Origin: Desulfovibrio sp. JY
GTDB taxonomy: Bacteria > Desulfobacterota > Desulfovibrionia > Desulfovibrionales > Desulfovibrionaceae
DNA: 64,000 nucleotides
Reading direction: 5' to 3'
Assembly (NCBI GenBank): GCA_021730285.1
Contig: CP082962.1
Location: 496,001-560,000, forward strand
This document shows, piece by piece, positions 1-64,000 of this stretch. Every line of letters begins with the position of its first letter. The stretch's first letter is position 1. The notes beneath the pieces were generated by a model. That model saw nothing but the letters and a program-made list of their open reading frames with translations. It was not told the origin of the DNA and searched no databases. A program made the translations under genes and the position numbers.

Positions 1-533
1 GCGAACCCGTAGAGACTCAGTTCGGCCAGAAACTGCCTGTCCAGCCGGATCGGCCGCGGGAGCAGCGGCGCGACGATCTGGTATTCCGAACTGAACGCCG
101 TCCAGGCGTCCGTCCGTACGATGTAGATCGGATACAACCCCATGCGATCGTTGATGATGTCGATGCGTTGCAGCGCGGGGTCGTAGCGGACGACCGCGAA
201 GTGGCCGTCCAGTGAGGCCGCCCTGCCCCCGTCCGGTTGCTCGAAGAACGAATCCAGGAACATGAACGCTTCGTCCGAGTCCTGCCGTGCGGGAGGGGCG
301 GGAGTGCCGGGCGCCGCGAAATATTCGCCGCCCCGCAGGTAGGTCCTGCCCGTCTTGGGGTTGTGGAAAAAAAGTTGCGTCAGATGGGCGGTGGCACCGA
401 GCAGGCACTGGTCGGTATCCCACGTGGCAAGCTCCCGTGTCCCCCCGAACGACGCCTCGCGGAGCATCGCGGTGCGGATGCCGGAGGCGGCGGACGTGCC
501 GGTTGTGTCGAAAATGCCGAAGATGACGCTCAT
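1..533 (-). CDS. Asparagine synthase-like protein, amidotransferase domain (partial, runs off window)
   Basis: The reading frame starts at an ATG at 533 with a GAGAG-type ribosome site and stays open to the window edge, so only about 177 N-terminal residues are seen. They begin MSVIFGIFD and contain a block near residues 108-140 (DGHFAVVRYD then INDRMGLYPIY) that matches the glutamine-amidotransferase half of asparagine synthase B-type proteins. Asn synthases normally start Met-Cys-Gly, with Cys2 as the glutaminase nucleophile. Here the second residue is Ser and no Cys follows, so glutamine hydrolysis is probably lost. Such homologues occur in peptide-modifying clusters, for example as lasso peptide cyclases, but no precursor peptide was found beside it. 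The synthetase half would lie outside the window. Confidence 0.7.
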   Translation of the reverse strand, partial: MSVIFGIFDTTGTSAASGIRTAMLREASFGGTRELATWDTDQCLLGATAHLTQLFFHNPKTGRTYLRGGEYFAAPGTPAPPARQDSDEAFMFLDSFFEQPDGGRAASLDGHFAVVRYDPALQRIDIINDRMGLYPIYIVRTDAWTAFSSEYQIVAPLLPRPIRLDRQFLAELSLYGF

Positions 534-1104
534 GTTTCTCTCGCAGGTCTGGGATCAGATGGTGCTCAATATTCAATGCCGCATTTTCCTTGTAACGTAT
601 GGGTACATTTTGGCAACGGAAAAGACCCCCCTCAGGACCAAAAGGACCACGAAACAGACTTCGTCAAAGATTGAAATATTGACCGTCACTTTTGCAGCGG
701 AGGAATGTATGCGAAAAACAATGGGCACCAATCGACCATATTGCTGACAAGTTGAATAGCGATCAAATGGCCGATGTAAATGCGCAACAAGGCCTTTCCG
801 ATGGGAGAAAAGAATTCCTGCTTACCAGCAAGCATCAGCTGATTGCCATTGCGCATTGCCTTGCGTATCTTCTGTGGATTTGATGTGTTGGAACAGCAAA
901 AAACACGGTGCGCTTCCAGAAGCGTATGCGTGACGGCGAGTTTGCAACACGGTTTGGCACCGAGGACAAATGTTGGGCGCACCTCGTGCAATGGCGTGGG
1001 CCTCGTCTGGGGCCTCCCTGAAAAGCCTGGCGGGTTTCTGTCGCCGAAACTCGAAAAGCAGCTTCTCTCAAGGCGTCTTGATGCGAAGCGAATTTGGGCG
1101 GCCC
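534..1104. other. Gene-free gap between autotransporter and Asn-synthase-like gene
   Basis: About 570 bases with no convincing gene. A plus-strand GGAGG followed by ATG at 709 opens only a 12-codon frame. Longer frames here have poor composition and no ribosome sites. No clear terminator hairpin was recognised after the autotransporter stop. Confidence 0.5.
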
Positions 1105-4100
1105 TCAAAACGAATACGTGAATCCGATACTGGCCGCCTGGGCCTCATGGCCAGGTCGGAACAACTTCACGCCGACCTTGGCCGAGAGCGACAAGCGATC
1201 CTGTAGGCGCATCGTCACCCCGGCGTCGAGCAGCATGGAATGGTAGCGCTGGTCGGCCGTGACGGCATGGTAGGCCGAGGCCGACGAACCAAGAAACGAC
1301 GCAGTGATATATCCCGGATTGGACAGCCACTCGGCGCTCCAGCCCGCCCGGATCTCCGGCGTCACGACCAGGCCGCCCGCCGTCTCGAAGGTTCGCGACA
1401 CCCGGCCGCCGACGATCGTGGTCAGGGCGTCCGCGCTGCGCTCCCGCAGGCTCTGACCCAGCGTCCCCACCCTACTCTCCCGGAATCCGTCTTCATGGGC
1501 GTGCTGCCACTGCACCGAGGCAAAAGGACCGAGGTCCAGCGCCCCAAGCTTGCAGTCATAGCCGCCGCCGGCCGTAATACTCGTGTTCCAGCCGTTCCAG
1601 GTCGCCTTGGCCGCGCCGGAGGAGGTGGGCAAGGGCAGATTGCGCGTCGACCGGTAGGCGTCATACCCGGCCCGCACCCCGATATCGGCATGCCAGCCGT
1701 CCTGGCGGTAGCCTCCGAGCAGGGCCAGACTCCAGTCCTCCACCGTCCCCTTGCCGCCTCCCTCGGAATGCAGGGTCATGGACTGCGTCACGTAGCCCGG
1801 CGCCAGGGCGAACGTCCAGGCCGGGCCGGGGCTAAACAGCATGCCGCCGGTCACGCCGCCGGTCACGGTGTTGTAGCCGGTGCGGTCGGCACTGCCCTTT
1901 TGGCCGGACAGCATGCCGAGCGGCTTGATAAAGACGCCGAGTCCGTTTCCTCCGACCCGCCAGGGCTTGTCGTCCAGGCCGGACATCGCGCCCGAGGGAC
2001 CGGAGGCCCCCGCAATGCTCGCCGGGCCGATATCCCCGGGGCTGGCGATCGCTCCGCCGCCGGCTTCGCCGCTATAAAGCCCGGCCCGTTGCACGGACGT
2101 CAAAAGCCGCCCGCCGTCGAACAGGACCTGGGTGAAGGCATCGTAGGGCTCGGGGCTCAGTACGTTGAGAACGTAGTCGGTCAGCGCGTTGTGCGCCACG
2201 CTCCAGGCGGCAAGGTTACTGTCGGTCCCGTAGGAATAATCCAGGTACTGGATGAGCGTGGCCAGCTCTCCGGTGGCGCTGTAGGCGGCGGCGTTAAGCC
2301 CCGCTCCGGTGGCGGAGGACCGGACGCTTGTGGCGGAGGCGGCATAGGCGGCGCGCATGAGCGTCACGGCGACGGCGTTCCCCATGGAGACGGGCGCGAG
2401 AATCCAGTTTGCCGGCGTGGAGCCGGAGATTCCGGAGGTCAACGTTCCGGTCACGCCCCCGGTCGTCGTGAGGATGATCCAGGTCGTGCCGCTGTTGTAG
2501 AAGGCATATTCCGGAACGACGGTCAGCGTGCCGGCCAGGGTGGCGCTGCCGCCGGTGACGTTGATCAGGTCGCTGGCCGTGGGCGTGACTTGGCAGATGT
2601 AGTTGCCGGTGGCGCTTTGGGTATAGTCGCCGGTGACGGTGATGGTGCCGGGGGAATTGCCCGGCGAGATGGTGCCGCTGACGCTCAGGTTGTGCACGGT
2701 GCCGACGCCGGCCAAGGTGGCCGCGCTGGCCACGTCCAGCGTGCCGGCGAAGCCGGAACCGTCGAAGGTCGCGCCCAGGGTGTCGGTGCCCGAACCGGCC
2801 AGGGTCAGGGTGCCGGCCCCGGTCAGGACGCCGGACAGGCTGACGTTGTTGCCCGCGTTGTCGAGGGTGCCGTTGCCCGAGACATTGATGGCCCGGTAAA
2901 TGCCGCAATCGGCGTTGGTTCGCAACGTGCCCCCGTCAAAGGTCAGGACACCGGTTACGGCCCCCAGGTTGGCGTCGCTGGAGATGGCAAGCGTGCCGCC
3001 GATCAGGGTGGTGCCGCCGGAATAGGTATTCGTTCCGGTCAGGGTCAGGGTGCCGAGGCCGGACTTCCTGAGGCTGCCGGTGCCGGAGATCACGCCGGCG
3101 TAGGTGGTGTCGACGTTTTGGTTGACGGTCAGGGCGGCCGAGCCGAGGGACACGTCGCCGCCGCTCGTGCCGCCGCCGGAGAGTCCGGCGACGGTCTGGT
3201 CGAAGTCGTTCAGGTCCAGGGTCGCCCCGGCGACATTGGCCAGGACCACCACGGAGTTGGGCGAGAAGGCATTGGTCGCGCCGGCCTGCAACGTGCCCGC
3301 ATTGACGGAGGTGTTGCCTGAATAGGTATTTGTCCCCTTCAAGAGCAAGGTGCCGGCGCCCGTCTTGGCCAGGGAGCCCGCTGTCGCGGACACGGCGTCG
3401 CTGATCCCGCCGGAAAGGGTCAGGCTCTTGCCGGTGTCGACATCGAAGGTGCCGCCGCCGGAGCCAAGGGTGATCGCTTTGCCGAGCTCCAGCGTGGCTG
3501 TTGCCTGGAGCGTGCCGCCGTCCATGGCAATGCCGCTTGTCCCTTGCAGGTTGTTCGCCGAAGAAATGCTGAGCGTGCCGCCGGTGATCGTGGTGGCCCC
3601 GGTATAGGTGTTGGTTCCGGCCAGGACGAGCGTGCCGTCGCCGGTCTTGGTGAGCGCGCCCGTTCCGATAATGGAGAGCGAGGCGGGAATCGTCAGCGTC
3701 GTCCCGGAGGCGGGACTGGCCAGCAGCAACCCGTTATCGGTCAAGATCCCCGAGGTGGTGCTGAGGGCCCCTCCCGCGTAATTGAGCGTGGCGCCACTGT
3801 CGATCGTGAGCGAATCCGCGCTTAACGCCCCGGCGTTCTGGTAGAAGACGCCTCCAGAGATCGAAATGGTCGCCGCTTGAAACGTCCCCGTGTTCGTGGT
3901 GATCGCCGAGGAGCCGCTCTGGGTGTAACTGCCCGCCCCGCTGAGCGTTCCGGAATTGTGCAGCGAGCCGGTATTGGTGATCGCGCCATTGTTGGCGATC
4001 GTGCCCGAGTTGATGAGCGTGCCCGTATTGTGCAACGTTCCTGATATATTGCTGTTGTTGAGCGTGCCTGTGTTGGTGAACGTGCCGTTGTTCGTCAGCT

Positions 4101-5019
4101 CGCCCCAGTTGTAGAATGCGCCGGAATTGGCCAACGTCCCGCCTGTGTCATTGATCCAAGTGCCATGTAGGTAATTGTATACAATATTTGTGGTCGTTAT
4201 CGTGCCGGTATTCGTCCAGGTCTTCCAGCTCGAGTTCGCAAGCCATCCGGAGCTTGTCAGCACTCCAGAATTGTTCCAAGTTCCGCTGTTTGCGATCCAG
4301 TCATAATTTTCTATCCTGCCTGTATTATACATTATTCCGTTATTGTAAAACTCTCCGCCAGTATAATTATATAATATATAAGAACTTATAAATACTCCAT
4401 CATTGTTTACAGTTCCATAATTGCCCATCGTTCCGGAGTTGGTCGCCGTCCCGTAGTTATTGAATACACTTTTGGTATTGTTTGTAAATAATCCATTATT
4501 TTCAAACGTTGCCCCGGATTCGTTTTTAATCGACCCCCATTGTGTTGAACTGGTCAGGACTCCTCCCGAATCAATTATCAACCCTCCATAGTTATCGATC
4601 GTCCACGTATTATTCACCACACCAAGAGCGTGTATTATTCCTATGTTCGTCAACACATCTGTATTGTAAAGACTACCAGTCCCGCCGATCTCTATAGTCC
4701 CGTTGTTGGTAAAACCGCCGTCATTTCTGTCCGCGCCCGAAACGGTGAGTGTGCTGCCGGATGGATTGGGATTCGGCGCGATCTGCGCGGCTCGCGCCGA
4801 TTGCGTGAGGCCGCAAAGCAGCAAGAGGGCGAGGCAGCCGAGCGCACCCCGCAGCCGGGGAAAACGCCGGCGTCTCCAGGTCGCGGCGCAACCGTGGCCC
4901 GCTTCCAGGGTTCCGACACCCGCGGCGGCATCACGCCTTCCGGCATGGCTGCACACAAACGCGCAGGGCATAGGCTGTGAATAGGCTTTTGCGCCTGATG
5001 CGTTTTGATACCATAGCAT
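1105..5019 (-). CDS. Type V autotransporter (beta-helical passenger plus beta-barrel)
   Basis: Predicted 1304 residues. I chose the ATG at 5019 because AAGGA lies seven bases upstream; the frame stays open for 98 more codons. The first 57 residues are Arg-rich and precede a hydrophobic stretch (residues 58-72) and a probable cleavage site near ARAA, resembling an extended autotransporter signal peptide. The passenger has two parts. The first is roughly residues 85-430 of Asn/Gly/Thr-rich repeats built on NNGTFTNTGTL. The second has several autotransporter-associated strand repeats of the TGTNTYSGGTTLIGGTL type. The C-terminal 280 residues form the outer-membrane barrel and end in Phe (FTYSF), as expected for BAM recognition. 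The DNA for part of the Asn-rich repeats, about 4150-4700, is clearly more AT-rich than the rest. It is divergent from the kinase gene. The role (adhesion or aggregation) is inferred from the family. Confidence 0.85.
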   Translation of the reverse strand: MLWYQNASGAKAYSQPMPCAFVCSHAGRRDAAAGVGTLEAGHGCAATWRRRRFPRLRGALGCLALLLLCGLTQSARAAQIAPNPNPSGSTLTVSGADRNDGGFTNNGTIEIGGTGSLYNTDVLTNIGIIHALGVVNNTWTIDNYGGLIIDSGGVLTSSTQWGSIKNESGATFENNGLFTNNTKSVFNNYGTATNSGTMGNYGTVNNDGVFISSYILYNYTGGEFYNNGIMYNTGRIENYDWIANSGTWNNSGVLTSSGWLANSSWKTWTNTGTITTTNIVYNYLHGTWINDTGGTLANSGAFYNWGELTNNGTFTNTGTLNNSNISGTLHNTGTLINSGTIANNGAITNTGSLHNSGTLSGAGSYTQSGSSAITTNTGTFQAATISISGGVFYQNAGALSADSLTIDSGATLNYAGGALSTTSGILTDNGLLLASPASGTTLTIPASLSIIGTGALTKTGDGTLVLAGTNTYTGATTITGGTLSISSANNLQGTSGIAMDGGTLQATATLELGKAITLGSGGGTFDVDTGKSLTLSGGISDAVSATAGSLAKTGAGTLLLKGTNTYSGNTSVNAGTLQAGATNAFSPNSVVVLANVAGATLDLNDFDQTVAGLSGGGTSGGDVSLGSAALTVNQNVDTTYAGVISGTGSLRKSGLGTLTLTGTNTYSGGTTLIGGTLAISSDANLGAVTGVLTFDGGTLRTNADCGIYRAINVSGNGTLDNAGNNVSLSGVLTGAGTLTLAGSGTDTLGATFDGSGFAGTLDVASAATLAGVGTVHNLSVSGTISPGNSPGTITVTGDYTQSATGNYICQVTPTASDLINVTGGSATLAGTLTVVPEYAFYNSGTTWIILTTTGGVTGTLTSGISGSTPANWILAPVSMGNAVAVTLMRAAYAASATSVRSSATGAGLNAAAYSATGELATLIQYLDYSYGTDSNLAAWSVAHNALTDYVLNVLSPEPYDAFTQVLFDGGRLLTSVQRAGLYSGEAGGGAIASPGDIGPASIAGASGPSGAMSGLDDKPWRVGGNGLGVFIKPLGMLSGQKGSADRTGYNTVTGGVTGGMLFSPGPAWTFALAPGYVTQSMTLHSEGGGKGTVEDWSLALLGGYRQDGWHADIGVRAGYDAYRSTRNLPLPTSSGAAKATWNGWNTSITAGGGYDCKLGALDLGPFASVQWQHAHEDGFRESRVGTLGQSLRERSADALTTIVGGRVSRTFETAGGLVVTPEIRAGWSAEWLSNPGYITASFLGSSASAYHAVTADQRYHSMLLDAGVTMRLQDRLSLSAKVGVKLFRPGHEAQAASIGFTYSF

Positions 5020-5395
5020 GAGCGTTTCCTTCGAAATCCAGACATGGTGACGTCGCCGCGACATCGCGAAACTGCCTGTCCCGGTCCTTGGCCCCTGTTG
5101 GAGGCGATACCCGAGCCCAACAGGACGCATGGCTGAATCTTTTAGGAAAACGAGGAACGCGTGGATGTCAAAAACAATCCACGTGAATTCCCGTGAAAAC
5201 ACTCTGGGAAAAATTGTGCGTATCCGTATTCGCCACCTTTCGTGACAGGGACGCCGTTGCGGTGGCTGTTTTTTGTCTGGAGTCCGAAAGCGGCGGACGG
5301 ACATTGCGGGCAAATTTCACGTTCCTTCACGGGAGTTGCGGCAATGCCTGCGCAGACTCCCTTGCATGATTCCAATGCACCCGATATTGTTCGTT
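5020..5395. other. Divergent promoter region between autotransporter and kinase genes
   Basis: About 375 bases separating two divergent genes, so both promoters should lie here. No strong -35/-10 pair or operator palindrome was recognised. The kinase frame is open leftwards to 5273, so part of this stretch could be coding if an earlier start is used. Confidence 0.4.
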
Positions 5396-8300
5396 ATGTA
5401 CAAGTCGCCATCCCGTCAGCTCGCGGGCCTAGCCCTGATCCTGGCGGGTCTGCTCCTGTTCGTCCTGTACAGCGTGCGACCGGGCCGCCTGTCTCCCCTG
5501 GCGACGGAGGGGACGCTCGATCTGTCCGGCTGGGACTTCGCCAAGGACGGCCTGGCCAGGCTTGACGGGCAATGGGAATTTCTGTGGGGAGCGGCCGGAC
5601 CGGCCGAACATCGTGGCCCCTTAAATCCCTCCGGGCCGGCCGATCGGTACCCTGTTCCCGCGATATGGGGAAAACCAACAGCCCTCGGCCGGGCCGTTTC
5701 GCCGCACGGTCTGGCCGCCTACCGGCTTCGGGTACGCCTCCCGTCCGGCAACGAACCGCACGCGCTATATCTCTCCGGCATGCTCTCGGCCTGCCGGGTC
5801 TGGGTGGATGGGCGCCTGGTCGGCACCAGCGGCGAGATCGACGACAACGGGCGCGAGACGCCGCGCAAACACTGCATCACGCCCGTCTTCGTTCCCTCCG
5901 GCCCGGAAGCGGAAATCGTGCTCGAAGTCGCCAACCACACCAACGTCCAAGGCGGCCTCAACGCGCCCATCCTCATCGGGACGCGCGATCAGGTGCAGCG
6001 CCTGGTCAGCGTGCGCTGGCTGACCGGCGCGCTCATTGCCGGCATGCTCCTGGCCATGAGCGCCTATCATCTGATCATTTTCGTCATGCGCCGGACCGAC
6101 CGGAGCAATTTGTACTTCGGCCTCTTTGCTTTGGCCTGGGGCGCCAACACCCTTTTCAGCCCGGCCAGCGGCTTTGTCTTAAGCGAGTTCACGACGCTCT
6201 CCTGGCGCTGGTACATTACGCTGACCCTGCTGCCTTACGCCGTAACAACCCCGCTCATGATCCTGCTGTATCACGCACTGTTCCCCAAGCCGTACGCCCG
6301 CGTGGTCAACGCCTTCTTCAGCCTGCTCGGCGGGGCTTACGCAATCTATCTCCTGGCTGCCGGGCCAAGCGCCTTCGGCCCGATTCCCCTGTTGTACTTC
6401 ATGGTCACCCGCACGGCCTTCCTGTACCTGTTTACGGCCTTCGCCGTGGACATCGTGCGGCGCGAGCGAGGCGTGTTGTTGCTCGCTCCGGGCTACCTGG
6501 CCCTGGGCTATGCGGAGTTGTGCAAGATTCTCTACGACCTGCACGTCACCGCCTCGGCGGAATTCGCGCCCTACGGCATGCTGGCCTTCATCCTTTCCTA
6601 CGCGGTCTTCATGGCCGTGCGCTTCTCCCAGGCGTTTTCCAACGCGGAGCGACTGGCCGGCGAACTGGGGAGCAGCAACGAACGGCTCGAACACCTCGGC
6701 GAGCTCAAGGACACCTTCCTGGCCAACGCCACCCACGAGCTCAAAACGCCGCTGGCCGGCATGGTGGGCATCGCGGAATCGCTCCTGGCCGGGGCGGGCG
6801 GCTCCCTGACGGAAACGGCCAAGGGGCATCTGCGCATGCTCGCGTACAGCGGCAAGCGCCTTTCCCGGCTGGTGGACGACGTGCTGGACCATGCCAGGTT
6901 GAAAAACATGGACGTGCAGCTTTCGCTGGAGTTGGTGCACTTCGAAACCACGGCCAAACGCGTGCTCGCCCTGGCGCGCGGCCTGGCGGCGGACAAAGGA
7001 TTGGAGCTGCGCGCCGACCTGCCCCCGGACCTGCCCCCGATCCGGGCCGATTCAGGCCGCCTGGAGCAGATCCTGTTCAACCTGGTGGGAAATGCCATCA
7101 AGTACACCAACCAGGGCTTCGTGGAACTTGCCGCGTCCGTGGAAGAGGATCGCCTCGCGGTCCGTGTCGCGGATTCGGGCATCGGCATCGCCGCGGAGGA
7201 CCAGGAGCTGATTTTCGCCTCCTTTACACAGGTTGCCACCGGTGATGCCGCGGCCACGGGCGGGGCGGGTCTGGGACTGGCCATCGCCTCGCGCCTTGTG
7301 GAGCTGCATGGGGGGACGCTTCGGGTCGCTTCCAGCCCAAATCAGGGAAGCGTGTTCAGCTTTACCCTGCCGCTTGGAGACAACGCCCCCTCCTGCGCGC
7401 CCCCCCGGGGACCTGCTCCGTCGGCAGTGGGCGACACCGCGCGCATCGCCGCCGTGCCGGGCCTGCCGTCCCTCCCCTCGGGAGCCACCGGGCCGGACTA
7501 CGACGTGCTTGTCGTGGACGACGAATCCGTGAATCTGCATGTTGTGGCCACTTGTCTTGCGGTGTCGGACCTGACCGTCAAGGCCGTCCGCAGCGGGGCG
7601 GAGGCGTTGGCCCTGCTGGCCGCGGGCGACGATCCGGGGGTTGTGCTGCTCGATGTTATGATGCCCGATCGGAACGGCTATGACGTGTGCCGGGAAATCC
7701 GGGGAACACGCAGTGCGGTCTCGTTGCCGGTCGTTATGCTGACCTGCCGCAATCGCGTGGAAGACGTGGTGGAGGGCTTCGCCGCCGGGGCCAACGACTA
7801 CGTGACCAAACCCTTCGCGCGCGCGGAGCTGATGGCCCGCGTGTCCACGCAACTTGACCTGCGGCGGGCGCATCGCGTGCTGGAAGAAAACATCAGCCTG
7901 CGGCGCGAAGTGGTCATGCGGCGCCAGACCGAGCAGGCACTGCGGCTGTGGCAGATACGGCTCTCGCGGATGCTCGACGCCATTGGCGAGGCCGTGTTCG
8001 CGGTGAACCAAAGCGGCGAGATCGCCTTTTGCAACCAGTCCTTCGCGGACTTGACCGGCCGCTCGGCACGGGAAGCGCTCGGCCAGCCTCTGATCTGGCT
8101 GCTGGCCGAGCCGGACGCGCCTGCGGCCAAACTACTGCGCGACGGCCTTCGCCGTCTGCTGGACGGCGGCGGTGACGCCGAAAACTTCGAGGCCGTGGAC
8201 ATTGTGACGCAAGAACGGGGTCCCCAGTCGTGCCGCATCCATGTCAAACGCGTTGCACTGGCTGAAGAACCGATGTTGCTGTTGCACCTTGGTCCAAACG

Positions 8301-8824
8301 ATGCGGACAGTGGACAGGATGCCGCCGTGCTTGTGGATATGCTGCGCAAGGTCGAGGGGAACAGGTTACGCTTGCAACGCATCGGGGAAGCGCTGCAAAC
8401 CATGGCCACAGGGGAGGCACAGGCTGCCGCCTTGCAGGACCTGACGGCGCTCGACGCCTTGCTGGAAAACATCTGCGACAGGATGAGCGGCAACAACAGC
8501 GATCAGGCGGATAAAATTCTGGCAGTGCACGTCATGCAGACGGCTCTTGCCTGCTGGTGCGAGGCCACCGGACTTGGCAAAGGGGAGCTGGCCGTTCAGT
8601 CCGGCCTCTGGAACGCCTATATGGAGCGCGACGGCTACCTGCGCACGCAGACACTGGACAAGTATTTAAGCCTTGGCACCCTTCCCGGGCGTCCACGCTG
8701 GCGCTCCATCATCGCCACGGCCGAATACGTGCTCTCGGCCTGTCCTGACTCCCCCCGTTACGGAGATCCGCTGCGGCACCTCCTGGAGCGCCTGCGGCAA
8801 CTTGAGAGCGACACGCATCCGTGA
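5396..8824 (+). CDS. Hybrid sensor histidine kinase with 7TM sensor, receiver and PAS domains
   Basis: About 1142 residues from the ATG at 5396, which precedes a hydrophobic segment (residues 8-26). No good ribosome site marks the start, and ATGs at 5366 and 5375 are alternatives. Order of domains: membrane anchor; periplasmic jelly-roll-like region of the 7TMR-DISM type (about 35-195); seven-helix membrane region (about 200-410); HisKA with phospho-acceptor H447 (ATHELKTP); HATPase with N, G1 and G2 boxes (to about 660); receiver with phospho-acceptor D753 (LLDVMMPD); a PAS domain (about 855-960); and a roughly 170-residue helical tail ending near a YLSLGTLPGRPRW motif. A PAS domain downstream of the receiver is an uncommon order. 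No separate output regulator is adjacent. The ligand is unknown, and control of the divergent autotransporter is only a guess. Confidence 0.85.
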   Translation: MYKSPSRQLAGLALILAGLLLFVLYSVRPGRLSPLATEGTLDLSGWDFAKDGLARLDGQWEFLWGAAGPAEHRGPLNPSGPADRYPVPAIWGKPTALGRAVSPHGLAAYRLRVRLPSGNEPHALYLSGMLSACRVWVDGRLVGTSGEIDDNGRETPRKHCITPVFVPSGPEAEIVLEVANHTNVQGGLNAPILIGTRDQVQRLVSVRWLTGALIAGMLLAMSAYHLIIFVMRRTDRSNLYFGLFALAWGANTLFSPASGFVLSEFTTLSWRWYITLTLLPYAVTTPLMILLYHALFPKPYARVVNAFFSLLGGAYAIYLLAAGPSAFGPIPLLYFMVTRTAFLYLFTAFAVDIVRRERGVLLLAPGYLALGYAELCKILYDLHVTASAEFAPYGMLAFILSYAVFMAVRFSQAFSNAERLAGELGSSNERLEHLGELKDTFLANATHELKTPLAGMVGIAESLLAGAGGSLTETAKGHLRMLAYSGKRLSRLVDDVLDHARLKNMDVQLSLELVHFETTAKRVLALARGLAADKGLELRADLPPDLPPIRADSGRLEQILFNLVGNAIKYTNQGFVELAASVEEDRLAVRVADSGIGIAAEDQELIFASFTQVATGDAAATGGAGLGLAIASRLVELHGGTLRVASSPNQGSVFSFTLPLGDNAPSCAPPRGPAPSAVGDTARIAAVPGLPSLPSGATGPDYDVLVVDDESVNLHVVATCLAVSDLTVKAVRSGAEALALLAAGDDPGVVLLDVMMPDRNGYDVCREIRGTRSAVSLPVVMLTCRNRVEDVVEGFAAGANDYVTKPFARAELMARVSTQLDLRRAHRVLEENISLRREVVMRRQTEQALRLWQIRLSRMLDAIGEAVFAVNQSGEIAFCNQSFADLTGRSAREALGQPLIWLLAEPDAPAAKLLRDGLRRLLDGGGDAENFEAVDIVTQERGPQSCRIHVKRVALAEEPMLLLHLGPNDADSGQDAAVLVDMLRKVEGNRLRLQRIGEALQTMATGEAQAAALQDLTALDALLENICDRMSGNNSDQADKILAVHVMQTALACWCEATGLGKGELAVQSGLWNAYMERDGYLRTQTLDKYLSLGTLPGRPRWRSIIATAEYVLSACPDSPRYGDPLRHLLERLRQLESDTHP

Positions 8825-8911
8825 CGGGTGAGGCCAGTGTCCTTGCGTTATCAAAGCGACCTGGGGCTTTCGCCCTTAGTGGCGGTTTACATAGTTTTCG
8901 GGACAGGCCCC

Positions 8912-9127
8912 TCGATCACTGGCAAGCTCTTTCGCGCCCAAGAGCATGCCAACCTCACCGTATCCCATGACCCGGTCCAGGAAATCGAGGGCATCGACTT
9001 CGACCGGCCCTAGGCCAAGACAGTCGCCAAGTTCATCACCGCGCTGACGAAGTACGCCGGCACCGAGAAGACCATGACCTTCGCCTCGAAGACCGCCTTC
9101 AAGCGGTTCATCAGGGACCATGCCTAA
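8912..9127 (+). pseudogene. Broken second copy of the small island gene found at 45337-45687
   Basis: These bases match the last two thirds of the gene at 45337-45687 nearly base for base, including the shared run of residues GKLFRAQEH and the end FIRDHA before the stop. The 5' third is missing and an in-frame TAG interrupts it at 9011-9013. The sequence after the stop and the terminator are also conserved in both places, so the duplication covers about 290 bases. I read it as the remnant of the right end of an older, related island. Confidence 0.85.
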
Positions 9128-9176
9128 GTCACCGAATGAGAACAACTTTGACGCACTGAGAGCGTATTAGACACGA

Positions 9177-9205
9177 GGGGGGCCGAAAGGCCTCCCCATT
9201 TTTTT
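9177..9205 (+). terminator. Rho-independent terminator (copy 1)
   Basis: GGGGGGCC, a GAAA loop, GGCCTCCCC, then a short spacer and a run of seven T. It is the counterpart of the terminator at 45734-45762 after the intact gene copy. Confidence 0.8.
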
Positions 9206-9440
9206 GCCGGACCACCAGTCAGGCTAAGTGAGACCCAGGACTTTCCCCTATCTACCGAGTTTTCACGAAAAACAGGTTAAGACTTCGTCTAGTGTGAGAA
9301 ATACTCAACTAGACAACGTAGTGTTTCCATTGTTATAGCAAAGAGGAGCTGAGCTTCCACTATCTTTTTAGCACATAAAGAGAAAAGCCATGCCGAAGCT
9401 TTAGCACGATCCTAAACAAACTTATTTAATTTCATCTTTA

Positions 9441-10244
9441 TTACAAAATAGTTTTCAACTCTGGAGCATCCGAAAACAACTTGACAAGATCTTGTTCAAC
9501 ATCATGACAACGCAAAATCATTCTCCAAACAGTTCTATGCGGCAAAGATAATATATCGGATTTCAGCACCTCGAACAGAGCATCATTCACAACTTCCCCT
9601 CTATTGCTAACATAATTAACCAACCTCGAAACAAAGCCTCGATACGAAACAACACGCGCTTTTTTAAGAATATCTCTATTCAGCTTCAATAGATCACGAG
9701 TATATGACGCTTTCTTAGAGCGACGAGGATCTGTTGACAACACAGTGAAAGCGCCAGTGCTAAAATCAAGATCAAAAAACTCCAAGGGATCCTCAACCCT
9801 AGGGTTAATAAAGGCTGCCTCTCCCGACACAGGAGGGACAACTGGCGCATTGCGCGGCCGAGTTACATCAACAACGTCGCCGCTATCATCTATTATAGCA
9901 AAAAAATCGCGCTTATAGGCACTATTACAAGTGCTACATGCATATAAATAGTTTTCCCATCGAAATGTTTTTTCGGGATATAAATCTTTTGGATAAACAT
10001 GCTCAACATCTGTAGCGAGTGAGTCTTCACAATAATGACAACGACCCAACCCAGAACAACTTTCTTTTAAGCTACATCGAATCTCTTTGTCTGCTCCAAA
10101 AAAAATCTGACTTTTCGAACTCCATTGGTTTTTTGCAGTTTCAACTCGATCTAAATAGTCAGGATGGGCATCTATGACACCTTGTGATTTATCAAGATAT
10201 TCTTGGACTGCGACAGACAATTGTTTTAGAGACACAAAGAGCAT
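9441..10244 (-). CDS. ptuB: HNH endonuclease, Septu PtuB-like
   Basis: 267 residues from the ATG at 10244, which follows the upstream ATPase stop by four bases and has GAGG upstream; a longer start at 10283 would overlap that gene. The HNH fold is visible as CHYC (residues 69-72), a catalytic-type His in DVEHVYPKD (about 82), and CSTCN (103-107). The two Cys pairs should bind structural zinc. Together with the overlapping AAA ATPase this matches the two-gene Septu anti-phage system, in which PtuA senses nucleotides or infection and PtuB cleaves nucleic acid. The gene is AT-rich compared with the core. Other ATPase/HNH pairs (for example retron effectors) look alike, but no reverse transcriptase is nearby. 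Confidence 0.72.
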   Translation of the reverse strand: MLFVSLKQLSVAVQEYLDKSQGVIDAHPDYLDRVETAKNQWSSKSQIFFGADKEIRCSLKESCSGLGRCHYCEDSLATDVEHVYPKDLYPEKTFRWENYLYACSTCNSAYKRDFFAIIDDSGDVVDVTRPRNAPVVPPVSGEAAFINPRVEDPLEFFDLDFSTGAFTVLSTDPRRSKKASYTRDLLKLNRDILKKARVVSYRGFVSRLVNYVSNRGEVVNDALFEVLKSDILSLPHRTVWRMILRCHDVEQDLVKLFSDAPELKTIL

Positions 10245-10248
10245 CTCA

Positions 10249-11499
10249 TTATTCCTCTGTTGGGAAAATAGCCTGGAGTTCACTCCGTCGCTTTTTCTCT
10301 TCTCGTGTCAAGATCGCACGACGTGCACGCACATTCAACTCAGCCAATTCATTCAGAAGAGATTCAGCTCGATCAGAACGTTCAATCCCATCACCAAAAA
10401 CTCCAGAACTATACGCTTCCAACACATTACCATAAATTAACTTCTTCAATCTCTCCCCAGAAACCATGCCGCTCCTATCTTCACGACCAGGACGCGAAAG
10501 TTGAAAAACAGACCCATTAATTGCATTTTGACAGACAAGCGGGCTGTGCGTTGTAACCATAAATTGAACTCTAGGAAAATGCTTACACAACCATTGCCCA
10601 ACACTTCTTTGCCAACGTGGGTGCAAATGCGCATCTATTTCATCAACTAACACAACTCCCGGATAAACTATCTTGCTTCCATCATCGCTGAAAATACTAC
10701 TTGTGTTATACGCAACTGTCATTTGACGGATAAGTTCAATCATCAAGCTCAGAATTGACCTATGGCCATCACTCGCATCTTCAATATCAATGACAGATCC
10801 TTGTGCATCTTTAAAAACAACTCCCTTTGATGTGACCTGGTCAACAAATGCTCCGTTAGGCAAAAAGTTGTCATCATTAATAAACTTTATCACTTGATCT
10901 AAAAGACGCCCTTCTTTGCAACCAAAGTCTTCCAACTGTTTAAACCTCAAATCCTTTAGCCACTCGAGAGTCTCAGTAAGAGCCACAGCTTCGTTAAAAG
11001 CTGACAGATGACGTGCAACATCAGGATAAGAATAAAACAACTTGCTATACGTTTGATCGCCACCCGTGAATCTACGAAAAGGACCGAAGGACGACGAAAA
11101 CCAACCTGTCCCTCGCCCCCATAACGTACGTTCTGAGTAGTTAGCCCTTCCTTTTTTAACAGATCCATCAGAGGAAATAATAACTTCTACACTTAAAGCT
11201 GAAGCACTCGTCCTTCCAGTGTCTGACCATCGATCAAATAGACTATCATGTTCGACACGAGCAACAATTCTTCCTTCGCAAGAACCCTGCTTAACCCATT
11301 TTGTAAAATCAGATTGTGTACGAGGAGCCAGCTCAGGACCCATCAACAACAATGAAATAGCCTTAATAAAAGTCGACTTTCCTGCACCGTTATCGCCAAG
11401 AATCACATGCCATCCATGAGCATCAGCATCTTGCTTAATATCCCAAACTACGGAATCAAAGTTCTTTATATTTTCAATTTCAATCCTTCTGATATACAT
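10249..11499 (-). CDS. ptuA: AAA ATPase, Septu PtuA-like
   Basis: 416 residues from the ATG at 11499 with GGAGG five bases upstream. The N-terminus YIRRIEIENIKNF is the typical SMC/RecF-like first strand of this ATPase class. Walker A is GDNGAGKST (35-43), and Walker B with its neighbours is VLVDEIDAHLHPRW near residue 285, followed by the switch region FMVTTHSPLVC. It is the first gene of a two-gene operon with the HNH nuclease. In Septu, PtuA assembles into a multimer that holds PtuB and is controlled by ATP; that is known for the family, not shown here. The pair sits between the island terminator at 9205 and the attachment site at 12044. Confidence 0.72.
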   Translation of the reverse strand: MYIRRIEIENIKNFDSVVWDIKQDADAHGWHVILGDNGAGKSTFIKAISLLLMGPELAPRTQSDFTKWVKQGSCEGRIVARVEHDSLFDRWSDTGRTSASALSVEVIISSDGSVKKGRANYSERTLWGRGTGWFSSSFGPFRRFTGGDQTYSKLFYSYPDVARHLSAFNEAVALTETLEWLKDLRFKQLEDFGCKEGRLLDQVIKFINDDNFLPNGAFVDQVTSKGVVFKDAQGSVIDIEDASDGHRSILSLMIELIRQMTVAYNTSSIFSDDGSKIVYPGVVLVDEIDAHLHPRWQRSVGQWLCKHFPRVQFMVTTHSPLVCQNAINGSVFQLSRPGREDRSGMVSGERLKKLIYGNVLEAYSSGVFGDGIERSDRAESLLNELAELNVRARRAILTREEKKRRSELQAIFPTEE

Positions 11500-11907
11500 A
11501 AAACCTCCTGGACATGTAAAAAAACACCGCATGGCTGATTCGATTCCTAATCCAATCCACAGGAGTTCACAAACTATTTTACAAAAAGAATTTATCTTAC
11601 CAATTCACGCTAAGCGTTCAAATATATTGCCACCATTTTCCGAAAAATGTCTACACAATAAACTGGAAAACAGCATTATTCACCAAGACTATATCTACGC
11701 TTAGCGAACACAAGAGATATACAATTCTTCAAAAAACTTAGGTCTAGCCAACCTACTTTGGCCCAGCACAAGATTTGAAAATTATTGTGGTTTTTATGCG
11801 TAACCTCATTGAGTAACGACATGTTGCCTTCTAACAAATCGTTAACATTACGAGATTTCAGAACAACACCTCTATCCCTGCAGCCCCTTAAATATCCAAG
11901 TGAATCT
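11500..11907. other. AT-rich gene-free stretch upstream of the Septu pair
   Basis: Contains the promoter region of the ATPase/HNH operon on its left. An 83-codon minus-strand frame at 11676-11927 has no ribosome site and no recognisable family, so I do not call it. The right end runs into the hairpin of the attachment-site repeat. Confidence 0.45.
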
Positions 11908-12088
11908 AACCGACCCCCTGACCTCAAAGCAAGGGGTCGCCCTGGATAACCATTCCTCTGGAATCCCAGGCCGATAGGTTATCCAGCCGGTTATCCAACG
12001 AGAAAAGGGGCTAGGTCGACTAGACCTAACCCCTTGAAATAACTGGTCGGGATGAGAGGATTTGAACCTCCGACCCCCTGAACCCCAT
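11908..12088. repeat. Attachment-site repeat 1: hairpin plus tRNA-Pro 3' end (att1)
   Basis: Starts with a hairpin (GACCCCCTG arm, then AAGGGGTC) and continues with about 100 bases nearly identical to 50085-50200. It ends in 45 bases at 12044-12088 identical to the 3' half of tRNA-Pro at 50201-50245, from the CCA end to the anticodon arm. The rest of the tRNA is absent, so this is an integration scar rather than a tRNA gene. Tyrosine integrases commonly use exactly this tRNA half as the attachment core. Confidence 0.85.
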
Positions 12089-12592
12089 GGGCCGGGTACC
12101 TGCCATTCTAGTTGAAATCATTAGATATTTTTTTGGAAATGATAACATTTTTCCGACATACCCTGCCTGGCGACGAAGGCAAACGGTTCTCCAGATGTTA
12201 TCCAGATTGCAGCGTTATCCACGGGGAAAATTCTGAAAAAATAGTTCGCAGGACCTCCACAAACTTATCAGTATTGAACTCCAAGAGCATCATTACTGAT
12301 ATTGCGGAGTAACATTCCATATCCGTTTTGACGGAAGCTCATCCTTCAAGTCTCCATCAAGTTTTTCGTACGTCGAGAATAACTGCTCAAGTAATTCCTT
12401 CTGCGACCTAAGCCTTACTCGGAAATAACTTGCGGCTAGTTCCTTTTGTACATTTGATTTGAAACCTCCCCAAGAGACGATGAGTCCTCGGCGGCTCCGG
12501 ACTTGGTGACGTCTCCCAACAACTTGTCGACGGCCGGACGGTCGGTGGGCGTCGAACCCGACTTCACCTCGACACAAAGCCGATTGGGTCAC
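12053..12592. repeat. Long imperfect direct repeat, copy 1 (partner 20895-21426)
   Basis: Begins inside the tRNA-derived core and continues through CATGGGCCGGG, an AT-rich spacer with GATAACATTTTTCCGACATA, and the 3' third of an Mrr-like gene. It is roughly 85-90 percent alike to 20895-21426 by eye. Both copies start at an attachment core, so they look like left ends of related islands. Confidence 0.8.
12293..12592 (-). pseudogene. 3' fragment of Mrr-like endonuclease gene
   Basis: The last roughly 75 codons match the C-terminus of the intact protein at 21133-22170 (VSWGGFK, then NVQKELAAS, ending TPQ plus two residues). Upstream of about 12478 the similarity continues in another frame, so there is at least one frameshift. 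It stops at about 12592, before the catalytic Glu-x-Lys. It cannot encode a working nuclease. Confidence 0.8.
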
Positions 12593-12607
12593 ATTTGCTC
12601 TTGAGCT

Positions 12608-12623
12608 GTAAATAAAAATTTAC
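12608..12623 (+). promoter_or_regulatory. Palindrome upstream of the kdp operon, possible operator
   Basis: Perfect inverted repeat GTAAAT-AAAA-ATTTAC about 85 bases before the first kdp-region start codon. It sits where a KdpE operator or promoter element would be expected, and KdpE is encoded in the same operon. The link to KdpE is inference from position and AT-rich symmetry only. Confidence 0.35.
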
Positions 12624-12706
12624 GCGCCCTTCCAGTTGTTTTACGCCTCTTATACATGCCCAGGACTATAGCCAAGCCATCGACAGCCACGTCTAGGAGG
12701 TTTTCG

Positions 12707-12796
12707 ATGGATACGCTTTTCATCGTCCTTATGTTGGTCCTGATCATTGTCCTACTTGGCCTGATCGAATTCCTCGAATGGCTGGAGAGGAAGTAA
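12707..12796 (+). CDS. 29-residue single-span membrane microprotein ahead of kdpF
   Basis: The ATG at 12707 has a perfect AGGAGG six bases upstream. The product begins MDTLFIVLMLVLIIVLLGL and ends in a charged EWLERK tail: one hydrophobic helix with a cytosol-type C-terminus. It ends two bases before the kdpF start. It is not KdpF itself, which follows and has its usual form. I do not recognise the family. Size, position and topology suggest an accessory subunit or regulator of the Kdp pump. Confidence 0.65.
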   Translation: MDTLFIVLMLVLIIVLLGLIEFLEWLERK

Positions 12797-12798
12797 AC

Positions 12799-12882
12799 AT
12801 GGATATCATCGTCTTGGCCATTGCAGCCGTTTTGTTCGTCTATCTCCTTGCCGCCCTCTGCAAACCGGAGTGGTTTGAATGA
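12799..12882 (+). CDS. kdpF: KdpF small subunit of potassium-transporting ATPase
   Basis: 27 residues, one membrane span followed by the characteristic KPEWF end. Its stop overlaps the kdpA start in ATGA. KdpF stabilises the KdpABC complex in the inner membrane. Its length and C-terminal Lys-Pro-Glu motif fit the family well. Confidence 0.85.
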   Translation: MDIIVLAIAAVLFVYLLAALCKPEWFE

Positions 12883-14627
12883 ACCAGAACAACTTCCTGC
12901 AACTCTTGTTTTTCCTAAGCGTACTACTTGTGTTGTCCTGGCCGCTGGGGCTCTACGCCGCTCGAGTCTACCAGGGGCGGCCTTGTGGCCTGGACACGAT
13001 ACTTGGGCCGTTTGAGCGCCTGCTCTATCGCATCGGCGGCGTCGATGCCTCTCGGGAAATGGACTGGAAGACCTATGCTCTGGCCATGCTCGGCATAAAC
13101 GCCCTGGGCATGCTCTGCGTCTACGCCCTGGAACGGCTCCAAGGAGGGCTCCCGCTCAATCCTCTACGCCTTCCCGGGGTGGACCCGTTCGTGGCCGTCA
13201 ACACGGCCGTAAGCTTCGCCACCAATACCAACTGGCAGGCCTACGCCGGCGAGTCCACCATGAGCATCCTCACCCAGATGCTGGGGCTCGCCGTCCAGAA
13301 CTTCCTCTCCGCCGCCACCGGCATGGCTGTGGCCATAGCCCTCATCCGAGGACTTGCCCGTCGGGAGACGGCCCACTTGGGGAACTTCTGGCAGGACCTC
13401 ACGCGATCCGTCCTGTACATCCTGCTGCCGCTCTCTTTCGTACTGGCTCTTCTCCTAATCTGGCAGGGTGTGCCCCAAACATTCACGGGGCAGGTCGAAG
13501 CCGCCTGGCTCGATCCCACCCCCCATGTCGCCTCGTCCACGTCGCCGGACACGACGTCGGCTGACCAGCCCCCGACCAAACAGACCATCGTCCTTGGCCC
13601 CGTGGCCTCGCAGGTGGCCATCAAGCAGCTCGGTACCAACGGCGGCGGCTACTTCAACGTCAATTCCGCCCATCCCTTCGAAAATCCGACGCCCCTGACC
13701 AATCTTCTGGAAATGCTGGCCATCCTGCTCATCCCGGCAGCGCTGTGCCACACTTTTGGTGCCATGATCGGCGACAGGAGGCAGGGCTTGGCCATCCTGG
13801 CGGCCATGACCATTCTCTTCGCCGGGTTTGCCGCGCTGACACTGGCCGCCGAGTCGGTTCCCAATCCGGCTCTGGCCGGTATCGGCGTACCAGCCGTTCC
13901 TAGCTTGGAAGGCAAGGAAGTCCGCTTCGGCGCGGCCGGATCAGCCTTGTGGGCCGCAGCCACCACCGCCGCCTCCAATGGCTCGGTCAATGCCATGCAC
14001 GATAGTTTCTCGCCCCTTGGCGGCATGTGGCCGATGCTGCTCATGCAGCTTGGCGAGGTGGTGTACGGCGGCGTGGGATCGGGGCTTTACGGCATGCTGG
14101 TCTTCGCCGTGGTCACGGTTTTCGTGGCCGGCCTCATGGTCGGACGCACGCCGGAATACTGCGGCAAGAAAATCGAACCATTCGAAACGAAGATGGCCGC
14201 GCTCGTCATCCTGATTCCGCCGTTTCTTTGCCTGGCGGGGACGGCGCTGGCCGCCGTGATCGGACCGGCCGACGCCGTGTCCAACCCGGGACCGCACGGC
14301 TTTTCCCAGATGCTCTACGCCTTTTCCTCCATGGGCAACAACAATGGCAGCGCGTTTGCCGGACTGACTTCCACCTCACCCTTCTGGACCATTGCCGGAG
14401 TCGTGGCCATGTTCGTATCCCGCTACTGGCTGATCGTCCCGGTCCTGGCCCTGGCGGGATCGCTTGCCGGGAAAAAGCGCCTGGCCCAAGGCCCCGGCAC
14501 CCTGCCGACCCACGGGGGCATTTTCGTCGCTCTGCTCATGGTCGTGGTCCTGGTGGTTGGGGCGCTTACCTTTGTGCCCGCCCTGGCGCTGGGTCCCGTG
14601 GCCGAACAGCTCGCCCTTTTCCAGTAG
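12879..14627 (+). CDS. kdpA: KdpA potassium-binding channel subunit
   Basis: 582 residues, a polytopic inner-membrane protein of normal family length. Selectivity-filter-type segments are visible in [29 protein letters not shown] and [11 protein letters not shown]. KdpA takes up K+ from the periplasm and passes it to KdpB through an intersubunit tunnel. It starts inside the kdpF stop and is followed after ten bases by kdpB, consistent with one transcript. The GC-rich codon use resembles the core genome more than the AT-rich island genes around it. Confidence 0.97.
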
Positions 14628-14637
14628 AGGTTTCGCC

Positions 14638-16707
14638 ATGACCAAGCATACCAAACGTCCGCTTTTTGATCCCGCCATTGTTCGCCAGGCCGGCCTCGAC
14701 TGCCTGCGCAAGCTGTCTCCGGCCCGGCAGGCGCGCAACCCCGTCATGTTCACGGTCTATGTCGGCAGCATCCTGACCACGATCCTGGCCGTCCAAGCGG
14801 CACTTGGCCACGGTGAGGCCACGGTCGGCTTCGTGGCCGGCATCGCCGCCTGGCTGTGGGCCACCGTGCTCTTCGCCAACTTCGCCGAAGCCATGGCCGA
14901 GGGTCGGGGAAAGGCCCAAGCCGCCGCCTTGCGCGGACTGCGCCGGGACGTAACCGCCAAAAAGCTCGCATCACCACAGCGCGACGCTGCCGTGGCCGAA
15001 GTCCCGGCCAGTTCTCTGCACCGAGGGGACGTATTTCTCGTCGAAGCCGGCGACACCATTCCCTCCGACGGCGAGATCGTGGAGGGGATCGCCTCGGTGG
15101 ACGAGTCCGCCATCACCGGCGAATCCGCCCCGGTCATCCGCGAGGCTGGCGGCGACCGCAGCGCCGTTACCGGCGGCACGCGCCTGCTTTCGGACTGGTT
15201 GATAGTCAAGGTGGCGGCCGACGCCGGCGAGACCTTCCTCGACCGCATGATTTCCCTGGTGGAGGGCGCAAAGCGCCGCAAGACCCCAAACGAGATCGCG
15301 CTGAACATCCTGCTCGCCTCCTTGACGCTGATCTTCCTCGTGGTCTGCGTGACGCTACGCCCCATGTCGGCCTACGCCGTGGCTGCCGCCGGGCAGGGGC
15401 AGGCCGTGACCATCACCGCCCTGGCCGCATTGTTTGTGTGCCTGGCTCCGACCACCATCGGCGGCCTTCTTTCGGCAATCGGCATCGCCGGCATGGACCG
15501 GCTCATCCAGGCCGGGGTCATCGCCACCTCGGGGAGGGCCGTGGAGGCTGCTGGCGACGTGGACGTGTTGCTGCTCGACAAGACCGGCACCATTACCCTG
15601 GGCAACCGCCAGGCAACCGCCTTCCTGGCGGCCAAAGGCATAGACGAACGCCAATTGGCGGAAGTGGCCCAACTTGCCTCCCTGGCCGACGAGACGCCGG
15701 AGGGTCGGTCCATCGTGGTGCTAGCCAAGGAGCGCTTCGGCATTCGCGGCCATGACCTGGAAGCCCTGGGCGCGACCTTCGTACCGTTTACAGCCCAAAC
15801 GCGTCTGTCCGGCGTCGATCTGTTGGGACGCAGCATCCGCAAGGGCGCGGCCGACGCGGTGAAGGCCCTGGCCGAAGCTGCGGGCAACCGGATACCCGAA
15901 GAAGTTGAGCGCGCCATTCACGAAGTAGCCAAATCCGGCGGCACGCCGCTGGTGGTGGCTGAAAACGGCAAGCCGCTTGGCGTCGTTTGGCTGAAAGACA
16001 TCGTCAAGGGCGGCATCCACGAACGCTTCGCCGAGCTTCGGGCCATGGGCATCAAGACCATCATGGTCACCGGCGACAACCCGCTCACCGCCGCGGCCAT
16101 CGCAGCCGAGGCGGGGGTGGACGACTTCCTGGCCGAAGCCACGCCCGAGGCCAAGCTCGCCCGTATCCGCCAGTACCAGGCCGAGGGCAAGATGGTGGCC
16201 ATGACCGGCGACGGCACCAACGACGCCCCGGCCCTGGCCCAGGCCGATGTGGGCGTAGCCATGAATTCCGGCACCCAGGCCGCCAAGGAAGCGGGCAACA
16301 TGGTGGACCTCGACTCCAACCCCACAAAACTTCTGGAGGTCGTGGCCATCGGCAAGCAGCTGCTCATGACGCGCGGGTCGCTGACCACCTTTTCCATCGC
16401 CAACGATATCGCCAAGTACTTCGCCATCATCCCGGCCGTGTTCATCGGCATCTACCCGCAGCTCGCCCTGCTCAATGTCATGGGGCTGGCCACGCCGAAA
16501 TCCGCCGTGCTCGCGGCCGTCATCTTCAACGCCCTCATCATCGTCTTTCTCATCCCCCTGGCGCTTAAGGGGGTCAAATACGTGCCGGCCCCGGCCGTGG
16601 TCGCCTTGCGGCGAAACCTCCTTGTCTACGGCCTGGGCGGACTGGTCGTGCCGTTTGTCGGCATCAAGTGCATCGACATGCTTATCGCCGCCCTGGGCTG
16701 GGCTTAA
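14638..16707 (+). CDS. kdpB: KdpB P-type ATPase subunit
   Basis: 689 residues from the ATG at 14638 (AGAGG upstream). It contains the actuator motif TGES, the phosphorylation loop DKTGTIT with catalytic Asp at about residue 314, the nucleotide-binding region, and the hinge [16 protein letters not shown]. KdpB hydrolyses ATP to drive K+ transport with KdpA and KdpC. All catalytic residues of the P-type ATPase cycle are present, so it is expected to be active. Confidence 0.97.
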
Positions 16708-16719
16708 AAGGAGCCTCCT

Positions 16720-17307
16720 ATGTTCGTTGAACTCGGAAAACAGTTGAAGACATCCTGCCTGATGTTTCTGTGGCTAAGCGTTTTGACAGGGCTGCTCTAT
16801 CCCTTGGCCGTCACGGCACTCGGCACGGGACTTTTCCCGAAACAAGCCATGGGGTCCCTGATCAAACGGCAGGATGCCGTCATGGGTTGCGCCCTGCTCG
16901 GACAACCCTTCACGTCCGACCGCTATTTCCACGGACGCCCCTCGGCCACGTCGCCCCATCCCTACAATGCCGCCGCCTCGTCGGGCTCCAACCTGGCCCA
17001 GACCAATCCGGCCCTGCGGCAGGCCGTCAGGGAACAAGCCGCCATGCAGGCAAGGGACAACCCCGACGCGCCGGTCCCCATGGACCTGGTCACGACCTCG
17101 GCAAGTGGGCTTGATCCCGACATCAGTCCGGAAGCCGCCTCCTACCAGATTACACGGGTGGCCAAGGCGCGAGACCTGCCCAGGCAGACCGTCGCCGATC
17201 TGGTCGCCCGGCACACCGAAGGCCGTCTCTTTGGATTTTGGGGGGAACCGCGCGTCAACGTGCTGCGCCTCAATTTGGCGCTGGATGCCCTGAGCCCCGC
17301 GCAGTAG
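16720..17307 (+). CDS. kdpC: KdpC subunit of potassium-transporting ATPase
   Basis: 195 residues with one N-terminal membrane span (GLLYPLAVTALGTGLFP) and a periplasmic domain holding SGSNLAQTNPAL, typical of KdpC. It sits 12 bases after kdpB and ten before kdpD. KdpC assists high-affinity K+ binding in the complex. Confidence 0.95.
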   Translation: MFVELGKQLKTSCLMFLWLSVLTGLLYPLAVTALGTGLFPKQAMGSLIKRQDAVMGCALLGQPFTSDRYFHGRPSATSPHPYNAAASSGSNLAQTNPALRQAVREQAAMQARDNPDAPVPMDLVTTSASGLDPDISPEAASYQITRVAKARDLPRQTVADLVARHTEGRLFGFWGEPRVNVLRLNLALDALSPAQ

Positions 17308-17316
17308 GAAGGAATC

Positions 17317-19986
17317 ATGCACGACGAGGACAACCGCCCCGATCCGGATGCCTTGCTGGCCATGGTGCAGCGCGAAGAGGAGAGCAAGCGGCGCGGCCAG
17401 TTGCGCATCTTCCTCGGCATGGCCCCGGGGGTCGGCAAGACCTACGCCATGCTGGAAGCGGCGCGCCTCAAGATGACCGAAGGCGTCGAACTCCTGGTCG
17501 GCATCGTGGAGACCCACGGACGCCAGGACACCGAGGCCCTGCTCTACGGCATGTCCATCCTGCCGCGCCAGCGCATCGACTACCGGGGCCACACCCTGGA
17601 GGAGTTCGACCTCAACACGGCCCTGGCCAGGCGCCCGTCGCTTATCCTGGTGGACGAACTGGCCCATACCAACGCCCCGGGCTGCCGCCACCCGAAACGA
17701 TGGCAGGATGTCGAGGAGTTGCTCGAACATGGCCTCGACGTCTGGACGACCCTCAATGTGCAGCACCTGGAGAGCTTAAACGACATTGTCGCCCAGATAA
17801 CCGGCGTTCGCGTGCGCGAAACCGTTCCCGACGCCGTGCTGGCCAAGGCCCAGTCCGTCATCCTCGTCGACCTGCCGCCCGAAGATCTGCGCCAACGCCT
17901 GACAGAGGGAAAAGTCTACCTGCCCAGACAAGCCGAGTGGGCCGGGGAAAACTTCTTCAGGTCAGGCAACCTGAACGCCCTTCGCGAACTGGCCCTGCGC
18001 CAGACCGCCAACCGGGTGGGCACCGAGGTGCTCGTCTACCGCCGGGGACATGCTATTGAAACCACTTGGCCCACGGCGGAACGCATTTTGGTGTGCGTCG
18101 GGCCTTCCCCGTACTCGGCCACCCTGGTGCGCTCGGCAAAACGTCTGGCCGACGGGCTTCACGCCGATTGGCACGCGCTGTTCATCCAGAAAAGTCCCGA
18201 AGGAACTCCCACCAGCCGGGCCATGGCCAACCTACGTCTGGCCCAGGAACTGGGCGCGCAGACCCATGTCCTGACCGGGGCCGACGTGGCCCGGCTCATC
18301 GTCGGCTTCGCCCGGCAGCACAACGTGACCCGCATCGTCATCGGCAAGCCCCTGCGCCGCAGCATCCTGGATTGGTTCCGGGGAAGTCCGGTGGACCGGT
18401 TGGTGCGCGAAAGCGGCGAAATCGACGTGCACGTCATCAAGGGACAGGACCCGCGCCTTTCGCAACCCCGTATCCAACATCTGCCTGCCCCCAAAAAACG
18501 GTGGCAAGGCTTTCTGACGGCCGGCGGCATCGTCGCGGCATGCACGGCGGCCTGCTTCGGCATGTACCCGCATCTCGAACTGGCGAACCTGATCATGGTC
18601 TATCTGGTCGGCGTGGTGGCGGCCTCGGTCTGGTTGTCGCGGCCGGCCTCCATCCTGGCCTCGTTTCTCAGCGTCCTGGCCTTTGATTTCTGTTTCGTGC
18701 CGCCCCGCTTCAGCTTCTCGGTGTCCGACGTGTCCTATCTGGTCACCTTTGCCGTCATGTTCCTGGTGGCCATGGTGCAAAGCGGCATGGCCTCGCGCAT
18801 CAAGACCCAGGCCGACAGCGCCGTCCAATTGGAACGCCAGGCCTCGGAGTTGAGCGATTTCTCGCGCAATCTGGCCATGACCCGCAAAGCGGCCAACCTC
18901 CTGCGCGTGGCCCGGGAACATATCGCGAGCATCTTCGGCTGCACGGCGTTCGCCCTCCTGCCGGGCGACGACGGCAAGTTGGAAAACGCCTTCGTCGCCG
19001 AGGCGCACGAGGCGCTGGCCGACAAGGACGTGGGGGTTGCTCAATGGGTCTTTGACAATGGCAAGCCGGCGGGCCTGTCCACCCAGACACTGGCCGAAGC
19101 CGACGCCCTGTACCTGCCCTTGGCCGGGACCGAGGCCGTACTCGGTGTCATGGGCCTGCGCCCCGATGATCCAGGAGCGGCTGACGCCTTGGAACTTCCC
19201 GACCGCCGCCGACTGCTCGACGCCGTGGTGCGCCAGACGGCCCTGGCTCTGGACGTGGACCGGTTGGAAGAGCGGGCCAAGACGACGCTGGTCGAAGCGG
19301 AACGGGAAAAGTTGCGGGCAGCGCTGCTCTCCACCGTGACCCACGATTTCAAGACGCCCCTTTCCGCCATTGCAGGTTCGGCCGAGAGCCTTATGGTCCT
19401 CGGCGAGGCCGCCACGGCCGAGGTGCGCCGTTCCCTGGAGGAGAACATCGCCCAGGAAGCCTCACGCCTGGAACGCTTGGTGGACAACCTGTTGCGCATC
19501 GCCGCCCTGGAATCCGGGTCCGTCGTGCCGGACATCAAGCCGATTCCCCTCGAGGATGTGGTGGGCAGCGCCCTGGCCCGTCTCGACGCGACGCTGTCCG
19601 GCCATGCGGTGCGCCTGGACATCCCCGGCAACTTGCCTCCCATCCCCATGGACGAGGTGCTTATGGAGCAGGTGCTCATCAATCTGCTGGAAAACGCGGC
19701 CAAGCACACCCCGCCGGGGACGGAAATCCTTGTTTCCGCTGCTATTCGCGGCCAGAAGGCCGTTATCGAAGTCCGCGACGCCGGCCCGGGTCTACCGCCG
19801 GGCGATCCTGAAAAACTCTTCGAACGGTTTCAGCGCGGCGACAGGGTCAGCTCCTCCGGGTACGGACTGGGCCTGGCCATCTGCCGCGCCGTGGTCAAGG
19901 CGCATGGCGGCTCCATCACGGCCGACCGAAACAGCCCATCCGGGGCCGCGTTCACCGTCATCCTTCCCCTGTATGCGAACGAATAA
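17317..19986 (+). CDS. kdpD: KdpD potassium/turgor-sensing histidine kinase
   Basis: 889 residues, normal family length. Order: KdpD N-terminal ATP-binding domain with Walker A GMAPGVGKTYAM near residue 35 and VDELAHTNAPG; a universal-stress-protein-like domain (about 250-370); four membrane spans (about 400-500); a GAF-like region; HisKA with H676 (VTHDFKTPLSA); and HATPase with ENAAKHTPPGTE. It senses K+ limitation and phosphorylates KdpE. It overlaps kdpE by 14 bases. Confidence 0.96.
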   Translation: MHDEDNRPDPDALLAMVQREEESKRRGQLRIFLGMAPGVGKTYAMLEAARLKMTEGVELLVGIVETHGRQDTEALLYGMSILPRQRIDYRGHTLEEFDLNTALARRPSLILVDELAHTNAPGCRHPKRWQDVEELLEHGLDVWTTLNVQHLESLNDIVAQITGVRVRETVPDAVLAKAQSVILVDLPPEDLRQRLTEGKVYLPRQAEWAGENFFRSGNLNALRELALRQTANRVGTEVLVYRRGHAIETTWPTAERILVCVGPSPYSATLVRSAKRLADGLHADWHALFIQKSPEGTPTSRAMANLRLAQELGAQTHVLTGADVARLIVGFARQHNVTRIVIGKPLRRSILDWFRGSPVDRLVRESGEIDVHVIKGQDPRLSQPRIQHLPAPKKRWQGFLTAGGIVAACTAACFGMYPHLELANLIMVYLVGVVAASVWLSRPASILASFLSVLAFDFCFVPPRFSFSVSDVSYLVTFAVMFLVAMVQSGMASRIKTQADSAVQLERQASELSDFSRNLAMTRKAANLLRVAREHIASIFGCTAFALLPGDDGKLENAFVAEAHEALADKDVGVAQWVFDNGKPAGLSTQTLAEADALYLPLAGTEAVLGVMGLRPDDPGAADALELPDRRRLLDAVVRQTALALDVDRLEERAKTTLVEAEREKLRAALLSTVTHDFKTPLSAIAGSAESLMVLGEAATAEVRRSLEENIAQEASRLERLVDNLLRIAALESGSVVPDIKPIPLEDVVGSALARLDATLSGHAVRLDIPGNLPPIPMDEVLMEQVLINLLENAAKHTPPGTEILVSAAIRGQKAVIEVRDAGPGLPPGDPEKLFERFQRGDRVSSSGYGLGLAICRAVVKAHGGSITADRNSPSGAAFTVILPLYANE

Positions 19987-20668
19987 GAAAACCATCCTCA
20001 TCGTTGACGACGAGCCACCCATCCGCCGCTTCCTGACGCCGTTTCTGGAGGCCGAGGGCTACGCCGTCATCGAGGCTGGCTTGGGCCGCGAGGCCCTTTC
20101 CCTAATCGCGTCCCATGAACCGGACGTCATCCTCCTCGACCTGGGGCTGCCCGACATGGATGGGGAGGAGCTGTTGCGCGCCCTGCCCATGTGGGTCCGG
20201 GCCAAGGTCATAGTCCTGTCCGTTCGCTCAAGGGAGCGGGACAAAGTGACGGCCTTGGACCTCGGCGCATCCGACTACCTCACCAAGCCTTTCAGCCTAG
20301 CGGAATTGGCCGCGCGAATCCGGGTTTGCCTTCGGCGCGGGGGCGATGACGGGGAGTCGCCACCCACTCGCTACGTGTTCGGGGATTTATGGATCGATAT
20401 GGAAGCCCATACGGCGGGCCTTGCGGCACAAGACCTCCACCTAACCCCGACGGAGTTCAAGTTGCTGGCCTACTTGGCCCGTCATGCCGGCAAGGTTGTC
20501 ACCCATGGGCAATTGCTCAAGGCGGTCTGGGGCAAACAAAGCCAGGGACAGGAGCATTACGTGCGCATCCACATCCATAAGCTGCGACAGAAAATCGAGC
20601 AGGATCCTGCCCGCCCGCGCTATCTCCGGACGGAAACCGGCATTGGCTATCGGTTTACAGATGGATAG
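19973..20668 (+). CDS. kdpE: KdpE response regulator
   Basis: 231 residues, OmpR/PhoB class. The receiver has acidic pocket VDDEP, phospho-acceptor D56 (LLDLGLPD) and Lys in LTKPF. The C-terminal winged helix has LTPTEFKLLAYLARH and the wing GIGYRF. It activates kdpFABC when phosphorylated. It starts inside kdpD and closes the operon. No terminator was recognised within 100 bases. Confidence 0.95.
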   Translation: MRTNKKTILIVDDEPPIRRFLTPFLEAEGYAVIEAGLGREALSLIASHEPDVILLDLGLPDMDGEELLRALPMWVRAKVIVLSVRSRERDKVTALDLGASDYLTKPFSLAELAARIRVCLRRGGDDGESPPTRYVFGDLWIDMEAHTAGLAAQDLHLTPTEFKLLAYLARHAGKVVTHGQLLKAVWGKQSQGQEHYVRIHIHKLRQKIEQDPARPRYLRTETGIGYRFTDG

Positions 20669-20812
20669 CGAAGACCATTTGGGATTCTGCTTGCTGTGGC
20701 CTCGCAGAACTACTGACCTGCCCGGGCCTTTTCGGACCATCTGAAACTTTAGAAGGTCGTTCTCGACGATGAAGAGGGGAGAGACCCAACGGTTGACCAC
20801 CGACATTTGTGG

Positions 20813-20943
20813 AACCGACCCCCTGAACAACAAAAATGGGGTCGCTAGCATTTTTTTCAACTATCTATAATTACAAGATAAATACTTACACAAGGAGAGG
20901 ATTTTAACCTCCGACCCTCTGGACCCCATGGGCCGGGCACCTG
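20813..20943. repeat. Attachment-site repeat 2: hairpin plus degraded tRNA-Pro fragment (att2)
   Basis: A hairpin GACCCCCTG...TGGGGTC at about 20816-20842 is followed by AT-rich sequence and, at 20895-20925, a mutated copy of the tRNA-Pro core (GAGAGGATT then AACCTCCGACC). It shares CATGGGCCGGGCACCTG with att1. The first bases of the tRNA core are lost, so it is probably no longer a functional site. Confidence 0.75.
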
Positions 20944-21426
20944 ATCTGCGAGTTGAAATCATTGGATATTTTTAGGAAATGATAACATTTTTCCGACATA
21001 CCCTGCCTGGCGACGAAGGGAAACGGTTCTCCAGATGTTATCCAGATTGCAGCGTTATCCATGGGGGAATTTGTGCAAAAATAGTTCGCAAGGATTTCAC
21101 AAACTCCTCAGTATATAGCCAGCTATGTACCATCACTGATCTTGCGGAGTAACAGTCCATATCCGTTTTAACGGAAGCTCGGCCTTCAAATCTGCATCGA
21201 GTTTTTCATACGTTGAGAATAACTGCTCAAGTAATTCCTTCTGCGACCAAAGCCTTACTCGGAAGAAACTTGCGGCGAGTTCCTTTTGTACATTTGGCTT
21301 GAAACCTCCCCAAGACACGAAGAGTCCCTCCGTGGCTCCGAACTTGGTGACAGCTCCCAGCAACTTGTCGACGGTCGGCCGGTCGGTAGGCGTCGAACCA
21401 GACTTCACCTCGACGCAAAGCCGTGG
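20895..21426. repeat. Long imperfect direct repeat, copy 2 (partner 12053-12592)
   Basis: Same arrangement as copy 1: attachment core, AT-rich spacer, 3' end of the Mrr-like gene. In this copy the gene continues intact. The two copies bracket the kdp operon, so recombination between them could delete it. Confidence 0.8.
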
Positions 21427-22170
21427 CTGGCCAAATCCATGAGGACCGGCCCCGGCAAGAATATCAGCTCCGCCATCGGCCCCTTCCGGGCTGCGATAGG
21501 TCGTGTACCCCTGGGCTTCCAGAACAGCCTCGACAAGCCGCGTCAGGTCATGGCCCTTGAATTTCGCCTCGATGGCGCGGGCAATTTGGTCTCGTGCAAG
21601 CTCCTCAAGGTCCGCCGGACCTTCGGCGACACCCTCTTCATCCGTTGCCGTCGGCTGTACGGTCGCGGCCCGCAAGGACTCCGGCTGCCAATTATTGGCG
21701 CGCATGGCGTTGATGCGGGCTTCGGCGTCGTTGCGCTGCACCCGGCAAATCGTCATGAACGCACCGAAGGTGTAGAGGATGTCCTGACTGAAGCTCGACC
21801 GGGGAATAGCCTCGCCAACCCATTTCACCGATCGCCAATGGTAATACGGGTTCGGACCTTCTGGTTCAAAATGGTAATCGCTAACGACTTCACCGATGTA
21901 GATCACCCGTTGGGATTTGAAAGGAACTGCAACAAGATCGCCTTGCTTGATTTCATGGGCAAAAGGCCAAACTTGGCTCGCCCAGTTCTGGATCGTCCTG
22001 GGTTTGGCATCAGGATAGATACGCCCCATGAGATCAATAAGTTCCTTTCGCTCATGCAACTTGCTGAGATCGGCATCAAGTCCATCCCATGTTACGTAAA
22101 CACGATTTTCCTGAACAAACTTTTGTTCGTATTCACCGTGGGAGCCTGCACGAACCAACCAAATTGCCAT
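21133..22170 (-). CDS. Mrr-like restriction endonuclease
   Basis: 345 residues from the ATG at 22170 with GAGGGA upstream. The N-terminal half (MAIWLVRAG to about 150) is a domain often found ahead of Mrr nucleases. The C-terminal half carries the PD-(D/E)xK signature: D236 in GADGGADI, then E254 and K256 in CVEVKSGST, and a helix with KFGATEGLFVSWGGF. These enzymes cleave modified or foreign DNA and act as type IV-like restriction. It is the first gene inside att2, and 3' fragments of the same gene occur at 12293-12592, 22188-22262 and 22855-23045. Confidence 0.82.
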   Translation of the reverse strand: MAIWLVRAGSHGEYEQKFVQENRVYVTWDGLDADLSKLHERKELIDLMGRIYPDAKPRTIQNWASQVWPFAHEIKQGDLVAVPFKSQRVIYIGEVVSDYHFEPEGPNPYYHWRSVKWVGEAIPRSSFSQDILYTFGAFMTICRVQRNDAEARINAMRANNWQPESLRAATVQPTATDEEGVAEGPADLEELARDQIARAIEAKFKGHDLTRLVEAVLEAQGYTTYRSPEGADGGADILAGAGPHGFGQPRLCVEVKSGSTPTDRPTVDKLLGAVTKFGATEGLFVSWGGFKPNVQKELAASFFRVRLWSQKELLEQLFSTYEKLDADLKAELPLKRIWTVTPQDQ

Positions 22171-22187
22171 AGTATCCCTCTATTGTA

Positions 22188-22262
22188 CATTTGCCTTGAA
22201 GCCTCCCTAAGACACGAAGAGTCTCTCTGTGGCTCCGAGCTTGGTGACCATTCCAAGCAACT
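22188..22262 (-). pseudogene. Short internal fragment of the Mrr-like gene
   Basis: About 75 bases matching the part of the intact gene that encodes VSWGGFK and its surroundings, with several changes. It lies directly upstream of the intact copy, within about 20 bases of its start, as if left by unequal recombination. Confidence 0.7.
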
Positions 22263-22267
22263 AGCCT

Positions 22268-22755
22268 CTATTTTAAAATAATCATATTAACACCTGTTCG
22301 ACCAATTGTAGAGGTATCAACTAGAACAACTGGAAGACCGACTCGTTCCAAGAACTTAGAAGTCCAGTCACGATGATCTTTATTCCGGAAGTTTTCTCTT
22401 TCATAAAAAAAGCCAACATAATATATCGCCCTGACAGTGTTGTAAAAACCAGCCTTCTTCAAACTATATATTTTTTATAATCCTTAGCCATACCGCCCAG
22501 ACATGCTCCTCGACAACGGTCTACTTTTGTTTCAACCATCAAGTACTTATTCTTTGCGCATCGGGGCTTCCTTATAGCAAAATCAACTCTAGCATACATT
22601 TTTTCTATGGCTGCATTTTTTCTCACCGAATAAGTTTCTTCTCTTTTAACCTCCACCGTATTATTGTCGATTAAATACCTATAGAGCTCCATCTGAAGCC
22701 ATCCTTCCCAGTCATTTATATTACGAGCTCGTAAAAACGAAAGCATTTTCCGCAT
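22268..22755 (-). pseudogene. Nuclease-like gene split by a frameshift at an A6 run
   Basis: The 5' part (22755 to 22459) encodes 98 residues that include VDFAIRK and then KNKYLMVETKVDR, a spacing like the Asp and Glu-x-Lys of PD-(D/E)xK nucleases. It stops right after an AAAAAA run at about 22474. The -1 frame then carries on as a coherent stretch to 22268 (GFYNTVRAIYYVGFFYERENF and later VGLPVVLVDTS). Read together the product would be about 160 residues. Either an indel has killed the gene, or the A-run is a programmed -1 slip site. I favour a mutation. The family was not identified beyond the motif. Confidence 0.5.
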
Positions 22756-22854
22756 AGACCTATTTTAAAAAAAATTATAGAAAACATCTTTTACAAACTG
22801 AGAATCTCTATCCATTATAATTATGCTCCTTTAAGCATGGAACCATCATTGGCA

Positions 22855-23045
22855 TTGAAGAGTAACAGTCCATATCCGCTTTAACGGGAGCTCAGCCTTC
22901 AAATCTGCATCGAGTTTTTCGTACGCCGAGAATAACTGCTCAAGCAATTCCTTCTGCGACCAAAGTCTTACTTGAAAGAAACTCGCGACCAGTTCCTTTT
23001 GTACATTTGGCTTAAAACCGCCCCCAAGAGACGAAGAGTCCTGCA
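22855..23045 (-). pseudogene. Third 3' fragment of the Mrr-like gene
   Basis: Matches the last 60 or so codons of the intact gene, with the LLEQLFSAYEKLDADL-type region clear but the natural stop altered and a frame disruption near 23027 in the Gly-Gly segment. It lies upstream of the split nuclease gene, so the intact copy and two fragments sit within 2 kb. Confidence 0.75.
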
Positions 23046-23159
23046 GCGGCTCAGAACTTACAATCAGGCAACCACATAGTGGCTATGTCAACTACAACAC
23101 AGCAACTCACGCCACAATTCACAGAAAACTAGAAGACAATATATTTTCTTATAATTTTT

Positions 23160-23633
23160 CTATGAAGGACTATGCCTAACAAATCCCCTTTTCACCCAAA
23201 GGACAACCAACCCTAACAGGTATAGTACCGCTGGCACTAAAATGATTCGAAGCACTCCTATCATTATCTTATTTTTTATTGCATCTCTCCATTTTTTGAC
23301 TTCATGAGGATAATTATTTATCATATTTAGGAGTTCAGTTTTTGCTATAGAATTCTTTAATTTATTACAGTCCAATACAAGTATTTTCAGTATATTTTCT
23401 TCTGACATGTTTTTTGGAAAATCGAGATTTGGCGGCTCTACACTTATACCTTCTTTCTTATTTCTTTCCATGTCTGCAGCAACAAAAAAAACAATATCCA
23501 CTTCACGAAGAATATCTTCCAGGCGTGGCCGCTTCAATTCAACAGCAGAGTTATATGCTGCATATGAAATAAACAATGCATAGCCAACGGAAACAACAAG
23601 CCACAACCGTTGCCAACCATTAAGGTTTTTCAT
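23160..23633 (-). CDS. Hypothetical membrane protein with two terminal spans
   Basis: 157 residues; ATG at 23633 with GAGG five bases upstream. One hydrophobic helix lies near the N-terminus (about residues 8-27) and another near the C-terminus (about 123-147: GVLRIILVPAVLYLLGLVVLW). About 95 charged residues lie between, likely on the periplasmic side. I recognise no family. It lies just downstream of the restriction-modification operon on the same strand and is AT-rich like other island cargo. Confidence 0.65.
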   Translation of the reverse strand: MKNLNGWQRLWLVVSVGYALFISYAAYNSAVELKRPRLEDILREVDIVFFVAADMERNKKEGISVEPPNLDFPKNMSEENILKILVLDCNKLKNSIAKTELLNMINNYPHEVKKWRDAIKNKIMIGVLRIILVPAVLYLLGLVVLWVKRGFVRHSPS

Positions 23634-23733
23634 TATTCCTCAAACACCCTTCTAAGCATGCCATTTGGTTAGCTTCACTGACAAACCCTCGACATGACAG
23701 CTAGTAAGCCTTAAAGTATTACGCATCTACTTA

Positions 23734-25812
23734 TCACAATACCCGGTATCGCGCCCCTCTCCTCTCCCCGGTCTGCACGACCCGCCCGCTCTCCTTAAGC
23801 TCCCGTATGGCCATGTTCCACTCGTAGACTGACAGGCCGAGGGCTTCGGCAAGCTGGGCACGCGAGTACTCCTGGCCGGGCTGCATCTGGACCAGGATCG
23901 CCCCTGGGATGTCGCCATTTGCCGCACGGGGCTTTCCAACCTGCGGCGTCGGCTGCTCGACCAGACTGCCCTGTACGGCCGCCGTAGGCGTCTCAACAGG
24001 GCCAGGACGCGGCGTAATGGGCCTAGGCGGCTGGTCGGTATGCGTGGCCGCCACTCGCGTCGGGGACAGCGCTGGCCGGGTCTGTCGGCTGACGGGAAGG
24101 CACGTGACGCCCAAGGCATCGCAGAGCGTCGCTTCGAGAAGTCGGGATTGATTGGTCTGGTTGGTGGCGAGATGAATTTCCAACTTGTCACAGATGGTCA
24201 TAAGCTCGTCGACTTTGGCCACGATGCGATGTTGTTCTGCAAGGGGGGGTAACGGTATTAAAACTGAATTAAGTATGTTAAGATTGATATTTTTCTGGGC
24301 AGTTGCAGGAGCAAATTCAAGCAAATCAGCCTTTGCCGTTCGCACGAAGTACTCAAAATACCTCGCGTTGTCATAAACTCGAGCAGGAATAAACCCTACA
24401 ACACTATCTGGAAAACATGCGTCAAAAGAAAGTATTCCACTGTCGGCGATATTCGCAGCTATAGTTATACATAGAGTTCCGGCGGGCCATTTCGCGCTTT
24501 GGGCAAGACCAATTTCGTTATACTTGCTTGTATATGTCTTTATAACACCGTTCGATCTTGCCACATCCCCCGTCTGAATAAAATAATGAGTTCCGCCATC
24601 AAAAAGCACTGCATCATTCCGAGGTCTATGTTTAGACTTTCCCCTGCCGAACATTCCAAGCTCAGGAAATCTCGCCCAAGACCATCCTATCGGAAGCTGA
24701 AAAGGACCATTTTTTTCATCAGTAGTACCTTCTAAATCAACTTTTAATAATTTTCTTGAGCTAATTAACTTAACTTTCTCTAAGTGAATTTTCTTCAACA
24801 ACTCCGAAGCAGGCTCATCATTCGGGTCTTGCGGCACCAACTTCCCACGCACCGCCAAGTTGAGAATGGTTTGCCGAAGTTCCTTCACATGCTCGGGACG
24901 GGTCGCAAGGCGCGGCAGGTGGCGTAGGTGAAACCGCACGTTTTCACGAAATTCCTCGCCGTTGCCCACCCCCTCGGGCTGCCCGATGCGTTTCAGCGAG
25001 GCAGAGGCAAGCCTGTCCCGCCGGTTCTCCCGCTTTGCCTGGGAGGCCTCCAGCCGGTCACAAAGAGCCATAAGCTCATCAACTTTGGTGACAATGCGGT
25101 GTTGTTCGGCGAGGGGAGGAAGAGGAAAAGGAGATTTTGAAAAATATTCAGTTGAAACACGCTTTTGCCCAGCAGTACCGGTCATCTTTGGTATGCCAGC
25201 CATAATGAATTGCGGACTTTTCAAAAAGATCAAAACATAATCAGGAATCACCAAGAGAGGTCGAACCACATGAAGTTCAGTAGTCCCTGCGCCGAATCCC
25301 CCAGGAAGGTTGCAAAAGACTGTCGACTTACCATTTTCAAAGCAAGGAGTAATCTTTGCAAGGGCAACATCACCTTCTGCAAAGTGAGTAAATCCTGTTT
25401 TAATGTCGCTCCATAATTTTACTTCAATACCGTGTCGAGCACCATACTCTGAGGGTATGAGCTTCATCGGGACAAACGCGACCTCAATTTTCCCTTCGAG
25501 GTTATTTCTTGGACTAATCACACCAATTTCAGACAACTGGCTCCATTCCCACCCATGCGGCAGATCAAATGGGATATCATCATCCTGCAACTCGTTTGTT
25601 GAGCTAACCCTCTTAATGCGTCCATTCTTAAAAAGCCTACTTTTCTCAATGTGGATTTTCTTCAGTAGCTCCGAAGCAGGCTCATCATTCGGGTCTTGTT
25701 CCACCAACTTCCCACGGACAGCGAGATCAAGAATGAACTTCCGCAACCTGGAAACAGCATCAGGAGCTTCGGCGATTCGGTCGAAGTATTCAAGCAGACG
25801 GGCGGCATTCAT
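23734..25812 (-). CDS. hsdS: Type I restriction-modification specificity subunit with C-terminal winged-helix extension
   Basis: 692 residues, longer than the usual 400-450. Two target-recognition domains (about 45-225 and 350-525) are each followed by the conserved helix motif PPLAEQHRIV.KVDELM. A Pro/Thr-rich linker (about 570-625) then leads to about 65 residues that read as a winged helix (YSRAQLAEALGLSVYEW, then ELKESGRVVQTGE). HsdS directs HsdM and HsdR to a bipartite target. Its start overlaps the hsdM stop in ATGA. The extra C-terminal domain is unusual and may add DNA contacts or regulation. Confidence 0.9.
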   Translation of the reverse strand: MNAARLLEYFDRIAEAPDAVSRLRKFILDLAVRGKLVEQDPNDEPASELLKKIHIEKSRLFKNGRIKRVSSTNELQDDDIPFDLPHGWEWSQLSEIGVISPRNNLEGKIEVAFVPMKLIPSEYGARHGIEVKLWSDIKTGFTHFAEGDVALAKITPCFENGKSTVFCNLPGGFGAGTTELHVVRPLLVIPDYVLIFLKSPQFIMAGIPKMTGTAGQKRVSTEYFSKSPFPLPPLAEQHRIVTKVDELMALCDRLEASQAKRENRRDRLASASLKRIGQPEGVGNGEEFRENVRFHLRHLPRLATRPEHVKELRQTILNLAVRGKLVPQDPNDEPASELLKKIHLEKVKLISSRKLLKVDLEGTTDEKNGPFQLPIGWSWARFPELGMFGRGKSKHRPRNDAVLFDGGTHYFIQTGDVARSNGVIKTYTSKYNEIGLAQSAKWPAGTLCITIAANIADSGILSFDACFPDSVVGFIPARVYDNARYFEYFVRTAKADLLEFAPATAQKNINLNILNSVLIPLPPLAEQHRIVAKVDELMTICDKLEIHLATNQTNQSRLLEATLCDALGVTCLPVSRQTRPALSPTRVAATHTDQPPRPITPRPGPVETPTAAVQGSLVEQPTPQVGKPRAANGDIPGAILVQMQPGQEYSRAQLAEALGLSVYEWNMAIRELKESGRVVQTGERRGARYRVL

Positions 25813-27251
25813 CGAAGCAATGCCTCCGCCAGGATACCTTTCAGCTGATCCCGAAGTTGGGCGGTTTCCTGCTCGGACTGCTCCAACTTGGCAAGAAGCT
25901 CTTCGGGGTCGCCAAGGTCATCTTCTTCGGTATGGGGATTCTTGAAATCGAGGTTGTAGCTACGGGCCTTGACCTCATCGACCGAGACCTTCCAGGCAAC
26001 CTCGTTTTCCTCGCGGTTGTCCCACCAGTCTCGGCATCCCTGGAGATGCTCGAACCGAATCGGCCGGGTCATCGAGTAGGCCTTCTGGCCCTCGGGAACA
26101 CGGTGCTCGTAGAACCAGATATCCTTGGTCGGTTCGCCCTTAACGAAAAAGAGCAGGTTGGTGCCGATACTGGCGTATGGCTTGAACACGCTGTTCGGCA
26201 ACCGCACGATCGTGTGGAGGTTGCACTCCTCCAGGAGGTGTTCCTTCAGCCGCGCCTTGACGCCCTCGCCGAAAAGGGTGCCGTCAGGAAGAACCACGGC
26301 GGCCCGACCACCTGGCTTGAGCAGCCGGATGATCAAGGCCAGAAACAAGTCGGCTGTCTCTTTGGTCTGAAAATGCTTCGGGAAGTTCGACTCGATGCCG
26401 TCTTCCTCGCGCCCACCGAAAGGAGGATTGGTGACGACGATATCCACCCGGTCACTGGCGCTGTAGCTGATGTAGGGCCGGGCCAGGGTGTTGTCGTGGC
26501 GCACGAAACTCGGGTCCTCGATGCCGTGCAGGAGCATGTTGGTCACGCAGAGCATGTGGGGGAGCTGCTTTTTCTCCACGGCACGCAGGGACCGCTGCAT
26601 GAGCTGCTCGTCCTCCACCCGTTTCACGTACTGGTCGCGCATGTGCCGGATGGAGCAGGTGAGGAAGCCGCCAGTGCCGCAGGCAGGGTCAAGCAGCAGC
26701 TCGCCGGGCTTGGGGTCGATTCGGTCCACCATGAAGGCGGTGACGGCCCGAGGCGTATAATACTCGCCGGCATTCCCGGCACTTTGGAGGTCGTTTAGAA
26801 TCTGCTCGTAGATGTCGCCGAAGTGCTGCCGCTCGGCCAAGTCGTTGAAGTCGACCTGATTGATCTTGTTGATGACCTGCCGCATGAGTTGACCGGACTT
26901 CATGTAGTTGTAGGCATCTTCGAAAACTTCGCGAACGACCCGACGTCGACCACCGGAAGCCCCAAGGACCTGAAGGTCCTTAAAGGCCGGAAAGAGTTCA
27001 CTGTTGACGAAGTTCAGCAATTCATCGCCAGTAATACCCTCAGGATCGGCAGCCCAATTGCGCCATTGGAACTTCTCAGGGATCGGCGACTGATAATCTG
27101 TCTTGAGAAGTTCAAGTTCCTGGTCCTGATCATCGAGGATTTTCAGGAAAAACATCCAGCAGAGCTGGGAAATTCGCTGGGCATCACCATCAACGCCAAC
27201 ATCCTGGCGCATGATATCTTGGATGGACTTGACTACGTTGCGGACAGACAT
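25809..27251 (-). CDS. hsdM: Type I restriction-modification N6-adenine methyltransferase subunit
   Basis: 480 residues. An N-terminal helical domain is followed by AdoMet motif I DPACGTGGF (near residue 188) and catalytic motif IV NPPFGG (near 272). This is the N6-adenine class. HsdM and HsdS form the methylase and, with HsdR, the restriction complex. It starts three bases after the hsdR stop and overlaps hsdS by four, so all three genes form one operon. Confidence 0.95.
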   Translation of the reverse strand: MSVRNVVKSIQDIMRQDVGVDGDAQRISQLCWMFFLKILDDQDQELELLKTDYQSPIPEKFQWRNWAADPEGITGDELLNFVNSELFPAFKDLQVLGASGGRRRVVREVFEDAYNYMKSGQLMRQVINKINQVDFNDLAERQHFGDIYEQILNDLQSAGNAGEYYTPRAVTAFMVDRIDPKPGELLLDPACGTGGFLTCSIRHMRDQYVKRVEDEQLMQRSLRAVEKKQLPHMLCVTNMLLHGIEDPSFVRHDNTLARPYISYSASDRVDIVVTNPPFGGREEDGIESNFPKHFQTKETADLFLALIIRLLKPGGRAAVVLPDGTLFGEGVKARLKEHLLEECNLHTIVRLPNSVFKPYASIGTNLLFFVKGEPTKDIWFYEHRVPEGQKAYSMTRPIRFEHLQGCRDWWDNREENEVAWKVSVDEVKARSYNLDFKNPHTEEDDLGDPEELLAKLEQSEQETAQLRDQLKGILAEALLR

Positions 27252-27254
27252 TCG

Positions 27255-29705
27255 TTAAGCAACCTCGTGGTACAATTCGACTTGAAGCTCATGGACAGCT
27301 TGCTCGAAGGCCGCACGTGACCCGAACTGCTTGATAAGCTGCATCGGGGTGCCCATGGCATCGAAGGGGGCGATCTTGAGTAAACTCGGGTCGTCAAGGG
27401 CAAGGACGCCGGCATCCTGATATTTTTCGAGAAGGGCTTCAAGCACGGCCCTGGCCTGGGGGCCATATTTCGTGAACACATCGCGTTTGCGGACGTTCTC
27501 CGCACGTTCGCGCCGCGTCAAGGGCGGCTGATCGAAGGCGACGTGGCAGATAAGATCGAAGGGGTCCAGGTCCTTGTTGACCTCCTCGACCAACGGTTCC
27601 AGGGGCAGGCCCTCGTTGGCAAGTTCTTCGAGGATGGCCTGCTTGCGCTCGGCCGTGTTCCATCGCTGCAAGAAGTTCTCGAGGCTGGCGAAGTGCTTTT
27701 TCAAGGCCTTCTTCGTGAAATCGCGCAGGCTCTCGGTGATGAGCTTCCCCTGCTCGTCGAGGTATTCGACCCGTTCGGCCACGATGGCGACGGCAACGCC
27801 ATCCACGTAGATTTTGCGGGGAGGGTCAACAGGACCGTCACCCCCTGGCGGATCGGGATCGACCAGCACGTCCTCATCTTCACCCGGCTCCGGCGGCAGC
27901 GGTGTCTCGCCATCATCCGGCGGCGGCACGTCAATCGGAGGATCAACAGGGTCATCCTCGCCGGGCTCGTAAATTTGGACCGGAGCGCCGTCGAAGTCAG
28001 GATCGGCGAAGAGGTTGGTCGCACCCCTGAAATCGATGATCGTGAAGTAGTATTTCTTGGTATCCTCGTGGATGCGGGTGCCACGACCGACAATCTGCTT
28101 GAACTCGGTCATGGACTTAATTTCCCGCTCAAGCACGATGAGCCGGCAGGTCTGGGCGTCCACTCCGGTCGAGAGAAGACGGGAAGTCGTCACCAGAACG
28201 GGATACTTGGACTCGGGGTCGATGAAGTTCCCAAGCTGGGCGCAACCGTCCGTATCTCCGCCAGTAATGCGCATCACATACTTCGGGTTTTCATCACAAA
28301 GGTCTTTGTTCTCGTTGACGAGAGCTTGCCGCATACGGGCAGCATGTTCTTGATCAAGGCAGAAGATGATCGTTTTCTGAGATCGATCTCCACTTTCTCG
28401 AAGAAAATCTGAAACTTTCTTGGCAATCAGCTTTGTTCTGCCATCTATCACCAAGTTACGGTCAAAATCTTTTTGATTGTAGACCCGATCTTCAATTTCA
28501 TTACCAAAGATATCGAGCTTCCCCTTTTCAGGACGATATCCTTGAACGTCTCGGTCGATATGGACCTTAACGACTTTATATGGAGCAAGAAAACCGTCTT
28601 TAATTCCTTCCTTCAGCGAGTAACTATACACAGGATCGCCGAAGTACTCGATATTCGAGACGTACTTGGTTTCCTTCGGCGTAGCAGTCAAGCCGATCTG
28701 GGTGGCTGAAGAAAAATGCTCCAAAATCTCGCGCCATGCAGAATCCTCAGCCGCGCTGCCCCGGTGGCACTCGTCGATGACGATCAGGTCGAAGAACCCG
28801 GGCGAGAATTCCCGGTAGAGTTTCTGGCGATCCTCGGGGCCGGTGATGGCCTGATAGAGGCCCAGATAGACCTCGTAGGCGGTGTCGATCCGGCGCTTCT
28901 TGTCGATGGCCGTGGGCAGTTCGGTTTCGGTACCGTCGGCGCGCTCGATCGTCTTGGTCCCCGTACTCAGCTTGGCCATGACCGAACCGAACGGGCGAAA
29001 GTCGTTGACCATGGTCTGGTCGATGAGCACGTTCCGGTCGGCCAAAAATAGGATGCGTTTTTTGCAGCCGGCCTTCCACAGCCGCCAGATGATCTGGAAG
29101 GCGGTGTAGGTCTTGCCGGTGCCGGTCGCCATGACCAGGAGGATGCGGTCTTGCCCCTTAGCGATGGCCTCAACGGCGGCGTTGACGGCATTGACCTGAT
29201 AGTACCTCGGGGTCTTGCCGCTGCCGTCATCAAAATAATCCTGGAGGACGATTCGCTCGGCGTCAGGGGTGATCCCCTTCCAGCGCCGATAGATATCCCA
29301 AAGCTCGGCAGGTGCGGGGAAGGCATCCAGCCTCAGATTTACTTCCTTCTCGGGGCGAAGGCCTGTCTTGTCATGAAAAACGAACCCGTCGCCGTTCGAG
29401 GAGAAGACGAAGGGGATGCCGAGTGTTTCGGCGTATTCGAGGGCTTGCTGCACCCCGTCGCCAACGCAGTGGTTGTTGTCCTTGGCCTCGATAATAGCGA
29501 TGGGGATGTTCGGCTTATAATAGAGGATGTAGTCGGCGCGTTTTCCTTTTCCCCTGGAAACAAGTTTTCCTCGAACGATGATGCGACCTTTGGTGAAGCT
29601 CACTTCCTCTCGAACTTGAAGCATTTTGTCCCAACCAGCCTTGACCAAGGCCGGGGTGATGAACTTCGTACAAACATCACGTTCGCTCAGGGATTTCTTG
29701 TCCAT
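27255..29705 (-). CDS. hsdR: Type I restriction subunit, EcoEI-type
   Basis: 816 residues. The N-terminal nuclease domain carries IAIIEAKDNN (Glu-x-Lys near residue 72). The SF2 translocase has Walker A MATGTGKTYTAF near 192, DECHRGS near 310, and a later helicase motif IVGRGTRIHED. A Pro/Asp-rich linker (about 585-630) precedes a C-terminal domain of the EcoEI_R type. It translocates DNA and cuts unmethylated DNA. It is the first gene of the hsdRMS operon, with its promoter in the AT-rich 100 bases upstream. Confidence 0.94.
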   Translation of the reverse strand: MDKKSLSERDVCTKFITPALVKAGWDKMLQVREEVSFTKGRIIVRGKLVSRGKGKRADYILYYKPNIPIAIIEAKDNNHCVGDGVQQALEYAETLGIPFVFSSNGDGFVFHDKTGLRPEKEVNLRLDAFPAPAELWDIYRRWKGITPDAERIVLQDYFDDGSGKTPRYYQVNAVNAAVEAIAKGQDRILLVMATGTGKTYTAFQIIWRLWKAGCKKRILFLADRNVLIDQTMVNDFRPFGSVMAKLSTGTKTIERADGTETELPTAIDKKRRIDTAYEVYLGLYQAITGPEDRQKLYREFSPGFFDLIVIDECHRGSAAEDSAWREILEHFSSATQIGLTATPKETKYVSNIEYFGDPVYSYSLKEGIKDGFLAPYKVVKVHIDRDVQGYRPEKGKLDIFGNEIEDRVYNQKDFDRNLVIDGRTKLIAKKVSDFLRESGDRSQKTIIFCLDQEHAARMRQALVNENKDLCDENPKYVMRITGGDTDGCAQLGNFIDPESKYPVLVTTSRLLSTGVDAQTCRLIVLEREIKSMTEFKQIVGRGTRIHEDTKKYYFTIIDFRGATNLFADPDFDGAPVQIYEPGEDDPVDPPIDVPPPDDGETPLPPEPGEDEDVLVDPDPPGGDGPVDPPRKIYVDGVAVAIVAERVEYLDEQGKLITESLRDFTKKALKKHFASLENFLQRWNTAERKQAILEELANEGLPLEPLVEEVNKDLDPFDLICHVAFDQPPLTRRERAENVRKRDVFTKYGPQARAVLEALLEKYQDAGVLALDDPSLLKIAPFDAMGTPMQLIKQFGSRAAFEQAVHELQVELYHEVA

Positions 29706-30497
29706 GCAGAACTTCGCCTTTACGCATCCGCGTTCTATAATAACATTCGACTTAGCGAGATAAAAAACCTCTCAAACTGAAATCAAAGCCCCTTTCCTGA
29801 CCATCTTTATCAGGAAAGGACAAGACCAAGAGCACCAGTACGCCGAAACAGTATTAACTATCCAATTTCCTCGATATTTCGCAAGGAAAACCGTAACCCA
29901 CCAAATTGATGCCCTTTTCATCTACCAGAGCAACTCCTGACAAACACTGCCGGCCGACGCCATCCGTCCCAGGGCTGCCCCAAGCCCCTGCCCCGGACAG
30001 CCCCCAGGCGCGCGACCACCTCCCCGCCCTGGGTCGTTCCCAAGGGACCAGGGCAAATCCCCGCCCGCTCCCCCAAATCGCAGGGTGACCCCGCCCCGGC
30101 CCAAAGCCCGTTTTCGCGGCCCCGTGACCGGTCCCTGGCCGAGGACACCTTCCCAGGTCCCATCCTGGTCCATGTGGTAAACACATCCGGCCGATGCAAC
30201 ATCGTACGGAATTACTCATGAAATCCTGGAGGAGAGGTTCTTCGGGTTGGCAGCAGGGTCAAAAGCTTCGTCGTGACAGCCGGGAGAAACCAGTTGAAGA
30301 AGACTACAGCTGGTGCAGCTAGAGGAGGCTGGTCTCTAAAGGCAGAGTGTCATACACTATTGTTACAGCAATAAAGTCAAGCAAGTCCAAGCAAGTCTAC
30401 CAAAACAGCGATCAAAATTTTGTCAAAAAATTTGGTCAAAACCAGCAAAACAGGAGATCATCGATACATATAGCCCTAACAGAAAAAAACTTCGGTT
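29706..30497. other. Gene-free stretch holding direct-repeat copy A
   Basis: The first 150 bases contain the hsdR promoter region. The GC-rich repeat copy A follows (29945-30235), then about 260 AT-rich bases with no convincing frame. Small frames within the repeat are artefacts of its GC content. Confidence 0.5.
29945..30235. repeat. GC-rich direct repeat, copy A (partner 32240-32525)
   Basis: Shares long blocks with 32240-32525, for example GACAGCCCCCAGGC, CAAGGGACCAGGGC, AAATCCCCGCCCGCTCCC and GTGACCCCGCCCCGGCCCAA. Similarity continues into the first codons of the small gene at 32467, which is decayed in this copy. The two copies bracket the two-gene module at 30498-31912. Confidence 0.85.
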
Positions 30498-30773
30498 TTA
30501 CAAAAACAACTTACAAAGTTCTGCTGACAAGTTCTTGCCGCCCCGCTTACTATCACTAGGAGACCCAGAGATACCATGTCGAAACCTATCACTGCCTGAA
30601 AATTGTATAAATTTATGCCCTTCACCATCAACTTCTACTTCAAAACCGATAGCTTTCAGCCGGGAAATTTTCTTTGAATCCAAACCAGCCTCGGTCTTAA
30701 AAATTGACTTCAACTCTTTGCGTTTTTGTTCTCGTACGCCTTTAATTTTATTATTTTCAATAATATCTTTCAC
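30498..30773 (-). CDS. Small protein with HicA/dsRBD-like C-terminal motif, partner of the 380-residue protein
   Basis: 91 residues; its start overlaps the upstream stop in ATGA, so the two are translationally coupled. The N-terminal half is Lys-rich and helical. The second half reads LKAIGFEVEVDGEGHKFIQF, then SGSPSDSKRGGKNLSAELCKLF. A core of Gly-Phe-x-Val, a His-Lys strand and SPSDxxxGxNLxxE recalls a small alpha-beta fold like HicA or a double-stranded RNA-binding domain, but I cannot assign it. AT-rich. Probably works only with its partner. Confidence 0.6.
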   Translation of the reverse strand: MKDIIENNKIKGVREQKRKELKSIFKTEAGLDSKKISRLKAIGFEVEVDGEGHKFIQFSGSDRFRHGISGSPSDSKRGGKNLSAELCKLFL

Positions 30774-31912
30774 AATACAGCTCTCCCTCGAAACAAACCT
30801 AGCCCCCCACCAAATTGACTTTGATACTTGGTCAGGACCTCTATTATTGTATCAAAAATTTCATCATCAAAAAAATCAGATTCATCACCATAAAACAACA
30901 GAGGCTCAGCTTCAGGGTCTATTCCTTTATCGAGTTTATGCGAGATCAAAGCTTTAGACTCAGATTCTTGCTTCAATATCAAAGCATTTTTTTCATCGAT
31001 ACGACGTTCATATTCTTTTCGAATTTGGGCTATAGTCGAACGATTTGCATCACATATAGCATCAATATTGTTTTGAAACACCACATCTTTGTAATGCTCA
31101 ACAGAACACGAAACAGGTATTTGCCTTGCTATCCAAAAGAAACGCACCCTATTAAAAATTCGCTTTACGGAAATCTGCTCAAAGTCGCCATCTTTTGGCA
31201 AAAAAACCCAAGGAACTGACGCACATCGATCAAAACACGCGATTGCACCTCCATGAGGAATTTCAGTACTTGCACAGCAGTCTCTAACAAAGCCAACTCG
31301 GGGAGCGACCACCACATGAGCCATCCCGTAAGTCAGGGCCGCCAATGTATCGGGATTTACAAAATATTTATCATCACGGCTTTTACTGATATAGACGACA
31401 GGCAAAGAAAAAGAACATTCTTGGTTTATTATTTTTCTAGTAACATCTTGACCAGTAGCGTCATCATCTAGATACTTTGCTTTTCCATCTATCAAAAAAC
31501 AATAGTCCGCAGCCGATTTAAGCTTTTCCTTCCAGAGTTTAAAAACATATGGCTTCTTAACGTCAGGAACTGTAAACTGGACAGAAGAGTGTACGTAGTC
31601 TGTTGTAAAAGAAATTATAAATTTATCGGCATTTTTTCTTGCCAAACAAACGGAGGTCCAAGCTTCCTCTCCAACAACCATAACACTAGAAAAATAACCA
31701 AGTTCATAATCATTTTTCCGCATCAAATGGATATCAACCTGCTCATTATCACAAGACAGACTAACTTCACCTTCTGTATAGTCTCCAACAGCATCAATCT
31801 CTTCGCCTATCGCAGTGGCAGTATTATTCTTACGCCACAGCAAACAGATACCCAGAACTTCCGCAACAGAATTCTCTTTAGATATTTCAAAACTCACTGA
31901 GAAGACGCGCAT
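30770..31912 (-). CDS. Unrecognised 380-residue protein of an AT-rich two-gene module
   Basis: ATG at 31912 with GGGGA seven bases upstream. The N-terminal 150 residues are strand-rich. A block near residues 170-205 reads LPVVYISKSRDDKYFVNPDTLAALTYGMAHVVV when taken in two parts, a pattern I associate with uncharacterised bacterial proteins but cannot name. A coiled-coil segment follows (about 290-325, IRKEYERRIDEKNALILKQ) and then an acidic tail. There are no membrane spans and no obvious nuclease or ATPase motif. Composition is unlike the GC-rich repeats on either side. Location among restriction and Septu/SIR2 genes suggests a defence or toxin role. Confidence 0.65.
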   Translation of the reverse strand: MRVFSVSFEISKENSVAEVLGICLLWRKNNTATAIGEEIDAVGDYTEGEVSLSCDNEQVDIHLMRKNDYELGYFSSVMVVGEEAWTSVCLARKNADKFIISFTTDYVHSSVQFTVPDVKKPYVFKLWKEKLKSAADYCFLIDGKAKYLDDDATGQDVTRKIINQECSFSLPVVYISKSRDDKYFVNPDTLAALTYGMAHVVVAPRVGFVRDCCASTEIPHGGAIACFDRCASVPWVFLPKDGDFEQISVKRIFNRVRFFWIARQIPVSCSVEHYKDVVFQNNIDAICDANRSTIAQIRKEYERRIDEKNALILKQESESKALISHKLDKGIDPEAEPLLFYGDESDFFDDEIFDTIIEVLTKYQSQFGGGLGLFRGRAVL

Positions 31913-32239
31913 AAATATCCCCGCGAAAAATTTCTATTGCGAAAAAGAATCAATACCACATGCCACTAAAGATTAACAACGAACACCACTCACACTTCAC
32001 CTCGAAAATTTCCATTAAGAGGAATACTTTCCGAGAAACTCCACAACAAAACTCATCTAAGCAATTATCGCAATCAAGGTCATTGACCATATCCATATTG
32101 CCCAAAAATGGAAAGAGATTTTCAGCGTGTACCAGCAGATACCGACATAGCCAAGTCACCAGTGGACTGGCATTGACCGTGGAGAAATATTTTTTTGGAG
32201 CAACACGTTACTAAACAGCGAGTCGCGGACGAAGGCGTG
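31913..32239. other. Gene-free stretch upstream of the two-gene module
   Basis: AT-rich. It should contain the promoter of the minus-strand module. Near 32188 it has a GAAATATTTTTTTGG element whose core (AAATATTTTTTT) also occurs near 37010 and 43750. No gene is supported. Confidence 0.45.
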
Positions 32240-32525
32240 GGATGGTCGAATGCAGGCAACCCCCTGCCTTGGACAGCCCCCAGGCTCGCGTCCTCCTCCC
32301 CGCCCAGGGCCGTTTCCAAGGGACCAGGGCCAAATCCCCGCCCGCTCCCTCAAATCGCGGGGTGACCCCGCCCCGGCCCAATGCCCGTTTTTCACCGCCG
32401 CCTCGTGACCGGCCCCGTGGCCCAGGATACCTTTTCCGGGTCCCATCCCTGGTCCACGAGGTGAACATGCCGACCGACGCAAAACCGCACGAAATGTCGC
32501 CTGAAATTCTGGAGGAGATCGCCCA
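32240..32525. repeat. GC-rich direct repeat, copy B (partner 29945-30235)
   Basis: This copy runs directly into an intact small gene at 32467. Copy A carries the same junction in decayed form, so B is probably the original and A the duplicate. Confidence 0.85.
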
Positions 32526-32607
32526 GCGGTTCCGGCCGATCGAGCACCTGTTCGACGTCATGTGCGCGGCGGATTCTGGCGTACAGGGCGTCTTTGTGCG
32601 CCGATGA
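32467..32607 (+). CDS. 46-residue hypothetical protein
   Basis: ATG at 32467 behind a weak GAGG. The product is mostly one amphipathic helix (SPEILEEIAQRFRPIEHLFD) and shows no known domain. Support comes from its position as first frame of the plus-strand island block and from partial duplication of its 5' end near 30195. Could be non-coding. Confidence 0.4.
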   Translation: MPTDAKPHEMSPEILEEIAQRFRPIEHLFDVMCAADSGVQGVFVRR

Positions 32608-32727
32608 GCTGAAATCGGCATGCATCTCGCGACAAGCTTTCGGGAACACCTCGAACAAATGGTTGCAACAGCCAGGAACGACGACTGAAGTCCTGGCAAG
32701 TCATCAACTTCAACGGAGGAATAGAAC

Positions 32728-32925
32728 ATGATCGTTTTGGAATTCATCGCCGGAATCGCCTTAGGTGCTGTCGCTGGCGGCGTCATCAAGATGATCACCC
32801 ATGGCGGCGGTGTCATTGTTGGTCGGGACAATGTTCGTAATGCAATCAACAAAGAAGAAAAGAACGTCCGTGGCCGGTTCAACGACCTGAAGGTCACCAA
32901 GGACGACCCGAAATTCTACGAGTAA
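32728..32925 (+). CDS. 65-residue small membrane protein
   Basis: ATG at 32728 with a good GGAGG site. A Gly/Ala-rich hydrophobic helix (IAGIALGAVAGGVIKMI) is followed by a charged tail of about 40 residues (NVRNAINKEEKNVRGRF). It looks like a single-pass protein with a cytoplasmic tail. No family recognised. Confidence 0.65.
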   Translation: MIVLEFIAGIALGAVAGGVIKMITHGGGVIVGRDNVRNAINKEEKNVRGRFNDLKVTKDDPKFYE

Positions 32926-32954
32926 CCGCGAACTTGCCCCGAAGGAGAACTCCC

Positions 32955-33332
32955 ATGGACGACTGGCCGATCATTTTCAGCTACACCCGGGCCCAGGCCA
33001 TCACCGACGGTGTCCTGATCGACGTCACCGCCCAAGCCGCCGAGGTGGGCTTCAAGGTGCACACGGTGGTCACCGACCATCTATATAATAGCTATCTGGT
33101 GCCGCCGGCCGGGCTGGAAGGCGAAGGGCAGTCCGTCGAGGGCCGGCTTCACGACCTCCTGTTTCGCGCCCTGCTCGCGGCTAAGGCTATCAAGAATAGC
33201 GACCGCGCCGAATTCGACGTCCTTTTCCTCATGGCACCGGGGCGGTGGGACACGGCCCATGTTGTGGCGGTCATTGGCCCAGGCGACCAGGGCGAGCCGG
33301 TCCTGACGATCATGCTGCCCGAGGACGATTAG
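32955..33332 (+). CDS. DUF6573-like protein
   Basis: 125 residues; ATG at 32955 with AAGGAG upstream. The opening DDWPIIFSYTRAQAITDGVL with the DVT that follows is the signature of a family common on plasmids and integrative elements (DUF6573). The function is unknown. The presence supports the mobile nature of this block. An in-frame ATG 21 bases upstream has no ribosome site. Confidence 0.75.
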   Translation: MDDWPIIFSYTRAQAITDGVLIDVTAQAAEVGFKVHTVVTDHLYNSYLVPPAGLEGEGQSVEGRLHDLLFRALLAAKAIKNSDRAEFDVLFLMAPGRWDTAHVVAVIGPGDQGEPVLTIMLPEDD

Positions 33333-33660
33333 CCCCAGCCCAGGCCCTGGACCACTCGACGACACATTTTTTCCCTGGCGGGCCATTTGGGCCCAGGCCC
33401 TCTTGACATGCGCGCGGGGTTCCGGGCACAAATTTGATTCTCCCCCTCGGGGAGGCCCGTTCCTTGACAATCAAGAGCCCCGGACAAAACCGCTCGCGCT
33501 TTCGAAATGCCAAGTCACTACGTGGACTTGCCTTGCCAGTGAGTTTTTTTGTTCGGTGGTTCCAGAGACAGTGTTCCCGGGCCCGAGTGCCGGATGAGCC
33601 GCATCTCCAGGTGCGGCGGCGTGTATCGTACGGCAGAAATCGGCCATGAGGAATAACAAC
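33333..33660. other. Gene-free gap with possible promoters
   Basis: Holds two TTGACA hexamers (about 33402 and 33465), each a candidate -35 box for the ATPase gene. No convincing -10 partner or operator could be fixed. Confidence 0.35.
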
Positions 33661-35445
33661 ATGGCGATTTCCTTTGATGATTTCAAACGGAAGAAAGAGG
33701 CTGCCGAAGCAGCTGTCAACGAGTCGATCAAGGAAAAGTTCGTAGCGGCTGCCCAGAAGCTGAAATCGTTAGAGGCCAGCAAAAAGCGTGGCTCTGCACC
33801 CCAGCAGGTCACCCCTCAAGGCAACGCCCAGACTTCCAACTTCGACGACGCGGACGATGACCACGAAGACCCGTTTGACACCATTCTCCGTGACCTTGAC
33901 CTTTTTACCGACCCGAACGGTGTCGGGTACGCGACCATAAAAATAGATCGTATTTATCGTAATTGCAAAATTGGACAGTCGAGCCTGAAGAGAATGATCA
34001 AGGGCTCCTATTTTGACCTTACTGGCCGCCCTCCTAAGGAGAGCGAGCTGAAGACATTCTGTGACAAGATCGAGTACTTAAGCGAACGCCAAGGCATCAC
34101 CAAAGAAGTCTATGTCCGCTTCGCCCATGTCGATGACGAGATTTACATCGACCTCGGCGACAAGCTCGGCCGGGCCGTGCATATCACCTCGGCCGGCTGG
34201 CAGGTAGTCACGAACCCGCCTGTGAAGTTCATCCGGTACGGCCACATGCTGCCGTTGCCGGTTCCCCTTCGCAACGGCGACTACCGCAACCTCCTAAAAT
34301 CCTTGAACCTAAAGACCAAGGACGACGAACTGCTCGTTTTGACGTGGCCCTTGGTGGCCGCCATCTCGAGCATCTCTCATGCCCCCCTGATCTTCCACGG
34401 CGCGCCCGGAGCTTGCAAATCCGGGTCGATCTCCGCCTTGCGAGGACTGCTTGACCCGTCGGCCCCTATGCACACCTACGTCCAAAAAAACGTGGATGAT
34501 GCGGCGCTGTACATCGAGCAAAACGCCATCCCGGCCTTCGACAACCTGACGACCATCACCAAGGACGTCGAGAACGTCATGTGCTTGGCAGCGACAGGCG
34601 GGGCCTTTACCACGCGGCGTCTGTACAAGAACGACGAGATGGTCGCTTACCAGCTCAAGCGGGCCATGCTCATCACGGCCCTGGAACTCCCGACAAGAGC
34701 CCCCGACTTCTTGGACCGGGCCATCGTGGTGGCCCTCGACCGCGTGACACCGGACAAGCGGCGGCCTGAAAGCCAAGTCAAGCGGGAATACGCGCAAGAC
34801 CTGCCCGGCATCCTGGGCGGCATGTGCGACCACCTCTCCAAGATGCTCGACCTGTACGGCAAGGTCATCTTGCCGGCCGACCTGCCCCGGATGGGCGACC
34901 ACGTCATCTGGGGGTGCGTTGCCGCAGTGGCCCTCGACTATAGCCAGGACGACTTCATCAAGGCCTATAACCGCGCTGCGCTTCGTGCCCAGCAGAATGC
35001 CCTGGAGGACGACGACTTCGCCACCGTGCTGGTCAATTTCCTCTACGACACCAAGTTGTCCGAGATGGAGAGCTATGTCTCGGAAGTTTTGGAGGCCCTC
35101 AGGGACTACGCTGCCAAGCGCGGGATCGGCCGGGGAGTCTTGCCCAAAGCGCCCAACGTCTTCTCGCGACGCCTGAAGGAGATCACCAAATACTTGGAGC
35201 TCGCGGGCTGGCAGTGCGAGCTCTTGCCTTTGGACAAGAGAGGGCGACCGGTGTCGTTCACCCAGCTCAGCCCTGCGGAACCGGACGTCGACCAGGAAGT
35301 CGACTTGGCCCCAGCCTCCGAGCCCATGCTGGAGGACTTCCCCCTGACGCTTGACCGGGACGAGTGGAGCCAGGCCTTAGAGGCTGACGCTGGCGACATC
35401 GACGGCGCGGCCGAAAACAGCGCGCCCATTCTGGCGCAACCCTAA
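33661..35445 (+). CDS. Mobile-element primase/helicase-type ATPase (first of two)
   Basis: 594 residues from the ATG at 33661, with GAGG nine bases upstream; an ATG at 33646 is also in frame. The N-terminal 200 residues include a charged linker. The ATPase core has P-loop GAPGACKSG, then a Walker-B-like AIPAFDNLTTI, then ATGGAFTTRRLY and an arginine-finger-like RAPDFLDRAIVV. This layout is that of the D5/VapE-like ATPases encoded by satellites and integrative islands, which usually serve element replication. The gene at 38468 is a divergent relative. The Cys where many P-loops have Gly parallels the Ala seen in relatives and need not abolish activity. The C-terminal 60 residues are acidic. 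Confidence 0.7.
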   Translation: MAISFDDFKRKKEAAEAAVNESIKEKFVAAAQKLKSLEASKKRGSAPQQVTPQGNAQTSNFDDADDDHEDPFDTILRDLDLFTDPNGVGYATIKIDRIYRNCKIGQSSLKRMIKGSYFDLTGRPPKESELKTFCDKIEYLSERQGITKEVYVRFAHVDDEIYIDLGDKLGRAVHITSAGWQVVTNPPVKFIRYGHMLPLPVPLRNGDYRNLLKSLNLKTKDDELLVLTWPLVAAISSISHAPLIFHGAPGACKSGSISALRGLLDPSAPMHTYVQKNVDDAALYIEQNAIPAFDNLTTITKDVENVMCLAATGGAFTTRRLYKNDEMVAYQLKRAMLITALELPTRAPDFLDRAIVVALDRVTPDKRRPESQVKREYAQDLPGILGGMCDHLSKMLDLYGKVILPADLPRMGDHVIWGCVAAVALDYSQDDFIKAYNRAALRAQQNALEDDDFATVLVNFLYDTKLSEMESYVSEVLEALRDYAAKRGIGRGVLPKAPNVFSRRLKEITKYLELAGWQCELLPLDKRGRPVSFTQLSPAEPDVDQEVDLAPASEPMLEDFPLTLDRDEWSQALEADAGDIDGAAENSAPILAQP

Positions 35446-36010
35446 CCGCCCCTTTCTGCCCACATACACGCCCCCGCACCTGGAGATGCGCCCACACTGC
35501 GCGTCCGCCCTCTCGCCCTTCGCCGGCTGCCCTACGGCACCGTTGCGGTCGGTGGACATCGGGTGGAGATCGGCTTCCATCGCCTCCACCGACATAACCG
35601 CCTATATTTGCGGCACTTCGTCGACAGAGAGGAGATAGTGGAGATATTTTCTGCAAAACCTTCTCGCGCGCTGAAACCCAAGGTCGAGGCGGGAGGGAGC
35701 GGCTGCCAACGGCAAAAAGTTCTGAAAATTATCTCCACCATCTCCACCACCTCCACCGGCAGACCGACGCCTGCAAAATCGGAGGTGGCGAAAAATCTTG
35801 CCTATCAGAGAAGAATCGACGATAATAAAAAATTTTCTTGACGTGGTCTTTCAGCCCGCGTACCAAGAAACCGTCGAGCCCAAGCGGTTCTTGCGTTCGA
35901 CCCAAAACGATGGGCCATCATTATACGCCCGGCAACGAACGAGAGGGTCTACATTTGGCCCAGATACCCGATCGTTCGCGCCGACCCAAGTAAGAACTAT
36001 GGAGAAAATC
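35446..36010. other. Gene-free stretch with CTCCACC repeats and an inverted repeat
   Basis: Contains repeated CTCCACC/TCCACC words (around 35574-35590 and 35731-35757). A pair of arms at about 35630-35650 (GGAGATAGTGGAGATATTTTC) and 35723-35744 (GAAAATTATCTCCACCATCTCC in part) are near-perfect reverse complements. A 92-codon frame here follows the repeat composition and has no ribosome site. A replication or transcription control region for the ATPase block is possible. Confidence 0.45.
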
Positions 36011-36499
36011 ATGGTTCAAACTCCGGTGTCGGCCCCCTCCGACAATACGCCCACCCCGCCTCTCGCTCACCCGGCCAAGGCCAAGAGCACCACTGCTAAG
36101 TCGAGCAAGTCCACCGAAAAGGCGGCGAAGCTCCGCAAGCTGACCGACGCGCAGATCGCTGACTACGCCCGCGCATTGGTCGACGCCGCCAAAGCGGGTG
36201 CGTTCCCTGGGAAGATGATTCCCGTGGCAACCTGGGCTGAGGAGATGCAGATCTCCGCCTACTGGATGGAACGCATCTTTCGCTGTTCGCGGCTGCAGAA
36301 GGACGACTACGACCTCGACTTCGACAAGGGTATCGACGACAAGCGCCCCTACAGGGACGATCGTGGCATGGTCATGATCGCGAACAGCGCCATCAATGCC
36401 CACAACGCGACCGCGCCCGCTGATCAGCAGTTCGCCATCGGGCAGCGCTTCGATGTGACGTTCGAACCCGACCGCATCATTCTGACCCGGTCCCGCTAA
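36011..36499 (+). CDS. Hypothetical DNA-binding-like protein with AbrB-like C-terminus
   Basis: 162 residues from the ATG at 36011 (GGAG six bases upstream). A Pro/Lys/Ala-rich N-terminus (about 1-45) is followed by a helical segment (LTDAQIADYARALVDAA) and a C-terminus IGQRFDVTFEPDRIILTR. That C-terminal pattern resembles the swapped-hairpin AbrB/SpoVT fold and matches the end of the protein at 42494-42871. It may be a small regulator of the island. Confidence 0.6.
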   Translation: MVQTPVSAPSDNTPTPPLAHPAKAKSTTAKSSKSTEKAAKLRKLTDAQIADYARALVDAAKAGAFPGKMIPVATWAEEMQISAYWMERIFRCSRLQKDDYDLDFDKGIDDKRPYRDDRGMVMIANSAINAHNATAPADQQFAIGQRFDVTFEPDRIILTRSR

Positions 36500-36612
36500 C
36501 TCATTACACCTCGCAGCCGCTTCCCGGGGAGCCGACAAGGCTCCTTGGGAAGTTCCCGAGCTACCGAAGTTGATGACCATGCGTACTTGGGTTTTGTTGC
36601 GCCACGCACAGA

Positions 36613-36635
36613 TTCTATACCAATTTAGTATAGAA
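36613..36635. promoter_or_regulatory. Perfect 8-7-8 palindrome
   Basis: TTCTATAC, seven-base spacer CAATTTA, GTATAGAA. Arms and spacer have the geometry of a dimer operator or of a tyrosine-recombinase core. It lies 114 bases after the stop of the AbrB-like gene in otherwise GC-rich DNA. Confidence 0.45.
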
Positions 36636-36714
36636 TAGCTACTTGTCGCTCCGAACCCGAACTTGCGCACAGTCTGGCAACATGCACCACGAGGAGCCGG
36701 CCTGGGCGCGCAGC

Positions 36715-36893
36715 CACCCATTGCGGCCGAAGCGACACGACAAGGCGCAGCAACCGGCCCCCCCCCCCCCCCCGCAGGATACGCCCAAAGCGTCCACGGG
36801 AGCCAGGGGGCCGAGAGACCAAGGGAGCGACAGCCGTGGGCCAACTGGCACCCCTCACGGCCGAGGCACCACGACAAGGCGCGCAAACCGGCC
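36715..36893. repeat. Pair of 45-base direct repeats around a C16 homopolymer
   Basis: Copies at 36715-36759 and 36849-36893 share CACGACAAGGCG and end in ACCGGCC. The following 30 bases are also alike in both (CGCCCAA...CCACG). The repeat unit is thus about 134 bases. The C16 run follows copy 1 directly. Confidence 0.7.
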
Positions 36894-37193
36894 AAACAAG
36901 ACGGGGTGTCGCCCAAGGCACCCACGCGGGCCGGAGAGGGTCAAGGCGGCTGAGGCGGCCCGAATCGACGTCGCAGAGGCCCAAACGGCGGCGGCCAGGC
37001 GGCAGAAAAAATATTTTTTTACCAAGGAGGGGTTGTGTAAAAAAGTCTCATCACGCCTGGGTAGCACCTGGGTAGCGCCTGTAGAAGACCTCATTCAGAG
37101 ATTCGGCAACTAGCTAGAATAAAAGAAAAAACCGCTTGCCATTCCCCAGAAACCCGTTAAATCCGTTCGCATACCGCTCAAGGAGGGCTCACC

Positions 37194-37820
37194 ATGAGCC
37201 GAACCCCGAAAAAGACGTCCAAGGCCAAAACCGCCGCCCCTGGCAACCACCCCTCAACCCGTCACCTCGACACAGACGGCGACGTGCTGCTCCCGCTCTT
37301 GGGCGCACAGCTCGAACCCATCGACGCCGACGGCACCGACACCCCGCTTCGGTCGCTCCCCTGCGACGAAAACGACAACGTGTTCCTCCCCCTCTTGGGC
37401 GACGAGGAAGAGGCCCCGCCCCCTGGCAACACCAACTTTCCTACGAACGAGTACCAACCGATGAACAACTGTGACTATGCTGCGAGCTTCCTTGACCTGC
37501 CGGGAAACCTGGTGGTCGTCAAAGTATGTAAGACAGATCGCGGATTACGCTTCGCTTGGCCGAAGATGAGCAGCTCCAAAATCTTGCCGAGCCTGCGTGA
37601 CCACTCTAACGCCATCAAGCTGTGGGGCATCATCGACGGCAACTTCGAGTCTCGAGAGCTTCTTGTGACCATCTATCACGTTGATGCTTCTATCCTGAAG
37701 AAGGGATACATGAATCGCCTTATCGAGTCCATGATCAAGCACCACACGAATGCGACCACCATCAGCCTGCCCAAGTTCGACGACCTTCAGGCCTATATCG
37801 CCTGGAATACGCGAGCCTAA
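37194..37820 (+). CDS. 208-residue hypothetical island protein with short internal repeat
   Basis: ATG at 37194 with GGAGGG upstream. The N-terminal 90 residues are low-complexity with two related units (DGDVLLPLLGAQ and DNDNVFLPLLGDE). The C-terminal 110 residues look globular (LVVVKVCKTDRGLRFAWPK, later WGIIDGNFESRELLVTIYH). No family recognised. It opens a run of three plus-strand genes separated by a repeated hairpin. Confidence 0.6.
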   Translation: MSRTPKKTSKAKTAAPGNHPSTRHLDTDGDVLLPLLGAQLEPIDADGTDTPLRSLPCDENDNVFLPLLGDEEEAPPPGNTNFPTNEYQPMNNCDYAASFLDLPGNLVVVKVCKTDRGLRFAWPKMSSSKILPSLRDHSNAIKLWGIIDGNFESRELLVTIYHVDASILKKGYMNRLIESMIKHHTNATTISLPKFDDLQAYIAWNTRA

Positions 37821-37850
37821 ACAGCAGACGCCGAGAAAAGTAACTGACTG

Positions 37851-37899
37851 AGAACGAATGAGAAAGACGGGAGGGCTGAAAAGCCCTCCCGAAAATAAA
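37851..37899 (+). repeat. Repeated intergenic hairpin, copy 1
   Basis: AGAACGAATGAGAAAGACGG then a strong stem GGGAGGGCT-GAAA-AGCCCTCCC and an A-rich tail. The same 48 bases recur at 38408-38457. The A-rich tail is not a T-tract, so on the plus strand this is unlike a classical terminator. Each copy lies just before a gene. Confidence 0.85.
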
Positions 37900-37918
37900 A
37901 AAGGCAAGGAAGATAGAC

Positions 37919-38347
37919 ATGGCAACAAACAGTCTCTCTGCTGAAAACGGCAACACCCACAACCAACCCGCAACCCCAGAAAGGCTCACCACGAGATACT
38001 ACTGGACCTTTACCTACGAAGTCGGCGGCGACATCATCGTTGCTGAAGTGCTTGACATGTACACCGGGAAATACCGGGTGATCGAGCACATCGCCTCAGA
38101 CCTTTGCGACAACGACATGCCCGGACATTGCCCTCATGCCTTTCTCCGCAGCGTCCAGGAACGCAAAGGGAAAGTCATCTCCAACGAGCCCATGCACATC
38201 GTCACGGACTTTGACTTTGACGGCGTAACTCGTGCTGAGCTTGAAAGTTTCATCTCAGCTTTGATTAACCACGTCGAGAACATCATGTTTACGACGATGT
38301 CTACCAAGCACGACTTCAACGAGTTCATCTGCGAGAACAGACCGTAG
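37919..38347 (+). CDS. 142-residue hypothetical island protein
   Basis: ATG at 37919 with AAGGA upstream. Acidic, soluble, with segments YYWTFTYEVGGDIIVAEVLD and HIVTDFDFDGVTRAELESF. No known domain. It is preceded and followed by the same hairpin repeat, which suggests it is controlled like its neighbours. Confidence 0.6.
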   Translation: MATNSLSAENGNTHNQPATPERLTTRYYWTFTYEVGGDIIVAEVLDMYTGKYRVIEHIASDLCDNDMPGHCPHAFLRSVQERKGKVISNEPMHIVTDFDFDGVTRAELESFISALINHVENIMFTTMSTKHDFNEFICENRP

Positions 38348-38407
38348 GCACCATCCTGGCCTCGCAGAGATGGGCAAACAATAAAAGCTCCAACAACGTG
38401 ACCCACT

Positions 38408-38457
38408 AAGAACGAATGAGAAAGACGGGAGGGCTGAAAAGCCCTCCCCAAATAAAA
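38408..38457 (+). repeat. Repeated intergenic hairpin, copy 2
   Basis: Almost identical to 37851-37899, including AAGAACGAATGAGAAAGACG and the stem GGGAGGGCT/AGCCCTCCC. It ends about 11 bases before the next start codon, close enough for the stem to affect ribosome access. Confidence 0.85.
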
Positions 38458-38467
38458 GAGAACACAA

Positions 38468-40546
38468 ATGACCCAAAACAACAAAAATAACACGCCGAAC
38501 AAACAGACTAATGCACAAACCCTCGTGAACATCTTCAAGAAAGCAAATATCGTCAGGGACGACGCCAAGCAGGTATATATTGCTGCGATTATCCCTTCGA
38601 AGATCAACAAGGTCACGCCCTTGGTCTCTGGTTTTACCCAGGGCTGGCTCCTTGATGAATTCTTCAAGGCGCGCGGCACCTTTCCTTCGCAAAGCGACAC
38701 AACCAGCTCCATCGGACACGCTGACTTCCTCGCGCAGCAACAGCCGAGCATCGGAAACGTCTTCTTCCGATTTGGCTTCGCCAACAACAACCACTACATC
38801 GACATGTGCAATGATGCCGATGAGGTCATCGAGATCACCAACTCGAACTGGAATATCCTCCAGAAATCACCTGTCTACTTCAGAGAGTTCGAGACCCAGC
38901 GCGCGTTACCAACTCCCTCCAAGAACGGTGATGCTTTTGGCATCTTCAACTACTTAAACCTCGAGCACGAAGAAGATAGAATACTTCTCCTACCAACTGT
39001 TTGCACCTTTCCTCTCGCGAACATCACGAAGCCGATCATAGGCCTGCTCGGTCAAAACAACAGCGGAAAAACGACTGCTGCTCGGGTAATCCGCAGGCTG
39101 CTTGATCCTAGTGAACCAGCCGAGAACGACTTCCATCCGACTAAGCAGAACCTGTGTCTTGTGTTTTACCACAACGCGGTTCCATTGTTCGACAACCTGT
39201 CAGCCATTTCGCAAACGGTCTCTGACATGTTTTGCCGTGCCTACTCTGGAACTGGATTCCAGAGCCGCAAGCTCTATACCGACTATGCGCTTATTTCGTT
39301 CTCGTACAAGCGCAGCTTCATCTTCACGGCGATCAACCCGCCAACTGAGGCGAAGGACTTCAACGCCCGGACCATCACGATCCAGTTGAGCCAGATAGCT
39401 GGAAGTTGCCAGATAGGCGACGGAAAACTGTTCGAGCAGTTCGATCAGGACATGCCGAACATACTTGGCGGCATGCTCGATGTCCTTGTCGAAGCCAAGC
39501 GTATCGCCCCCGGCCTCAATCTGCCCTGGAAGCCCAGGTGGGCCGATGCGTTTCAATATGCCGCTGCCGCCGCTGAAGTCCTCGGCTACGGGGCAAGTCG
39601 CTACCTTGAAGCTTGCCGCGCCAACCTTGCGGAGAGACTGACCCAGGAACCGAGCAAACCGGCGGCATACAGCAAGCAGGAACCGACCCTGGAAGCCATC
39701 CTGTCCTTGATGTCCGCGCTGCAGGGGAAATTCGAGGGGACGACTTCAAACCTGCTGACGGCCATCGCCCCACACTGCCCGAGCAACCTGGGACCTGCCG
39801 CCGCAAAGAACTGGCCGGATTCGCCTGAAAAACTGGGCATAGCTCTCAGACGTATCAAGGCCGCCCTCGAAGAGGCTGACATGGCTATGACGAGCAAGCC
39901 AAGCAAAGTGGGCACCTGGGTCACCTTAGAGTGGATCACCACCGCCGCCCCCACTGCCCAGGAAGCCGCCGTTGCCGACACGAAACCGAGCGAATCGGAT
40001 GTGTCTGACGCGGTCACCTTCGAGGCCGACGAACTTGGCGGCGTGGCGTTCGAGGACGTCAACTACGACGCCATAGGGCTGATCCCGGAAATCGACCCTG
40101 CCGACCTCCCTGACGTGGTTGACCTCGACATCGCCGAGCTGGTTGTCCCTGTGATCGACGAGTTGCCCCTGACGGGCACCACGGCAGCCACCGACAGCGT
40201 CCAGGACGCCCACGAAGCCGATGACGCTGAAAATGTCCTGGGTACCGAGTCGACCGATGCGCCGGCCACGTCCATCACGACGGCCCCGGTCATTCCCATG
40301 GCGACTTCGACCGTAGAACTGAAACTTCAGGAAGTTGAAGAAGTTGATGATGATGCCTGCAAGTTCTGGAGTATGGGCGACAAAGAAGTACCATGCTGCT
40401 CCGCAAAGAACGGCAAAGCCCTGTGGTCAAAGTCTGAGTGTGATTGCTGTGACGAGTTCATCGCAAAATACCCCCACCGGAAAATGTCCGTCAAGGTCGA
40501 TGCAAAATCTGAAGAGTTCGGAATGTACCAGAGTGCCTTCAAATAA
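38468..40546 (+). CDS. Mobile-element primase/helicase-type ATPase (second of two), Cys-rich tail
   Basis: 692 residues. The ATPase core has P-loop GLLGQNNSGKTTAARV, Walker-B-like AVPLFDNLSAIS, then YSGTGFQSRKLYTDY and ARTITIQL, aligned in order with the ATPase at 33661. An acidic region (about 500-620) follows. The end carries a likely zinc-binding cluster (CKFWSM, CC, CDCCDEF). The family is the D5/VapE-like ATPase group of satellites and islands. Two divergent copies in one element are unusual. The terminator at 40567 closes this block. Confidence 0.7.
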   Translation: MTQNNKNNTPNKQTNAQTLVNIFKKANIVRDDAKQVYIAAIIPSKINKVTPLVSGFTQGWLLDEFFKARGTFPSQSDTTSSIGHADFLAQQQPSIGNVFFRFGFANNNHYIDMCNDADEVIEITNSNWNILQKSPVYFREFETQRALPTPSKNGDAFGIFNYLNLEHEEDRILLLPTVCTFPLANITKPIIGLLGQNNSGKTTAARVIRRLLDPSEPAENDFHPTKQNLCLVFYHNAVPLFDNLSAISQTVSDMFCRAYSGTGFQSRKLYTDYALISFSYKRSFIFTAINPPTEAKDFNARTITIQLSQIAGSCQIGDGKLFEQFDQDMPNILGGMLDVLVEAKRIAPGLNLPWKPRWADAFQYAAAAAEVLGYGASRYLEACRANLAERLTQEPSKPAAYSKQEPTLEAILSLMSALQGKFEGTTSNLLTAIAPHCPSNLGPAAAKNWPDSPEKLGIALRRIKAALEEADMAMTSKPSKVGTWVTLEWITTAAPTAQEAAVADTKPSESDVSDAVTFEADELGGVAFEDVNYDAIGLIPEIDPADLPDVVDLDIAELVVPVIDELPLTGTTAATDSVQDAHEADDAENVLGTESTDAPATSITTAPVIPMATSTVELKLQEVEEVDDDACKFWSMGDKEVPCCSAKNGKALWSKSECDCCDEFIAKYPHRKMSVKVDAKSEEFGMYQSAFK

Positions 40547-40566
40547 CAGGCTGTAGTAAGAAATGA

Positions 40567-40592
40567 AAAGGGCGACTTCGGTCGCCTTTTTT
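40567..40592 (+). terminator. Rho-independent terminator of the ATPase block
   Basis: GGCGAC-TTCG-GTCGCC stem with a stable UUCG loop followed by six T, 25 bases after the ATPase stop. Confidence 0.9.
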
Positions 40593-40766
40593 ATTTTCGA
40601 GAATAATCGCCTGCAAGACTGACCAGTACACATTCAGGACAATCTAGGCCAAAGCAATGTCGCGTCAATGAACTTTGCATTTTCTGTAGCAACACGCATA
40701 GTTACATTAAGAAAGTATCAGGCGAGAAGTCGACTACTTTTAACACATGCAGCCCTGCAAAGCGAC

Positions 40767-41000
40767 AGGGGGGGGATGGGTGCAGGGTGGAGGGTGGGGA
40801 GGGTAAAAAAATCCCGGGTGGAAGGTTAAGGGTGGAGGGTGGTAGGTAGTAAAATTTTAAATTTATATTATAACTACATATATTTATTAGAAAATATAAA
40901 AATAAATATTTTCCAACCCTCCACCTTTAACCCTTAACCCTTATATTTTAAAAGTATGTTTTCCAACCTTTAACCCTTAACCCTTCACCCCAAAAGGGCA
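40767..41000. repeat. G-rich/C-rich long inverted repeat with AT-rich centre
   Basis: Left part 40767-40853 is a series of GGGTGGAGGGTGG-type words. Right part 40912-41000 is their complement, with CCAACCCTCCACC and repeated TTTAACCCTTAACCCTT. A centre of about 60 bases is almost pure A/T. The left strand has many closely spaced G-runs and could form G-quadruplexes; the whole could form a large cruciform. No gene overlaps it. Confidence 0.75.
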
Positions 41001-42022
41001 AAGGGGACCGATGATCAAACTTGAACAACATACTCCTGAACAAAGATCAATACGTCCTAGCCGGATCGTATAAAAACATACTCTGATATATCGTACAGTC
41101 CATTCAAGATGATCGACTTCGCCGATTCATCACGAAAATCAACATTCGGACGTCTATTTTTAGATCGTCTTCAAAAAATAAGTTAAAATACTTTACTTCA
41201 ACACATTTCTTTTCAGGGATGCCTCAAAAGACAATAATCGAGGTTCGTAGACAGAAATAAGTTGATCATATCATCGTATATCGCAGAATACATATCAGAC
41301 TATTTTGAATTTTCAACTTGCGTTTCTAACACGAGTTTTCGAAATCGTTTCATGTCTTTCAGAATTTACGAATGATCTTTCAAATATAAGCGTAGTTAAA
41401 TCGCCATGGGTGCCTTGCATCAAGTCTGTGGTCGAGTGTTGCTGATAGTACAACCATTATATATGACCTAGATATATACTGCGGTCGAAAAATGTACTTG
41501 ACTCAGAGTCATCAAACCTCTTGTCGATCTCCATCGAACAAGACTTTCTGAGCACGATCTACTCGATATGAAATAATTCAGTCGGGGGAGGGATTGAGAC
41601 CGAATGACTGGCCCGTATTCATGATCTTTCATGAAGAAGCTATGGTGGCGCATGTGGTGAACGAGGTTCATGGCAAACCGAAGTTTATTGGAAATTCCAA
41701 TTCCGAAGATATAGTTAGGTGACGTATCTTCTGACCATATGCAAGCGATTAGGCGTGGGACTGTCAGAAATGACCAGACTTAAGACCAAGGGAAATCCTT
41801 AGAGGATGCTTTTCAGCAGAACGTTGGAGAAGTTCATGTCCTATAAGGATGACTGCGTATCCGTAAGGGATACGGCAAGAGATGTAGCTATTTGAAAATC
41901 ATTCAGAAATCTGAGAACAACATGGAACTTCGTTTCGAATCCTCAAGATACACCTGTTGGAAAACTTCGAATATTCCTGATCGTTCTGAAACTACAATGA
42001 ACTTTCAATACATCTCTTGCTT
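41001..42022. other. Gene-free AT-rich stretch leading into a group II intron-like RNA end
   Basis: About 1 kb with no supported frame. The right 600 bases hold many short complementary stretches (for example GTATCCGTAAGGGATACGG at 41859-41877) as expected of structured RNA, and continue directly into the domain V-like hairpin. The 5' limit could not be fixed: no clear GUGYG start motif was found, though a GTGCC at 41408 is a possibility. Confidence 0.4.
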
Positions 42023-42113
42023 CAGCCCAATACGGGGAAACCGTACGTTGGGTTGTGAAGGACGCTTGATCCGGCGACGAATCATTCGATCCTAAAGTCG
42101 CTGTCCTCCCTGG
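42023..42113 (+). ncRNA. Group II intron domain V and VI-like structure
   Basis: At 42023-42055 the sequence folds as group II domain V: lower stem from C-AGCCCAAT paired with GTTGGGTT-G, the AGC catalytic triad at 42024-42026, a two-base AC bulge at 42045-42046, and an upper stem ACGG/CCGT. The loop is GGAAA, one base off the usual 34-base form with a GNRA tetraloop. Immediately after, AGGAC (42059) pairs with GTCCT (42103) and GCGAC (42074) with GTCGC (42097), leaving unpaired A at 42094-42096 as candidate branch points of domain VI. No reverse transcriptase is in the window, so it would be ORF-less or a remnant. Confidence 0.5.
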
Positions 42114-42158
42114 TGGTTTAGACCATCGGGGACGACGGCGAGACTACGCGATTTTGCT

Positions 42159-42191
42159 GAGGACCGCGCCTTCGGGCATGGTCCTCTTTTT
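42159..42191 (+). terminator. Rho-independent terminator
   Basis: GAGGACC, short UUCG-containing loop, GGTCCTC, then five T. It would end any transcript from the gene-free intron-like region before the next gene. Confidence 0.8.
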
Positions 42192-42493
42192 CGATCAGAA
42201 AATGAACTGGACGGTGGCCCCATGCCCCGCCCTCGATCCTGGCCCCGGCCGGCCCACAAAACCGGCCCTGTATCCTCCCCGCCCTGGGACGTTTGGACCC
42301 CGCCTCATAGTTTACTCTCCCCCGTGACCAAAGCCCCCGGAAAATTGATTCTGGGCCCATAGCCTGTTTTCCACCGGGGCTCTCGCCGCCGTAACGGGCA
42401 ACTTACGAGAGGAAGTAAGAAAGCAACACTACTTTTTTAAGTATCTTCGAGCAAATACAGAAATTATCAATTAAACCAAACAAAGGAGCTTGT
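42192..42493. other. Gene-free stretch with GC-rich then AT-rich halves
   Basis: The left part shares the CCTCCCCGCCCTGGG word with the GC-rich repeats at 29945 and 32240 but little else. The AT-rich right part should hold the promoter of the gene at 42494. Confidence 0.4.
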
Positions 42494-42871
42494 ATGAGCA
42501 AGAAGACTGATACTGCGGCTGTGGAAGGACAGGATGGTTTCGACAAGAAGAAGATCGAGTCGAAGTACAATCCTTCGCTTCTTCGCGAGTGCATCTTCAA
42601 CGGCATGGACGCCTCGGAGATCATGGTCAAGATGGATGTCAAGCATCGTCAGACCTTGAAGCAATACGTCTTGAAGCTGATGAGCGATGACAAAACCTAT
42701 TACGAGGTCAAGGGCCTTTACCTCAAGAATTCGAGGAGGCCCAAGGTGAACAACAAGATGGAACTGAAGATCTATCTCAAGAGCCTTGACCTACAAGGCC
42801 TGTCCATCGGCGAAGGCGACGAGTTTTCCATTCTGGTCGAAGATCAGAAGATCATCTTGACCAAGATCTAA
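42494..42871 (+). CDS. Small regulator-like protein: helical N-terminus plus AbrB-like end
   Basis: 125 residues; ATG at 42494 with AAAGGAG five bases upstream. Residues 25-65 look like a helix-turn-helix (SLLRECIFNGMDASEIMVKM then RQTLKQYVLKL). The C-terminus LSIGEGDEFSILVEDQKIIL resembles an AbrB/SpoVT strand pattern and the end of the protein at 36011. Its place just before the recombinases suggests control of excision. It has its own terminator. Confidence 0.6.
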   Translation: MSKKTDTAAVEGQDGFDKKKIESKYNPSLLRECIFNGMDASEIMVKMDVKHRQTLKQYVLKLMSDDKTYYEVKGLYLKNSRRPKVNNKMELKIYLKSLDLQGLSIGEGDEFSILVEDQKIILTKI

Positions 42872-42888
42872 TACGTTTGGACTCTAAC

Positions 42889-42918
42889 ATAGTCATATCG
42901 TAAGATGTGACTATTTTT
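42889..42918 (+). terminator. Terminator after the AbrB-like gene
   Basis: ATAGTCA ... TGACTAT stem followed by five T, 18 bases after the stop codon. The stem is AU-rich and moderate in strength. Confidence 0.65.
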
Positions 42919-42980
42919 CGATTCTTTCGCGCAATATCGAGAAATATATGCAACTTCATACAGAAATTACACTTATAGCG

Positions 42981-43010
42981 AATGTACGTTTTGTAGGAGA
43001 AACGTACATT
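42981..43010. promoter_or_regulatory. 11-8-11 inverted repeat upstream of the minimal recombinase
   Basis: AATGTACGTTT, spacer TGTAGGAG, AAACGTACATT: perfect arms. It lies right before the GGAGG and ATG of a leader frame. The size fits either an operator or a tyrosine-recombinase core site with an eight-base crossover region. Confidence 0.6.
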
Positions 43011-43022
43011 GGAGGCATTTAC

Positions 43023-43094
43023 ATGGACTTCTGCAAGAAATCGAAGGTGTTATCTCCAGGGGCTTTGGAGCTCAAGGGGACAGGACCAATTTAA
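43023..43094 (+). CDS. Putative 23-residue leader peptide
   Basis: ATG at 43023 preceded by GGAGG with seven-base spacing. The product is MDFCKKSKVLSPG followed by ten more residues, and its stop lies 50 bases before the recombinase start. It may couple or attenuate translation of the recombinase. Coding support rests on the ribosome site alone. Confidence 0.35.
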   Translation: MDFCKKSKVLSPGALELKGTGPI

Positions 43095-43143
43095 ATGCAC
43101 GTTTCCGACATGGTCGGAAGAAAAACAAGCATTGGAGGTAACG

Positions 43144-43701
43144 ATGAAGGTCGAACCCATTATTGACGTGAAGAGCATCAAGAGCATCAAGAAGATACTT
43201 TCTGACAATCTTCGCGATAAACTGCTCTTCATCATGGGCATCAATTCTGGACTTCGTGTCCAAGACTTGCTTGCCCTCAAGGTCGGCGATGTTCGGGAAG
43301 CCAAGGTCGGTGACCGGGTGATCTTGCGTGAAAAGAAAACCGGCAAGGAGAACGTGTTCATTATGAACAAGGAGATCAAGCTGGCGCTTGACGACTACCT
43401 CACCGAGTTCGGATCGGGGGACGACCATTTTCTGTTCAAGAGTCGTAAAGGACGCAACTATCCTCTTACGACCTTTGCCGTCACCAAGTACGTCAAACGT
43501 TGGGCCGAAGCTGTGAACCTTAAGGGGAACTACGGTGCCCACACGTTACGAAAAACTTGGTGCTATCACCAGCGCAAGACCTTCGGCGTCTCCTGGGAGG
43601 TCCTGGCCAAGCGGCTGAACCATTCCAGCCCGTCGATCACGCGCCGGTATCTCGGCATCCAGGAAGAGGAAGTGGAGGAGATACTGCTCCACGTCATCTG
43701 A
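43144..43701 (+). CDS. Minimal tyrosine recombinase (catalytic domain only)
   Basis: 185 residues from the ATG at 43144 with GGAGG upstream. The catalytic set is visible: Arg in NSGLRVQDLLAL, Lys in EKKTGKE, HTLRKTW (His and second Arg), LNHSSPSITRRYLG (third His and the Tyr nucleophile). The usual N-terminal core-binding domain is absent, so it is about half the length of a normal integrase, like some small integron- or plasmid-type resolvases. It may act at the inverted repeat at 42981. It is separate from the full integrase at 44163. Confidence 0.82.
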   Translation: MKVEPIIDVKSIKSIKKILSDNLRDKLLFIMGINSGLRVQDLLALKVGDVREAKVGDRVILREKKTGKENVFIMNKEIKLALDDYLTEFGSGDDHFLFKSRKGRNYPLTTFAVTKYVKRWAEAVNLKGNYGAHTLRKTWCYHQRKTFGVSWEVLAKRLNHSSPSITRRYLGIQEEEVEEILLHVI

Positions 43702-43934
43702 ACCCTTACCGACGGGGCCGCCCCCGTCTTTTTTTGGTGGCACGGAAAATATTTTTTTGCCCATCAGCGCCGGTTATGTCGAAAGATTGTGTTTTGCCTG
43801 AGTAAGGAAATCTCATTGCCCTGTAGAAGCCCTCATCGCCCTATGCATCCGATTTTACGCGACATCCATTTGATTTCACGGTTTTTTTTCGTTTATACCG
43901 GGGCCGATTCCATCGACGAAAGAGGCACCCCAGC
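43702..43934. other. Gap between the two recombinase loci
   Basis: Contains GGAAAATATTTTTTTGCCC (about 43746) and CCTGTAGAAGCCCTCAT, which recall AAATATTTTTTT and CCTGTAGAAGACCTCAT near 37010 and 37079. A shared control or ancestral duplicate end is possible. No gene. Confidence 0.45.
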
Positions 43935-44162
43935 ATGAGCGAGAGCATCGGTCCGTTTTTCAACTGCAAGGAGGCCGCTGAGTTTTGCGGCTACTCCCAC
44001 TCCTACTTCGAGAAAATGGTCAACCGCTTCAAAATCAAGCGGTACGGCCCCAGCAAAAACCGGTTCGCCCGCGCCGACCTTGAGGCGTTCATGGCGAGCC
44101 CTGAACGGTACGCCACCGGGGCCGCGCAGAAGACCCGCCGCCCCATCACCCTGGAGGTATAA
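43935..44162 (+). CDS. Excisionase-like helix-turn-helix protein
   Basis: 75 residues. NCKEAAEFCGYSHSYFEKM followed by RYGPSKNRFARADLEAFM is the winged MerR/Xis-type helix-turn-helix used by excisionases (AlpA, HTH_17). Its stop abuts the integrase start codon with no gap, so both are co-translated. It likely sets the direction of recombination at the tRNA-Pro site. Confidence 0.8.
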   Translation: MSESIGPFFNCKEAAEFCGYSHSYFEKMVNRFKIKRYGPSKNRFARADLEAFMASPERYATGAAQKTRRPITLEV

Positions 44163-45260
44163 ATGTCTGTCCACAAGCGCGCCAACAACGACACCTACTA
44201 CGTGTCCTACCGGGATGCCGAGGGCCGGCAGCGCACCAAGACCTTCGGCAAAGGCCGTGAGGGCAAGCGTGACGCCCAGCGGTTCGACGAGGAGATCAAG
44301 GCCCGCAAGCTCATCGAGGCCCCACTGCCCATCTTCGCCCCGGGCCAAAAGGCCTACATCGACCAGCTGACGCAGCTCTACATCAACGCCAAAAAGGCCG
44401 AGGGCAAGTCGCTGCGGTGGATCAGGGAGCTGGCCGTGCTGGTGAAGACCCATTTCATCCCGGTGTTCGCCCAGCGCCCTGTCGACGAAATCCGTTTCGA
44501 GGAGATCGTCGAGATCATCGGCAAGGCCTACGCCGACCGCAGCCAGACGACCCGGTCGCGCTACCTGTCCTATCTGAAGATGGTCTTCCAGTACGGCGTC
44601 GACTACGAGCTGACCACCAAGAACCCGCTGAAACGCTGGAAGAAGCCGAAGGAGCGGCCCCGGGACACGAAGCTCACCTACCCAGACCTCATGAAGCTCA
44701 AGGAAGCGGCACGGCCCCATCTCGCCTGGGCCATCGAGGTCGCCTGGAACCTTGGCGTGCGCACCGGCGAGTCCGAATTGCTGGCCCTGACCTGGAACGA
44801 CATCGACTGGGACGACAGCAGCATCAAGGTCTACGCCACCAAGACGAAGACCAACCGCGTCATCCCGATTGCGCCGGAATTTCTGGAGCGCCTCAAGGCC
44901 ATGCGGCAGAAGGCCCAGACCGGCTACGTCGTCGAGTACCAGGGCAAGCCGCTGCGCAAATTTCGCCGGTCCCTGAAGACGGCGGCGGAAAAGGCCGGCC
45001 TGACCTACCCCGTGGTCATGTACGACATCCGGCACCTGTTCGCCACGACGCTCCTGCGCGAAGGCGGCGACGTTGCGGCCGTGAGCAAGCTCATGGGCCA
45101 CGCCAGCGTCAAGATGACAGTCGACCAGTACTACCACCTGCTCGGCGGCGAAAAACGGCGCACCATCGCCAAGCTGCCGAGCCTGAGCAAGCCCGAGGAC
45201 GCCCCTTGCCCTGAAGCGGCTTCCTCTGCACCTCAACCCCCGACCTTTGCCCCGGCATAG
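44163..45260 (+). CDS. int: Tyrosine integrase of the tRNA-Pro island
   Basis: 365 residues, full length. It has an N-terminal arm-type domain, a core-binding domain (about 65-155, IDQLTQLYINAKKAEGKSL), and a catalytic domain with Arg in LGVRTGESELLAL, Lys in TKTKTNR, YDIRHLFATT (box II, Tyr where His is usual), LMGHAS, and the nucleophile in VDQYYHLL. It is the best candidate for insertion into tRNA-Pro, whose 3' half is duplicated at 12044. It is cotranscribed with the excisionase-like gene. Confidence 0.9.
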   Translation: MSVHKRANNDTYYVSYRDAEGRQRTKTFGKGREGKRDAQRFDEEIKARKLIEAPLPIFAPGQKAYIDQLTQLYINAKKAEGKSLRWIRELAVLVKTHFIPVFAQRPVDEIRFEEIVEIIGKAYADRSQTTRSRYLSYLKMVFQYGVDYELTTKNPLKRWKKPKERPRDTKLTYPDLMKLKEAARPHLAWAIEVAWNLGVRTGESELLALTWNDIDWDDSSIKVYATKTKTNRVIPIAPEFLERLKAMRQKAQTGYVVEYQGKPLRKFRRSLKTAAEKAGLTYPVVMYDIRHLFATTLLREGGDVAAVSKLMGHASVKMTVDQYYHLLGGEKRRTIAKLPSLSKPEDAPCPEAASSAPQPPTFAPA

Positions 45261-45336
45261 CCGGGATCGAGCGATACGACGGCCCTGGCCCATGACAACG
45301 CCACAGCCCAACCCCAAACGCTTCGGAGAACGAACG

Positions 45337-45687
45337 ATGAATACTTTCTGGGTATTTGCGCACATCGACGGCGACGGCATCAAGCACTACCGGCAGTTCG
45401 AGAGCCCGGCTGGCCCCTACTACGCCACTGCGCGGCAGGCTGGCGGCACCAAAGCCGTTGGCGGCAAGGGCACGATTACCGGCAAGCTCTTTCGCGCCCA
45501 AGAGCATGACGACCTCACCGTCTCCCATGAGCTGGTCCGGGAAATCGCGGGCATCGACTTCGACCGGCTCCGTGAAAAGACGGCCGCCAAGTTCATCACC
45601 GCGCTGACGAAGTACGCTGGCACCGAGAAGACCATGACCTTCGCCTCGAAGACCACCTTCGAGCGGTTCATCAGGGACCATGCCTAA
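45337..45687 (+). CDS. 116-residue hypothetical island protein (intact copy)
   Basis: ATG at 45337 with GGAG upstream. It opens NTFWVFAHIDGDGIKHYRQF and ends TFERFIRDHA. No family recognised. It follows the integrase and ends in a terminator. A 5'-truncated, stop-containing copy lies at 8912-9127 with the same downstream sequence, so this gene marks the inner edge of the island right end. Confidence 0.75.
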   Translation: MNTFWVFAHIDGDGIKHYRQFESPAGPYYATARQAGGTKAVGGKGTITGKLFRAQEHDDLTVSHELVREIAGIDFDRLREKTAAKFITALTKYAGTEKTMTFASKTTFERFIRDHA

Positions 45688-45733
45688 CTCACCGAATGAA
45701 AACTACTTTGACGCACTGAGAGCGTATTAGACA

Positions 45734-45762
45734 CGGGGGGGCCGAAGGGCCTCCCCATTTTT
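45734..45762 (+). terminator. Rho-independent terminator (copy 2)
   Basis: GGGGGGGCC-GAA-GGGCCTCCCC stem and a T-run. The 30 bases before it (ACTTTGACGCACTGAGAGCG onwards) are conserved at 9145-9175. It separates the integrase-side transcript from the cargo beyond. Confidence 0.85.
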
Positions 45763-45898
45763 GTTTTGAAAAGAACTTCCGGCCAGTATTACCTTCTGCT
45801 TGACGACAAGAACGGGGATGCAATCGAAAAGGTGCCCACTCTTGGCAAGTACAAAAATATTTTATACTTTACAATAATTCATTTTATTTACGTAAATT

Positions 45899-48800
45899 CT
45901 ATTCTGATCCATATCTACGGATATATTCCGCCAGACGTTGAAATCGAGTATCTTGCCTAGCTTCTGGCCAAGCTTTTGCTACTGCCGCAAGACAATTACT
46001 TAATTCCTGAGATGGCCATGGTTGATTTGCAATGATTGCTGTTAAAAGTTCCAAAGAATCTTGCGGAAACTTGTCACAGTGGCTTGATTCTTGTAATAGA
46101 CTTACTACATAATGAGGATATTCAATAGGCACTAACCAATCACGCAGAGTTCCTAGTGCCCTTGGAAACATATCGCCAGAAGCGATGACTAGTTGGACAA
46201 GGACTTCTGCTAATACAGGAGATATTTTTTCATGCGATTTTGGCCAAAGCATCTGCCAAAATAGTTGAATACGATTTACAAAATGCATCTCTCTTTGGTT
46301 ACCAGCACCATTAAGTGAATATAGAAGCGCACGGGCAGACTCCACCAAACCTTCCTGTGGCAACGAACAAATGGCCCCATGGAGTTCTTTTAATGAAAAA
46401 GTGTCCGTTTGACCTAATGCAGCATAGGTAATTATGGCAGCATACTGCCTACCATAATCACCGAGATCAGTGTAGTGCTGGGCTGTTTCGATAAAATTAT
46501 ATTTTATCTCTGCAAATAATGGCCAATACAGGCGTGGCGACCAGAGATATCCTTTCCATGCAGATTGAGCTTCACGCTGAGAAACGTTCCAATCAAACAA
46601 AGGTAAAATATTTTTTATCGTCCATTGTGAGTCTACGCGGAAAAATGTAATAACACGAGCAGCTAACAACAACCTAGCATGGCGATAGATATAGACGTCA
46701 ACATCACAAAGCTTCGTAAAAATAGAAACTAAGTCGGCGGGCAAGCCTTGTTGATCTTGAGGCTTACGCTGTAACCAGAGATTCAGAAGAGCTTTCGTAA
46801 TATGTCCTACCGGATGATTGATAGAGTCCGACACAACATCTTCAGTATCACTATCATACAGACTTGGCATATCCAAAAAACGGAGGCATATTTCGAGAAA
46901 AATATCTTCATAAGAGTCGAGAACATTTGATACATTTTCTAGCCAACAAGACGCAGCATGCGCAATTTTTAGCAAGACTGCATCAGGCATTTGCTTCAAC
47001 AATAGCGCAACATGCTTCCAAGAGAAACATATTAATTTTCCATCGTCCCATGCTTGCAGCGCCTCACGCCATCGATCGCTGGGCCATCGCTGCTCATGTG
47101 CGAGAACACAAAGACCATAAATAGCCGTAGGACATTTCTTTTGGCAATACTCCCTCCAGTCGTCTTCGTGTAAGGGACCTTGGAAGGGGGGACGTCGCAG
47201 CCAGTCCACTAGCTCGTTCCGTTGACGTGGTACTCGTTCGACTACTCTTCGCTCTTCATAGTCTGGATCACCAGTACCGCTTATCCAGAATGGAAATTCA
47301 TCACTCTCGTTGATTGCGAGCTCCCATTTGGGATTGTTAATTTTAAGTCTTGCTATTTGTAATGCTGCTTCTTTACCTAACATAACACCACTAGACGACA
47401 GTTTTGCTAAACGCAACCATATCGAATGGTCCACATTCCATTGCCAATCTTCTGGTGTTATCTCATCTCTATACATCATTCGTGGCGGCCCAGCAAGTAT
47501 CCCTAGCTCCAATCGCTCTCGGACAACATCCGTAAGTCGTATTCCTTGCAACACAAGCAAACGCAAAACTTCGCGTTTTGTCTCTACCGACCAAAGCCAC
47601 CACCCCTCGTCAGCCAGCAACCAATCAACCCATCCAATATGTGACGATATGTCTCCTTGCGACGCCGCGAACAACGCCAGCCTTTTGAAAACTGGATACG
47701 GCTGAAGCCACCACTCACTAGCGACGTGTATCGCTTGGGATAAATTTTGCTCACGCAATACAAGCCAAGCATCGCGCAACAACTCGACAAGCGCAACCCA
47801 ATCGCGATGCCTACCATTCTGACTATGCGGGCTCACAGATGGAAGATCTAAATACGATCTATCAAACATAGAATCTGCGTCACCCAACTCATGAAGTATA
47901 TCTAATGCATCGCGTAATAGTTGCTCAAATTCATTCAGTAGCAACGGCAAACTATCTTTCCATTTACCACATTCAACCTTTTCACATAAAGTTAAGTAGA
48001 CATGATCACTGGCCAAAACCAACTCCCAAGTCAGCTGGCGCTTAAAGTCGTTAGCGCTATTATTATCTTCTATATCTTCGCTCCACACAAAGGGTTTCTT
48101 CAGGGATATACATGGAGAAAGTAGTTTACGTAACTCTAATCGAAGCGTTGGTGTTAACCCATCGCAATTGAATCGCTTTTTCCACAGATACAAGTCAGTA
48201 CGATTCCATGGGGACTTTATACGTCCGGCAAGTAACAAATTCCAAATTGACCGCATTATTGGCCGTGGAATCGCATCCGGTGCGTTAATTCTAATATTTT
48301 GCAACTCGTCAATCTTGTCATTATGCTCTAGAGATGAAATATCATTCAACCTATTGACCACTAAATAAATAAAATCCTCATGCAATTTACCACCGTTGCT
48401 CGCTAACCACAGAACTAGCTTTGGATTATCAAGATGACGAATTAACCAATGCGCAATATGATGCATAACTGCATCCCACTGGCTTCCCATTTTACTACAT
48501 TTTAATAGCATCATAAAAGGCGCAAGACTATATGGAGCTGGGCGTTGTGCAAAGCTAAAACACAGTGCACTATCTTCTGAAGACTGAGGCATTACACCAA
48601 AACGAGGCAGATCAAAGTGGCAATATCGATCCTCTATCAATGGTTTTAACCAGTCCAACGACGGCACAGGATTAAACGTAGCGAAATGTTTGGCGGGCAA
48701 GCCCGAACTGTCAGAGAGTGCCCAGAGCATTCGACCAACAAAATCATCCTGAGGTGTACTGGCCATAGGCCTGGTCAGTGCATATTCAGAGACAATTCGC

Positions 48801-49711
48801 TCGTTGCCGAGCACACCATCACGATAGGTACCAGCCCAAGCCTTGAGAGTTCGATGCAGAGCCGAATGGTCATTAGTGCCCGTAGGTACTTTATATAGTA
48901 TTGGCACCACCCCTTTGGCTTTCCATTCTATTTCTTTTTCTTTTTCTGCCCCAGAAGCAAAATCGCCTAGTGCGTAAGACCGGGACATGCTTTCGCCCAT
49001 CATCCGATCTGCCGCAAGCGCATCCATCATATAGCGCAACACCGGATCGTTAATACTATATCCAACAAAACACACAATATAATGACGAAATAACTCACTG
49101 ACAAAACGGGCTGCCCAGCGCTCTGTTAGATATGCTAGACCGAAGTCTCCGCTTGTAACAACAAGTCTATTAAGTGCATACTCGTCATTTGCTTCGGGTA
49201 GCAGTCCATGCAAGTACACCACACCATTCCAACGACTATTTTTAGGAATTGGCAAGAATGGTGCTGGATAAGCAGAAATACTGAGTTTATATTTTTTTCT
49301 AACTCGCTCAAATATTCTATCAAAATTCGTTGTAACCAATCTCGTTGCGCCTTTGCGATCATTCGACAACTGCAGCAGGGCACGGTGTGTTTCAGTAGCG
49401 ATTTTACGTCGAAAATTTGGTTTCAGCACGGAAAATATTGCTTTGCGAACTACAAGACGTTGTCCTGGGATACGATGCTCCAGTAAATCTAATGTAGTAT
49501 CAAATCTATTGTTTTCATAAGCTTCTTTTTCCCTATCATCGTCATACGGATTAGTCCCTAATTCATTATATATACTATCTACCAGACCTTTAAAGTCTGG
49601 CAAGCCTGCAGGATACGATATCCCTGCTCCGCAGAAGAATACCACTTTTCCCTCTTCTTGTGCTTGAAGCAGTACCTCAGGAATATCTGGTCCATCCTTG
49701 ACAAACTGCAT
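45899..49711 (-). CDS. SIR2-domain anti-phage protein (DSR-like)
   Basis: 1270 residues; ATG at 49711 with GAGG upstream. The N-terminal SIR2 domain has VVFFCGAGISYPAGLPDF (residues 23-40), TTNFD (127-131), catalytic-type His in YLHG (168-169) and VGYSINDPVL (216-225). The remaining roughly 950 residues are helical and Trp-rich with no named domain, as in long defence-associated sirtuins that deplete NAD+ after phage recognition. Length fits the DSR class. It is AT-rich, faces the integrase operon, and sits between terminator and attachment site. Exact subtype cannot be given without alignment. Confidence 0.8.
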   Translation of the reverse strand: MQFVKDGPDIPEVLLQAQEEGKVVFFCGAGISYPAGLPDFKGLVDSIYNELGTNPYDDDREKEAYENNRFDTTLDLLEHRIPGQRLVVRKAIFSVLKPNFRRKIATETHRALLQLSNDRKGATRLVTTNFDRIFERVRKKYKLSISAYPAPFLPIPKNSRWNGVVYLHGLLPEANDEYALNRLVVTSGDFGLAYLTERWAARFVSELFRHYIVCFVGYSINDPVLRYMMDALAADRMMGESMSRSYALGDFASGAEKEKEIEWKAKGVVPILYKVPTGTNDHSALHRTLKAWAGTYRDGVLGNERIVSEYALTRPMASTPQDDFVGRMLWALSDSSGLPAKHFATFNPVPSLDWLKPLIEDRYCHFDLPRFGVMPQSSEDSALCFSFAQRPAPYSLAPFMMLLKCSKMGSQWDAVMHHIAHWLIRHLDNPKLVLWLASNGGKLHEDFIYLVVNRLNDISSLEHNDKIDELQNIRINAPDAIPRPIMRSIWNLLLAGRIKSPWNRTDLYLWKKRFNCDGLTPTLRLELRKLLSPCISLKKPFVWSEDIEDNNSANDFKRQLTWELVLASDHVYLTLCEKVECGKWKDSLPLLLNEFEQLLRDALDILHELGDADSMFDRSYLDLPSVSPHSQNGRHRDWVALVELLRDAWLVLREQNLSQAIHVASEWWLQPYPVFKRLALFAASQGDISSHIGWVDWLLADEGWWLWSVETKREVLRLLVLQGIRLTDVVRERLELGILAGPPRMMYRDEITPEDWQWNVDHSIWLRLAKLSSSGVMLGKEAALQIARLKINNPKWELAINESDEFPFWISGTGDPDYEERRVVERVPRQRNELVDWLRRPPFQGPLHEDDWREYCQKKCPTAIYGLCVLAHEQRWPSDRWREALQAWDDGKLICFSWKHVALLLKQMPDAVLLKIAHAASCWLENVSNVLDSYEDIFLEICLRFLDMPSLYDSDTEDVVSDSINHPVGHITKALLNLWLQRKPQDQQGLPADLVSIFTKLCDVDVYIYRHARLLLAARVITFFRVDSQWTIKNILPLFDWNVSQREAQSAWKGYLWSPRLYWPLFAEIKYNFIETAQHYTDLGDYGRQYAAIITYAALGQTDTFSLKELHGAICSLPQEGLVESARALLYSLNGAGNQREMHFVNRIQLFWQMLWPKSHEKISPVLAEVLVQLVIASGDMFPRALGTLRDWLVPIEYPHYVVSLLQESSHCDKFPQDSLELLTAIIANQPWPSQELSNCLAAVAKAWPEARQDTRFQRLAEYIRRYGSE

Positions 49712-50068
49712 TTTAATACCTCGGCATTCTAAAGTAAAATATTAGTGCGCTATTTACTTATTCGTCCTGAATCCTATTCTAGTCCGTCTTAAGATGCCCG
49801 AAACAGTATTGCGATGTCGAGCGCTAAAGCTCATGTGACAATTTGAACAAATTTGCAAATTATGGTGACCACAATGGACGCGCAATAGTTAACTAGGGGA
49901 CTTCGCTGATGGCTCCTATCGGAGCGCATGTTGCCTTCAAAGGACGAGCCCCCCTGACCTCCCTAACGGCGAAGCTGCCTGCAGGACGACACCAAGATCA
50001 AATATTCCTGAAAAACAAGATAGATGCCAAGATCAAACGGGCGACCGGCGGGACAACGTGCGGTAGCC
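49712..50068. other. Promoter side of the SIR2 gene
   Basis: About 350 bases with no supported gene. The left end is AT-rich and should carry the SIR2 promoter. The right half changes to core-like GC. No hairpin or operator was recognised before 50069. Confidence 0.4.
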
Positions 50069-50245
50069 GACCCCCTGACTTTTAGGAATTGGGTCGCCCC
50101 GGATAACCATTCCCCTAGAATCCCAGGCCAATAGGTTATCCAGTCGGTTATCCAACGAGAAAAGGGCCTACGGTTATTCACCGTAAGCCCTTGAAATAAC
50201 TGGTCGGGATGAGAGGATTTGAACCTCCGACCCCCTGAACCCCAT
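50069..50245. repeat. Attachment-site repeat 3: hairpin plus tRNA-Pro 3' end (att3)
   Basis: Hairpin GACCCCCTGAC...TGGGTC, then GGATAACCATTCC and GGTTATCCA words shared with att1, then GAAATAAC and the tRNA-Pro 3' end at 50201. It is the outer boundary of the island array and adjoins the intact tRNA. Confidence 0.85.
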
Positions 50246-50277
50246 TCAGGTGCGCTCCCAGACTGCGCTACATCCCG
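50201..50277 (-). tRNA. tRNA-Pro (anticodon GGG)
   Basis: 77 bases with encoded CCA. Acceptor CGGGATG pairs with CATCCCG. The anticodon stem CCTGA/TCAGG encloses loop ATGGGGT with anticodon GGG. The T arm has GGTTCAAATCC. The 3' half is the integration core duplicated at 12044-12088. Confidence 0.95.
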
Positions 50278-50419
50278 ACGCGAAGGAACCGGAATCTAGG
50301 AGTCATCCGCCCGTTTGTCAATCCAAAATCGCTTTTTTTTCCAAATATCCCCTCCGCGCGTTGCCGGCCCCGCCCCGGACTGCTATCCAGGACCGATACC
50401 AGGAGAACGGACAATCGCC

Positions 50420-51952
50420 ATGCGCCAAGCCCCCATCCTCGTCACCGGCGCCACGGGATACGTGGGCGGCCGCCTCGTGCCAAGGCTCCTTGCCGCCGGA
50501 TACCGCGTACGCGCCGTCGGTCGCTCTCTGGAAAAACTGCGCTGCCGTCCCTTTGCCGGCCATCCCGATCTGGAACTGGCCCAGGCCGACATCCGCGACC
50601 TGCCCGCCATGCGCCAGGCCGCCACGGGCTGCCAGGCCGCCTACTACCTCGTCCATTCCATGCACCCGGCCAACAGCGACTTCGCCGCCGCCGACCGCCA
50701 GGCCGCAACCGTCATGGCCCGGGCCGCCCATGATGTCGGCGTTGCCCGCATCATCTACCTCGGCGGCCTTGGCGACGCCGACGACAATCTCAGCCCGCAC
50801 CTGCGTTCGCGCCACGAAGTGGCCAAAATCCTCGGCTCCGGCCCCGTACCCGTCACCCACCTGCGCGCCGCCATGATCCTCGGTTCCGGCAGCGCCTCCT
50901 TCGAGATCATGCGCTACCTCGTCGACCGCCTGCCGATCATGGTCGCCCCGCGCTGGGTGCGGGGCCGCTGCCAGCCCATCGCCATCTCCGACGTGCTCGG
51001 CTACCTCGCCGGCTGTCTGGACGCGCCCGAAACCATCGGCCAGACCTTCGACATCGGCGGTCCGGACGTGCTCACCTACGACGCAATCTTCCAACTCTAC
51101 GCCGCCGTGGCCGGGCTGCGAAAGCGCATCATCATCCCGGTGCCGGTCCTGACCCCGCGCCTTTCCACCTACTGGATGCAGCTCATCACACCCCTGCCCC
51201 GGGCGCTGATCGTGCCGCTGGTCGAAGGGCTGCGCAACGAGGTTGTCTGCCGCGACACGCGCATCCTGGACATCCTGCCCCGAAAGCGCCTGACCTGCCG
51301 CGAGGCCATCGCCCTGGCCCTGGAAAAAATCCGCCAGAACGCGGTGGAAAGCACCTGCGCCGACGCCGGCTATGCCGCCCCGCCCGAATGGACGGCCTGC
51401 GGCGACGCTCCCTATGCCGGCGGCACGGTGCACGAATGCGGCTGGCGGGCCGTCATCGCCGCGTCGCCGCAAGACGTCTGGCGGGCCGTGGCCCGCATCG
51501 GCGGCGATACGGGCTGGTATTGGGGAAATTTCCTGTGGCGGCTGCGGGGTTTTCTCGATCAGCTGGTCGGCGGCGTGGGACTCCGGCGGGTGACCATCCG
51601 GCGCGACGGGCCCAGAGTGGGCGATGCCCTGGATTTCTGGCGCGTTGTGGCCGTGACGCCCGAAAAGCGGCTCCAGCTTTTGGCCGAGATGCGCACCCCG
51701 GGCGAAGCCCTGCTGGAATTTCGCCTGCGCCCGGCCGGCGACGGGGCCACGGAACTGGTCGTGCACTCCAAATTCCTGCCCCGGGGACTCGCCGGGCTGG
51801 CGTACTGGTACGCGTTGCTCGTGCCGCACAACCTGGTTTTCGCCGGGCTGTTGCGCGGCATTGCCGCCTCGCTCGGGGTGCGGCTTCTCAGCCCGCCCCG
51901 GCGCTTCACGCCGCACCTGCCGGCCGCCTGCCGCCTGGGCCCACGACAATGA
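50420..51952 (+). CDS. SDR-family NAD(P)-binding protein with DUF2867 domain
   Basis: 510 residues from the ATG at 50420 (AGGAG upstream). The N-terminal Rossmann domain has ILVTGATGYVGGRLVPRL, and the extended-SDR character is seen in YLVHSMH and YLGGLGD. The C-terminal third (from about 340) begins WRAVIAASPQDVWRAV and includes FWRVVAVTPEKRL, the DUF2867/SRPBCC-like fold. Such fusions are common in Desulfovibrio relatives and other bacteria. The substrate is unknown. The stop overlaps the next gene in ATGA. Confidence 0.85.
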   Translation: MRQAPILVTGATGYVGGRLVPRLLAAGYRVRAVGRSLEKLRCRPFAGHPDLELAQADIRDLPAMRQAATGCQAAYYLVHSMHPANSDFAAADRQAATVMARAAHDVGVARIIYLGGLGDADDNLSPHLRSRHEVAKILGSGPVPVTHLRAAMILGSGSASFEIMRYLVDRLPIMVAPRWVRGRCQPIAISDVLGYLAGCLDAPETIGQTFDIGGPDVLTYDAIFQLYAAVAGLRKRIIIPVPVLTPRLSTYWMQLITPLPRALIVPLVEGLRNEVVCRDTRILDILPRKRLTCREAIALALEKIRQNAVESTCADAGYAAPPEWTACGDAPYAGGTVHECGWRAVIAASPQDVWRAVARIGGDTGWYWGNFLWRLRGFLDQLVGGVGLRRVTIRRDGPRVGDALDFWRVVAVTPEKRLQLLAEMRTPGEALLEFRLRPAGDGATELVVHSKFLPRGLAGLAYWYALLVPHNLVFAGLLRGIAASLGVRLLSPPRRFTPHLPAACRLGPRQ

Positions 51953-52431
51953 GCGCGGACGACATCGCTATCCGGCCAGCGCTGCCCGCGGACGCACCCC
52001 GGCTGTCCCGCATCTTCGCCACAGCCATCGAAACCAAGGCCCGGGACAGCTACGGTCCGCGCGAACGCGCGGCCTGGGCGGCCCGGGGAACACCGGCCAA
52101 ATTCGCGTCCATGCTGGCCGACTCCCGAAACAGCCTGCTCGTGGCCGCCATGCCGTCCGGCATCGTGGGCGTCGGCAGCCTGACCGGCAGCGAAGTGAGC
52201 CTGCTCTACGTCGCACCCGGGGCGGCCCCGGGAACGGGGGGCAGGCTGCTGGCCGCCGTGGAGGAACTCGCCCGCGCCGCAGGCCTCACCGGCCTGACCC
52301 TGACCGCCTCGCGCAACGCGCTCTCGTTCTACCTGCGCCACGGCTACGCCATCGTAAGCCCGGCCCGGCGCGATCTCGGCAACGGCATCTCCCTGGTCGT
52401 GTGCCTGATGGCCAAGGGGCTTAACGCCTGA
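51949..52431 (+). CDS. GNAT-family N-acetyltransferase
   Basis: 160 residues. IRPALPADAPRLSRIF opens the GNAT fold. The acetyl-CoA loop is seen around LYVAPGAAPGTGGRLLAAVE, and NALSFYLRHGYAIV is the usual last motif. The acceptor is unknown. Translationally coupled to the upstream SDR protein by four-base overlap. Confidence 0.85.
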   Translation: MSADDIAIRPALPADAPRLSRIFATAIETKARDSYGPRERAAWAARGTPAKFASMLADSRNSLLVAAMPSGIVGVGSLTGSEVSLLYVAPGAAPGTGGRLLAAVEELARAAGLTGLTLTASRNALSFYLRHGYAIVSPARRDLGNGISLVVCLMAKGLNA

Positions 52432-52716
52432 CGCCCCACGATCCCTGGAATCATTCCACGGCTTGTGGCGCCCCGGTCCAGCATCTCTGGAACGTATGAA
52501 TACCGACGGCCCTGGCCGGCCCCGGTTTTGCGCTAAATTCCGGCCTGTTGCCTGGGCCGCCGTTCATTTTGAGCGACAGGGTGACACAGGCATGGCGAAT
52601 GCATCGCCCGAAAAGACCATCGCATCACGCCGAGTCGCCAAACGGCAAAGAGATGGGCGCGCCCGAGTCAGCCACCACGCGCACCTATCCCGGACACAGT
52701 TCCCGCCGAAAGATAG

Positions 52717-52760
52717 AAGGCCGTTTCCTTACCCCGAGGGAAACGGCCTTCGCCTTTTTA
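52717..52760 (+). terminator. Rho-independent terminator
   Basis: AAGGCCGTTTCC and GGAAACGGCCTT form a 12-pair stem followed by T-rich CGCCTTTTTATT. It lies about 290 bases after the acetyltransferase gene. The interval has no supported gene and might encode a short RNA ended here. Confidence 0.85.
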
Positions 52761-52788
52761 TTGAGGAGTAAAAGAAAGAGAAGACTGT

Positions 52789-52947
52789 GCGAGAGGGGAA
52801 ACCCTTTAAAAAGGGTTCTCCCCTCTCGCGCTCTCCCCTTCCTAAATTTTATAACCATGCTGCCATGTTACAATAACATGGCAGCATTATTAAAAGTCTT
52901 TGGAAGGGGGTCCGGGGGAAACTTTTCTCCAGAAAAGTTTCCCCCGG
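52789..52947. repeat. Composite of three hairpins, inverted partner at 55269-55429
   Basis: Three palindromes in a row: GCGAGAGGGG...CCCCTCTCGC (52789-52829), GCTGCCATGTTA...TAACATGGCAGC (52857-52887), and CCGGGGGAAACTTTTC...GTTTCCCCCGG (52912-52947). The outer two and the links between them recur in opposite orientation at 55269-55429. The last hairpin also sits right after the mqnE stop and may end that transcript. Confidence 0.85.
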
Positions 52948-52955
52948 CTCTTCCC

Positions 52956-54059
52956 TCAACCGATCGGTTGGAAATCGGGCGTGCGTTCGACCGGAACCAT
53001 GCCGGCGGAGGTGATGGCGTGGCGCAACTGGGCCAGGGTCATGCCCTTGGGGCTGTCCGCGCCGGCGGCATGGCCGATGCGTTCCTCCACGATGGTGCCG
53101 TCGAAATCGTCGGCCCCGGCCCAAAGCGCCATCTGGGCCGCCTTGATGCCGAGCATGGCCCAATAGGCCTTAAGGTGCGGAATATTGTCCAGGAAAAGCC
53201 GGGACAGGGCGATAAGCCGCAGCACGGTCGTGCCGTCCGGGCCCTTGGCCCCGAGTTTGTTGTTGGCCGGCTGGTAGGCCAGGGGAATAAAGCAAGCGAA
53301 GCCGCCGGTCAGGTCCTGCAGGTCGCGCAGGGCCGACAGATGGGCCACCCGGTCGGACCAGTTCTCGATGTGGCCGAAAAGCATGGTGGCATTGGTGGGC
53401 AGGCCCATGCCATGGGCCGTGGCGTGCACCTGCAACCAGCGTTCGCCGGAAATCTTCTCCGGGCACAGCTTCTCGCGAAGCGCCGGGGAAAAAACCTCCG
53501 CCCCGCCGCCGGGCAGCATCATGAGCCCCGCATCCTTGAGCGCGGAAAGGATCTCGAATTCCGAAACGCCCATGGTGTCGGCCAGGTGGGATACTTCCAC
53601 GGCGGTGAAGGCCTTGATGCCCGCGTCCGGCCGAGCCCGGGAAATAGCCCGCAGCATATCCACGTAATAGGAAAGCGGCAGGTCGGGGTTGAGTCCGCCG
53701 ACCACGTGGATTTCCCGGATGGGCGCGTCCCCCCGGGCATTAAGCTCGGCCACGATGTCGTCCACGGAAAGCGTGCGCGCCCCGGCCGCGCCCTTGACCT
53801 TGGAAAAGGCGCAGAAGCGGCAGGCGTTGATGCACACGTTGGTGAAATTGATGTGCACGTTGTGGACGTAATAGGCGTTCTTGCCGTGACGGGCGAGGCG
53901 GGCTTCCATGGCGGCGGCGCACAGATCGTGCAGCGGCGCGGCCAGGGCCAGGACCAGCGCGTCGTCGGGGGTCAGGCGCTGGCCGGACCGGGCCTTTTCC
54001 AGGATCACGGCGGGGTCGCCGGCGACCTTTGCGGGGATAAGCGGTGTCATTGCATTCAT
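52956..54059 (-). CDS. mqnE: Aminofutalosine synthase (radical SAM)
   Basis: 367 residues from the ATG at 54059; MTP at 54050 is an alternative. The radical SAM cluster is CINACRFC (Cys 76, 80, 83). Other family blocks are HVVGGLNPDLPL, GGGAEVF, and NATMLFGHIE. MqnE joins 3-((1-carboxyvinyl)oxy)benzoate to an adenosyl radical to give aminofutalosine, for menaquinone synthesis by the futalosine pathway used by Desulfovibrio and relatives. CofH-type enzymes are close but usually differ in the substrate pocket. No other mqn gene is adjacent. Confidence 0.85.
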   Translation of the reverse strand: MNAMTPLIPAKVAGDPAVILEKARSGQRLTPDDALVLALAAPLHDLCAAAMEARLARHGKNAYYVHNVHINFTNVCINACRFCAFSKVKGAAGARTLSVDDIVAELNARGDAPIREIHVVGGLNPDLPLSYYVDMLRAISRARPDAGIKAFTAVEVSHLADTMGVSEFEILSALKDAGLMMLPGGGAEVFSPALREKLCPEKISGERWLQVHATAHGMGLPTNATMLFGHIENWSDRVAHLSALRDLQDLTGGFACFIPLAYQPANNKLGAKGPDGTTVLRLIALSRLFLDNIPHLKAYWAMLGIKAAQMALWAGADDFDGTIVEERIGHAAGADSPKGMTLAQLRHAITSAGMVPVERTPDFQPIG

Positions 54060-54149
54060 GGCTGTGGCGCGGTAGAAATTATGGGTTCGCACCCCCTGTA
54101 CCCCTTTTCCCCGCCGCCCGCCAGGGCGGAAAATCCTCGGAGGCCGGCC

Positions 54150-54689
54150 ATGCCGCAAGCGAGAATCTGCGTCCTTGTCACCCTCCTGCTGGCGCTCGGG
54201 ATATGCCCGGCGGGCGCGGCGGACGACGCGGCCCAGTCGCTGACCAGATTTTTCAAGGGCACCACCCGCTCCCTGCCCTCCCCGGACATCGACTTCCAGA
54301 TCACCGCCGGCTACGCCGTGCTGCGCACCGGCAAACCCGACAGTTCCGGCCGCTACGCCATGACCTCCATCAACGTGGCCCGCATCGCCCCGGACATCTA
54401 CCGTCTGGACCTGGAGCTGGAAAAGCCGCTGCCCCGCGACGTGCCCACCTTCGAGCAGCCCTATTTCTTTACCGAAAAACGGACCTATTATTTCTGGTAC
54501 CAAAACGGGGAGCGCATCATTTTCAAGCTCGGCAACAAGAAGGTCACCCTGCCCCTGGGCCGCAAGGAGGTGTTGCGGGTGAACATCCATTCCACGGACA
54601 CCTACACCCTCGACCGGGAAACCATGCTCAAAAACCTGAGCTTCGACGACGGCACGGCCACCATCCACCTGCAACTCAAATTCAAGTAA
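54150..54689 (+). CDS. Exported hypothetical protein
   Basis: 179 residues; ATG at 54150 with GGAGG six bases upstream. A clear signal peptide (ARICVLVTLLLALGICPAGAA) precedes a strand-rich domain with PYFFTEKRTYYFWYQNGERI and ATIHLQLKFK. No named family recognised; likely periplasmic. It lies 12 bases before the methyltransferase-like gene and divergent from mqnE. Confidence 0.75.
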   Translation: MPQARICVLVTLLLALGICPAGAADDAAQSLTRFFKGTTRSLPSPDIDFQITAGYAVLRTGKPDSSGRYAMTSINVARIAPDIYRLDLELEKPLPRDVPTFEQPYFFTEKRTYYFWYQNGERIIFKLGNKKVTLPLGRKEVLRVNIHSTDTYTLDRETMLKNLSFDDGTATIHLQLKFK

Positions 54690-54700
54690 AAGGGAAACCC

Positions 54701-55258
54701 ATGGACCAGTCCGTGACGCCCGAGTTGACGGCCCTTTTGACCACCCTGCGCGACGCCGGCGGCATCCGGGTCCTGGTCGAAACCGGCGCCGGCCGGGGCG
54801 ACCTTTCCTTTGCCGCCGGGGACATCTTCGATACCGTCATCACCTTCGAATCCGACAAAGCCCTCTACGACGCCGCCCATGAACGCTTAAGCGGCCGCAA
54901 GGGACTGCTGCCCTTAACCGGCGACACCCGGGAGCTTTTGCCCCAGCTCATGCCCCGCCTCGCCGCTCCGGCCGCCTTCTGGCTGGGCTCCCACCTGGCC
55001 ATGCGCCAGGGCGGCGACGCCCCGCTTCTGGCCGAAATCACGGCCATAACCACCGTGCCCATGGACCATGTCATCTGCATCGCCGGGGCCGACATCCTCA
55101 TGTCCGACCGGCATCGCCCGGCCGGCTGGCCCACGCCGGCGGAAATCCTGTCCCTCCTCGGCCAGGGAGCGGCCCGCAAGGTGGAACTCCGCGACACCAC
55201 CCTCATCGCCGTCCCCGACGCCAACACCAAACTCTGGGGCGCATTGTTTTCCGAGTAG
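54701..55258 (+). CDS. SAM-dependent methyltransferase-like protein
   Basis: 185 residues; ATG at 54701 after AGGG. VLVETGAGRGDLSF fits motif I of Rossmann methyltransferases, followed by TVITFESDKALYDAAHERL and FWLGSHL. Family members are small and often of unknown target. Probably an operon with the exported protein. Confidence 0.65.
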   Translation: MDQSVTPELTALLTTLRDAGGIRVLVETGAGRGDLSFAAGDIFDTVITFESDKALYDAAHERLSGRKGLLPLTGDTRELLPQLMPRLAAPAAFWLGSHLAMRQGGDAPLLAEITAITTVPMDHVICIAGADILMSDRHRPAGWPTPAEILSLLGQGAARKVELRDTTLIAVPDANTKLWGALFSE

Positions 55259-55268
55259 TGAGGAAGAG

Positions 55269-55429
55269 CCGGGGGAAACTTTTCTGTAGAAAAGTTTCCC
55301 CCGGGCCCCCTTCCAAAGACTTTCAATAAAATAATCTTGGTTCGGTACACGCCGCACCTTTTAAAAACTTTAGGAAAGGGAGAGCTCGAGAGGGGCTACT
55401 GCCCTTTTTAAAGGGTTTCCCCTCTCGCA
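55269..55429. repeat. Composite hairpin repeat, inverted partner of 52789-52947
   Basis: Reads as the reverse of the other copy: CCGGGGGAAACTTTTC...GTTTCCCCCGG (55269-55304), CCCCCTTCCAAAGACTTT, TTTAGGAAAGGGAGAG, and then the GAGAGGGG...CCCCTCTCGC hairpin. The middle hairpin of the other copy is replaced by unrelated bases. The repeats bracket mqnE, the exported protein and the methyltransferase-like gene. Confidence 0.85.
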
Positions 55430-55519
55430 TGATCTTTTCCTCTCTTCCCTCTTCGCCCCCATTGCGCCGTGGCCGGACAGGGCGTACACGGGCCGCATAT
55501 TTCGTTACCGGAGGATCGC

Positions 55520-55738
55520 ATGAAGTTCGTCTTGGCCTTGATCTGCGCCCTATGCCTGACGCTGACCGGCGCGCTTTTCGCCTTTGGCCGCGTCACGCCC
55601 GGCGAATCCTACGCCGCCTATGCCGACGCCGTCCAAAACGCCACTTCCTGCGAACTGACCTCGTGCGGCTGCCTGGGCATGAAATGCTCCTGCTTCGAAT
55701 GCGGCAGCGGCTGCGGTTGCGGCGGCAGCAGCAAATAA
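55520..55738 (+). CDS. Small Cys-rich exported peptide
   Basis: 72 residues; ATG at 55520 with GGAGG. An N-terminal hydrophobic signal (VLALICALCLTLTGALFAFG) is followed by a short linker and a C-terminus with eight Cys in about 25 residues (CELTSCGCLGMKCSCFECGS then CGCGG). The Cys-rich tail could bind metal or be a modification target. It lies 24 bases ahead of an Lgt-family gene. Confidence 0.7.
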   Translation: MKFVLALICALCLTLTGALFAFGRVTPGESYAAYADAVQNATSCELTSCGCLGMKCSCFECGSGCGCGGSSK

Positions 55739-55762
55739 CCCGTCACACTTTTCCTTACCGTC

Positions 55763-56596
55763 ATGGGTGGACTGCTGGCCTTCGTGCTGTCCCGGGCCAC
55801 GGGGATTGACGCCTTCGCCATTCTCCAGGCCGGGTACCTGTTTCTGTCCCTGGCCGGAATGGCCGTGGTGTTTTTCTGCACCCGGCGGGAGCTTTCGACC
55901 GATCCGGCGCGCGGGCGCTATCTGCTTGTCTTCCTCGCCAGTCTTCCGCTGGGGCTGGCCGGGGCGCGGCTGATCCCCATCATCCAGGACGCCTTTTTGG
56001 CCGACCGGCTCACTTTCGGCATCATCGCCCGGGGCGGGCTCGTGTTCTACGGCGGCGCGCTAGCGGTGCTTCTGGCCATGCGCCTGGGCTGCCGGCTGTG
56101 GCGGCTGTCCCCGTGGCCGCTCGTCGACGCCGTTTGCCGCTACGCGCCCCTGGGCCACGCCTTTGGCCGACTGGGCTGTTTTTTCGGCGGCTGCTGCTTT
56201 GGCGCGGTGACAACCGGGCCGCTGGGGGTGCGCTTCCCGGCCGGCTCGCCGGCCTTCCTCCAGCACAAGGCCGCGGGGCTGCTGCCGCCCGGGGCGGTCG
56301 CCTCGTTGCCGGTGCACCCGTCCCAGCTCTACGAAGCCGTGGGCAACCTGATCCTGTTCGCCGGGCTGCTCGCCGTGTCCAGACGCCCGGGCGGCCTGCC
56401 CCCGGGCCGGGCCGCCACGCTCTACCTGCTCGGCTACGCGGTCCTGCGCTTCTGCCTGGAGTTCTGGCGCGGCGACGACATCCGCGGCATCTATTACGGC
56501 CTGAGTATGTCCCAATACGTGGCGCTGGCCGTGGCAGCCGGCGCGGCGCTGGTGCTGTTGCTGGCCAGGTTTCGAACGCAACACCCCCGTTCATAA
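55763..56596 (+). CDS. Lgt-family (prolipoprotein diacylglyceryl transferase-like) membrane protein
   Basis: 277 residues, about seven membrane spans. Family blocks include APLGHAFGRLGCFFGGCCFG and VHPSQLYEAVGNLILF. Lgt moves diacylglycerol to the Cys of lipoprotein signal peptides. This protein lacks the classical RxGNFxNxE motif, so it is likely a paralogue with another substrate rather than the housekeeping enzyme. Its immediate upstream partner is the Cys-rich peptide. Confidence 0.75.
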   Translation: MGGLLAFVLSRATGIDAFAILQAGYLFLSLAGMAVVFFCTRRELSTDPARGRYLLVFLASLPLGLAGARLIPIIQDAFLADRLTFGIIARGGLVFYGGALAVLLAMRLGCRLWRLSPWPLVDAVCRYAPLGHAFGRLGCFFGGCCFGAVTTGPLGVRFPAGSPAFLQHKAAGLLPPGAVASLPVHPSQLYEAVGNLILFAGLLAVSRRPGGLPPGRAATLYLLGYAVLRFCLEFWRGDDIRGIYYGLSMSQYVALAVAAGAALVLLLARFRTQHPRS

Positions 56597-57111
56597 AACG
56601 TATTCCCTTCGTCGGCGCGACATTTCAATATGAAAGAACGTCACGATTGAAACGCCTCTATGCAAGGCCGCGCTTTTGTTGTATCCAGGCCGCCGTGCGC
56701 CAAGGCCATGCTGCGCACAAGCATGCAAAAAGAGGCCGAAAGCCACATTCGGAACGCGCCTGCCGCCTGGACGGGCGGGAGGCGTACACGCAACGATTTT
56801 CGGCCGAGGGTTTGCGTCGGCAAGGGCCGGAAACGGCCAGGCGACATCCGTGCCCCTGCCCCCCACCGTTTCGGGCGCATTGCAGCATTCCGCCGCCCAG
56901 GCCGAACAAACCGGCGGCATCACCGTATTGTATTTAGTGTAGCGAGGCATGGGGCAGGATTGGGGCGGCGCGAAATGATTGTCCAAACAAAGGACTACGC
57001 CAGCATGACGGCGCACGGTTTCAATGACTTTGTCTCTTATTTTTCAAATTCAGTTGCAATCATGCGTTGCCTCACTTATATGTATTGAAAGCCATCTAGC
57101 AGGAGCGAGAA
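56597..57111. other. Gene-free stretch before the MucR-type gene
   Basis: About 515 bases. Several overlapping open frames exist on both strands, but none has both a ribosome site and a plausible product. The MucR promoter should lie at the AT-rich right end (57020-57100). Confidence 0.45.
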
Positions 57112-57519
57112 ATGGAAGACTATTTGAAAGCTGCCTTGGAGATCGTCAAAGCCCAGGCCTCCGTTCGGACCATGACTGATGACGAAATCACCTCCATGTT
57201 GAAGAATGTTGCCGCCGGCATTCAGGCCGCCGCCGAAGCCGACGCCGCCCCGGCCGAACCCGCCACGCCGGCCATTGATCCGGCCAAGGCCGTCAAGGAA
57301 AGCAGTGTGATTTGCCTGGAATGCGGCAAGTCCTTCAAGGTGCTCACCAAGAAACACCTTGCCGCCCACGGGCTTACTCCGGAAGAATACCGGGCGAAAT
57401 ACGGCTACAAGAAGGGCGCTCCCCTGGCGGCCAAGTCCCTGCAACGGGAACGCCGCAAGAAGATGAAGGACATGCGCCTTTGGGAGCGTCGTCGCAAGCC
57501 CGCCGCCGTCACCGAATAG
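57112..57519 (+). CDS. MucR/Ros-family zinc-finger transcriptional regulator
   Basis: 135 residues. The zinc finger reads CLECGKSFKVLTKKHLAAHG, followed by LTPEEYRAKYGYKKGAPLA, the MucR signature. The N-terminal half, with an Ala/Pro-rich linker, resembles family oligomerisation regions. It is a nucleoid-type regulator binding AT-rich sites. Single gene, target unknown. Confidence 0.9.
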   Translation: MEDYLKAALEIVKAQASVRTMTDDEITSMLKNVAAGIQAAAEADAAPAEPATPAIDPAKAVKESSVICLECGKSFKVLTKKHLAAHGLTPEEYRAKYGYKKGAPLAAKSLQRERRKKMKDMRLWERRRKPAAVTE

Positions 57520-57561
57520 TCGGCCCGCTGGCGTTGCGCCAATCCGCTTCGCGGTAGCTTT

Positions 57562-57593
57562 TTCCGGCCGGTCCGTCCCCGGGCCGGCCGGAA
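57562..57593. other. Strong hairpin between convergent genes
   Basis: TTCCGGCCGG ... CCGGCCGGAA, ten-pair stem, at the convergence of the MucR-type gene and the minus-strand response-regulator operon. It lacks a following T-run on either strand, so its use as a terminator is uncertain. Confidence 0.45.
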
Positions 57594-57705
57594 GCTGCGC
57601 GGATGCGCCAAAGGCGGCCTCGGACCATGCGCCCGAGGTCTGCGGCCGACACGTTCGAATACCGTGTTCTCCTAAAAACTGCAGTATCTTCCCAGGGACG
57701 CGCCG

Positions 57706-58860
57706 TTATTCGTCCGCAGGGATGATGACCTTGACCGGGTCGGTGACGCTCTCGTAGCGGGCCAGCTTGGAAATGTGGGCCAGGGCCACGCTCGACAGTG
57801 CGTAGCCCTTGGGCAGAACCTTGAGCTGTTGCCCACCCCGCGTCACGAACATGTCCTCGGCCAGAATCATGTTGTCGCGCAGGCTCTTGACCGGCATCGG
57901 CACGATGACGAGGTTGCTCTCCTCTCCCAACACCTCGCCGAACGCCGCCACCACATCCGGGTCGTAGACCCCTGTCGCCTGCTTGATGGCCTTGTAGGCC
58001 TCGGCCTTGGCCTGGCCGGCGGTCAGAAGCCGGTCGAATTCGAGCAGCACCCGCAGGATGCGCGCCCCCATCGGAATGTCCTTGCCCCGCACGGCATCGC
58101 CCGGAAAGCCGCCGCCGTCGAAATTCTTCTCCTGATAGGCGATGGCCTTGGCCACGCCGCCCATGCGCGGGATGTTGGCCACGAGCTTGGCCGCCACCTC
58201 GGCGTGCTGCTGGTAGTTCGCCGCATCCTCGGGCGACAGCGCCCGCCCACGCTCCACCCGCGAAATGAGCGAATCGGGCAGGGTGATGTAGCCCATCAGA
58301 CACAGCATGGCCGCCGCCTCGGTCTGCCAGGGGCTCGGGTCGCCGCACAGCTTGGACAGCGGCCGCACGTACGGCGCGATGCGCGACACCCGGCCGTAGA
58401 CCTCGGGGCGCAACAGCGACAGCACTTCCGAAAGCATCTTGAGGCTGCCGCGAAGCGTGCCCTCCAAAAGCTCCCGCTCGGCCATGACCAGCCGGTACTG
58501 CTCCACGGCGGAGGTCAGCGCCCCGATCAGGTAACCGGTCTCGCACGGCTTGGTCAGAAAGCGGAAGATGTTGCCCTCGTTGACCGCCGCGATGGCGGCC
58601 TCGAGATCGGCGAAACCGGTCAACATCACCCGCACCGAGTCCGGGCGCATCTCGCGCACCTTGGACAGCACCGCGATGCCGTCCATGCCCGGCATGCGCA
58701 GGTCGGAAACCACCACCGCATACGCAGGGCTGGCCTTGACCTTGGCCAACCCCGCCTCGGGCCCGACAGCCGTATCCACCTCGAAGGCGCTATGCAGGTT
58801 GCGGCGAAACCCGGCCAGAATCCGCTCGTCGTCGTCGATGAAAAGCACCCGCTTATTCAC
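57706..58860 (-). CDS. Response regulator with degenerate HD-GYP domain (RpfG-like)
   Basis: 384 residues from a GTG at 58860 with GGAGG five bases upstream; the start overlaps the previous gene by eight bases. The receiver has VLFIDDDERI and phospho-acceptor Asp in VVVSDLRMPG. The output domain aligns with HD-GYP but keeps only parts: YQEKNFDGGGFPGD replaces the usual HHE.xDG.GYP, and the HD pair (LMGYITLPD) is altered. Active HD-GYP proteins hydrolyse cyclic-di-GMP; this one is likely a non-catalytic relative used for binding. Confidence 0.8.
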   Translation of the reverse strand: MNKRVLFIDDDERILAGFRRNLHSAFEVDTAVGPEAGLAKVKASPAYAVVVSDLRMPGMDGIAVLSKVREMRPDSVRVMLTGFADLEAAIAAVNEGNIFRFLTKPCETGYLIGALTSAVEQYRLVMAERELLEGTLRGSLKMLSEVLSLLRPEVYGRVSRIAPYVRPLSKLCGDPSPWQTEAAAMLCLMGYITLPDSLISRVERGRALSPEDAANYQQHAEVAAKLVANIPRMGGVAKAIAYQEKNFDGGGFPGDAVRGKDIPMGARILRVLLEFDRLLTAGQAKAEAYKAIKQATGVYDPDVVAAFGEVLGEESNLVIVPMPVKSLRDNMILAEDMFVTRGGQQLKVLPKGYALSSVALAHISKLARYESVTDPVKVIIPADE

Positions 58861-60067
58861 CGTCCCCTCCTTGCAACACATCCCGGCAGGCCTCGCGCCA
58901 GGCCTCCGCGCGTCCGCCATACCCCATGGCGTCGAGGGCGACCGTATCCAGGGGATGGGGCGCGTAGGAACCGTGTATGACCACCAGCTCGTGGTCCAGG
59001 GCGTTGGCGGCATGGACCAGCGGGATGGCCAGCGGCGGCCCGTCCCCGAAGGTTCCCGGCCGGTGATGCCCGGCCACGCCGAAGACCACCGCCTCCTCGA
59101 ATCCCCACAGCCCGAGCAGGTATGCCCCCACCGCGGCATGGGAGACGGCCAGAATCCCCTCCTCGGCCTCGAGGGGCGTGACGTTTCGCGTCTGCATGTC
59201 CGTCAGCACCTCGCGATACTCGGTCTCGAACAGCTCGGCCAGCATCAGCTTGCCCACGTCGTGGACCATCCCGGCCATGAAACAGGCCTCCTTCTCCACC
59301 TTGTCCGCGTCCTCGAGGGTGGCCAAAACCTTGGCCATCCGGGCCACGCGCAGGCTGTGGTCCCAAAGCCGCCCCAGACCGAAGCCCGGATAGCGGTCGG
59401 CGTCGAAGCGGGAAAAAAGCCCGTGGGCCAGCACCAGGGCCCGGATCGTTTCGAGCCCGAGCAGGGTCACCGCCTGCCGGGTGGAGGACACCCGCTGGGG
59501 CATGCCGAAAAACGAGGAATTGACGAGCCGCAGCAGCCCGGTGGCCATGCCGACGTCGCGGGCGAGGATGTCGCCTATGGTGTTGACCGAGGCGTTGGGC
59601 GAACGCAGCTCCTCGGTCAGTTCGGCGAAAATCGACGGCAGCACCGGCAGGGTCTCCACGCGGGCGACGGCGTCGCGCACCCGCTCGTCGGTGAAGATAT
59701 CGGCCAGCCGCAACACCCGATTGATGGCGGTGGTCAGTTCTCGTGGCGAACAGGGCTTGCTCAGGAACTGATGGGCCGGCTTGACCGAGCGGAAGATGAA
59801 GTCGCGGTCGGAATGCCCGGACAGGATCAGCCGCACCGTGCCCGGCCAGCGCTGCCGCACCGCTTCCAGAAATTCCGGCCCGTCCATGCCCGGCATGCGC
59901 ACGTCGGAAACCACCACATCCACCGGGGTCGTTTCCAGAAACGCCAGCGCCTGGGCGCCGCCCTCGGCGAAATGCATGTCCCAGACGTCACGCTTGTCCC
60001 ACAGCATCCGCCGCAGCCCGCCAAGCAGCTGCGGTTCGTCGTCAACGAAAAGAATGCTTCGACGCAT
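58853..60067 (-). CDS. Response regulator with HDOD domain
   Basis: 404 residues; ATG at 60067 with GGAGG upstream. The receiver has SILFVDDEPQLL and VVVSDVRMPG, with LSKPCSP holding the conserved Lys. The output is HDOD (LPVLPSIFAEL, then ARDVGMATGLLRLVNSSFFG) extending to an HD-like segment ACFMAGMVHDVGKLML. HDOD response regulators act in two-component pathways, often with c-di-GMP. It is the first gene of a two-gene operon. Confidence 0.85.
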   Translation of the reverse strand: MRRSILFVDDEPQLLGGLRRMLWDKRDVWDMHFAEGGAQALAFLETTPVDVVVSDVRMPGMDGPEFLEAVRQRWPGTVRLILSGHSDRDFIFRSVKPAHQFLSKPCSPRELTTAINRVLRLADIFTDERVRDAVARVETLPVLPSIFAELTEELRSPNASVNTIGDILARDVGMATGLLRLVNSSFFGMPQRVSSTRQAVTLLGLETIRALVLAHGLFSRFDADRYPGFGLGRLWDHSLRVARMAKVLATLEDADKVEKEACFMAGMVHDVGKLMLAELFETEYREVLTDMQTRNVTPLEAEEGILAVSHAAVGAYLLGLWGFEEAVVFGVAGHHRPGTFGDGPPLAIPLVHAANALDHELVVIHGSYAPHPLDTVALDAMGYGGRAEAWREACRDVLQGGDGE

Positions 60068-60289
60068 GAGTCGGCCTCCCGAAATAGCCGTCCCGCGGGC
60101 CAAACGCCCCGGAAGGCGGGCACGGGGCGCTTTTCCATCGTAGCCGATCGTGGGAAAAAGAAAAAGGATATTGGCGCGCCGCCACGGTATATCATCCCCG
60201 GCCAACGCCGCGCCTTGCCAGCCGGCCCGCCCGGCTGTAGGCAGAGACTCTATCTCCCGCCCCTCGGGGCGGTATCACAAGGACCAGCC

Positions 60290-61693
60290 GTGGCAAACGA
60301 TTCTCAAAAAAAACATGACGTCATCATCGTCGGCGGCGGCCCGGCCGGGCTTTTTGCCGCCCATTACCTGTCCCGCAACACCGACTTGTCGATCCTGCTC
60401 CTGGAAAAAGGCCAACCCGCCGGCAAACGCCGCTGCCCCATGCACGGCAGCAAGGATTGCCGCAAATGCGCGCCCTGCAACATCCTCTCCGGCATCGGCG
60501 GGGCCGGGCTCTTTTCCGACGGCAAGCTCAACTTCATCCCCAAGCTCGGCAAGACCGACCTGACCCAGTTCATGCCCCTGTCCGAGGCCACGGCCTTGAT
60601 CAAGGAAACCGAGACCCTTTTCTCCAACCTCGGCATGGACGGCCCCGTCTACCCGACCGATATGGAAAAGGCCCGCCAGATCCGCAAGGAGGCCCGCAAA
60701 CTCGGCATCGACCTGCTGCTCATCCGCCAAAAACACCTCGGCAGCGACCACCTGCCCGGCCATATGGCCGCCATGTCCCAACGGCTGGCCGACCAGGGCG
60801 TCACCATCCGCACCGGCGAGGAAGCCCGCGACGTCATCATCGAAAACGGGCGCGTGGCCGGCGTCGCCACCAGCAAGGGCGAATACCGCGCCCCGGCCGT
60901 CATCCTCGCCCCGGGCCGCGTCGGCGCCGAATGGATGGGCGCGCTGGCCCGCCGCCACGGCCTTTCCTACAGCCAGCGCGGCATCGAGGTGGGCGTGCGC
61001 GTCGAGGTGCACAACGAAATCCTGTCCGATATCACCGACGTCATCTACGACCCCACCTTCTTCGTGCGCACCCGCAAATACGACGACCAGACCCGCACCT
61101 TCTGCACCAACCAGGGCGGCTACGTGGCCCTGGAAAACTACCAGGACTTCGTGTGCGTCAACGGCCACGCCTACATGGACGCCAAATCCGACAGCGCCAA
61201 CTTCGCCTTTCTCTCCAAAGTGGTCCTGACCGACCCCGTTTCCGACAACCAGGCCTACGGCGAAGCCATCGGACGCCTCGCCACCATGATCGGCGGCGGC
61301 AATCCCATCCTCCAGCGCTTCGGCGACCTCAAACGCGGCCAGCGCAGCACCTGGAGCCGCATCCGCAAAGGCTCCGTCGAACCGACGCTCACCTCCGTCA
61401 CCTGCGGCGATATCGCCATGGCCCTGCCCGAACGCATCATGACCAACATCATCGACGGCCTGGAACAATTAAACGCCGTGGTGCCCGGCGTCGCCAACGA
61501 CGAGACCCTGCTCTACGCCCCGGAAATCAAATTCTTCGCCACCCAGATCGACACCACCCCTGACCTCGAAACCACCGTGGCAGGCATGTACGTGGCCGGC
61601 GACGGGCCGGGCGTGGCCGGCAATATCGTCTCCGCCGCCGCGACCGGACTCATCCCGGCCAAGGCCATCCTGCGGAAGCTGGCCAGCCGTTAG
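60290..61693 (+). CDS. FAD-dependent oxidoreductase (NAD(P)/FAD family)
   Basis: 467 residues from a GTG at 60290 with AAGGA seven bases upstream. The dinucleotide fold is DVIIVGGGPAGLFAAHYL, and a Cys-rich segment (CPMHGSKDCRKCAPC) follows near residues 43-60. A late FAD motif is GMYVAGDGPGVAGNIVSAAA. It belongs to the uncharacterised flavoprotein group related to FixC/geranylgeranyl reductase-like enzymes. Substrate unknown. Confidence 0.85.
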   Translation: MANDSQKKHDVIIVGGGPAGLFAAHYLSRNTDLSILLLEKGQPAGKRRCPMHGSKDCRKCAPCNILSGIGGAGLFSDGKLNFIPKLGKTDLTQFMPLSEATALIKETETLFSNLGMDGPVYPTDMEKARQIRKEARKLGIDLLLIRQKHLGSDHLPGHMAAMSQRLADQGVTIRTGEEARDVIIENGRVAGVATSKGEYRAPAVILAPGRVGAEWMGALARRHGLSYSQRGIEVGVRVEVHNEILSDITDVIYDPTFFVRTRKYDDQTRTFCTNQGGYVALENYQDFVCVNGHAYMDAKSDSANFAFLSKVVLTDPVSDNQAYGEAIGRLATMIGGGNPILQRFGDLKRGQRSTWSRIRKGSVEPTLTSVTCGDIAMALPERIMTNIIDGLEQLNAVVPGVANDETLLYAPEIKFFATQIDTTPDLETTVAGMYVAGDGPGVAGNIVSAAATGLIPAKAILRKLASR

Positions 61694-61699
61694 CCGCTG

Positions 61700-62190
61700 G
61701 GGGCTAGGGCTGGGGCTCCGCCCCAGACCCCGGCGGGGGCTCTGCCCCCGCACCCCCGCCGGGAGGCCACGGGCCCCCCGGTCCCCCCGTTCGGTGTGCT
61801 TTGGTCGGGCGGAGGGTGGGTTGGCTGGCGGGAAGGCGGAGAGTGGAGAAGATGGCAGCGGAATTTGTCGGGACGGTGCATGTCGCTTCGCGACAAGCTC
61901 GTCCCAAACAAATTCCGCCGCCACCACGCCGGTCGCCCCTGCGGGGCGACATTCGGAGAAACAACTTGTCTTAAAATGCGGCGCTTCGCCGCTGGCGCGG
62001 TTGTTGCCGCAATCGTGTCCGGCGTCGAGGCGCAAAGCGCCTCGTGCCGCCGGGCCGATTGCGGCGACAAAACAGAGGACGTCCCGCCGTCTCCCCCATG
62101 GCCTTCCACCATCCCAACCCGGAAAAGGGAGGTCCGGAGGGCATAAGCCCTCCGGCGGGGTCCGGGGCAGAGCCCCGCTCCCGTTCCCCC
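61700..62190. repeat. Array of palindromes bounded by an inverted repeat
   Basis: Left end (GGGGCTCCGCCCCAGACCCC, 61710-61740) and right end (GGGGTCCGGGGCAGAGCCCC, 62156-62178) are reverse complements. Inside are a hairpin GCGGAATTTGTCGGGACG...CGTCCCAAACAAATTCCGC (61857-61920) and several shorter stems (GAGGCGCAAAGCGCCTC at 62028). It contains no supported gene and lies between convergent genes. It resembles a non-autonomous mobile element or a cluster of REP-type sequences. Confidence 0.6.
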
Positions 62191-62234
62191 TTCCTCCTGG
62201 CCTACTCCTCTCCTGCTACTCCTGCCCTGCGCCG

Positions 62235-62672
62235 CTACCGCAGGCGGCTATAGCTGCCGGCGGGGATATCGTCGGCGAGGCGCACCCAGATGGCGGTGGC
62301 AACACCCCAGACGATATTGGCGACGATGACGACGACAGGGGTGAGCAGGCCGAGATCCAGGCCCCAAAGGCCCTTGTCGAGCATATTGGGGAAGACGATC
62401 AGCAGTTGGAAGAGGGTCGGGGCGATGCTGGCGATGACGCCGCGCCAGAAGATGGAGCCCGGCATCCAGCGGGGGGTCAGCAGCAGCCCCCACACGCCGC
62501 CCCAGACGAGTCTGGGGTAGAGCCAGGGCAGGGTCCATTGGGGGGCCATGGCGACGTTCAGGCTGCTGAACGCTCCGTAGGCACCGGCCAGGTAAATAAA
62601 AATGCTGTTGATGAGGCCTCCCACGAGGCCTCCGGCAAAGCAAACGCTCACCCAGGCGAAAAAATTGCGCAT
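62235..62672 (-). CDS. Hypothetical inner-membrane protein
   Basis: 145 residues; ATG at 62672 with GAGGAAAGAGG upstream. Four hydrophobic segments (FAGGLVGGLINSIFIYLAG; LPWLYPRLVWGGVWGLLL; GVIASIAPTLFQLLIVF; LLTPVVVIVANIVWGVATA). No family named. It is followed by the palindrome array and lies 41 bases downstream of the NlpC/P60 gene on the same strand. Confidence 0.75.
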   Translation of the reverse strand: MRNFFAWVSVCFAGGLVGGLINSIFIYLAGAYGAFSSLNVAMAPQWTLPWLYPRLVWGGVWGLLLTPRWMPGSIFWRGVIASIAPTLFQLLIVFPNMLDKGLWGLDLGLLTPVVVIVANIVWGVATAIWVRLADDIPAGSYSRLR

Positions 62673-62713
62673 CCTCTTTCCTCCCTCCTCGCTTGGATGC
62701 CGGGCGCGGCGAT

Positions 62714-64000
62714 TTAATAGGGACTGACCAGAATAGACAGAGACCGCACGCGATTGAGCAGAATATGGGTCGGCCCCACGGCCGGCACTTCCTCGCCGGC
62801 GCGCAGTGTGGTGACGACGGCGCGTCCGATCACGAGCCGGCCGTCGCGTCCCGTTTCACTGAACGTGTGCAGCCCCCACATGTCGTGGTAGACCACGGGA
62901 TGTCCTTTGTACTCGCCGACGTAGACGAGAATGTGACCTTTCATCCAAATCAGGCTGGCAAAGGGAACGCCATGGCTGAGGATGGTCGTTTCCTTCTGGG
63001 CGTTGTCCATGTCGCCAAGGGGAATGGCGCCGCCGTAGGCGGCCTGGCTGGCGGAATTGCGCGGCAGGTAGATGCCGAAGGGCACGAAGAGGTCGTGGGT
63101 CAGGGCCGAGCAGTCGCGTTTGCCGTCGATACCGCCCCAGCCGTAGATTTTGCCCATGAACTGGTTGCCCACGGCGGCGACGTTTCGCGGCGTCATGGGC
63201 ATGGGCATGGGCACGGCGGCCGTGGCCGGCAGGTGCACGCGCACGGTCTCGGCCTGGCCCGAGCCGCCCCGGCGCGGCACGAGCACGGTGACGCCCGAGG
63301 CGTCGGCCGGTCCGGCCAGGGGGAAGAACGCGCCCACGTCGGCGGTGATGCCGGCCTCGGGCAGCGACGTCTGGTCCTTGACCACGGCCGCGAGGCGCGG
63401 CGTGGAGAATTGAGCGATGGTGGCCTCGTCGACGTAGGCCACGTCCGTGGCCGGCAGCCAGCCGAAGGTCAGGGCGGATTCGGCCAGCACCCAGGAGCCG
63501 TCGCGGCTGGCGTGGGTGACGAGGATGGGGGTGCCCGGCGGCAGGGCGGTATGCTGGAGATAGTCGAAGGGGTAGCCTTCGCCGGGCAGGCTCGGGTCGG
63601 CAAAGCGCGGGGCCTTCGTGGGCATGCCGCGCAGGTTGGTGTTTTTGACGGTCAGCGCCTTGCGCATGACGTTGGGGTAGGAGCCGAGTCCGGCGGCGGC
63701 GTGGAGCGAAGCGGCGAAGGACGGGCTGTTCGGCTGTCCGTTGGCACCGAATCCCGGGGATTTTTCGAAGCGGCGGAAGATCGTCTCCACGGCCCGGCGC
63801 GAATATTCCGGCCGGCCCAGGTTCCAGGGCGTCAGCCAGGTCTGCAGGAAGGTTTCCATGCGCAGTCCGGCCTGTTCCTTGGGATAAAGCAGCCGGTCGG
63901 CGGTACCGGGCCGCAGGTAGGCGTTTAGGTCCTGGGGCAGGACGCGCAGGTCCTGGACCTCGCCCTTGCCTGTCGGGACGGACGGCGGCGTGGGGGCAAG
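62714..64000 (-). CDS. SH3/NlpC-P60 murein peptidase (partial, start beyond window)
   Basis: The frame is open to the window edge; at least 428 residues are seen. Order: a Pro-rich N-terminal region, an N-terminal NlpC-associated domain (about DLRVLPQDLNAYL), two SH3b domains (GTPILVTHASRDGSWVLAES and following), and NlpC/P60 with the catalytic Cys in GKRDCSALTHDLF, then the His region KGHILVYVGEYKGHPVVYH. This matches the Desulfovibrio type of gamma-D-glutamyl-L-diamino acid endopeptidase, acting on peptidoglycan peptides outside the membrane. The signal peptide would lie beyond the window. Confidence 0.9.
   Translation of the reverse strand, partial: LAPTPPSVPTGKGEVQDLRVLPQDLNAYLRPGTADRLLYPKEQAGLRMETFLQTWLTPWNLGRPEYSRRAVETIFRRFEKSPGFGANGQPNSPSFAASLHAAAGLGSYPNVMRKALTVKNTNLRGMPTKAPRFADPSLPGEGYPFDYLQHTALPPGTPILVTHASRDGSWVLAESALTFGWLPATDVAYVDEATIAQFSTPRLAAVVKDQTSLPEAGITADVGAFFPLAGPADASGVTVLVPRRGGSGQAETVRVHLPATAAVPMPMPMTPRNVAAVGNQFMGKIYGWGGIDGKRDCSALTHDLFVPFGIYLPRNSASQAAYGGAIPLGDMDNAQKETTILSHGVPFASLIWMKGHILVYVGEYKGHPVVYHDMWGLHTFSETGRDGRLVIGRAVVTTLRAGEEVPAVGPTHILLNRVRSLSILVSPY

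Follow-up and report, generated by a model that had tools for sequence, protein, structure and literature searches.

How do unrelated genes come to lie between the same two flanks, at the end of an element inserted in a tRNA gene? The question is raised by the DNA analysed here, a stretch of 64,000 nucleotides from Desulfovibrio sp. JY (the window), which an earlier note described as a locus where defence cargo is swapped. We find a slot that is genuine and highly variable. Taken together, the data make it probable that it forms the right end of a family of integrative elements of about 28-29 kb, which target the 3′ half of tRNA-Pro(GGG) in Solidesulfovibrio and whose cargo would turn over as elements insert in tandem, recombine with their relatives and decay.

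The element and its target tRNA gene

The window holds stacked insertions at the tRNA-Pro(GGG) gene (50201..50277, minus strand). The attachment core reported in the earlier note is real: it corresponds to the 3′ half of this gene (50201-50245), and identity between right ends ceases at 50245, which places the crossover presumably in or near the anticodon loop. The newest element has a tyrosine integrase, the intact tRNA gene at one end and a displaced 3′ tRNA fragment at the other, where the left att core (20895-20929) and left arm (20895..21130 in all) include GTTATCC sites at 21037 and 21054. Its right arm (50064..50200, plus strand) comprises an inverted repeat, GTTATCC-type sites at 50101 (inverted), 50135 and 50147, and a terminator of the tRNA (50162-50192, minus strand) with compensatory changes in five of nine predicted pairs. 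All ten GTTATCC/GGATAAC sites of the window fall inside element ends. A search of the window for CGACCCCCTG that allowed at most one mismatch gave 17 sites where 6.93 were expected, a count that none of 100 shuffles reached.

The integrase operon (43009-45260, plus strand) encodes a second tyrosine recombinase (INT2, 43009..43701), which lies upstream of XIS-INT in full Pro-GGG modules, a small HTH protein (XIS, 43935..44162) with a weak excisionase-type match (Pfam HTH_17, 26.7 bits for a cut-off of 27; PHROG excisionase, 7e-4), and the 365-aa integrase itself (INT, 44163..45260). It is followed on the same strand by a small gene of 116 aa without family match (45337..45687), which most but not all modules have, and by an intrinsic terminator (45735..45763; 45735-45756 plus T tail) that is kept in relatives. 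The INT2-XIS-INT module and both ends were found in G000, G001, G004 and G007, where left and right cores are 28.1-29.4 kb apart. A divergent INT2-INT pair occurs in G008 with no XIS match in the Pro-GGG regions at E<=1e-5, and at this threshold, which short pieces would escape, no isolated INT2 or XIS pieces were detected in these regions.

Three backbone genes lack family matches: those for proteins of 599 aa (33646-35445, plus strand), 334 aa (35921-36925, minus strand) and 692 aa (38468-40546, plus strand), the last with one sub-threshold Pfam AAA hit and nothing in a search of solved structures. This region (33646..40546) has relatives in G001, G003 and G004, and the 599-aa and 692-aa genes had no match in G007. 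At the end opposite the integrase operon, an ORF adjoining the left arm (21133..22170, minus strand) encodes an Mrr-type endonuclease and not an integrase, and is followed by a type I restriction-modification cargo (hsdS, hsdM and hsdR, 23734..29705, minus strand). This left end varies between elements as well.

Cargo slots and surviving ends

The right end of the newest element reads integrase operon, small gene, terminator, cargo, 29-nt inverted repeat, arm sites and tRNA gene. The cargo is the SIR2 defence protein Dsr1 (45899..49711, minus strand; 1270 aa, 44% GC), which matches NCBIfam NF041818 over its full length (1851.9 bits, cut-off 1400). An older copy keeps only its end, with the right att alone retained: a small-gene remnant and the same terminator (8913..9205, plus strand), a Septu pair, an inverted repeat (11911-11939) and, within a right arm (11907..12088, plus strand) with sites at 11944, 11978 and 11990, the att core (12044-12088). 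The small gene is indeed broken, with about its first 45 codons missing and a stop inside. The Septu cargo (9441..11532, minus strand; 40-42% GC) consists of an adjacent PtuB HNH nuclease (9441-10283) and PtuA ATPase (10249-11532), with PADLOC E-values of 2.2e-81 and 8.6e-145, respectively, and both fall below the NCBIfam cut-offs for retron-Ec78 PtuA/PtuB. The two copies thus share the flank order that the earlier note had recognised around unrelated cargo, and both flank pairs align, but "nearly identical" overstated the likeness: 8913-9205 and 45473-45765 are 88% identical over 293 nt, and 11907-12088 and 50064-50245 are 87% identical over 182 nt.

The flanks also occur together elsewhere in the genus, and what they enclose is not constant. 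Ten slots of 1.35-9.4 kb, each with a left-flank piece (terminator, or part of the small gene or integrase) and a right arm, were found in eight of 14 genomes, and 41 of the 45 slot pairs have no homologous ORF (E<=1e-5), although integrases of one lineage, A or B, are 92-96% identical at the DNA level. Some cargo nevertheless descends with its element or is common to several elements, because the other four pairs have genes in common; G003 and G005 share a cargo protein of 1374-1400 aa (73.5% identity). The terminator at 45735 is the usual left limit of the slot, but not a fixed one as had been proposed, since what remains of the left flank may stop at integrase codon ~346 (G011), at the terminator or at any point between. 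As to the tie to this integrase family that the earlier note suggested, three tRNA-Arg(TCT) ends also have slots, of ~2-3.3 kb, and five tRNA-Pro(TGG) ends have the integrase adjoining the arms and no slot.

The kdp operon (12879-20668) lies between two att copies, in a segment (12089..20860, plus strand) that also contains left-arm and Mrr remnants (the latter at ~12291-12592) and a solo inverted repeat (20816-20844); the kdpE part, up to 20668, was placed by its homology with kdp loci elsewhere. The hairpin and core noted earlier at 20813 are there, but the segment is no clear third slot: in place of a small gene and terminator, its left side has the left-arm and Mrr remnants, and only the right-hand end is common with the two slots. 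Its anatomy is that of a CIME, with a core and left-arm remnant on one side and a core on the other; it retains att sites but no recombination genes, and an intact element adjoins it in tandem. Elsewhere, kdp is a single-copy operon present in 11 of 14 genomes, and four of the six kdp stretches examined showed no element arm (G001, G005, G010 and G012; 13.7-20 kb, that of G012 stopping within kdp). In G003, kdp sits between decayed Arg-type arms, with a right arm piece (87% over 46 nt) and, on the left, a right-arm piece (72% over 102 nt) followed by a left-arm piece (85% over 60 nt), and in G004 there is a left-arm piece on one side. The arms flanking kdp here and in G003 weaken the reading of kdp as a plain host locus, and it is possible that kdp was cargo of decayed elements in these two strains. 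The solo repeat (fold z -1.16, T-run a few bases downstream) may act as a terminator.

How the cargo changes

The region between the integrase operon and the attP right arm is apparently needed by no element function, and foreign or host genes occupy it, differing from copy to copy. Its edges would be conserved because they are functional: the terminator would close the integrase operon, the inverted repeat and GTTATCC sites are predicted integrase-binding attP DNA, whose outer boundary we take the repeat to be, and the last hairpin probably serves as the new terminator of the tRNA. Cargo could change by recombination between related, often tandem, elements, across the integrase 3′ end or small gene at one edge and across the right arm at the opposite edge. 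It could also be left behind when a second element inserts in tandem at the tRNA and the older one then suffers deletion from its left. The integrase would go, whereas scar, terminator, cargo and right arm would stay; the Septu block would be such a surviving end. We infer both routes because of scars and incongruent flanks. Cargo blocks are bordered on their left, or separated from one another, by scars of the INT 3′ end, small gene or terminator in G000, G003 (two), G004, G007 (two), G008 (74% match), G011 and G001 contig 25.

If, on the contrary, each element had arrived with its own cargo, the shared flanks would reflect the common ancestry of whole elements. The division into lineages A and B is the same for INT and for both arms, which argues against free mixing of ends; the cargo protein common to G003 and G005 points the same way. 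Within lineage A, however, XIS-INT and right arm disagree: in G001, informative sites favour G000 by 71:27 in XIS-INT and G004 by 17:2 in the right arm (Fisher 5e-7), in a test chosen, like the following one, after seeing the identity tables and relying on short right arms, and in which the last 400 nt of INT split evenly (7:7 and 3:4). In G005, the small gene and terminator are nearer to lineage A than its INT is (91% against 82% identity with G000, p 1e-5). Modules that are 94-96% similar carry unrelated cargo, and G005 and G007 share 96% identity as far as the end of the integrase, past which only small-gene/terminator pieces and the right arm are common. We therefore regard descent without exchange as unlikely. 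A cassette logic, in which the right-edge inverted repeat (50068..50096) would be a recombination site for INT or INT2 to insert or swap cargo, draws on the repeat itself. Right-arm conservation starts at its outer edge (query position 1-8) in 13 of the 16 longest matches, and the repeat forms the outer limit of the conserved right arm. Its first 11 nt are those of the tRNA core arm at 50228-50238, and such a match is exact in 10 of 15 Pro-GGG ends and 10/11 in three more, in rows that are related by descent, so that the counts are not independent, and with CCTG in both Pro arms. Pro-GGG and Pro-TGG elements each have their own version of the repeat, and the repeat is found alone, with no arm sites, at the kdp end, in G003 contig 13 (27012) and in G004 (20986). 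On the other hand, the left repeat arm is degraded in G011 and G012c58 (8/11, within chance: 294 and 359 of 1000 shuffles as high), and the three Arg-TCT ends likewise match at 8/11 (a score reached by 207-294 of 1000 shuffles). In the aligned left flanks, whose boundaries vary, the repeat was not seen. Strand exchange by tyrosine recombinases requires matching overlaps, yet the spacer between the repeat arms varies among elements. An integron-like cassette site is disfavoured by these spacers and by the absence of compensatory pairing (none of 78 cells, counted over 13 right arms, with G012c58, the kdp end and partial ends set aside). The hairpin gives no sign of the site-specific exchange at which the earlier note had hinted, no evidence of a dedicated swap mechanism was found, and we give the cassette logic little credence. 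We hold as equally doubtful the related idea that the repeat is an accessory site for the integrase, modelled on the core arm of the targeted tRNA, where the cargo ends and where the integrase could add, remove or fix cargo. Nor does the repeat at 50068 look like an RNA terminator: the terminator-like sites listed for 45200-50300 do not include it, and its fold z-scores are -1.36 and -0.68.

The slot might also be a dedicated defence hotspot of a phage satellite of the P4 or PICI type. Defence genes clearly occupy three of the ten slots (Dsr1, Septu and a GmrSD/HEPN pair), an Mrr-like gene is present in one further slot, an AAA-TIR protein lies beside a right arm in G000 (~688 kb), and Mrr and type I restriction-modification genes stand at the left end. 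The defence part of the earlier proposal holds to that extent, but the rest is mixed: with all 29 slot ORFs of at least 100 aa scanned against PADLOC, six or seven of the ten slots gave no defence call, and these slots carry signalling, metabolic, RHS or unknown cargo. Eight of ten element proteins have no PHROGs match, and the other two are integrase or HTH/excisionase. INT relatives in phages (897 records) and plasmids (at least 5000 records) were all below 60% identity among the matches listed, which disfavours a phage or plasmid origin. A scan of viral contigs gave two relatives (62% and 24%), the former without a tRNA on its available piece, and 22 distant relatives (L010-L031) had a tRNA in four cases, 107-536 bp from the integrase match, within flanks of up to 1.5 kb, beyond which slots would be invisible. 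A satellite hotspot seems to us slightly less probable still than the cassette logic. The scars and incongruent flanks fit insertion in tandem, with recombination among related elements and with decay.

Relation to known systems and significance

Among the nearest known systems are the CIME and accretion-deletion composites of ICEs and IMEs, which also comprise tandem elements at one site and degenerate copies in which the integrase has gone while att ends and cargo persist (PMC7563491, PMC5704250), with tandem-element recombination as a source of module exchange. Here, however, no relaxase or conjugation gene had a Pfam match among the 20 window proteins scanned, and the remnants retain the integrase 3′ end or terminator, cargo and right arm. 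The psu-int hotspot of P4-like satellites (PMC9122126) is similarly a small (1-5 kb) high-turnover interval beside int and between conserved parts that can hold defence systems, whereas the slot described here is bounded by the integrase operon terminator and the attP arm, reaches 9.4 kb and has mostly cargo without defence call; the PHROG scan of the ten element proteins revealed no phage genes and nothing that would point to the psu-int interval beside cos of a P2-dependent satellite. Integrase-only defence islands of E. coli combine an integrase, varied defence genes and no known mobility genes, and 18 of the 41 hotspots reported for them are tRNA loci (PMC10121019); they differ in host and integrase module, and here the boundaries are mapped to att arms and terminator. 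From the same source, GInts have three integrases and a small helix protein, as against two tyrosine recombinases and one small HTH protein in our module. An integron cassette array is not indicated either, INT scoring 74.7 bits against an integron-integrase cut-off of 265. The Islander tRNA islands share 3′ tDNA fragments and tandem arrays, and Desulfovibrio magneticus RS-1 is the genome with most islands (19), in a description whose available text includes no cargo slot (PMC4383910). We recognised no description of the present locus in the literature searched.

In a little-studied anaerobe, we thus find a tRNA-inserted element with replaceable genes, in part antiviral, within a defined stretch that separates integrase operon from attachment arm. 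Cargo can apparently outlive its element, when deletion from the left strips away the integrase but spares terminator, cargo and arm. Used as a search handle, terminator and arm would yield lists of cargo that include unknown defence candidates, among them the 1374-1400-aa HTH protein and the AAA-TIR protein. As a feature of attP architecture, the accessory repeat that matches the tRNA can be put to the test and, if its proposed role were true, every element would bear a built-in, target-matched docking site for gene exchange.

The newest element and its relatives in the window

The sole tRNA gene found by ARAGORN in the 64-kb window is a Pro(GGG) gene on the minus strand (50201-50277), and the attachment core of the earlier note is indeed its 3′ half, as the common right-end block finishes at 50245, in the anticodon loop. 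The half is repeated at 12044-12088 and 20895-20929, and the newest element runs from the core copy at 20895 to the tRNA. From left to right it carries a left arm, an Mrr-type endonuclease, a type I restriction system, backbone genes of unknown family, the second tyrosine recombinase INT2, the small HTH protein XIS (with a weak excisionase-type match), the integrase INT (44163-45260), a small gene (45337-45687), a terminator (45735-45756), the SIR2 protein Dsr1 on the opposite strand and the right arm. The gene adjoining the left attachment site was considered as an integrase and rejected, being the Mrr-type one. Two backbone proteins of 599 aa (33646-35445) and 692 aa (38468-40546) are mutually related (cross-hits of 25-29% over 280-468 residues), lack any match in PHROG or NCBIfam, and are possibly replication or mobility proteins. 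Outside the element, on the right-hand side of the tRNA, a 68-nt inverted repeat pair (96% complementary, 2.3 kb apart) spans 52887-55329.

An older remnant had been described as unrelated cargo between nearly identical copies of the same flanks. The repeat is real, because both flanks match (8913-9205 with 45473-45765 at 88%, and 11907-12088 with 50064-50245 at 87%) and the Septu pair PtuB and PtuA lies between them in the older copy, where Dsr1 lies in the newer; at 87-88%, “nearly identical” was too strong. The small gene of the older copy has lost its 5′ portion and contains an internal stop.

The kdp operon, said to end in the same hairpin and core, does adjoin a right end but has no left flank, as is also the case for other genes in contig 13 of genome G003. 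kdpA is single-copy in the genome of the window (G000) and present in 11 of the 14 Solidesulfovibrio genomes compared. Among six further kdp stretches, that of G003 (contig C10; stretches L164 and L163, 9369-9643) is flanked on each side by decayed Arg-type arms, in contrast to the Pro-GGG ends that surround the window kdp, that of G004 has a left-arm piece at one side, and no element arm occurs in the stretches examined from G001, G005, G010 and G012, the last two having a tRNA-His or tRNA-Ser gene beside kdp. Therefore, kdp is a widespread operon that lies between element arms in the window strain and G003. Contig 25 of G001 (C25 at ~13.4 kb, L168; L111 10237-12903) holds a divergent kdp (66%), with small-gene and terminator scars ~25-29 kb away, followed by a left-arm piece and an Mrr remnant; no tRNA was found in the 20 kb searched.

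A variable slot beside the right arm

Right-arm matches at E<=1e-6 occur in 13 of the 14 genomes, many being pieces of tRNA or terminator only; those covering at least 135 of 182 bases number 16 places in 9 genomes, and the block of small gene and terminator is matched in 6 of 14. As the earlier note had anticipated, both flanks occur together elsewhere around varied content: ten slots combine a left-flank piece with a right arm (two each in G000 and G007, one each in G001, G003, G004, G005, G008 and G011), and only 4 of their 45 pairs share any ORF (G003-G005, G004-G008, G007-G008 and G007-G011). The slots measure 1.35-9.4 kb, with a G+C of 0.37-0.63, and seven of the ten keep the terminator, though the match in G008 is just 74% over 70 nt.

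One slot holds Dsr1 and one Septu, while a third has an RHS-repeat protein and a fourth a 1400-aa protein. A PAS-GAF histidine kinase occurs in two, once together with a CoA-transferase, a GNAT protein and a chemoreceptor, and once (96%) with the GNAT protein and other small genes. In another, an Mrr-like gene accompanies a 1374-aa HTH protein, which is 73.5% like the 1400-aa one. The remaining three contain a flavodiiron-type protein and others, a GmrSD-HEPN pair (PADLOC NsnA, 1.2e-61), and a 392-aa protein lacking any match. PADLOC was run on every slot ORF of at least 100 aa (29 in all), and outside the three defence slots it gave only weak or receiver-domain matches. The slot exists and varies. 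The 1374-1400-aa protein, found in slots of two species (L118 10686-14810 and L114 7400-11602), has an N-terminal HTH and no other Pfam match, and is a candidate novel defence gene. The left end of the element is also variable: G000, G001 and G003 have Mrr and type I restriction genes there, G004 and G008 a histidine kinase (KdpD-like by tblastn) with a regulator-like gene, and G007 other genes.

Defence or defence-like genes also accompany other element ends. At ~688 kb in G000 (G000:C1:688695-688862; L034 12696-12863), some 142 kb away from the tRNA, a right arm that includes a truncated half of the tRNA lies next to a 489-aa AAA-TIR protein (38% GC): an orphan element end with defence-like cargo. 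The sole other Dsr1 in the 14 genomes (G009, 54%) sits at the end of a ~13.5-kb element at tRNA-Pro(TGG) (L172/L174, G009:C212 ~20.5-34.1 kb), beyond a 3′ fragment of an integrase, a terminator and an arm. Between the left arm and this fragment lie Dsr1, a PDC-M68B-like gene, a partial viperin match and, further in with other defence-like genes, an Avs2-like gene, so that the whole looks like a small defence island.

Sites in the right arm

The 29-nt inverted repeat at 50068-50096 (the “hairpin” of the earlier note) is conserved in sequence, with 93.6% of 78 cells paired in 13 right arms, and none of the 78 shows a both-sided change; it therefore behaves like a site in DNA and not like an RNA stem. 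The first 11 nt of the repeat are those of the tRNA core arm, with a match of 11/11 in 10 of 15 Pro-GGG ends, 10/11 in three and 8/11 in two (0-5 of 1000 shuffles as good for the best 13; 294 and 359 for the two 8/11 ends). Five Pro-TGG ends carry a copy of the Pro-TGG arm instead (10, 10, 10, 9 and 9 of 11; 2-24 of 1000 shuffles), and in three Arg-TCT ends the match is not above chance in shuffles. The 11-nt arm also recurs 174 bp from the core in two elements at the same tRNA with other integrases (G008 59130, G008:C1:3649129, L102; G011 17220, G011:C14:37219, L104); these integrases are distant (26-30% identity), and the copy lies upstream of them. We take the repeat as a putative accessory site for the integrase, marking the outer edge of attP. 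For tRNA-associated integrases whose promoter overlaps att, autoregulation through binding of the integrase has been described (PMC2951348), whereas the repeat in the window is not upstream of INT.

The window has 10 GTTATCC/GGATAAC heptamers, every one of them within an element end: the two full right arms hold three apiece, and two left arms hold two apiece. When 13 right arms are compared, both direct sites show little or no change, whereas the inverted one varies. From this layout, they are putative arm-type sites of the integrase. The hairpin adjoining the tRNA is most likely the tRNA terminator, supplied by the element, because it folds on the tRNA's strand with a z of -4.82 and shows compensatory changes in 5 of 9 predicted pairs.

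How the contents change

The terminator had been proposed as a fixed left boundary. Identity between G005 and G007 is 96% up to the end of the integrase, past which the right arm and pieces of the small gene and terminator are all that they have in common, and G000 and G001 are 94% identical up to codon 26 of the small gene; as the breaks differ, the left boundary is not a site. In G001, informative sites favour G000 in XIS-INT (71 vs 27) and in the left arm (10 vs 5), are evenly split in the last 400 nt of INT, and favour G004 in the right arm (17 vs 2; Fisher 5e-7 for the conflict of XIS-INT with the right arm), while G005 and G000 are 91% identical in small gene and terminator and 82% in INT (p 1e-5), both tests having been selected after looking at the identity table. 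Free mixing of the parts is countered by INT and both arms staying together within the two integrase lineages, A and B.

Scars of the INT 3′ end, small gene or terminator border cargo blocks on the left or separate them in G000, G003 (two), G004, G007 (two), G008, G011 and contig 25 of G001, a pattern that would arise if a working integrase were lost while the cargo was kept. In the literature searched, with subscription journals mostly outside it, we found no description of this element family, of a slot between integrase terminator and attP arm, or of a tRNA-matched accessory repeat. The slot is comparable in logic to the P4 hotspot (PMC9122126), and recombination and tandem insertion, as proposed here for the slot contents, are described for ICE/IME/CIME composites (PMC7563491, PMC5704250). 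The simplest explanation is an ordinary integrative element in which a tolerant interval adjoins the attP arm and is supplied by recombination and tandem insertion.
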